From the IMG/VR virus record IMGVR_UViG_3300018468_000002, positions 1 through 23,162 of that record: DNA of 23,162 bases. One strand, given 5' to 3'. Below are positions 1-23,162 of the stretch, one piece after another. How positions within the stretch are numbered: the stretch's first letter is position 1; every line of letters starts with the position of its first letter. The position numbers and the translations under genes were made by a program. Source of the DNA: a virus. The notes below the pieces were generated by a model. The model was given only the letters and a program-made list of their open reading frames with translations, did no database searches and had not been told where the DNA came from.

Positions 1-91
1 CGACCTCTTTTGAGAAGATGAGTTGGCCGCGATCAAGGTCAAGGCTTGATACGTGACTAGGCAGCGTCGGAAATGTAAAACTCGTAGGCAT
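1..91 (-). CDS. Partial CDS at left edge, unknown (N-terminal 30 codons)
   Basis: An open frame begins with ATG one base after the TAA stop of the tail hub gene and runs off the left end of the window. The visible 30 residues start MPTSFTFPTLPSH and show no recognisable motif. There is no clear ribosome binding site before this ATG, so translation is probably coupled to the tail hub gene by re-initiation. Its place after the hub suggests another tail-tip, fibre or baseplate component, but that is inference from position only. Confidence 0.5.
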   Translation of the reverse strand, partial: MPTSFTFPTLPSHVSSLDLDRGQLIFSKEV

Positions 92-92
92 A

Positions 93-3000
93 TTAACTTG
101 ACCAATCGCTGTTAGGGCTTCCTAAGAACCTCGCGCGAAGCTCGACCGTCCCGCCGCCTGACCATGGCACAGCCACATCTCGTACATATCCTTGAATCAC
201 AATATTTCCATCAGCCGTCGCAGTCGTTGAAGGCCAACTTCCGCCCGATTGTCTTATCTGAACTTGAGTGGCATCAATGGCACTTTCGGGCAGACTCGTC
301 GCTATATGAACTACAACGGTGTCCGACGTGCTCATCGTTGTATCAACCGTTACGGTCGGCGCGTCTAAGAGATAAGGCAGTCCAGGAGGCTCGACAATCG
401 TTGATTGTATCCAGCGCGAGACGTGACCCATTGGACCTTTAAGCCGCAAATAGCCTCCGTTAATTATCGGGTAAAAAGGCGAACTCTTATCAATCAACAA
501 ATCTGCGCGCGGACCTCTGTATATAAAATTATCCGTCGTGCCGCCTGTGAAGTAGAATGGCGGTCCACCCGGAGCAACTACAGCGCCCGTCAAGTTCTCA
601 TATATCTCGTATTCCCCTCGCGCTTCGTCCGGGCTTGCGCCCCAATTCCAGCGACGATGATTCTGCGGTAAGGGGCTTGGAGCGCTGGGATCATACGCTC
701 CCGCAGCATCCGAGTGTGGTTCGTAAATGAAAGATGGAATATCTTCAAAAGTTACGGTGCTTGGAGGTTCGCCAATCAAAGTGAAATTGACAGTGAGTGC
801 TCCTGCAACATCACTCTTTCCGTAGAAAGATTCCGTAAGAATCTGAATCGTATAATCACCCGGCTTTAAGCCCATAAGCTCAAATGAACCTTGATTGTTC
901 CCGTCCGGGAAGACAGGCCTATGCGCCTCAATATATTCAGTATCAGCCGAACCATGTGGCTTAACGAAGAATCTGGCGCGTTGCTCGCCAATAAACCCTC
1001 CGAAGTTGAATACGCCGTTCATCTGCGGCACCCATATGCCGTCATTGGACCAGAAGCCGCTTTCCGTTAATACGAGGGTGCTGGCAGGAGGAGGCGCAGC
1101 GGTCGAGTAGCGTAGCGTTGTCGGCAGCGGTATGACGTGTTGGCGTGCGCTGTCTCTATGCATTGAGCTTGCATAGCGACGCGCACGATTTATAGATACC
1201 TGCCACTGTGGACTGATTGAGATTGATTCAATGCGGGTTGTCACGTTCACGTGGCCGCCGGAGTCTGAGCTGCTCGCAATAATGTCATCTTCCTCTAACA
1301 GGAGCGCCTCGCCCGTCCAGGTTTTGAGTGCATTGAACCAATCGCCATCCCGGTATTTTGCAAGGGCAAGGTTGGAGAGGCGCGAAGCCTGATTCCAGTT
1401 ATCAACGCCCGTAAGATCAAGCTCCATAGAGTTCTCTTGGCCTACGAGCGCTTGGTGCACGGGATCATTTACCTTGAAAGGCGTGAGCGCAAAATCATTC
1501 TTCGCATCCCTGAACTGGCCTGTAATCTGGTTTATGCTTGTCTGTTCACTGCCCAAGGGGAAGTTATAAGTATTGGTGAGAATGTTGGCGCGCGTGAGTG
1601 CGGCCTGCGCGAGAATAGATGCGCCCTGTGTGTTATCGGCAAAACTCATCGCCACGCGCAGCACCTCTTCGGCTGTTGAGTTGAAGGGAGGCGACGGAGC
1701 ATTGTCTTTCGACGGCAGACCATTCATCGTGAAGCCGGAGCTTCCGTCTGTGTCAGTTGCAAACAGGAGAACTGGTGAACCAGGGGACTCAGACATATAA
1801 ATACTCGCGTGCTCCACGCCCGAAGGTAGAGCGCCGATAGCGCCGACATGTATTGCCTGATTATCTGAGATGGTCAGACTCGCCAGGGGCGATAGCGTGG
1901 TCTCGCCGACGGGGTTAACGAAGGTGTAGCCTACAAGATATGTCCCTGCTTTCATCGTACCCGAAGCAGCGGTGAGAACAGGCGCGCTTGCCGGTGAAGA
2001 AGTTGCTGCTTTATGGGCAAAGGCGAGCGGAGCTACGACTAGCACGCCCCACTTCGCCTTTATGGTCACGACGGCACCAGCGGCAGACGCATCAATGAAG
2101 CGCGCGATTCGTGTTTCGGCGAGCATGGCCTGCACGAGCATAAGGGCAGCGGACGCGAGTGTGTCATCGGAAGTCAACTGATAGCCCGCAGTGATGCCGT
2201 TTATCGTGATGGATACACTTCCTCCCGCTCCAGCTACGCCGGAGAGCGTCACGGTCGCGCTCGCCTGGTGCGTCGCATCTCCGCCTGCGAGGGTTGCGCC
2301 GGAGGCCGCAGCGCCCACGCCTACAGAGGCGACAGCGAGCGTGATCGCATTTGCATCGGTAGTCCATTCGAAAGAGAGCGGAAAGCGAACTTCGGATTCA
2401 ATGCTGCCCGGATAGCCTATAAGGATGCGCTGTGAGAGATCATATGCCCACGCCGTTACATCATCGATAGGAATTCTCGTCGCGCCTGCGGCAATATCTG
2501 TGCGCAGCAGCCCATTGTCTCCGACATCCTCCATCCTGATTTCAAGCCGCCCTGAGGCGTTCATTATGTGATAGCCCCTGAAGGCCTGGTAGAGCGTCTT
2601 AAAGAGATAATCGTAGGCCTTCACGCGGTCGGAAACCGGCGCATTGAAGTTGTAGCGCACGCGAAGAAAGCTTTGTACCGTGAAGACAGTAGGAATATCC
2701 GGTGGGTCACTATCGCCTGGGTCCCAGAAACCATCAGGGTCTTGTTCAAGAAGCACCGGGTCAGATACATCCTCGCCCAAGCGGTAGCGGCGCATCTGTA
2801 GCGCGTTCAGAATGCCGGTTGAACGAAAGCGAGCCAAGCTCGCGGCGGAAGAAGTAACGATGATCTGCTCACCATTAGTCCTGTCAATCACGGGTGCGTC
2901 GCATTTTTGTGCAGTGCGAATGTTCGCGGCATCTTCAATGAGCGCGGCGCGTATGCCCATGAACTTCGTCAGGATGAAGCGCGTGATATGCACGGGATTA

Positions 3001-4130
3001 TCTGACCACTTCCACGCGGTCTCGTCTTCCATCGAAGCATAAACACCTGCGCCATCCGGCAGAGCTATTTTACGACCCTTTATAATCGCAGTTATCTCAG
3101 GGACGACCGCTGCCGTTTCCGGCCTCTCGCCTGTGGACCCTGCCGAAATACCAGCCGTGTGTGAGAAAACTCCCGCTGTAGGAAACTGTATCCAGCCTGA
3201 TGCATTCGTCCCTGTTCCGCCTTTGTCTCCGAGATGAATTTCAGGCGGGGCTGGCGGTGTCGCGAAAGAATTAAGAGGGTCGGATATTCCTTGAGTGCGT
3301 GATTTTATATTGATGATCGCGTCAATCGGACCATTACATGCCGCCATGTTGTAAATAATGTAGAGGCCTCGATCAAGCCAGAGAAACGGCGTGAGCGGCA
3401 TTTGGCAGCGCCCGAACACTTCCGGTAGTGGGTTGCCGTAGGGTGTCGCATCCACGCCGGAATATTGGTAGGTCGTATAAACAGTATTCGTTTTACCAAA
3501 CAGCCTGCCGAAGAAGCTTGTGGATGGTACTTTAGATGGTTGAGTGAACTCGGCGTGCGGCAAATTGACAAAGCGATATCCCTCATACTCCGGGTCAGAC
3601 GGGTCACGCCCTAGCGAGTCATATGCGAGAAAACTGCGCGGCGGCATCTGCTGATTCAGGTTGCCGATTTCGGTTGTGGCGTCCAAGCTGAATTCGCCAT
3701 TGTTGATGGTGCTGGGCTTTCCTGCTCGCCCTACAATGAGAATGGCGCTCTGGCCTGTGATGTCGCGCTCGACATAGCGAATCACGAGCCACATCCCTTC
3801 GATCTGCTGAGTCTGCGCCCAAAATGCTAGGTAGCGGTCAGAATCCACATTCGAGAAAGTGACAGAGACCGTGTTGGCTTGCTGCCCGCGCACCTTCTGA
3901 ATCGTTCCGCGCGAGACCACTTTGCGCATATAGACTTCGCCGCCGTAGGAGATGTCTATGGCCGCGAAGCGTTGGACGGCCTGCGCTGGGTCAAAACCGC
4001 CTCCCGCCGGCGGCGTATAGTCATGAGCATAAAATTCAAAAAGGTCGCACGGCTTTCTGACCGGATTAGGATCATCCGGGTCGTAAATATTACGAAGTCT
4101 ATTTAATAGCTGTACGCCTACTTTTTGCAT
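93..4130 (-). CDS. Tail hub / tail tip protein (lambda gpL-gpJ-like, with inserted beta domains)
   Basis: The 1345-residue protein is the largest in the window and follows tape measure and a small tail protein, the usual place of the central tail hub or receptor-contacting tip. Residues about 50-190 resemble the gpL/BR0599-type baseplate hub domain (a segment ending in GEFSLDATTEIGNLNQQ), without the cysteine cluster seen in some relatives. Residues about 220-560 contain a gpJ-like stretch (NPLPEVFGRCQ, and ASGRLEIRMEDVGD). Residues about 605-700 and 712-815 look like two beta-rich modules inserted in the hub: one repeat-like with SITINGITAGYQLTSDDT, one Ig/fibronectin-like with GTYLVGYTFVNPVGETTLSP. 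Residues beyond about 1000 look like further beta domains, perhaps reaching the receptor. The weak GACGAG before ATG is the only ribosome-binding signal. The hub assignment is fairly secure; domain borders are approximate. Confidence 0.8.
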   Translation of the reverse strand: MQKVGVQLLNRLRNIYDPDDPNPVRKPCDLFEFYAHDYTPPAGGGFDPAQAVQRFAAIDISYGGEVYMRKVVSRGTIQKVRGQQANTVSVTFSNVDSDRYLAFWAQTQQIEGMWLVIRYVERDITGQSAILIVGRAGKPSTINNGEFSLDATTEIGNLNQQMPPRSFLAYDSLGRDPSDPEYEGYRFVNLPHAEFTQPSKVPSTSFFGRLFGKTNTVYTTYQYSGVDATPYGNPLPEVFGRCQMPLTPFLWLDRGLYIIYNMAACNGPIDAIINIKSRTQGISDPLNSFATPPAPPEIHLGDKGGTGTNASGWIQFPTAGVFSHTAGISAGSTGERPETAAVVPEITAIIKGRKIALPDGAGVYASMEDETAWKWSDNPVHITRFILTKFMGIRAALIEDAANIRTAQKCDAPVIDRTNGEQIIVTSSAASLARFRSTGILNALQMRRYRLGEDVSDPVLLEQDPDGFWDPGDSDPPDIPTVFTVQSFLRVRYNFNAPVSDRVKAYDYLFKTLYQAFRGYHIMNASGRLEIRMEDVGDNGLLRTDIAAGATRIPIDDVTAWAYDLSQRILIGYPGSIESEVRFPLSFEWTTDANAITLAVASVGVGAAASGATLAGGDATHQASATVTLSGVAGAGGSVSITINGITAGYQLTSDDTLASAALMLVQAMLAETRIARFIDASAAGAVVTIKAKWGVLVVAPLAFAHKAATSSPASAPVLTAASGTMKAGTYLVGYTFVNPVGETTLSPLASLTISDNQAIHVGAIGALPSGVEHASIYMSESPGSPVLLFATDTDGSSGFTMNGLPSKDNAPSPPFNSTAEEVLRVAMSFADNTQGASILAQAALTRANILTNTYNFPLGSEQTSINQITGQFRDAKNDFALTPFKVNDPVHQALVGQENSMELDLTGVDNWNQASRLSNLALAKYRDGDWFNALKTWTGEALLLEEDDIIASSSDSGGHVNVTTRIESISISPQWQVSINRARRYASSMHRDSARQHVIPLPTTLRYSTAAPPPASTLVLTESGFWSNDGIWVPQMNGVFNFGGFIGEQRARFFVKPHGSADTEYIEAHRPVFPDGNNQGSFELMGLKPGDYTIQILTESFYGKSDVAGALTVNFTLIGEPPSTVTFEDIPSFIYEPHSDAAGAYDPSAPSPLPQNHRRWNWGASPDEARGEYEIYENLTGAVVAPGGPPFYFTGGTTDNFIYRGPRADLLIDKSSPFYPIINGGYLRLKGPMGHVSRWIQSTIVEPPGLPYLLDAPTVTVDTTMSTSDTVVVHIATSLPESAIDATQVQIRQSGGSWPSTTATADGNIVIQGYVRDVAVPWSGGGTVELRARFLGSPNSDWSS

Positions 4131-4144
4131 CTCGTCAGTTGAAA

Positions 4145-4164
4145 CTCAAAATATTTTAAGTGAG
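4145..4164. repeat. AT-rich palindrome, copy 1 (divergent)
   Basis: On the minus strand the core reads CTTAAAATATTTTGAG, matching 14 of 16 positions of the core at copies 2 and 3. It begins 7 nt after the stop of the small tail-tip gene and ends 14 nt before the start of the tail hub gene. The centre AAAATATTTT is a perfect palindrome; the outer arms CTCA/TGAG add a second pairing. Confidence 0.6.
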
Positions 4165-4171
4165 CTATACC

Positions 4172-4552
4172 TCATGGCCTCTTAATGAGTTTTATCGTTA
4201 TCGTGTGCAAACTCTGGCCCGCCGCTGGTTCAGCCACGCACGTTAAACCATTCTTATCGAACTGCACGCCCGCGAGTGTCCCATCGTTTAAGGGCGTGAA
4301 AGAGAAGCTTATAAGTGAACCTAAATTCGGGTTGTAGCGCGCGCTCTGTGCAAGACTGCGGAAAAGATCGCGCTCCGTTGTCAGATAGTGCTGATACTTA
4401 ACATACCATCGACGTATGGGCGTATCCGCAAGCGATAGAAAATCTTTCCCACCATCCTGATAATCACCACCCTCAATGCCCGGCCACTCTGGTTCTAATT
4501 CGTAATATTCGGTGGGCGGATAGGTCGTAAGACTCGGATAGACGAGAGCCAT
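4172..4552 (-). CDS. Small tail-tip / minor tail protein (gpM-like by position)
   Basis: The 126-residue product lies between tape measure and tail hub, where lambda-like phages carry a small tail-tip protein such as gpM. The pattern RRWYVKYQHYLTTERDLFRSL followed by LGSLISFSFTPLNDGT resembles the W-x-L-x-Y...E...F...f-x-f-x-P...G layout common in such proteins, but I cannot assign a named family. Its ATG shares one base with the TGA stop of the tape measure gene (TGATG), a strong sign of translational coupling. Function is inferred mainly from order. Confidence 0.6.
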   Translation of the reverse strand: MALVYPSLTTYPPTEYYELEPEWPGIEGGDYQDGGKDFLSLADTPIRRWYVKYQHYLTTERDLFRSLAQSARYNPNLGSLISFSFTPLNDGTLAGVQFDKNGLTCVAEPAAGQSLHTITIKLIKRP

Positions 4553-6966
4553 CAGACTTTACCTCCATCTGTGGTGACAACAAGGCGTGTATTGCCGTTG
4601 ATCAACCAGTCCTTAACAAAATGCTGCGCAACAATTCCGTCTTTAAGTCCAAGTTCCACGCGATAGGTCACGACGGGCTGGCTGCCGACTCTATCAGCAA
4701 CTATTTCTGAAGGCGTGCCGGATGATGTGGAACTGCTGCCTGCCGGACCGGTACCACCTCCTGCTCCTGCGCCTGTCGTAGCGTTTGAATCGCGCGGCGC
4801 GATAGCCCGGCCCGCAACGGCGGTGCCGAATGCGATGCTTGCCATCAGAGCCGCAGCCGCGAACCACTGCGAAGCCGGGCCATAAATGGCTGCGCCCCAA
4901 GGAGTGAGCGCGGCGATGCCATATGCTGTGAAGAGTATGGCCTGTGCCGCAGCTTGCTCCGCTACGCCGGCGAGAACAGAAGCCACGAGCTTTTGTATCG
5001 CGTGGTCACCAAGGTTCGCACCTGACGCCCAAGCGCCGACCATCTGACCTATTCCAGAAGCTAAACTATGAAAGGCATCTAATCCCGACTGTTTAAGCTC
5101 ACCAAAGGCTTTCTTTAGCGGGTCGAATTTCTTCGGCATATCCGGCGGTAACATGCCGCCCATCAACCGATCCATCTCCTTATTAAAATTTTTCAGAGCC
5201 TCTGATTGGTCATCAAGAATCGGAAGTTCCGGCATCTTCAAAGTCGGAACAGTGAAATTCTCCAAAGCCGCAGTAAGATTTAATTTTTCTATCCCCTTTC
5301 CTGTTTTCTCTATATCAAGCAGCAACGCATTCATCTGTAAAAGCTTTGTATTAACACCTGCAAATGACACGCCCGCTTTATCTGCTGCCTCTATCTGCTC
5401 TAGCAGGATGTCATAGTTGCTCTTTTCGCTCCCCGTTAACCTCTTAACCGCCTCATCCTGATTCGTTATAAACTTGGTAAACTCTTCCGTAGCGCTCTGC
5501 GTATCCTTCAGCTTGTTAACTTCCACCACCCACTGATCTGCTAATTTCGCAGCCGCAAGAATTTGGTCTCGTGTACGGTCTGAGAGTCCTTTGAACTTAG
5601 GGTCTGCTAGAGCCGCCTCTGCTCCTGCAAGGTAAGTCTGGTGCTGAAGTGAAGCCAATTCACCCTGCGCCCGTTTTGCCTGTTCAACCAAGTTCTTGAA
5701 CATGTCGAGGCCATAATCTTCCGGTCCTTCAACCTTCTCTTCTTTAGGTGCACGAGTTGTGCGTGTGCGCCCTGCCCCACCCTTTGTGGTTTTAGCCGCG
5801 CGCATTACCGCCTTCCACGTCTCATTTGACATCTCAGCGTTTGGATACGCGCCGCCCTTGATGTCTTCCGGCGCAGGCAGTAGTCCGCCTAATGCTTTTC
5901 CTGCTTGGCCTGCAAGTCCGGCAGCACTTGCTTTAGCTGCCGTGTCGTAAATTACGCCAAGAGTGTTTTTTAGATTTTCAGCAAAGGCTAGTATTGGCGC
6001 AGATAGTAATAGATTGACTAAATCAACGACTAAGCGAAGCGTCTCAACTACAGCCTGTAGTAGTCCGATGATGATCTTCAACGCCGGAGCAAGTGTTTCT
6101 AGCAAATCACGGCCTAGAGCGAGTGCGGATTGCCCGGTCTGTTTAAGTGAGTCTCTAAATTCATCGGCGGCTTTAGCTGTCTCCGTAGAAATTAGAGTCC
6201 CCATCTGACGATACTTTTCAATAGCGCCGTCTAGATCGCCGTGCATCTCTTTGAGGACGCCCAAAACATCTTTACCGGAGCGTCCGAAGAGTTGCATGGC
6301 AATGGCGGTCTGCTCTTCACTTTCAGGCATCTTTGAAAGGACTTCAAATACTTGACGTAAGGCTTTCTCATTATCTGAGGTGTCAACGTTTAGACTCTTG
6401 AAAAGCGCGGACATCTGCTTTTGCCCTTCGCGCGCCTTCTCCATATTTTTATCAAAAATTCCGAGTGAAGCTGAGAGATTTGTAATGCTGCTGCCAGAGG
6501 TTTCGGCAGCATTTTTAAGGGCGCTTAGAGTTTCGACTGATAGATTGACTTTGGTGTGGAGATCGTAGAGTTGTGCGGCGGCTTGATTGAGCTTTTCAGT
6601 AAAGTAGAAGACTGCCGAAGCTGCTCCTATCCATATTGATGCTGTGCCAGCAAGCCCAGATACAACGCTACCAAATGATGAAGCCTCTTGTGATGCTGTG
6701 GTTAGTGCTGATGATGTATTTTTGATTGACTGTGACGCGCCTAAAGCCACTCTCTCAGCGCTTGCTATAGCCTTCTCTGATTCGGCTATAAGAACATCTG
6801 TGGCACTTCTTAGGTCGGCAGTATATTTACCGTAAGAAGAGCTTAGCTCTGCCTGAAGCCGCGCTTCTCCTGCTTTTATAGAAGAATTCGCGTTTGCAAA
6901 GTCTGCGCCTACCAGACTTGAGTCGCCGCGAATTCTAAAAATTACATCTACTTCGTTTGCCGCCAT
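4552..6966 (-). CDS. Tail tape measure protein
   Basis: The 804-residue protein follows the tail assembly chaperones, the conserved position of the tape measure. It has an alanine- and serine-rich, probably coiled-coil N-terminal part (residues 25-95), a hydrophobic stretch at about 101-121, the motif AMQLFGRSGKDVLGVL (223-238) typical of tape measure proteins, a second hydrophobic region (287-330), a basic linker near 395-412, and a long hydrophobic region (about 660-720). Those stretches fit the family's role of setting tail length and helping DNA pass the cell membrane. At roughly 0.15 nm per residue, the length would predict a tail of about 120 nm. No good ribosome binding site precedes the ATG, which lies 20 nt after the chaperone stop. 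No lysozyme or peptidase motif was seen. Confidence 0.9.
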   Translation of the reverse strand: MAANEVDVIFRIRGDSSLVGADFANANSSIKAGEARLQAELSSSYGKYTADLRSATDVLIAESEKAIASAERVALGASQSIKNTSSALTTASQEASSFGSVVSGLAGTASIWIGAASAVFYFTEKLNQAAAQLYDLHTKVNLSVETLSALKNAAETSGSSITNLSASLGIFDKNMEKAREGQKQMSALFKSLNVDTSDNEKALRQVFEVLSKMPESEEQTAIAMQLFGRSGKDVLGVLKEMHGDLDGAIEKYRQMGTLISTETAKAADEFRDSLKQTGQSALALGRDLLETLAPALKIIIGLLQAVVETLRLVVDLVNLLLSAPILAFAENLKNTLGVIYDTAAKASAAGLAGQAGKALGGLLPAPEDIKGGAYPNAEMSNETWKAVMRAAKTTKGGAGRTRTTRAPKEEKVEGPEDYGLDMFKNLVEQAKRAQGELASLQHQTYLAGAEAALADPKFKGLSDRTRDQILAAAKLADQWVVEVNKLKDTQSATEEFTKFITNQDEAVKRLTGSEKSNYDILLEQIEAADKAGVSFAGVNTKLLQMNALLLDIEKTGKGIEKLNLTAALENFTVPTLKMPELPILDDQSEALKNFNKEMDRLMGGMLPPDMPKKFDPLKKAFGELKQSGLDAFHSLASGIGQMVGAWASGANLGDHAIQKLVASVLAGVAEQAAAQAILFTAYGIAALTPWGAAIYGPASQWFAAAALMASIAFGTAVAGRAIAPRDSNATTGAGAGGGTGPAGSSSTSSGTPSEIVADRVGSQPVVTYRVELGLKDGIVAQHFVKDWLINGNTRLVVTTDGGKV

Positions 6967-6986
6967 AAAATAAAACGGCGGCTGAT

Positions 6987-7232
6987 CTACAAGACGCTTT
7001 TAACGCCAAGAACAGCCGCAAATAAATTCGTTCGAGCCTCGTCCCTCTTCTGCTCTATTTCTTCCTCTTTAATCCAGAGAATCCACGCCGCCGCGCTATC
7101 AAAATCATAACCAATTGCATCATCACAAAGCTCTAGGCGACGGCTTGGTGTCGTACCAAACGCCCTCGCAGTAATAGCCAGACTGAGAAGGTGCAAGCCA
7201 TCCTCCGCTATCACGAAAGGAGTGGAGCGCAC
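6987..7232 (-). CDS. Tail assembly chaperone, downstream (T-like) part, probably made by recoding
   Basis: This frame overlaps the end of the 192-aa chaperone gene by 110 nt. Its conserved-looking part (FGTTPSRRLELCDDAIGYDFDSAAAWIL) has the 'P-S-x-x-L-x-L...F/Y-D-x-A' pattern of the T portion of G-T tail chaperones. The frame is open from 7238, just after an in-frame TGA at 7241-7239, to a stop at 6987. It is +1 (equivalently -2) relative to the upstream gene, so a lambda-type -1 shift cannot join them. A GTG at 7232, with GGAGAG about 10 nt upstream, could also start it independently. The alternatives are a recoded 237-aa G-T fusion if the shift is at 7197-7194, or a separate 81-aa protein. 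The fusion is favoured by family precedent. Confidence 0.65.
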   Translation of the reverse strand: MRSTPFVIAEDGLHLLSLAITARAFGTTPSRRLELCDDAIGYDFDSAAAWILWIKEEEIEQKRDEARTNLFAAVLGVKSVL

Positions 7233-7701
7233 CGACGCTCATCTCTCCATTTTCAGTTCTGACCGGAATATCTGGACAGCCATCCAACTGCCATTGAAGA
7301 GCAGCTTTAACTACTTCAGGGAAAGATAAGAAAAACTCTGCATAATCCAACTCATCATCGGCGAGCAGTCTTCCTTTACGCATTTCTTCTGTTGAGAATC
7401 TTGGTTCATCCATCATCGAACAGAAGGCAATGGCTTGAAATCGTAAATAACTTTCCAACTCTTCCGGTGTTAGATCGCTTTTCTTTTTCTCTGTGCTTTT
7501 GCCTTGCGCGGCAGCAAACATAGCTGTCGACAAATACTGAGGAAGCTTTCCTGCTTGTGCCCAATCAATTAGATGGAGGCGGTGCGCTCTACCTTCAAAG
7601 CCTTCAAAATAAACGGGCACAACTTGAGTTTGAGCTTCGCGCTCTGCTCTTTTTTGAGCGGCTTTCTCTTTCCACTTTTTAGCTAAATCTGATGCGCTCA
7701 T
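7123..7701 (-). CDS. Tail assembly chaperone (G-like)
   Basis: The 192-residue protein sits between tail tube and tape measure. It begins with a charged helix (residues 5-25, KKWKEKAAQKRAERE), followed by a predominantly helical body (about 45-145) and a tail that overlaps the T-like frame. In siphophages the protein here binds the tape measure and recruits tail tube subunits, and its last residues are usually replaced in some copies by a frameshifted extension. The final 23 residues would be absent from a fusion if the shift occurs at codon 169. The ribosome binding site is weak; GAGGA lies too far upstream at about 17 nt. The role rests on position and on the overlapping T-like frame rather than on a sequence motif. 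Confidence 0.7.
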   Translation of the reverse strand: MSASDLAKKWKEKAAQKRAEREAQTQVVPVYFEGFEGRAHRLHLIDWAQAGKLPQYLSTAMFAAAQGKSTEKKKSDLTPEELESYLRFQAIAFCSMMDEPRFSTEEMRKGRLLADDELDYAEFFLSFPEVVKAALQWQLDGCPDIPVRTENGEMSVGALHSFRDSGGWLAPSQSGYYCEGVWYDTKPSPRAL

Positions 7702-7727
7702 AAACTTTCAAATCCTCGCTCTCTGTG

Positions 7728-8333
7728 CTAGCTCTGAATATTCATCGCGGCCAATTTGTCTCCCCCTGCCCGTGAATCAACACTTTGAGCCTTGAACTGG
7801 AAGGGGCTACTCGCCAGCTTCTGTGCGTCGATGTCGAACTCAACGCCCGCCATGTTAAGAGCTTTGTAAAGTTGCACGCTGATATACTTACCAGGGGCTT
7901 CTGGCTGCTGCCAGACCAGGACCACCGAGAATGTTGGCGGTACGCCACCCTTGCCGCCCATCTGGATGAGCGTTGAGCCTGTTAAGGAGACGGTTGTCGA
8001 ACCGGCCATCATGGCAGCGAGCTTGGCAGCGTTTTGAAGCTCCATCCACGCACCCGAAATCATCACCTCTTCCTGCTGTAAGAGCTGGCGGAAGGAGTTT
8101 GGACTCTCATTCGATTTCCCTTCAAAGAAGGTCTCCTTATAGGCCCACTTGGCACCAGCTTCGAGCTTACCCATAAATATCGCGCTAGGGTTCGTCGTCG
8201 CGTCGAGCGAGCCATCTGAATGCAATACAACGGCTGCGCCCGCACTCGGCACTGAGGCCTTGATCCAAACCTCAGCTGGTCCTTGTGGCACGTCTACGCC
8301 CGTGTAGGGCCGGGATGTTCCGGTTGTCGGCAT
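7728..8333 (-). CDS. Major tail (tube) protein
   Basis: The 201-residue protein is followed by the chaperone pair and tape measure, the usual place of the tail tube subunit. It has the beta-rich character and length of siphovirus tube proteins: PAEVWIKASVPSAGA near the N-terminus, a variable loop region, then FSVVLVWQQPEAPGKYISVQL and a C-terminal strand FQFKAQSVDSR. The start ATG has a strong ribosome binding site, AAAGGAG seven to eight nt upstream, in a 42-nt gap, as expected for an abundantly made protein. No added Ig-like domain is seen. Function is by position and general appearance. Confidence 0.8.
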   Translation of the reverse strand: MPTTGTSRPYTGVDVPQGPAEVWIKASVPSAGAAVVLHSDGSLDATTNPSAIFMGKLEAGAKWAYKETFFEGKSNESPNSFRQLLQQEEVMISGAWMELQNAAKLAAMMAGSTTVSLTGSTLIQMGGKGGVPPTFSVVLVWQQPEAPGKYISVQLYKALNMAGVEFDIDAQKLASSPFQFKAQSVDSRAGGDKLAAMNIQS

Positions 8334-8375
8334 AAAATCTCTCCTTTAATCGATGGCTTTTATTGACACCAAACC

Positions 8376-8858
8376 TTATTGCTCGTCCTGTTCTTGCTCG
8401 CCCTCTGTGTCGATTGTGACGCTTACTCCGACACCAGTTCTGCCATGCGCGGCCTGTAGCTTTGGAAGCGTGCGATCCCTTTCGGCAATGTGGGTAATAA
8501 GTTCGACCTGAGTCTCCGGCTCTGTAACTTCTGCTACTTGCTTCTCGTCGATGATGCGCAGGCAAGTTTTGCGTGCTTCATCCGGCAAAAGTGCGATGTT
8601 CAGGTCGGGCCGGTAATTGCGCTCAACCGCAGGGTCGAAGAACAAGCGGCCTCGTCTGGCCTCCAAAGTTATGGGGTCGACGATGTCGCCTTCGATTCGC
8701 GCGATGGCTTCATATTTTGCAATCCCTTCGCGCACGCCGAACTCACGAATCAGCCCCTCGAAAGTGACGGCCATGCGAGCGCCCGTCTCAGGGTGCACAC
8801 CCGGATGAGGCTTGCCATCATTATCAAAACCGGGCTGCCCTTTTTTATCTATACTCAT
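8376..8858 (-). CDS. Unknown protein between tail terminator and tail tube
   Basis: I place the start at the ATG at 8858 (160 aa, beginning MSIDKKGQPGF) because GGAGG lies 6 nt upstream. An upstream in-frame ATG at 8897 would add 13 residues but overlap the previous gene by 23 nt and has no comparable site. The protein is soluble-looking and acidic at the C-terminus (TEGEQEQDEQ), with a motif-like segment GARMAVTFEGLIREFGVREG (residues 25-44). I do not recognise the family. Its place between the probable tail terminator and the tail tube suggests a virion or assembly role, for instance at the tail neck, but nothing in the sequence shows this. Confidence 0.7.
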   Translation of the reverse strand: MSIDKKGQPGFDNDGKPHPGVHPETGARMAVTFEGLIREFGVREGIAKYEAIARIEGDIVDPITLEARRGRLFFDPAVERNYRPDLNIALLPDEARKTCLRIIDEKQVAEVTEPETQVELITHIAERDRTLPKLQAAHGRTGVGVSVTIDTEGEQEQDEQ

Positions 8859-8864
8859 TATCAA

Positions 8865-8869
8865 CCTCC
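8865..8869 (-). promoter_or_regulatory. Ribosome binding site deciding the 8858 start
   Basis: GGAGG on the minus strand lies 6 nt before the ATG at 8858. It supports the internal start over the upstream ATG at 8897. Confidence 0.75.
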
Positions 8870-8874
8870 GCGTT

Positions 8875-9414
8875 TTATCTGTTTGTTGACTCGCCATAAT
8901 TGGCGACCACTTTCAAGCCTTTGACTGCGCGACCGAACATCTTGTTCTCTTTGAACCAGACATAACGTCCCTGCCGCAGTTGCACGAAAGCCAGCGAGCG
9001 GTTCGTTATGTCTTTGAAAAGATCATCCCTCGCGGCAGACCAGAGGACATTCAGAACTGCGCGCTTGTAGCGAATGACATCAAGAGTTATCTTCGCCAAA
9101 TCCTCGTTGGGCGGCGTGCAGATCGTAATGTCGAGCCGATTTTCTTCGTTAAGCGTTGATCTGTCCTTTGTCTCGACCGAGTCGTCCTGGTCCGGCTGCA
9201 CGATTATTAAAGGGAACGCCGGGTCAGGTTTTTCTGCCTGTAGATACTCCTCAAAATCCGGCAGAAGATAAGCCGATGGATTGCCGCCGTAGTAGGTCGC
9301 AAGATCCACGGATTGAAGAGCCAACTCCTGTGGAATGTCGCGCTTTAAGATTCTGAGCACGTTGTTCCAGAAAGGCTCAATTCCCTGATATTTGAGTCGC
9401 CTTTGGTAGCTCAT
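8875..9414 (-). CDS. Probable tail terminator / tail completion protein
   Basis: The 179-residue protein starts with an ATGA overlap on the stop of the gpG-like gene. An N-terminal helix (WNNVLRILKRDIPQEL) is followed by FPLIIVQPDQDDSVET, then ENRLDITICT and a helix with DVIRYKRAVLNVL. This order of strand, long loop, strand, helix is seen in tail terminator proteins that cap the tail tube before it joins the head. It lies two genes before the tail tube, a common location. No exact family is recognised; a neck or head-closure role is the main alternative. Confidence 0.6.
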   Translation of the reverse strand: MSYQRRLKYQGIEPFWNNVLRILKRDIPQELALQSVDLATYYGGNPSAYLLPDFEEYLQAEKPDPAFPLIIVQPDQDDSVETKDRSTLNEENRLDITICTPPNEDLAKITLDVIRYKRAVLNVLWSAARDDLFKDITNRSLAFVQLRQGRYVWFKENKMFGRAVKGLKVVANYGESTNR

Positions 9415-9941
9415 TCGAGTTCAAAGATCGATGTTTGAATAAAGCCTCCGAGAAAGCCTAGCTCTGTGACATACTCTCGCGCGTAAGTGACGATTTTGTC
9501 CGCCATGCGATTGATCACTTCTGGATTAGGCTGCTTCGGTATGGGCGCTCGCTCCGGCCTCTTCCCCGAAGGTTCCATATGAAAACCTCCATATGGTACG
9601 CTTGAGCCGAAGATTAACTCGTCGGGCGAAATCTCCGAGATCGAATCGGGCGCACCTTCCTGACCCAGACTGAGATAAAGTCTGTCAGTGAAGCGAAGTG
9701 TCAAAAGATATGCGACGCTTCCAAGAGCTTTCAGCTTTCTTTCAAGTGTGCTCTCAGCGTCTTCGGGCCAAGAGCCTTCTCCGCGAGAACCGAACCAGTC
9801 GCGCTCCATGTAGAGGAACTCTTTATGGAGGGCTTCACCGAGACCTGCACCGAAGTCTGAGAAGGGGTTCTTCGAAGCGCGCATCACCTGCTGAAGCGCC
9901 GCCCCTAGCCTTTCATCTTCGACCGTTACTCTAAAGAGCAT
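9411..9941 (-). CDS. Virion morphogenesis / tail completion protein (Mu gpG-like, HK97 gp10-like)
   Basis: The 176-residue product matches the pattern of phage virion morphogenesis proteins: an N-terminal helix, then residues 42-75 with DWFGSRGEGSWPEDAEST followed by a lysine-rich helix. Next come a 'tG-x-L'-like region (TLRFTDRLYLSLG) and IFGSSVPYGGFHMEPSG (110-126), ending in the basic PERAPIPKQP where relatives have an 'iPaRPF' motif. These proteins act in the neck or tail completion step. The ATG directly follows the TAA of the preceding gene, and GAGAGAG upstream is a plausible ribosome binding site. Confidence 0.8.
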   Translation of the reverse strand: MLFRVTVEDERLGAALQQVMRASKNPFSDFGAGLGEALHKEFLYMERDWFGSRGEGSWPEDAESTLERKLKALGSVAYLLTLRFTDRLYLSLGQEGAPDSISEISPDELIFGSSVPYGGFHMEPSGKRPERAPIPKQPNPEVINRMADKIVTYAREYVTELGFLGGFIQTSIFELE

Positions 9942-10298
9942 TTAAGTTCTCTCTCTCAACACATCGTCGAGCATTCTCGTTGAACCTTTAATCACCCACT
10001 GTCGAGGTTCAATTAGTGGCGGCTGCACCCCATCATCCGGTATGTGCAGAAGTAAACCGCCGAAAGACATCCTTCTAGCCTTATTAAGAAGATCGGCTGT
10101 AACAATCGATTGCTCAGCGATGAAGACTGTATAATCAACAGCATTGCCTTGTGATACATACCAGCCCGATTGCACTTCAAGGATCGGCTGTTGATTCTCG
10201 CCCTTATTGTATTCAAAGAACTGGAGCGTGCCTGCCGGTCCAAGTAGGGCACGCTGCGCGTCGAACTTTATCGCCAATACGTCTGATTGTTTGATCAC
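9942..10298 (-). CDS. Probable head closure / neck protein
   Basis: The 118-residue protein lies between the head-tail connector and the gpG-like protein, the standard slot for the head closure (stopper) protein. The start is GTG, overlapping the TGA stop of the connector gene in a GTGA arrangement, so translation is coupled. The sequence has beta-strand segments (GTLQFFEYN, DYTVFIAEQS, PRQWVIKGST) consistent with a small beta-barrel stopper, but no diagnostic motif is visible. Confidence 0.55.
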   Translation of the reverse strand: MIKQSDVLAIKFDAQRALLGPAGTLQFFEYNKGENQQPILEVQSGWYVSQGNAVDYTVFIAEQSIVTADLLNKARRMSFGGLLLHIPDDGVQPPLIEPRQWVIKGSTRMLDDVLRERT

Positions 10299-10963
10299 GC
10301 TAGGACAATCGCCCTCTTTTGAGCGTATCTGTTGGCAACCTCTTTCACCCTGTCGGGCACGCCAGCTTTTAGCTGTGGGCTTTTATCCAAGTCGAGGATG
10401 CGCTGAGCCAGCGCATCCTTTGATCTATAGAGTATGGTGGTAAGTTCGAGCACCACTTCCTTCACGTCTTCGGGCGTGGCAGCAAACCCCCACTTGGCCG
10501 TGATTGTTATGGGCAGCCCTTGTGGAAACCCCTTGCCCAAACCGAGCGGCGCGCTCACCGGCCCCTCGTAATAATCATAAGGGTAGTAGGGGGCGCGAAG
10601 GCCGGAGGCATCGCTTCGGATCAACCACTGCTGGCCCAGTTCGTCCGTGACCTCAGAATAGTTCGGTACCTGGTAGCCCGAGGGCACAGTCACTTGAGTG
10701 AGCGACCCTGCCACGTAAACCGGCAGTCGCAGGTAGTTCGTGCCGTCACCGGCAACTACTGCCTGCGTTGAGCTGCCGTCCGTCGCCTTGAAGTACCCGG
10801 GCGCGCGCTGCGCGACCATGTCAAAGATCCTTGATGACCTCAGAAGCATGTTCGTTAAGACTGGATCGTCCTTAGGGTCATATGGCATCACGTAGGACCA
10901 CTCAGGCGGCGTGTGGTTCTTATCGCGCAGGTCATCAAGTGAGGCATACGCCGGTATAGACAT
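10295..10963 (-). CDS. Head-tail connector protein (gp6-like adaptor)
   Basis: The 222-residue protein shows the HK97 gp6-type layout. A helix with MLLRSSRIFDMVAQRAPGYF corresponds to the usual 'A-s-x-x-i-D' helix. It is followed by a strand region GTNYLRLPVYVAGSLTQVTV, then PITITAKWGFAATPEDVKEV, where relatives have 'v-t-y-x-a-G-y-g...P-x-d-i', and a C-terminal helix. This family forms the ring attached under the portal after DNA packaging. The stop of the preceding gene overlaps its ribosome binding site (TAAGGCGGACCG before ATG). It begins the connector block after the capsid genes. Confidence 0.8.
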   Translation of the reverse strand: MSIPAYASLDDLRDKNHTPPEWSYVMPYDPKDDPVLTNMLLRSSRIFDMVAQRAPGYFKATDGSSTQAVVAGDGTNYLRLPVYVAGSLTQVTVPSGYQVPNYSEVTDELGQQWLIRSDASGLRAPYYPYDYYEGPVSAPLGLGKGFPQGLPITITAKWGFAATPEDVKEVVLELTTILYRSKDALAQRILDLDKSPQLKAGVPDRVKEVANRYAQKRAIVLA

Positions 10964-10972
10964 CGGTCCGCC

Positions 10973-11659
10973 TTACTCGATCTTATCAACAGGCTGATCC
11001 GTCTGGTCAGTTGGCTTACCGGTCCCCTGGTCCACCGGCGGCGGATGCACAAGCGCGTCCGTCACAGGATCGGCTTCGCCTCCTGCGTTGTCCTTCTCGA
11101 CTTCGCCAGAACTAGCTCTTTCCTTTTCGCTTTCTGACGGGCTGGACGAAGATGTCTCACCCTTGTCAACCAGACTAAAATTCTTCTCGTGCGCGTCCAC
11201 GTGTCCGCCGAAGGGACCGACGCCTGCCTCAAGCGCGTTCTGCGGAGACGGAGACTGCTCCTCGCCAAGCGCATCAACCTCAACCTCCCTGGCAGCCTTT
11301 TGTGCTGCCGGGTTCGGGCGCGAATAGATGTCAGATTGCCTTGACATCGCTTCAGCCGTCGCTTGGTTCGCCTCCGGCGCGACGCCGTGAGAGATGCCGC
11401 CGCGCCGCGTGCCCGGCGGCAAGATTCCGTCGCGCTCCATCGCCTCATAATCGGCTTCGGTCTGACGACGAATCTTTGCCGAGAGCGTGTGCTCCTGCGC
11501 CTCTTCGTCAGGAATGAGACCCGTCAGGCCGTGGCGATCCGCAACCTTCTGGTCAATGCGCCCGCCTTTGGCTACGAGAAGTTTATGAGCATTCACATTG
11601 CCCTCTTCGACAATGTTGTTGTTTACGTCAACGTAGTAGTTCTTATCGGCTATCGGCAT
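10973..11659 (-). CDS. Acidic, probably disordered capsid-region protein
   Basis: The 228-residue protein is not recognised. The N-terminal 60 residues look folded (KNYYVDVNNNIVEEG, then KLLVAKGGRIDQKVADRHGL), while residues about 75-228 are rich in E, D, S, P, Q, G and K with no hydrophobic core, implying intrinsic disorder. The ATG has an excellent ribosome binding site (AGAGGAG, 8 nt upstream), which suggests high expression. It lies between the probable decoration protein and the head-tail connector, so a virion-surface or assembly role is plausible. The beginning also resembles small phage proteins that sit next to capsid genes, but no function can be assigned. Confidence 0.7.
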   Translation of the reverse strand: MPIADKNYYVDVNNNIVEEGNVNAHKLLVAKGGRIDQKVADRHGLTGLIPDEEAQEHTLSAKIRRQTEADYEAMERDGILPPGTRRGGISHGVAPEANQATAEAMSRQSDIYSRPNPAAQKAAREVEVDALGEEQSPSPQNALEAGVGPFGGHVDAHEKNFSLVDKGETSSSSPSESEKERASSGEVEKDNAGGEADPVTDALVHPPPVDQGTGKPTDQTDQPVDKIE

Positions 11660-11699
11660 TTTGCTTTCTCCTCTTCCGGCTTGAATTCCAAGCGCCTTT

Positions 11700-11723
11700 G
11701 TCTCTTAAAATGTTTTAAGAGAC
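11700..11723. repeat. AT-rich palindrome, copy 2
   Basis: Two perfect 11-bp arms, GTCTCTTAAAA and TTTTAAGAGAC, flank a two-base centre (TG on the plus strand). It lies 10 nt after the stop of the probable decoration gene and 40 nt before the next start. The 20-bp core CTCTTAAAATGTTTTAAGAG is identical, in inverted orientation, to copy 3. Confidence 0.85.
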
Positions 11724-11735
11724 GCGACTCGCGTC
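11721..11735. repeat. GC-rich palindrome abutting copy 2
   Basis: GACGCGA and TCGCGTC form perfect 7-bp arms around one central base. It overlaps both the end of the AT-rich palindrome and the first bases of the TGA stop of the 11734 gene. On the minus-strand RNA it could form a 5-bp stem just before the AT-rich hairpin. Confidence 0.6.
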
Positions 11736-12309
11736 AGGTCGCAAAATAGTCAACAACTACGGGGCTTCCATTGAGCGCAGAATTAAGCTGCACGGTATTG
11801 CCTGAAAGATTCACGGCGTCAACCGCCACAGTCGGACGCGTAGCCTCTCTCACGCCGTTCAAGTAAGCCTGGTTGATAGTGTCGCGCTTTAAGCGCGTGC
11901 CGAGGCCAAGCTTCGAGCCGGTTCCGATTGCTGTCGAAACGCCTGTGCCGTTTGCCGGAATGACGATGCTCGTGATGGTGGCAAACGCTTTAGAGCCAAC
12001 AACGGTGCCGTTCGCTCCTGCTGTGAAGGCTGGCAGGGTCTCGCTGATCGCTTTGCCCTCAGCGTCCGTTCCATTAACGACCACCTGAACGGCAGTGACA
12101 TTTGCGCCCGTGCCTGTGGTCGTGGCCGTCACATTGCGCGGTACATCCGGGTTGGTGATGCCCGTCGAGATAGTCTGCTGCGCGCCGTTGTCGGCGACTG
12201 CCGCGTGAATCGCAGTGGCCGACGAAGCGGCGGGGCTTCCCAAGGAGATGCCACCCGTATTCATGCGGAATGCGTTCTCAATCGTGTTACCGAGTTGCGG
12301 CTTACCCAT
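11734..12309 (-). CDS. Probable capsid decoration / head structural protein
   Basis: The 191-residue protein directly follows the major capsid gene. It is rich in T, A, G, V and N with alternating beta-strand patterns (VPRNVTATTTGTGANVTAVQ, then VNGTDAEGKAISETLPAF, SKAFATITSIVIP), as in beta-sandwich or Ig-like virion proteins. Similar sequences occur next to capsid genes in tailed phages, so decoration is the best guess. I choose the ATG at 12309, not the GTG one codon upstream, because AAAGGAG (12317-12323) is 7 nt before it. An alternative is a structural protein attached elsewhere on the head. Confidence 0.65.
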   Translation of the reverse strand: MGKPQLGNTIENAFRMNTGGISLGSPAASSATAIHAAVADNGAQQTISTGITNPDVPRNVTATTTGTGANVTAVQVVVNGTDAEGKAISETLPAFTAGANGTVVGSKAFATITSIVIPANGTGVSTAIGTGSKLGLGTRLKRDTINQAYLNGVREATRPTVAVDAVNLSGNTVQLNSALNGSPVVVDYFAT

Positions 12310-12316
12310 CACTGCT

Positions 12317-12323
12317 CTCCTTT
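12317..12323 (-). promoter_or_regulatory. Ribosome binding site of the probable decoration gene
   Basis: AAAGGAG on the minus strand ends 7 nt before the ATG at 12309, favouring that ATG over the adjacent GTG at 12312. Confidence 0.7.
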
Positions 12324-12333
12324 AACTTTCAAA

Positions 12334-12364
12334 CATGAGAGGTCTAAAACTTTGACCCCTCATG
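12334..12364. repeat. Inverted repeat between capsid and decoration genes
   Basis: CATGAGAGGTC (12334-12344) and GACCCCTCATG (12354-12364) are complementary except for one position, with a 9-base AT-rich loop. It begins about 26 nt after the stop of the capsid gene. No strong T-run follows on the minus strand, so it looks more like an mRNA-stabilising or processing hairpin, or a weak terminator, than a strong terminator. Confidence 0.55.
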
Positions 12365-12390
12365 ATCTGAGCAACAATCAACCTCTGGCG

Positions 12391-13725
12391 TTAGAACGTG
12401 ACTGTGCAGAAGGCTGAAGCGCGGTAGATCAAAAGCGCCTCGCGCGTCTCGCACCTGAGCGTCTGCTGGTTGCGGATAAAATCATCGTTGACCCAGCCGA
12501 TCTGCACTCTCGCCATCATGCGCCGCGCAATCTGGCTGTATAGGCGAAAATCGCCCGTCAAGGCCGTGCCCTGCGGCATCGCAACCGTCTGTACAATCGG
12601 CAAGCCCCAGAGTCTCTCTGGCCCGGCGGTCGAAGGATCGCCAAAGATGTAGCTTCCGATGGTCGTCTGCACGAGCCGGATCGTGGTCCAGTCATTCGGG
12701 TTCATCACGACACCCGACGGATTGGCGAACCCAACTGTTCTAACCTTCGTCATCGCCTTGAAGACCGCATCCACGTAGGGATCGCTTCCGCGCACCTGCG
12801 CGAGAACGCCTGTCTTCGTCAGGAAGCCTTGCATGTCAGGGGATGTGCCCGTGCCGGCCAGATACTGATTCTCTTCTGCAAGGTCAAGCATGAAGAGCAG
12901 ACGCTGGTCAACGAGCGCGCGAAGCTGCGGCACGTCGTCGAGTTGCTGCTCTGTGACGGTGATGTAGTGCGCCACTACTTCCACGCTCTGCGAGCGACGG
13001 GTAAAGCCCAGACTTGAATTCGGCTTGACCGCGCCTTCGGCAACACTTGTTGCGGCGTTCGTAAACGTCGTCTCCTCGACGTAATAAATCGTATGCGACT
13101 GCGTGTCGAAACTCGGGATGAGATCGGCAATCACAGTCTGGCGCACTGGGTACGCGACCAGTCGCACATCAGGGCTGATCGGCGGCGGATAGCCTGCCGC
13201 CGTCGTGATCGGCGCTTTGATCGCATAGTCCGGGTTGATGTGTACGGCTGATTTCAGGGAATTAACCGAGACGTTCTCGAACTCCTCCTGAAACTTCGTA
13301 CTGATTGAGAAGCCTTCCTGCTTCGCAGCCTTATAGCCGTCGCTCTCCGTAAAGAGCGTGCCGAGGCTTTTCCCGCGGGCTGCGCCGCCCAACTGATCAA
13401 CCTCCTGCGGCTGCGGAAAGAGCGTCACAGGATCGTTCAGCTTCTTTAAGGTCTCCTCGCGCGTACTGCGTAGAGACTTCACAGCCGAGTCATCTTCGAT
13501 CATGCGCTCAAGCGATTTCTGAGCTTCGCCCAGGATTTCATTCGCCTTATAAACCCGCTTGCGCTCGTCTTCCTCAAAGTCGTATCGGTCGCCGACCTTG
13601 CGCTCAGTCCACACCTTTTCCATCTCAGTGGTCTTCGTGGCGATGAAGGTTGCGAGGTCTTTAGCGGATTTGGCCTGACTCTCCCAGCCTGTGACATCCG
13701 GGATCGGATTCTGATACTTAGGCAT
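12391..13725 (-). CDS. Major capsid protein (HK97 fold)
   Basis: The 444-residue protein has the HK97 capsid layout. An N-terminal helical, charged delta/scaffold-like domain (residues about 14-98) is followed by a flexible linker (100-150) where the protease would cut. The capsid body has VVAHYITVTEQQLDDVPQLR (250-269), NQYLAGTGTSPDMQGFL (286-302), NPNDWTTIRL (342-351), GLPIVQTVAMPQGTALTGDF (374-393) and RCETREALLIYRASAF (424-439), all family-typical. The N-terminal domain serves as scaffold in this family, so no separate scaffold gene is required. A strong site (AGGAG) precedes the ATG. It lies 10 nt after the protease gene. No obvious defect is seen. Confidence 0.95.
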   Translation of the reverse strand: MPKYQNPIPDVTGWESQAKSAKDLATFIATKTTEMEKVWTERKVGDRYDFEEDERKRVYKANEILGEAQKSLERMIEDDSAVKSLRSTREETLKKLNDPVTLFPQPQEVDQLGGAARGKSLGTLFTESDGYKAAKQEGFSISTKFQEEFENVSVNSLKSAVHINPDYAIKAPITTAAGYPPPISPDVRLVAYPVRQTVIADLIPSFDTQSHTIYYVEETTFTNAATSVAEGAVKPNSSLGFTRRSQSVEVVAHYITVTEQQLDDVPQLRALVDQRLLFMLDLAEENQYLAGTGTSPDMQGFLTKTGVLAQVRGSDPYVDAVFKAMTKVRTVGFANPSGVVMNPNDWTTIRLVQTTIGSYIFGDPSTAGPERLWGLPIVQTVAMPQGTALTGDFRLYSQIARRMMARVQIGWVNDDFIRNQQTLRCETREALLIYRASAFCTVTF

Positions 13726-13735
13726 AAATTTTCTC

Positions 13736-14902
13736 CTATTGAACCTGCGAGCTAATGGTTCGGGTTCTCAGTCGCTGGAAATCTGCACGCAAAGACTCGT
13801 CATCCACGCTCTTCATATGCGCATCGGAAGTTCCGACCGTCACCTCTTTGTTATCCGTTCCCGCGGGGATCAGATTGAGCAGGCCCTTGCGGACATCTCT
13901 CAAAGAGGATTCGACCGTTTTGATCTTGTCGTGCGCACGTCGGAGCTTTTCCTGATTGGCCGTGCTGATCGCGCGGCCTGCTTTGACGCGGATTTCTTGA
14001 ATTGATTGGGCACGCTCTGACCAGTCTGAAACCAGGCTGGCGAGCGCGGTAACTTTCAAAGCGTACCCTTCAACAGCGGCAAGCACCGTTTCGGAGTGGT
14101 CGGCGAATTTTAGCCCGTCAGGCAGGCTCGTGAACTTCCTGAGAGACTTCGCCGCGTCTCCCTCGACCCCCTCGTCATCATCTGCGAAGACGGAGGCCCA
14201 GATTCTTTTCTTAAACTCATCAAATAAGAGATTGAACTGTTTCTCTAAATCGTAACCATCGGGCAGGCGGCTCTCTTCCCAGTATTCTTCCATGCACTGG
14301 AGCCGCCAGACGGCAGATGTGAAAATGTCAGTTAAAAAATAGAGTCCTTCAGTGCGCTCTTCGAATATATCTTCAAAGAGCGCCTTGATGGTTTTCCGCC
14401 CTTCAGCCTTTTGTGTAGTCAATTCGCTGAAGGCTTTGAGCGAGACGACGCGATTCTGATATTCAGCCGGGCAGGGCGTGAGGCTTCCTTCAGCGATGAT
14501 CCAACGCTTGATCTCGCCATCTTTAGTTTTGCGCACTGTATGAGCAGGCGCGCCAGAGGAGAAGCCGAGCTTGCCCGCCACAACCAACTCATGCACTTTG
14601 GCCTCGTACTTATCCGCGAGGTCGAGTACCACTTCGGCGAAGATGCCGATATCATCCTTCGTCGTCTTCAAAGACTTGAAGATGTGATCGGTCAACTCCT
14701 GCGGCACATCGGGAAGCGGCAGCATGTGATGAAACAGGCAATCAACGCCGTTTCCATCGTGCGCGCCGAAGTAGGTGTTCTTGGTAAAATGTTCGCCGTC
14801 GAGGTCCTTTGAGTCGAAGCGCACGAGATAGCTACCGACGCGGCCACTATCGTCCAGCGCCTTGACTGCTTCTCCGATGTAGATCAACTCGTCGCGTTCC
14901 AT
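13736..14902 (-). CDS. Prohead protease (HK97/S78-like) with long C-terminal extension
   Basis: I choose the ATG at 14902 (388 aa); a TTG at 14917 would fall inside the terminator T-run. The protease domain covers residues about 1-165. It contains LFHHMLPLPD (H58/H59), KLGFSSGAPAHTV (S115/S116) and IIAEGSLTPCPAE (E138), corresponding to the His, Ser and Glu catalytic positions of the HK97 prohead protease family. It should cut the capsid protein delta domain during maturation. Residues about 165-388 form an unusual helical, charged extension, including a likely coiled coil (AHDKIKTVESSLRDVRKGLL); it may act as a scaffold or capsid-binding part. The upstream hairpin suggests that its expression is separated from the small-gene block. 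Confidence 0.9.
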   Translation of the reverse strand: MERDELIYIGEAVKALDDSGRVGSYLVRFDSKDLDGEHFTKNTYFGAHDGNGVDCLFHHMLPLPDVPQELTDHIFKSLKTTKDDIGIFAEVVLDLADKYEAKVHELVVAGKLGFSSGAPAHTVRKTKDGEIKRWIIAEGSLTPCPAEYQNRVVSLKAFSELTTQKAEGRKTIKALFEDIFEERTEGLYFLTDIFTSAVWRLQCMEEYWEESRLPDGYDLEKQFNLLFDEFKKRIWASVFADDDEGVEGDAAKSLRKFTSLPDGLKFADHSETVLAAVEGYALKVTALASLVSDWSERAQSIQEIRVKAGRAISTANQEKLRRAHDKIKTVESSLRDVRKGLLNLIPAGTDNKEVTVGTSDAHMKSVDDESLRADFQRLRTRTISSQVQ

Positions 14903-14915
14903 GTCCACGCCAGGC

Positions 14916-14973
14916 AAAAGAAAAAAGCCGCCAATCTCAGCGACCCAGAAGGGCTGCTCTAAATTGGCGGCTT
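14916..14973 (-). terminator. Rho-independent terminator before the protease gene
   Basis: On the minus strand AAGCCGCCAAT (14973-14963) pairs perfectly with ATTGGCGGCTT (14935-14925) and runs straight into a T-tract (14926-14921, then C and four more T). An inner stem AGC/GCT plus CCC/GGG around TTCT extends the hairpin. The arrangement is a textbook intrinsic terminator for minus-strand transcription. It ends only about 14 nt before the protease ATG, so some transcription must read through, or initiate within, this short stretch. Confidence 0.8.
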
Positions 14974-15020
14974 CAGAAGAAACCTTGATGCGCGAGCATC
15001 AATGATCGCGCTTTGTCGGA
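14974..15020. other. Gap before terminator, no feature seen
   Basis: Between the stop of the small zinc-binding gene and the terminator stem I see no ORF or repeat. It contains no convincing promoter for the protease gene. Confidence 0.4.
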
Positions 15021-15203
15021 CTATCCTATATCAGAATTATTTTCAGATTGCAACAACTTTTTATTCGGACGATGTTCTTCCGGGTTCAAACAGATGTAGT
15101 AATCGCACTTGCGACACAAGCCATAGAGGCCGTCGTGAGGACAAACGGTAGATACATATTCATCGTCGAAAGCATCGCCACATTTTTCGCAAGTAACAAT
15201 CAT
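15021..15203 (-). CDS. Small cysteine-rich, probable zinc-binding protein
   Basis: The 60-residue product has C5-x2-C8, C21 with H23, C30-x2-C33 and C38, with H44 further on. This is enough to form one or two zinc sites (zinc ribbon or zinc finger type). The rest is acidic and unstructured. The start has no clear ribosome binding site, but the gene lies 10 nt after the preceding stop, so coupling is likely. Function is unknown; DNA, RNA or protein binding are all possible. It is the last gene of the six-gene block before the terminator. Confidence 0.65.
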   Translation of the reverse strand: MIVTCEKCGDAFDDEYVSTVCPHDGLYGLCRKCDYYICLNPEEHRPNKKLLQSENNSDIG

Positions 15204-15213
15204 ATAGATTTAA

Positions 15214-15402
15214 CTATTCTTCTAAGCATTTAATCTTACCTAGAATCTTCGCAGGTTGAATCGGGATTACCATTTTACCATTCACAATTCGCGCGGCCTC
15301 TAAGTCTAACTGCGGCTCTTCAACAAGCAGAATCTGACCGGAACGAATATCGTCTCTAACGATGACGGGGAAACCGAAAATCTTTTCTCTTATTTCAGCC
15401 AT
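15214..15402 (-). CDS. Small unknown phage protein
   Basis: The 62-residue protein starts with an 8-nt overlap with the end of the upstream gene (its ATG lies in the last codons of that gene). The sequence KIFGFPVIVRDDIRSGQILLVEEP resembles the 'F-G-x-P-V-x-v-x-d-d' beginning of small proteins often found next to phage head genes. No function is known to me. It looks like a compact beta-rich domain with no membrane segment. Confidence 0.6.
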   Translation of the reverse strand: MAEIREKIFGFPVIVRDDIRSGQILLVEEPQLDLEAARIVNGKMVIPIQPAKILGKIKCLEE

Positions 15403-15739
15403 TGCTAATCATCCCATTCCATCCAGTGTCATCAAGAAATTCCGGCCAATCAATCTCGTCGCTTTCAGCTTGAGTGGGTTGCGCTGGCAATAACTCCAGG
15501 AAGAAGAACCGATCCGCGACGGCGCGAATGCGCGTGAGCCTGAATTGTCCGAGCAGAGTGGTGCGCCCCTCATCATCAGTGTCAGTTAAGAAGAACCTGT
15601 CACCATCCTGATCGTATCCGAGCACGCCTTCGAAGTAAGACATCTCATCGCCGCTCGGAATCGCAATGAGCACGCGCGTGCCCACAAGCTGCATGACGCG
15701 CGCCTTAAATTGGTTGATCTGCTCGCCTGCGGTTTTCAT
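15395..15739 (-). CDS. Unknown small protein of the portal-protease gene block
   Basis: The 114-residue product is not recognised. Residues 20-85 look like a small beta barrel (RVLIAIPSG, YFEGVLGYDQDGDRFFL, LGQFRLTRIRAV), perhaps SH3- or Sm-like; the C-terminal 25 residues are acidic and probably flexible (QPTQAESDEIDWPEF). The ATG lies 35 nt inside the upstream gene, with GCAGG 5 nt before it, so the overlap appears real. The beta-barrel idea is inference from alternating hydrophobic residues. Confidence 0.65.
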   Translation of the reverse strand: MKTAGEQINQFKARVMQLVGTRVLIAIPSGDEMSYFEGVLGYDQDGDRFFLTDTDDEGRTTLLGQFRLTRIRAVADRFFFLELLPAQPTQAESDEIDWPEFLDDTGWNGMISNG

Positions 15740-16001
15740 TCAACCTGCCTTCGATCTCTCGCTCGATACGCTCGACGATCTCCCTGAGCGTGGAGTTGTT
15801 CGCCTGCTTCAGATAGATGTCTATCAAAGCTTTCATGGGCCGCACATTCGCGTGCAGTTGCTTATCATGATAGCACTTCCAGACCAGAAGGCCATTGACA
15901 ATTATAGCTGCGTCGCGCGGGCATTCGGCGCAAGCGAGAGCTTTGGACGGAACGTCGCGCGTTGAAATTGAGAGTTCAAGATTTACTTCATTGGCGCTCA
16001 C
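15705..16001 (-). CDS. Unknown protein with possible zinc knuckle
   Basis: The 98-residue product starts at GTG, overlapping the TGA of the upstream gene (GTGA), so it is translationally coupled. C24-x2-C27, C43 and H45 could bind a metal ion (ACAECPRDAAIIV then LVWKCYHDKQLH). The C-terminal half is a charged helix (STLREIVERIEREIEGRLNE) that could form a coiled coil. I do not recognise the family. Of the neighbouring small genes, the 15021 product is also cysteine-rich. Confidence 0.6.
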   Translation of the reverse strand: MSANEVNLELSISTRDVPSKALACAECPRDAAIIVNGLLVWKCYHDKQLHANVRPMKALIDIYLKQANNSTLREIVERIEREIEGRLNENRRRADQPI

Positions 16002-16297
16002 AAAGTTTCGTCCTCTTGTTTTGCCTCTGCCTTATGATCGCCGTTTCTTTGCTCTTCGACGCCGACGATCATCTCGTACATCTGCCGCGTGATCTGCATC
16101 GCAAACTTGATGTTGTAGGAGGGGTTCTCTCGCGTCATAGCCGCCAGGTACACGACCGGATGAACATCAATCACAGCGTTCGCGCCTCGCAAATGCGCTT
16201 GTGGCGGCTGCTCGCCCGGAGCAACGATATTGGTCGCCGGACGCTCTACCCATTCGGCGTAGATAAAGAAGTAGCTTTTTTGTAGCGGGTTGCTCAT
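15998..16297 (-). CDS. Unknown small protein of the portal-protease gene block
   Basis: The 99-residue protein is not recognised. The first part has NPLQKSYFFIYAEWVERPA and a middle segment GANAVIDVHPVVYLAAM, suggesting a small alpha/beta fold; the last 25 residues are charged and probably disordered. The ribosome binding site is weak (GTGAG 4-5 nt upstream of ATG). An 11-codon ORF upstream ends in an ATGA overlap with this start and could feed ribosomes to it. Confidence 0.6.
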   Translation of the reverse strand: MSNPLQKSYFFIYAEWVERPATNIVAPGEQPPQAHLRGANAVIDVHPVVYLAAMTRENPSYNIKFAMQITRQMYEMIVGVEEQRNGDHKAEAKQEDETL

Positions 16298-16329
16298 TTT
16301 CTCACACCAATCAAATCGGCCAAGCCCAT
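16294..16329 (-). CDS. Possible leader peptide (11 codons) coupled to the 16297 gene
   Basis: An ATG at 16329 opens MGLADLIGVRK and ends in a TGA overlapping the ATG of the next gene. The same frame is open back to a TAA inside AT-rich palindrome copy 3 and looks protein-like (SDKGSDGQ before the ATG). It might be a coupling peptide or the remnant of a protein C-terminus. No good ribosome binding site is present (AAAGG is 13-14 nt away). Confidence 0.25.
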   Translation of the reverse strand: MGLADLIGVRK

Positions 16330-16357
16330 CTGACCATCACTGCCTTTATCGGACTTG

Positions 16358-16381
16358 CTCTCTTAAAACATTTTAAGAGAG
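16358..16381. repeat. AT-rich palindrome, copy 3
   Basis: Arms CTCTCTTAAAA and TTTTAAGAGAG are perfectly complementary around a two-base centre (CA on plus). It begins 4 nt after the stop of the 130-aa gene and lies 60 nt before the next start. Its 20-bp core is the exact reverse complement of the plus-strand core of copy 2. Confidence 0.85.
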
Positions 16382-16385
16382 ACGA

Positions 16386-16778
16386 TTATTTTGTATTCGC
16401 TGGCGGTGGTGGCGTTGGTCTCACTTTATCCCTGCCCGTCGCCATACGAGCCTTGACAGCAGCCATTTGCGCTTCCAGGCGTTTCAACTCCTCTTCGTCC
16501 CCGTATCTCTCAGGATGCAGGAATTTGTCAGCCTCCCGCCTTCCGATGTCCGTTGCGCGCCCCTTGTTGCCGCCCTTCTCCATATAGATGCCGACGACAT
16601 ATGGAGTCTCGTTTTCGGCTTCCTTGAACTCTTCGCTTTCAATCAACTCAAATACACTCTTCTTCTTCTTTGGGTCATTCGAAGGCGATACATAATGCAC
16701 GAACTTTTGAAACTCCTTCGGTTCAGTGCGTGTGATTATCAATTCGCCCTTGTTAGGCACTAGAATCTGAATGTTCAT
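16386..16778 (-). CDS. Unknown protein, first gene after the portal
   Basis: The 130-residue product is not recognised. Residues 1-70 look globular (MNIQILVPNKGELIITRTEP, then PYVVGIYMEKGG); residues 90-112 form a charged helix (DEEELKRLEAQMAAVKARM); and the C-terminus is proline-rich (RPTPPPPANTK). The ATG has a strong site (GAAGGAG, 6 nt upstream) that overlaps the portal stop region, so it is probably well expressed with the portal. Confidence 0.65.
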   Translation of the reverse strand: MNIQILVPNKGELIITRTEPKEFQKFVHYVSPSNDPKKKKSVFELIESEEFKEAENETPYVVGIYMEKGGNKGRATDIGRREADKFLHPERYGDEEELKRLEAQMAAVKARMATGRDKVRPTPPPPANTK

Positions 16779-16788
16779 TTATTCTCCT

Positions 16789-18243
16789 TCACTTCTCTGT
16801 TTGGTCTTGAACCTTTTTCTTCTGAGCTTCTTTGGCTGGAACTACTTTGGTCTCCGCGCTCGGATCAGGCATTTCCGTGACGTGTGCTCCCTGCAACAAC
16901 TCCATGTCGGGTGAAATCAATGAGATTCCGCGCGGGACACAGAAGACATCATCGGCCTCTATATTGCTTAGATCAGACGATCCTTTGTCGGTCGCGGCGC
17001 GCGCCTCCCCACGCATCCATACGCCAGAGGTAAAAAGAAATCCCGCACGCTTGGCCGTATCGTCCTTGTTCTCCTGAAGCGCGTTGACATCTGAGGTGTC
17101 ATGGCCGACGTGTCGGCTGGGAGGCTCATGATAGTCACGCTCCAGGACCTGCACCGTCAGTTCTTCACCGATGTCAGTCCAGAGAGGCTTGACGACATTA
17201 TCGTAAGATTGCGTCGCCGCCTCTTTGAAATTGTTATATGTCGAGCGGTCCATGCCAGCACCAAAGGGCACGACCGCCGGGTGAATTCCGGTGACGGCGC
17301 AGAGACGCTCTTCGGGAATACGCCTCAGATCGCGCAGCGCCATCTTGTCCGGGTCGAAGGCGAGGAGTTTTATGTCGACAGCGTCGGTGAGAACCAGTGG
17401 CTCGCCGCGGCGATCTCCCTGAGTTTTAAGTAGCGCCTGCTCTTTGATTCTAAGAGCATCAATCTCCGTGACGTTGCCGGCATCCGATAATTTAGGAATG
17501 ATGACCCAGGGTGGAACGCCTGCATTTTTGACGAGCGCGGCTGTATAGTTCGCCGCCTCGCTATCTGAGAAGATTTCGCGCAAGACCGATTTCATGTTCG
17601 CCAGGCCGACGCGCGGATTCAGGGGATCAATCCCGTTGCGAAGGTGAAAAACATCATCGACTCTCAGGTGATAGGTATTGCCATCCACCAGATAAACATA
17701 GTGTGTGATGAAAGCCGATGGATTACTCCTATCCCAGCCCGGAGCCATCATGAAGTGCGGGATATACCAGTATTGCACCACGTCGCCGAAGATATTTCTG
17801 AGCTTCACCAGATAAGCATTGCCGTCAATGAGCCACGACAAAGCGACTGCCTTCCACATCGTTGCGCCGGAATAGAAAGGATTCGGTCGCCCGATTCGCT
17901 GCTGTAGGTCGTGGCCGGGCACGATCTTCGCGGATTTCTTGTCCTGACCTTCGGTTACTTCTCTGACGACTACGGGAGCCTGCGCTATAGCCGTGCCGAG
18001 CCAGCGTGCCAGCGCAATCACGAGCGAGGAGTTCGTCAACTGTCCAACAGCCGCGCCGTAATCTATGTTCGTGCCTGCAAAGGTTGCACCGGTGCTTCCG
18101 ATCCAGCCCGGCATATATGAAAGAGGTGATCCGTAGCCTCCCGCGCCGGATGTTGCGATGCCGTTGTATTGCGAGAGCGTCGGGAACGGCAGCGCTTTGC
18201 GCGCACGCGATTCCTGATAGAGATGATCTGTGATTGAGTTCAT
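16789..18243 (-). CDS. Portal protein (HK97-type)
   Basis: The 484-residue product shows the typical phage portal pattern: residues 127-150 with ATMWKAVALSWLIDGNAYLVK, then GDVVQYWYIP (153-162), DDVFHLRNGIDPLNPRVGL (196-214), AALVKNAGVPPWVII (235-249) and the C-terminal core with RRIPEERLCAVTGIHPAVV (307-325) and NNFKEAATQSYDNVVKPLW (337-355). The portal forms the dodecameric DNA entry ring and docks the large terminase. The ATG shares four bases with the TGA stop of the upstream gene and has GAGGAAG before it. The last 40 residues are charged and proline-containing. Confidence 0.92.
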   Translation of the reverse strand: MNSITDHLYQESRARKALPFPTLSQYNGIATSGAGGYGSPLSYMPGWIGSTGATFAGTNIDYGAAVGQLTNSSLVIALARWLGTAIAQAPVVVREVTEGQDKKSAKIVPGHDLQQRIGRPNPFYSGATMWKAVALSWLIDGNAYLVKLRNIFGDVVQYWYIPHFMMAPGWDRSNPSAFITHYVYLVDGNTYHLRVDDVFHLRNGIDPLNPRVGLANMKSVLREIFSDSEAANYTAALVKNAGVPPWVIIPKLSDAGNVTEIDALRIKEQALLKTQGDRRGEPLVLTDAVDIKLLAFDPDKMALRDLRRIPEERLCAVTGIHPAVVPFGAGMDRSTYNNFKEAATQSYDNVVKPLWTDIGEELTVQVLERDYHEPPSRHVGHDTSDVNALQENKDDTAKRAGFLFTSGVWMRGEARAATDKGSSDLSNIEADDVFCVPRGISLISPDMELLQGAHVTEMPDPSAETKVVPAKEAQKKKVQDQTEK

Positions 18244-18584
18244 GCGCGCTTCCTCAACACTACCTGCTCATATGTGGTCTGAATTTTCGGAACAAACCCT
18301 GCTTCGATAAAGACTGACCTCACCTGCCCTAAAAGCATCAGGAGCTTGACTGTGTTATTAATCGCAATGTCGTCCACGCCATTCGTGTAGAGGAGATTGC
18401 CTTGCGTGTCCGTTAATTGCATGGTCAACTGCCCTGTCTCTTCGTCGGCCTCGATGACATTCCTGACGAGTCTCAACTCGGCGGCCTCGCGCCTGAGAAC
18501 GCGATCAATGAGCGACGGCTCGCGCCGGACGCGAACCAGCACTTCATAATTCTCAAAATCCTTTTCGCCCCGTGCGATTCTCAA
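18240..18584 (-). CDS. Unknown small protein between terminase and portal
   Basis: The 114-residue product appears to start at TTG; no ATG lies near the start, and AAGGG just upstream is only 2-3 nt away. The N-terminus is basic (MRIARGEKDFENYEVLVRVR) and followed by a helix (PSLIDRVLRREAAELRLVRN); the middle has ETGQLTMQLTDTQGNLLYTN. No family is recognised. Small proteins in this slot of related phages are of unknown function. The end overlaps the portal start by 4 nt. Confidence 0.6.
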   Translation of the reverse strand: MRIARGEKDFENYEVLVRVRREPSLIDRVLRREAAELRLVRNVIEADEETGQLTMQLTDTQGNLLYTNGVDDIAINNTVKLLMLLGQVRSVFIEAGFVPKIQTTYEQVVLRKRA

Positions 18585-18588
18585 ACCC

Positions 18589-18855
18589 TTAGCCCGCTTT
18601 CTGATTAGAAAACTGCGTAGGCACTTCCGTTGAAAGAAGAACGGGCTGCAAGGGATTGTTAAAGGTCATCACCATCAAGTAGATGTACCCTTGCTCTACG
18701 ATCTGCCTCTTCTCGCTTTCAGATAGTTCCCATCTCGTCAGGATGATGCCTTCCGCATTCCTCACAGCCGGAAGCGGCTGATACTCTGGTTGGTCTTTCG
18801 CGTAAATAACTTCTGGGTGATCCGCGACTGGAATAACAGGGCTTGTTGGTTTCAT
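18589..18855 (-). CDS. Small phage protein with DQPEYQPLP motif
   Basis: The 88-residue protein carries KDQPEYQPLPAVRNAEGIIL followed by TRWELSESEKRQI and a hydrophobic strand YIYLMVMTF. This pattern recurs in small proteins next to phage packaging genes, as far as I remember; no function is known to me. The start has a clear site (AAGGGAG). It follows the large terminase gene by 11 nt and lies 4 nt before the next gene. Confidence 0.65.
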   Translation of the reverse strand: MKPTSPVIPVADHPEVIYAKDQPEYQPLPAVRNAEGIILTRWELSESEKRQIVEQGYIYLMVMTFNNPLQPVLLSTEVPTQFSNQKAG

Positions 18856-18866
18856 AAGCTTCTCCC

Positions 18867-20291
18867 TTAATAAGCAGTCAACACTCGGCGTTTTGTCATG
18901 ACGCCGTAGCGCAGCATGTCGTACTCATCATCGCCGCCATCTCCGTTCTGATCTGCATTAACTTTCAAAACATCTTCAGGGTCTGATGGGTCATGCACCA
19001 TCCTCTTCATCGCAGCGATGGTCCGCGGGCAGGTCTTGAAAATGTGCAGCCGCGCCTTGATCCCAAGTTCTTTATTGCCGAGCAGTTCTAACAATTCGCG
19101 TGCGCCTGCCACACGATCAAGCTGTGCGTGCACAAGGCTAAAACCGATCTCTTCGCCGGAGGCAGGGGTTTTGGCCTCCTTGTATTGCTGGGCTATAGTC
19201 TTTCCAGAGCTGTCTCCGCGCTTCTGAAAGACATCGTGCCCGGCTAAAACTCGCTTGATTCGGTAGTGGTCAACCTGTGCGCGATCAAGCTGCCTTCTTA
19301 TCGCCATGCAGTGCTGTGGAACGAGCCAGCCGTTCTTGACATGCTCTGCGACTAAATAAATATCCCGTTCATATTGGGCAAAAGCGCCGAAGGCTGTGTT
19401 ATGCGCAAAGCCGTGATCTAACGATCCCCACATGGGCCAGTCTTCTGGAATCTCGAAGGGGTCGCATGTGTGTAGATCATCATCCCATTCTTCAAAGAAG
19501 ATACCCTCCGCTCCGACCCAGAGACCGTCGCGCAGCCTGGGCTTACGAACCCCCGTGAGCGCATTGAGCTTACTCATCGTGCGCTCGCCCTGCTCAGTCA
19601 AATTCCCCTCATCGTCAAATAATGAGGGATTATCTTCATGCCGCGAATAAAAGAGCTTTAGAGCTTCTCGCTTTAGTATCCAATGGTCTTCCACGCCCGG
19701 GTTACAGTCTCCGAAAAGCATAGGCGTCTTTGTTACGGCCCCGCGGCCCGTCGCGCGCGTGCCCAAGATTTCCCAATCCTCCACTTTCAGCTCTTCCGCC
19801 TGGTTTACATAGATGAAATCCCGCTCGCTGGAGAGCATCTTGTTCGGCTTGTCAAGGCCTCCTACCCAGAGCTTCGCGCCGTTGTCGTAGTCATACCACT
19901 CAGGCTTTTCACCGCCGTAAGCCTCTGCCGGCTTCTCTCCCAATTGCGAGCGCAATTCCTGGATGCGCTTATAGGTGACGAGTACACTGCCGGTGATGGA
20001 GACCTGAAGCTTGCGCGCGAGAATGGCCTGTGCTTTCGGCGTCTCGCGCAGTAGGCTGTCAAGGAGCCAGAGTGTCGCCCAGGTCTTGCCCGTTTCAGAT
20101 GGTCCTGAAAGTATCCACTCGGGCCCGCGATAGCTTTGAACTTCCAGGTTAGCGCCACGAAAAACGGGCGGCCTTTTTCCGCCTTCCTCCTCTGCGCGCG
20201 CGCGTCGTCTGCGTTCAAGCTCTGCCGCGGCGCGAAGCTGCAAGGACGCGGGCAGGGTCTTCTCCGTTTGCGATGCGCTCAAGTTCATCAT
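18867..20291 (-). CDS. terL: Terminase large subunit
   Basis: The 474-residue protein has the two-domain terminase layout. Walker A is SGPSETGKT (residues 62-70). A Walker B-like segment DFIYVNQAEEL (158-168) has N-Q where a D-E pair is usual; I recall this VNQAEEL form as typical of this terminase subgroup, so it is probably active. Motif III is FGDCNPG (193-199). The nuclease domain includes SLDHGF (D292), GHDVF (D353) and GDDEYDMLRYGV (D454-D458). It translocates DNA into the prohead and cuts concatemers. The ATG lies 77 nt inside the end of the small subunit gene, out of frame, a long overlap with no good ribosome binding site. Confidence 0.93.
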   Translation of the reverse strand: MMNLSASQTEKTLPASLQLRAAAELERRRRARAEEEGGKRPPVFRGANLEVQSYRGPEWILSGPSETGKTWATLWLLDSLLRETPKAQAILARKLQVSITGSVLVTYKRIQELRSQLGEKPAEAYGGEKPEWYDYDNGAKLWVGGLDKPNKMLSSERDFIYVNQAEELKVEDWEILGTRATGRGAVTKTPMLFGDCNPGVEDHWILKREALKLFYSRHEDNPSLFDDEGNLTEQGERTMSKLNALTGVRKPRLRDGLWVGAEGIFFEEWDDDLHTCDPFEIPEDWPMWGSLDHGFAHNTAFGAFAQYERDIYLVAEHVKNGWLVPQHCMAIRRQLDRAQVDHYRIKRVLAGHDVFQKRGDSSGKTIAQQYKEAKTPASGEEIGFSLVHAQLDRVAGARELLELLGNKELGIKARLHIFKTCPRTIAAMKRMVHDPSDPEDVLKVNADQNGDGGDDEYDMLRYGVMTKRRVLTAY

Positions 20292-20793
20292 CTGTGCAGT
20301 TGGACAAATCCACCTTGAGGCTAGTGCTGCGCTCCTGCCACTCGCCTAACTCTATGGCGGCCTGTTTCTCGTGCTCGCGTAGTTCCTTTAGAAGACTTGT
20401 GTCAACCATGTAGACTTCCACGCGCTCGAAATCCTCACCCTTGCCGATGCCCTTCACGTCTCTAACGATTAGCCCGGTCGCGCCGCCACCCGGATAGTCT
20501 TTATTCTCAACCGCGCGCCGCTCGATCACCTCCGTCATTCTTTCCTGGCGATCTCTCAGGGCCTCAAGGCGGTTCTGTTTGGCTAGAATGCCGCGCGCCA
20601 ACAGGCGAGAGCGCGTCTCTTCAACTATTTCTCTGACCTTGGCCTCGAAGTCTGGATGCGTCTTCCAGCGGTGAAGGGTTGCGCGATTGATCTTTAGTCG
20701 CTCGGCTATCTGCTCATCTGTGAGCGAATCTTCTGCGACGAGCGAGGCGGCCTCTTCGCGCTTTGCGTTCCACTTAAATTCTGGAGACTGCAT
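20215..20793 (-). CDS. terS: Terminase small subunit (phBC6A51-like)
   Basis: The 192-residue protein starts with a helix-turn-helix (residues about 12-46, REEAASLVAEDSLTDEQIAE then LKINRATLHRWKTHPDFE), the DNA-binding part typical of phBC6A51-type small terminases. A long helical middle follows (52-97, including RNA/DNA-binding-like arginines), then a beta segment FERVEVYMVDT and a helix. It should recognise the packaging site and hand DNA to the large subunit. The end overlaps terL by 77 nt. AAGGA lies about 17 nt before the ATG, rather far. Confidence 0.85.
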   Translation of the reverse strand: MQSPEFKWNAKREEAASLVAEDSLTDEQIAERLKINRATLHRWKTHPDFEAKVREIVEETRSRLLARGILAKQNRLEALRDRQERMTEVIERRAVENKDYPGGGATGLIVRDVKGIGKGEDFERVEVYMVDTSLLKELREHEKQAAIELGEWQERSTSLKVDLSNCTDDELERIANGEDPARVLAASRRGRA

Positions 20794-20819
20794 TGAAAAC
20801 CAGTGTTGAATCCTTCAAG

Positions 20820-20837
20820 ACCTAAAATATTTTAGGT
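20820..20837. repeat. AT-rich palindrome, copy 4
   Basis: ACCTAAAATATTTTAGGT is a perfect 18-bp palindrome. It matches 13 of 16 positions of the core at copies 2 and 3. It starts 1 nt after the stop of the zinc-ribbon gene and 26 nt before terS, and is flanked on both sides by TTGAA in direct orientation on the minus strand. Confidence 0.7.
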
Positions 20838-20838
20838 T

Positions 20839-21024
20839 TCAAAAACCGCAGTTGATTATTTTCCGCGCGTGCTCGAATTCCGTGTCCTGCTCTTCCACGT
20901 CGTCCGCGTCCGGCACGCCAAGTTCTATTCGACACGAGCCGCAAATGATTTGAGTCTTTAACCCTACTCGCGTTGGTCTGACATGATCGTTTATTTGACC
21001 GCAGTGGTCGCATTGAGCGCGCAT
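20839..21024 (-). CDS. Small zinc-ribbon protein
   Basis: The 61-residue product has C5-x2-C8 and C28-x2-C31 (CDHCGQ ... ICGSCRIEL), the four-cysteine pattern of a zinc ribbon, followed by an acidic tail (DADDVEEQDTEFE). A longer frame on the same strand (20822-21013) lacks such a pattern and is discarded as a shadow. Such small zinc ribbons are common in phages and often of unknown function, possibly nucleic-acid binding. It lies between a hairpin-rich gap and terS. Confidence 0.7.
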   Translation of the reverse strand: MRAQCDHCGQINDHVRPTRVGLKTQIICGSCRIELGVPDADDVEEQDTEFEHARKIINCGF

Positions 21025-21049
21025 CTTCTATTCTTCAGTGAACACCGTC

Positions 21050-21095
21050 AGCCTGCCCTAATTTAGGTTCCCACAAGGTTCCATGTGGGCAGGCT
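21050..21095 (-). repeat. Intergenic hairpin with alternative pairings
   Basis: The outer arms AGCCTGCCC and GGGCAGGCT (9 bp) pair around an inner hairpin CCCACA/TGTGGG. The GGG of the inner and outer partner sequences is shared, so the two stems cannot both form fully. It sits between the 89-aa gene and the zinc-ribbon gene. No T-run follows on the minus strand, so it is not a classical terminator. Confidence 0.6.
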
Positions 21096-21100
21096 AAACC

Positions 21101-21370
21101 CTAGCTCGCTTGCGGCGGCACATACGGGTTAGGCTCTTCATCTGAAAAGCGCCAGTACATGCCATGAACAGGCGTGCTACCCTTGTGAAGCAGGCTCGTC
21201 TGCCGCTCGATCTGGCGACCGAACGAGTCTTGCCTGAGGGCATCCTGACTGACGAAGACTATGTTGATGCAGGTCGGCGACCAAACGGCTGTGACCAGAG
21301 CATCATGCGGCTGCCCTTTAGCGTCATGAAAGACAATGGTCTTTCCGACTTCGGGTGTACGTTCACTCAT
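21101..21370 (-). CDS. Small unknown protein, probably conserved in phages
   Basis: The 89-residue protein is beta-rich: VGKTIVFHDAKGQPHDALVT, then INIVFVSQDALRQDSFGRQI, and HGMYWRFSDEEPNPYVPP at the end. I recall similar small proteins in tailed phages upstream of the terminase, of unknown function. The strong site AAAGGAGG lies about 10 nt before the ATG, suggesting efficient translation. There is no membrane segment or catalytic motif. Confidence 0.65.
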   Translation of the reverse strand: MSERTPEVGKTIVFHDAKGQPHDALVTAVWSPTCINIVFVSQDALRQDSFGRQIERQTSLLHKGSTPVHGMYWRFSDEEPNPYVPPQAS

Positions 21371-21433
21371 GGCGTGATTCCTCCTTTCTTTCGAGGTCGG
21401 TGGAACTATCCTTAAGATACATTTTTCAAAGAG

Positions 21434-21850
21434 CTACATGACAAGCCCGTCCGTGCAGGGCGGCGCGCGCGGGTCCGGTCGATCTTGCTCCAGAATCTTA
21501 CTGACCCGCTTTATCAAATTCTCGACCCTGAAAGGTTTCTCAATCACACCGCACGCGCCTACAGATTCAGCGTGCGGCTCAGTGACCTCGCTCATATGCG
21601 CAGTTACGAAGAGGATTGGTGTCTCGTCGCCTGCGGCGCGCACCACCTCGGCTAACCTAAATCCATCCATCACGGGCATCGAGCCGTCAAGAACATAAAG
21701 ATCAAAAGGCGCGCGTCCAATCTCAAGGAGCGCATCCGCAGCGCTCTCGGCGGCTACAACCGTCACGCCTTCGATCTGCCGCAGACAAAAGCTGATTAGT
21801 TCGCTGTCGAGATCATCAACAACCAGCACGCGCTTATTTTGAATTTGCAT
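21434..21850 (-). CDS. Stand-alone CheY-like response regulator (receiver domain)
   Basis: The 138-residue product is a receiver domain without an output domain. It has the acidic pair D12-D13 (VLVVDDLD), the phospho-accepting D55 (LYVLDGSMPVMDGF), T83 (ILFVTAHMS), and K105 (GVIEKPF). All canonical residues for phosphorylation and switching are present, so it is probably functional. A short proline-rich tail (QDRPDPRAPPCTDG) follows. The ATG overlaps the end of the coiled-coil membrane protein gene by 17 nt, so translation of the two may be coupled. Such regulators receive phosphate from histidine kinases; none is in the window. It could influence host signalling or act with phage genes. Its function here is unknown. 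Confidence 0.9.
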   Translation of the reverse strand: MQIQNKRVLVVDDLDSELISFCLRQIEGVTVVAAESAADALLEIGRAPFDLYVLDGSMPVMDGFRLAEVVRAAGDETPILFVTAHMSEVTEPHAESVGACGVIEKPFRVENLIKRVSKILEQDRPDPRAPPCTDGLVM

Positions 21851-22391
21851 TCGTGATTAACCATTTGAGCAAAGCGTAAGCGCCGCCAGTAGCGGCTCCC
21901 AGCGCGAGAATAAAGCCGAGAACGATCTTCCAATCTTTGAGCTGGTTTATGAATCGCCGCTTTTCAGCGAGCGTATCGGCCGCAATCTTCTGGCTCTCCA
22001 GAACTTCAATGCGCTTGATCGACTCAGTCTTTATTGTTGCTCGCTCTTCGGCTGCGCGGCGCTGCTCGTTGGCGAGCTTTTCTTCAAAGAGTTTGCGCTC
22101 CTGCTCAAGCTTCTGCTCGGCCTGCTCTGTGAGCGTGCGGCTGTGCATCTTGAAAAGGGAGGTTAATTGTCTGGAGGTTTCCGCTGTGTTCTGCTCGAAG
22201 CGCTTGGCGACCTGTGAGATGGTCTGGTTCGTGTTCTCAATCGCGGCCTCCATACGTTCGAGCGCAAGGTCAATCTTATTGACGCGCTCCTGCACCCATA
22301 TCTGCGAGGCATAGTTTTCAGCTAAAGCTTCCACTTTGCCCTCCAGTCTGGTAACTCTTTCATTGATAGACAGGTCTTTGTTATCCGCCAT
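21834..22391 (-). CDS. Coiled-coil protein with C-terminal membrane segment (possible lysis/holin-associated)
   Basis: The 185-residue protein is helical over residues 8-150, with heptad-like patterns and charged coiled-coil stretches (RLEGKVEALAENYA, EQKLEQERKLFEEKL). It ends with a membrane segment WKIVLGFILALGAATGGAYALLKWLI (residues about 154-179). The arrangement of cytoplasmic coiled coil plus one C-terminal membrane helix recalls XhlA-like proteins, which assist holins, but the length is greater and I cannot assign it. It lies beside the exported protein and the probable endolysin. AGGAG lies 12 nt upstream of the ATG, slightly long. Confidence 0.65.
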   Translation of the reverse strand: MADNKDLSINERVTRLEGKVEALAENYASQIWVQERVNKIDLALERMEAAIENTNQTISQVAKRFEQNTAETSRQLTSLFKMHSRTLTEQAEQKLEQERKLFEEKLANEQRRAAEERATIKTESIKRIEVLESQKIAADTLAEKRRFINQLKDWKIVLGFILALGAATGGAYALLKWLITNANSK

Positions 22392-22476
22392 GGCCGCGCG
22401 GGTTCTCCTATGCTCCCATTCAACTTTCTTCCTTTAGGCTCACTAAGAAAACCTCACGCGGCGAGAGCGGGCGTGC
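22392..22476. other. Gap with weak hairpin, no gene
   Basis: The 85-nt gap holds a weak minus-strand inverted repeat, CACGC/GCGTG followed by AGGTTTTC, which might act as a weak terminator. The RBS of the following gene (AGGAG) is also here. I see no ORF or promoter that I can support. Confidence 0.3.
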
Positions 22477-22983
22477 CTAGCCCTGCTTTCCCGAAGAAAG
22501 CTGTTGCAACTGCCCAGTAATTTGAGCGAGCTGCTCCCGCAGGGTTTTTATATCCGCCTCGTGATCGTCCACGGCCGCGGCGACGGCCTGCACGGCTGCG
22601 AGTTTAGCGGGCGGACTCTGCGCTGTGTTTGCATGGTTCTGAATAAGGTTTACGACTTCGAGCGCCGCTCCTATAGCGCCCGCCGGGCCGGTTGCTACCT
22701 CTCCGGCGATTACCGCCCCGCGCTGGACATACGGCACGATTGATTTGAGCTTTGTCCAGAATCCCATTGCCGCGACGCCGCCTGAGCCGAAGATTGCAGC
22801 GAGCAATCTGTCTGCGCCTGCCTGCGGAGGCGCTTGCTCGCGCTCAATGCTTGACGTGGTTGATGTACGCAGAACCACGAGATCCTTCTCTTTTGTAGCC
22901 GCACAGGTTTTGTGTGCTGTGCTAACAGAAAAAACCAGAAGTGCCGATACCATGACCAGCACTGATATAATTCTTGATCTCAT
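22477..22983 (-). CDS. Exported or membrane-anchored protein next to endolysin
   Basis: The 168-residue product begins with a typical signal or anchor segment (RSRIISVLVMVSALLVFSVS, then TAHKTCAA). A hydrophobic, glycine- and alanine-rich middle stretch (VIAGEVATGPAGAIGAALEV, residues 91-110) and a C-terminal helix (ADIKTLREQLAQITGQLQQL, 143-162) follow; the latter may form a coiled coil. It could be a spanin- or holin-related protein, judging from the neighbours, but there is no lipobox, no nested lipoprotein frame and no known motif. The ATG has a strong AAGGAG site. It follows the endolysin-like gene. Confidence 0.65.
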   Translation of the reverse strand: MRSRIISVLVMVSALLVFSVSTAHKTCAATKEKDLVVLRTSTTSSIEREQAPPQAGADRLLAAIFGSGGVAAMGFWTKLKSIVPYVQRGAVIAGEVATGPAGAIGAALEVVNLIQNHANTAQSPPAKLAAVQAVAAAVDDHEADIKTLREQLAQITGQLQQLSSGKQG

Positions 22984-23009
22984 CTTCTTCTCCTTAAAAG
23001 TTGAAATGG

Positions 23010-23067
23010 AGAGCGGCGCTCTTGATTCTCACCCTTTCGAATGAAGGGCAGAATTGAGCGCCGCTCT
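23010..23067 (-). repeat. Long hairpin spanning the stop codon of the endolysin-like gene
   Basis: The 12-bp arms AGAGCGGCGCTC (23010-23021) and GAGCGCCGCTCT (23056-23067) are perfectly complementary; internal partners ATTCT/GAAT and CCCTT/AAGGG extend the stem. The right arm is inside the coding sequence and the stop codon (23029-23031) lies in the hairpin. On the minus strand the stem is followed by CCATTTCAACTTTT, too weak for a classical terminator, and by the RBS of the next gene. Confidence 0.75.
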
Positions 23068-23162
23068 GGTCTGATTACCGACTGCTCCGTCGGCTTCTAA
23101 GCCCGACTGTGACTGAAAACTTTGAACTGCGATCTTCGTGCGCGGACCGAAACGCCCGTCAA
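23029..23162 (-). CDS. Partial CDS at right edge: C-terminus with peptidoglycan-binding repeat (probable endolysin)
   Basis: The last 43 codons of a gene entering from the right are visible. The sequence DGRFGPRTKIAVQSFQSQSG followed by LEADGAVGNQTRAALNSAL fits the PG_binding_1 family: a repeat with 'G-x-f-G-x-x-T-x-x-A-V-x-x-F-Q' and 'D-G-x-V-G-x-x-T'. It binds the bacterial cell wall and in phages is usually at one end of an endolysin. The catalytic domain lies outside the window, so the enzyme type is unknown. The stop is at 23029-23031 inside a strong hairpin. Confidence 0.75.
   Translation of the reverse strand, partial: DGRFGPRTKIAVQSFQSQSGLEADGAVGNQTRAALNSALHSKG

Follow-up and report, generated by a model that had tools for sequence, protein, structure and literature searches.

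Dispersed sites for ParB-family proteins are already known as such, from N15 and from plasmid RK2, whose KorB protein carries out long-range gene silencing (PMC11790492). In mycobacteriophage L5 the dispersed sites are stoperators, asymmetric and oriented 13-bp sequences to which the immunity repressor binds as a monomer (PMC9283540). Published contacts in the ParB/Noc family pair arginine 173 with guanine 1, glutamine 173 with adenine 1 and arginine 201 with cytosine 6 of the site (PMC7383237). A December 2025 survey reports that ParB-fold proteins are widespread in phages and that their role is unknown, and the passages of it consulted give no DNA sites for these proteins (PMC12704722). In the open-licence literature we found no papers linking PRTRC, or a ParA-less phage ParB, to dispersed cognate sites; the phage-encoded, matched sets of protein and site described here in many unrelated soil and water phages would be an apparently undescribed means by which a phage marks and controls the whole of its genome.

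The window, by which we mean the whole stretch of DNA analysed, is a 23,162-base IMG/VR virus contig containing a leftward-coding siphovirus-like late region with portal, capsid, terminase and tape measure genes. It carries four AT-rich palindromes of 16–24 bp (Table 1) belonging to the family CYTAAAATRTTTTRRG, which all four copies fit with no mismatches on at least one strand. The first-pass annotation had placed four copies at these positions, and all are confirmed beyond what is seen in shuffled windows and whole-phage shuffles: three of the top four palindromes of the window belong to this family, compared with about 0.5 that strong per shuffled window, and the family has nine members in the whole phage, compared with at most three in shuffles. 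All copies are even-centred, and copies 2 and 3, with TG/CA at their centres, are identical over 22 bp when read in opposite orientation, two more than the 20 first claimed. Each lies 1–11 nt past a stop codon; the distances from stop to repeat edge are 7, 10, 4 and 1 nt for copies 1–4, and the start codon that follows is some 14, 40, 60 and 26 nt beyond the repeat. The annotated TTGAA direct repeats are present at copy 4 and at that copy only, and a suggested division of the region by the copies into functional blocks is unsupported as such.

Table 1. Sites, proteins and recognition-helix classes, with positions of Sites 1–4 given in the window and all others in the contig or locus named.
Feature	Position	Strand	Sequence	Description
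Site 1	4145..4164	-	CTTAAAATATTTTGAG	core on minus strand, 4145-4160; one mismatched pair
Site 2	11700..11723	.	GTCTCTTAAAATGTTTTAAGAGAC	24-bp palindrome; core 11704-11719
Site 3	16358..16381	.	CTCTCTTAAAACATTTTAAGAGAG	24-bp palindrome; core 16362-16377
Site 4	20820..20837	.	ACCTAAAATATTTTAGGT	perfect 18-bp palindrome; core 20821-20836
C244 site copy	C244, 1047-1062			inside ParB-like gene
ParB-like protein, 596 aa	C244, L129:428-2218			recognised only by HTH/ParB-domain similarity
XRE/ImmR-type repressor	C232, L126:2665-3213	minus		with ImmA-type M78 partner
Likely XRE/ImmR operator			AATCTTAAATTTTAAGATT	19-bp palindrome filling the spacer of two divergent early promoters, P_L and P_R
Winged-helix protein, replication-initiator-like	C232, 9284-10285			common to G005
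Class A			TGTTTGCNNGCAAACA	helix x-R-S-x-x-S/A-N; 6/6 contigs
Class B			CGTTTCNNNNGAAACG	helix S-D/E-x-A-V-R-N; 6/6 contigs
Class C			TATTTCCNNGGAAATA	helix x-Q-x-x-V-S/A-N, Noc-like; site essentially the Noc site NBS; 6/6 contigs
Window phage's class, residue 173 = Q			CTTAAAA/CCTAAAA/CTCAAAA	half-sites
Window phage's class, residue 173 = E			CTCGAAA	half-site
Window phage's class, residue 173 = G			CTGCAAA	half-site
Window phage's class, residue 173 = H			CTGGCA	half-site

An alignment search of GTDB genomes with TerL recovered an identical protein in the Acidobacteria MAG gp4 AA20 (L040, G001), in which contigs C106 (window 1-17092) and C232 (window 17927-23020) represent the same phage at 99.99-100% identity. 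When the entire 4.7-Mb MAG was searched for the pattern, three exact sites were found on C106, four on C232 (one of them window copy 4) and two on a further contig, C244, with none in the rest of the MAG; the four copies of the window are therefore part of at least nine, and the five beyond the window are all exact. We assign C244, which is not physically joined to the other two, to the window phage because it lies in the same bin, it shares the sites (the 23 bp around the core of Site 1 are identical to those of the copy within its ParB-like gene), it has a 186-bp repeat in common with C232 (84%), and there is a parallel in a related phage, G005, where the same PRTRC cassette occurs together with a related TerL. 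The phage genome as represented by these three contigs is incomplete.

The copy within the ParB-like gene shows that the palindromes are not merely gene-end hairpins, while the remaining copies lie past gene ends or within gaps. The first-pass annotation had raised the idea of RNA hairpins controlling stability or processing. Hairpins acting in this way at transcript 3′ ends, or in termination, would be in keeping with the location of most window-phage copies directly past stop codons and with the folding of copies 2 and 3 (z = -3.2 and -4.2). However, one copy lies within a long gene, stability is nothing out of the ordinary for copy 1 or for either copy on C244 (z -0.9, -0.2 and -0.7), the transcribed (minus) strand has no U-tract and the AT-rich stem does not have the makings of an intrinsic terminator, there is no Rfam match, and the conservation is one of sequence, not just of pairing, and follows a protein helix across phages, as described below. 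We regard a hairpin function as very improbable.

C244 encodes a PRTRC cassette with the gene order ParB-like, PRTRC B (E2-like), PRTRC A (JAB-like) and ThiF, of which the B, A and ThiF matches fall under the NCBIfam trusted cut-offs, yet are highly significant. A ParB-type N-terminal domain and HTH are encoded by the site-bearing elements, in the window phage on C244, the linkage of which we infer. An AlphaFold model of the ParB-like domain (227-372) has a pLDDT of about 90 and a ParB/Noc fold, and the closest PDB structures are Noc-NBS, ParB-CDP and KorB. The ENxxR nucleotide/catalytic motif, kept in the classes A–C defined below, is lacking in the window phage's class, where it reads GANATH or similar, and this degradation makes a CTP-driven sliding clamp doubtful for the window phage.

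Among 23 records of TerL relatives, both a PRTRC ThiF and a palindrome family of the same type occur in G005 only; its family comprises CCTAAAACGTTTTAGG, CCTAAAATGTTTTAGG, CCTAAAACAATTTAGG and ACTAAAACGTTTTAGG, and a near-identical counterpart of Site 4, ACCTAAAATGTTTTAGGT. The expectation that relatives would conserve the sites thus holds for the one that carries PRTRC, which has its own version, but fails for those without the cassette, which have no such family. Searches of viral contigs with the MCP and portal gave distant relatives only, and the 20-bp core gave two matches, in unrelated AT-rich phages. ThiF alone as a query found no match in viral contigs, and an alignment of five was needed to retrieve the 78 viral loci or contigs in which we find PRTRC ThiF. 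De novo searching shows that many of these contigs have a private dispersed family of 16-bp palindromes that differs in sequence from that of the window phage. A family of two or more copies is present in 21 of 76 PRTRC loci, whereas the TerL-relative control loci, 59 in number, gave none and shuffled loci about one in 76, and the palindrome-bearing loci encode ParB-like proteins with few exceptions. Restricting the comparison to PRTRC loci with a ParB-like gene gives 14/30 versus 0/59 (P=2e-8); in about half of the ParB-bearing loci, the 20 kb examined shows no repeated family. No dispersed family is seen in the PRTRC plasmid regions L147, L267 and L268, or in Burkholderia phage BgVeeders33, which has ThiF and, over the stretch examined, yielded no ParB-like gene, and G044 has weak or single sites only. 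The anticipated enrichment in intergenic gaps is present, with 24 of 73 sites against 4.3 expected (15 contigs, crude gene calls), but is not exclusive, many others being inside long genes. One site is often in or near the parB-like gene, which suggests autoregulation of that gene.

A comparison of the ParB-like proteins of palindrome-bearing loci with their sites reveals that the proteins sort into recognition-helix classes, each with its own site sequence (Table 1). Motifs A, B and C occur off-class at most once per full contig, and six class members (L166, L150, L152, L176, L180 and L189) had been predicted on the strength of the helix alone, their sites coming to light afterwards; we note that some members, including some of class A, are close kin, such that the class counts are not fully independent. 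Classes A and C satisfy the R173-G1, Q173-A1 and R201-C6 contacts, and G042 has the exact NBS consensus TATTTCCCGGGAAATA. In the window phage's class the helix is S-Q-P-F-V-S and relatives, the half-sites conform to CTnnnAAY and shift stepwise with residue 173, and three members have 17-bp versions of the site; agreement with the residue/site rule in this class is by covariation only. Identity within a class is often just 30–45% and site flanks are mostly unrelated, so that common DNA ancestry does not explain the common sites. These observations also bear on the suggestion that the sites are a small mobile palindrome spreading without function, as might be thought from the varying arm length among copies and the unrelated flanks. 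Covariation already contradicts it, as each phage's sequence matches its own ParB helix, which mere spreading leaves unexplained; moreover, ParB proteins that are 33–43% identical retain the same site and the host genome has no exact copies outside the phage contigs. We consider this explanation scarcely credible.

The correspondence can also be followed from palindrome to protein. When viral contigs were scanned with TATTTCCYRGGAAATA and the known class C phages set aside, a ParB-like or PRTRC ThiF gene was present in five of six further contigs with at least two NBS-like sites, as compared with 3/34 single-site contigs (P=5e-4); one of the six, G057, is L186 of the PRTRC set. All five helices read out from multi-site contigs have Q173. 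In three of the six the ParB gene occurs with no ThiF, and so it is the ParB-like protein, and not PRTRC itself, to which the sites are linked.

The palindromes are scattered through the phage genome and confined to it, and site and helix match across phages. On these grounds we propose that the four palindromes are, in all likelihood, specific binding (loading) sites of a phage-encoded ParB/Noc-family protein; in the window phage the binder is very probably the ParB-like protein of the PRTRC cassette, whose sites would include CTTAAAATATTTTAAG and CCTAAAATATTTTAGG. It would bind as a dimer, with two helix-turn-helix domains each reading one 8-bp half-site. A replication-initiator-like winged-helix protein was set aside as a candidate binder because its own iteron-like repeats lie inside its gene.

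The first-pass annotation had suggested, among other readings, operator-like sites for a phage repressor, and was right in kind in that a phage DNA-binding protein is implicated, but the binder is very probably not a CI- or L5-type repressor. The phage does have an HTH and ImmA (M78) pair, and L5-like stoperators or operators of its XRE/ImmR-type repressor would account for dispersed sites lying mostly in gaps past stop codons; the half-site CTTAAA is also common to the dispersed sites and the likely operator of this repressor. However, that operator is a separate 19-bp palindrome with a half-site spacing of 1 as opposed to 4 in the dispersed sites, the early promoters have no copy of the dispersed type, and G005 has the same type of site and no homologue of the XRE repressor. 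It is very improbable, then, that the XRE/ImmR protein is the binder, and helix covariation points instead to the ParB-like protein.

We suggest that this ParB/Noc-family protein would dock at 4–10 sites spread through the phage or prophage, and in classes A–C, with ENxxR kept, would probably slide away from them. Docked protein may then silence and/or organise phage genes in the lysogen in the manner of KorB or Noc, a role that we advance tentatively, as somewhat short of an even prospect. An alternative is that the sites act as parS-like centromeres by which the phage would be stably maintained as a low-copy plasmid, a function that has been proposed for the dispersed N15 sites. The 16-bp even palindromes do resemble parS and NBS, dispersed centromeres have been reported for N15, RK2 and pMF1 (PMC3235114), plasmids commonly carry PRTRC cassettes, and no integrase was found in G005 or noted among the annotated genes of the window phage's three contigs; ParA was likewise not noted on these contigs of an incomplete genome. 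But ParA (PF13614, which matched in 14/14 control genomes) is present in just 2 of 28 PRTRC contigs, and 20 of the 28 have a tyrosine integrase. Because integrase is frequent in these contigs and ParA hardly ever present, we favour silencing or genome organisation over partition, and we think centromere function unlikely. A broader and rather doubtful possibility is that in many temperate phages an orphan ParB/Noc protein loads at private genome-wide palindromes and coats or silences the genome, the attached PRTRC ubiquitin-like conjugation cassette having the nucleoprotein as its target or working through it; if so, such loading would distinguish phage from host DNA.

Genome sequence by itself yields about ten protein-site pairs, and this makes it possible to test directly which DNA is targeted by phage ParB proteins and by the functionally obscure PRTRC cassette. 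The pairs constitute a natural experiment on the way a single helix-turn-helix shifts specificity, and offer ready-made orthogonal ParB-site pairs.

The dispersed sites of L5, with which the palindromes were first compared, are similar in being protein-binding sites often located in short intergenic gaps, but they are asymmetric and oriented (PMC9283540), whereas those of the window are symmetric and palindromic dimer sites, and a different 19-bp palindrome is at the early promoters. N15 likewise has ParB-family sites dispersed on a phage genome, but as a prophage it is a linear plasmid and has ParA, whereas most phages here have an integrase and no ParA. Chromosomal ParB-parS systems share the 16-bp even palindrome, the class A and B sites resemble TGTTTCACGTGAAACA and class A keeps R173-G1; in the phages, however, the ParA of ParABS systems is usually absent and the sites are genome-wide rather than clustered near the origin. 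KorB and its OB operators in RK2 are alike in that the operators of a ParB-family protein are scattered across a mobile element (PMC11790492), and differ in the site and in the presence of the ParA partner IncC and KorA; silencing in the phages is something that we infer. The Noc/NBS system of Bacillus subtilis has a scattered 16-bp palindrome and a ParB-family protein without ParA, and the class C phages have the same Q173 and R201, with sites TATTTCCYRGGAAATA that match TATTTCCCGGGAAATA exactly or almost exactly (PMC7383237); the present systems differ from it in being on phage genomes, and the window phage's class in having another helix, the site CTTAAAATATTTTAAG and no ENxxR.

A palindrome family, TGTTCTACGTGGAACA, is also present in phage MW202898.1 (record L266, at 31676, 32105 and 34311), which encodes a StrR-like ParB protein and in which PRTRC is not annotated; the phenomenon of phage palindrome families may therefore extend more widely than the PRTRC carriers.

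The 30 bp hairpin of the window sits close to the end of the portion conserved among relatives, and a different strong hairpin, CGCCGTCACTTCTGAGAACGATTTCAGAAGTGACGGCG, is located between the portal and protease genes of L013 (L013:3778-3815), a relative with 73% identity in TerL. The replication-initiator-like protein is 63% identical between the window phage and G005, the PRTRC-carrying TerL relative, and its own gene holds iteron-like inverted repeats of the GGACAACTTGTCC type, a possible origin. G005 also encodes a weak relative of the CheY-like protein at nearly the same location.

Features of the window phage and its relative G005
Feature	Position	Remarks
Near-perfect hairpin, 30 bp, GCGCTCTTCGAATATATCTTCAAAGAGCGC	14354-14383	within protease/scaffold-like gene 13736-14917
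Winged-helix protein, replication-initiator-like	L126:9284-10285 (C232); G005 36351-37298	
CheY-like response-regulator receiver protein	21434-21850	phage-encoded
Overlapping frames	6987-7232 and 7123-7701	upstream of tape measure; the usual layout for tail-assembly chaperones made as a frameshifted pair

Two stretches of the window, 199-367 and 5791-5925, which fall in tail-tip and tape-measure genes, are missing from C106, a contig of the same phage in an Acidobacteria MAG that is elsewhere 100% identical; these presence-absence differences are strain variation. On C232 (L126), a second contig of this phage, a promoter-operator occurs in two inverted 42-bp copies that are 90% alike (L126:1602-1643 and 3136-3177), each with TTGACA followed by a 17-bp spacer occupied by the palindrome AATCTTAAATTTTAAGATT, and together they form a lambda-like P_L/P_R pair flanking an XRE repressor and ImmA-type (M78) cassette.
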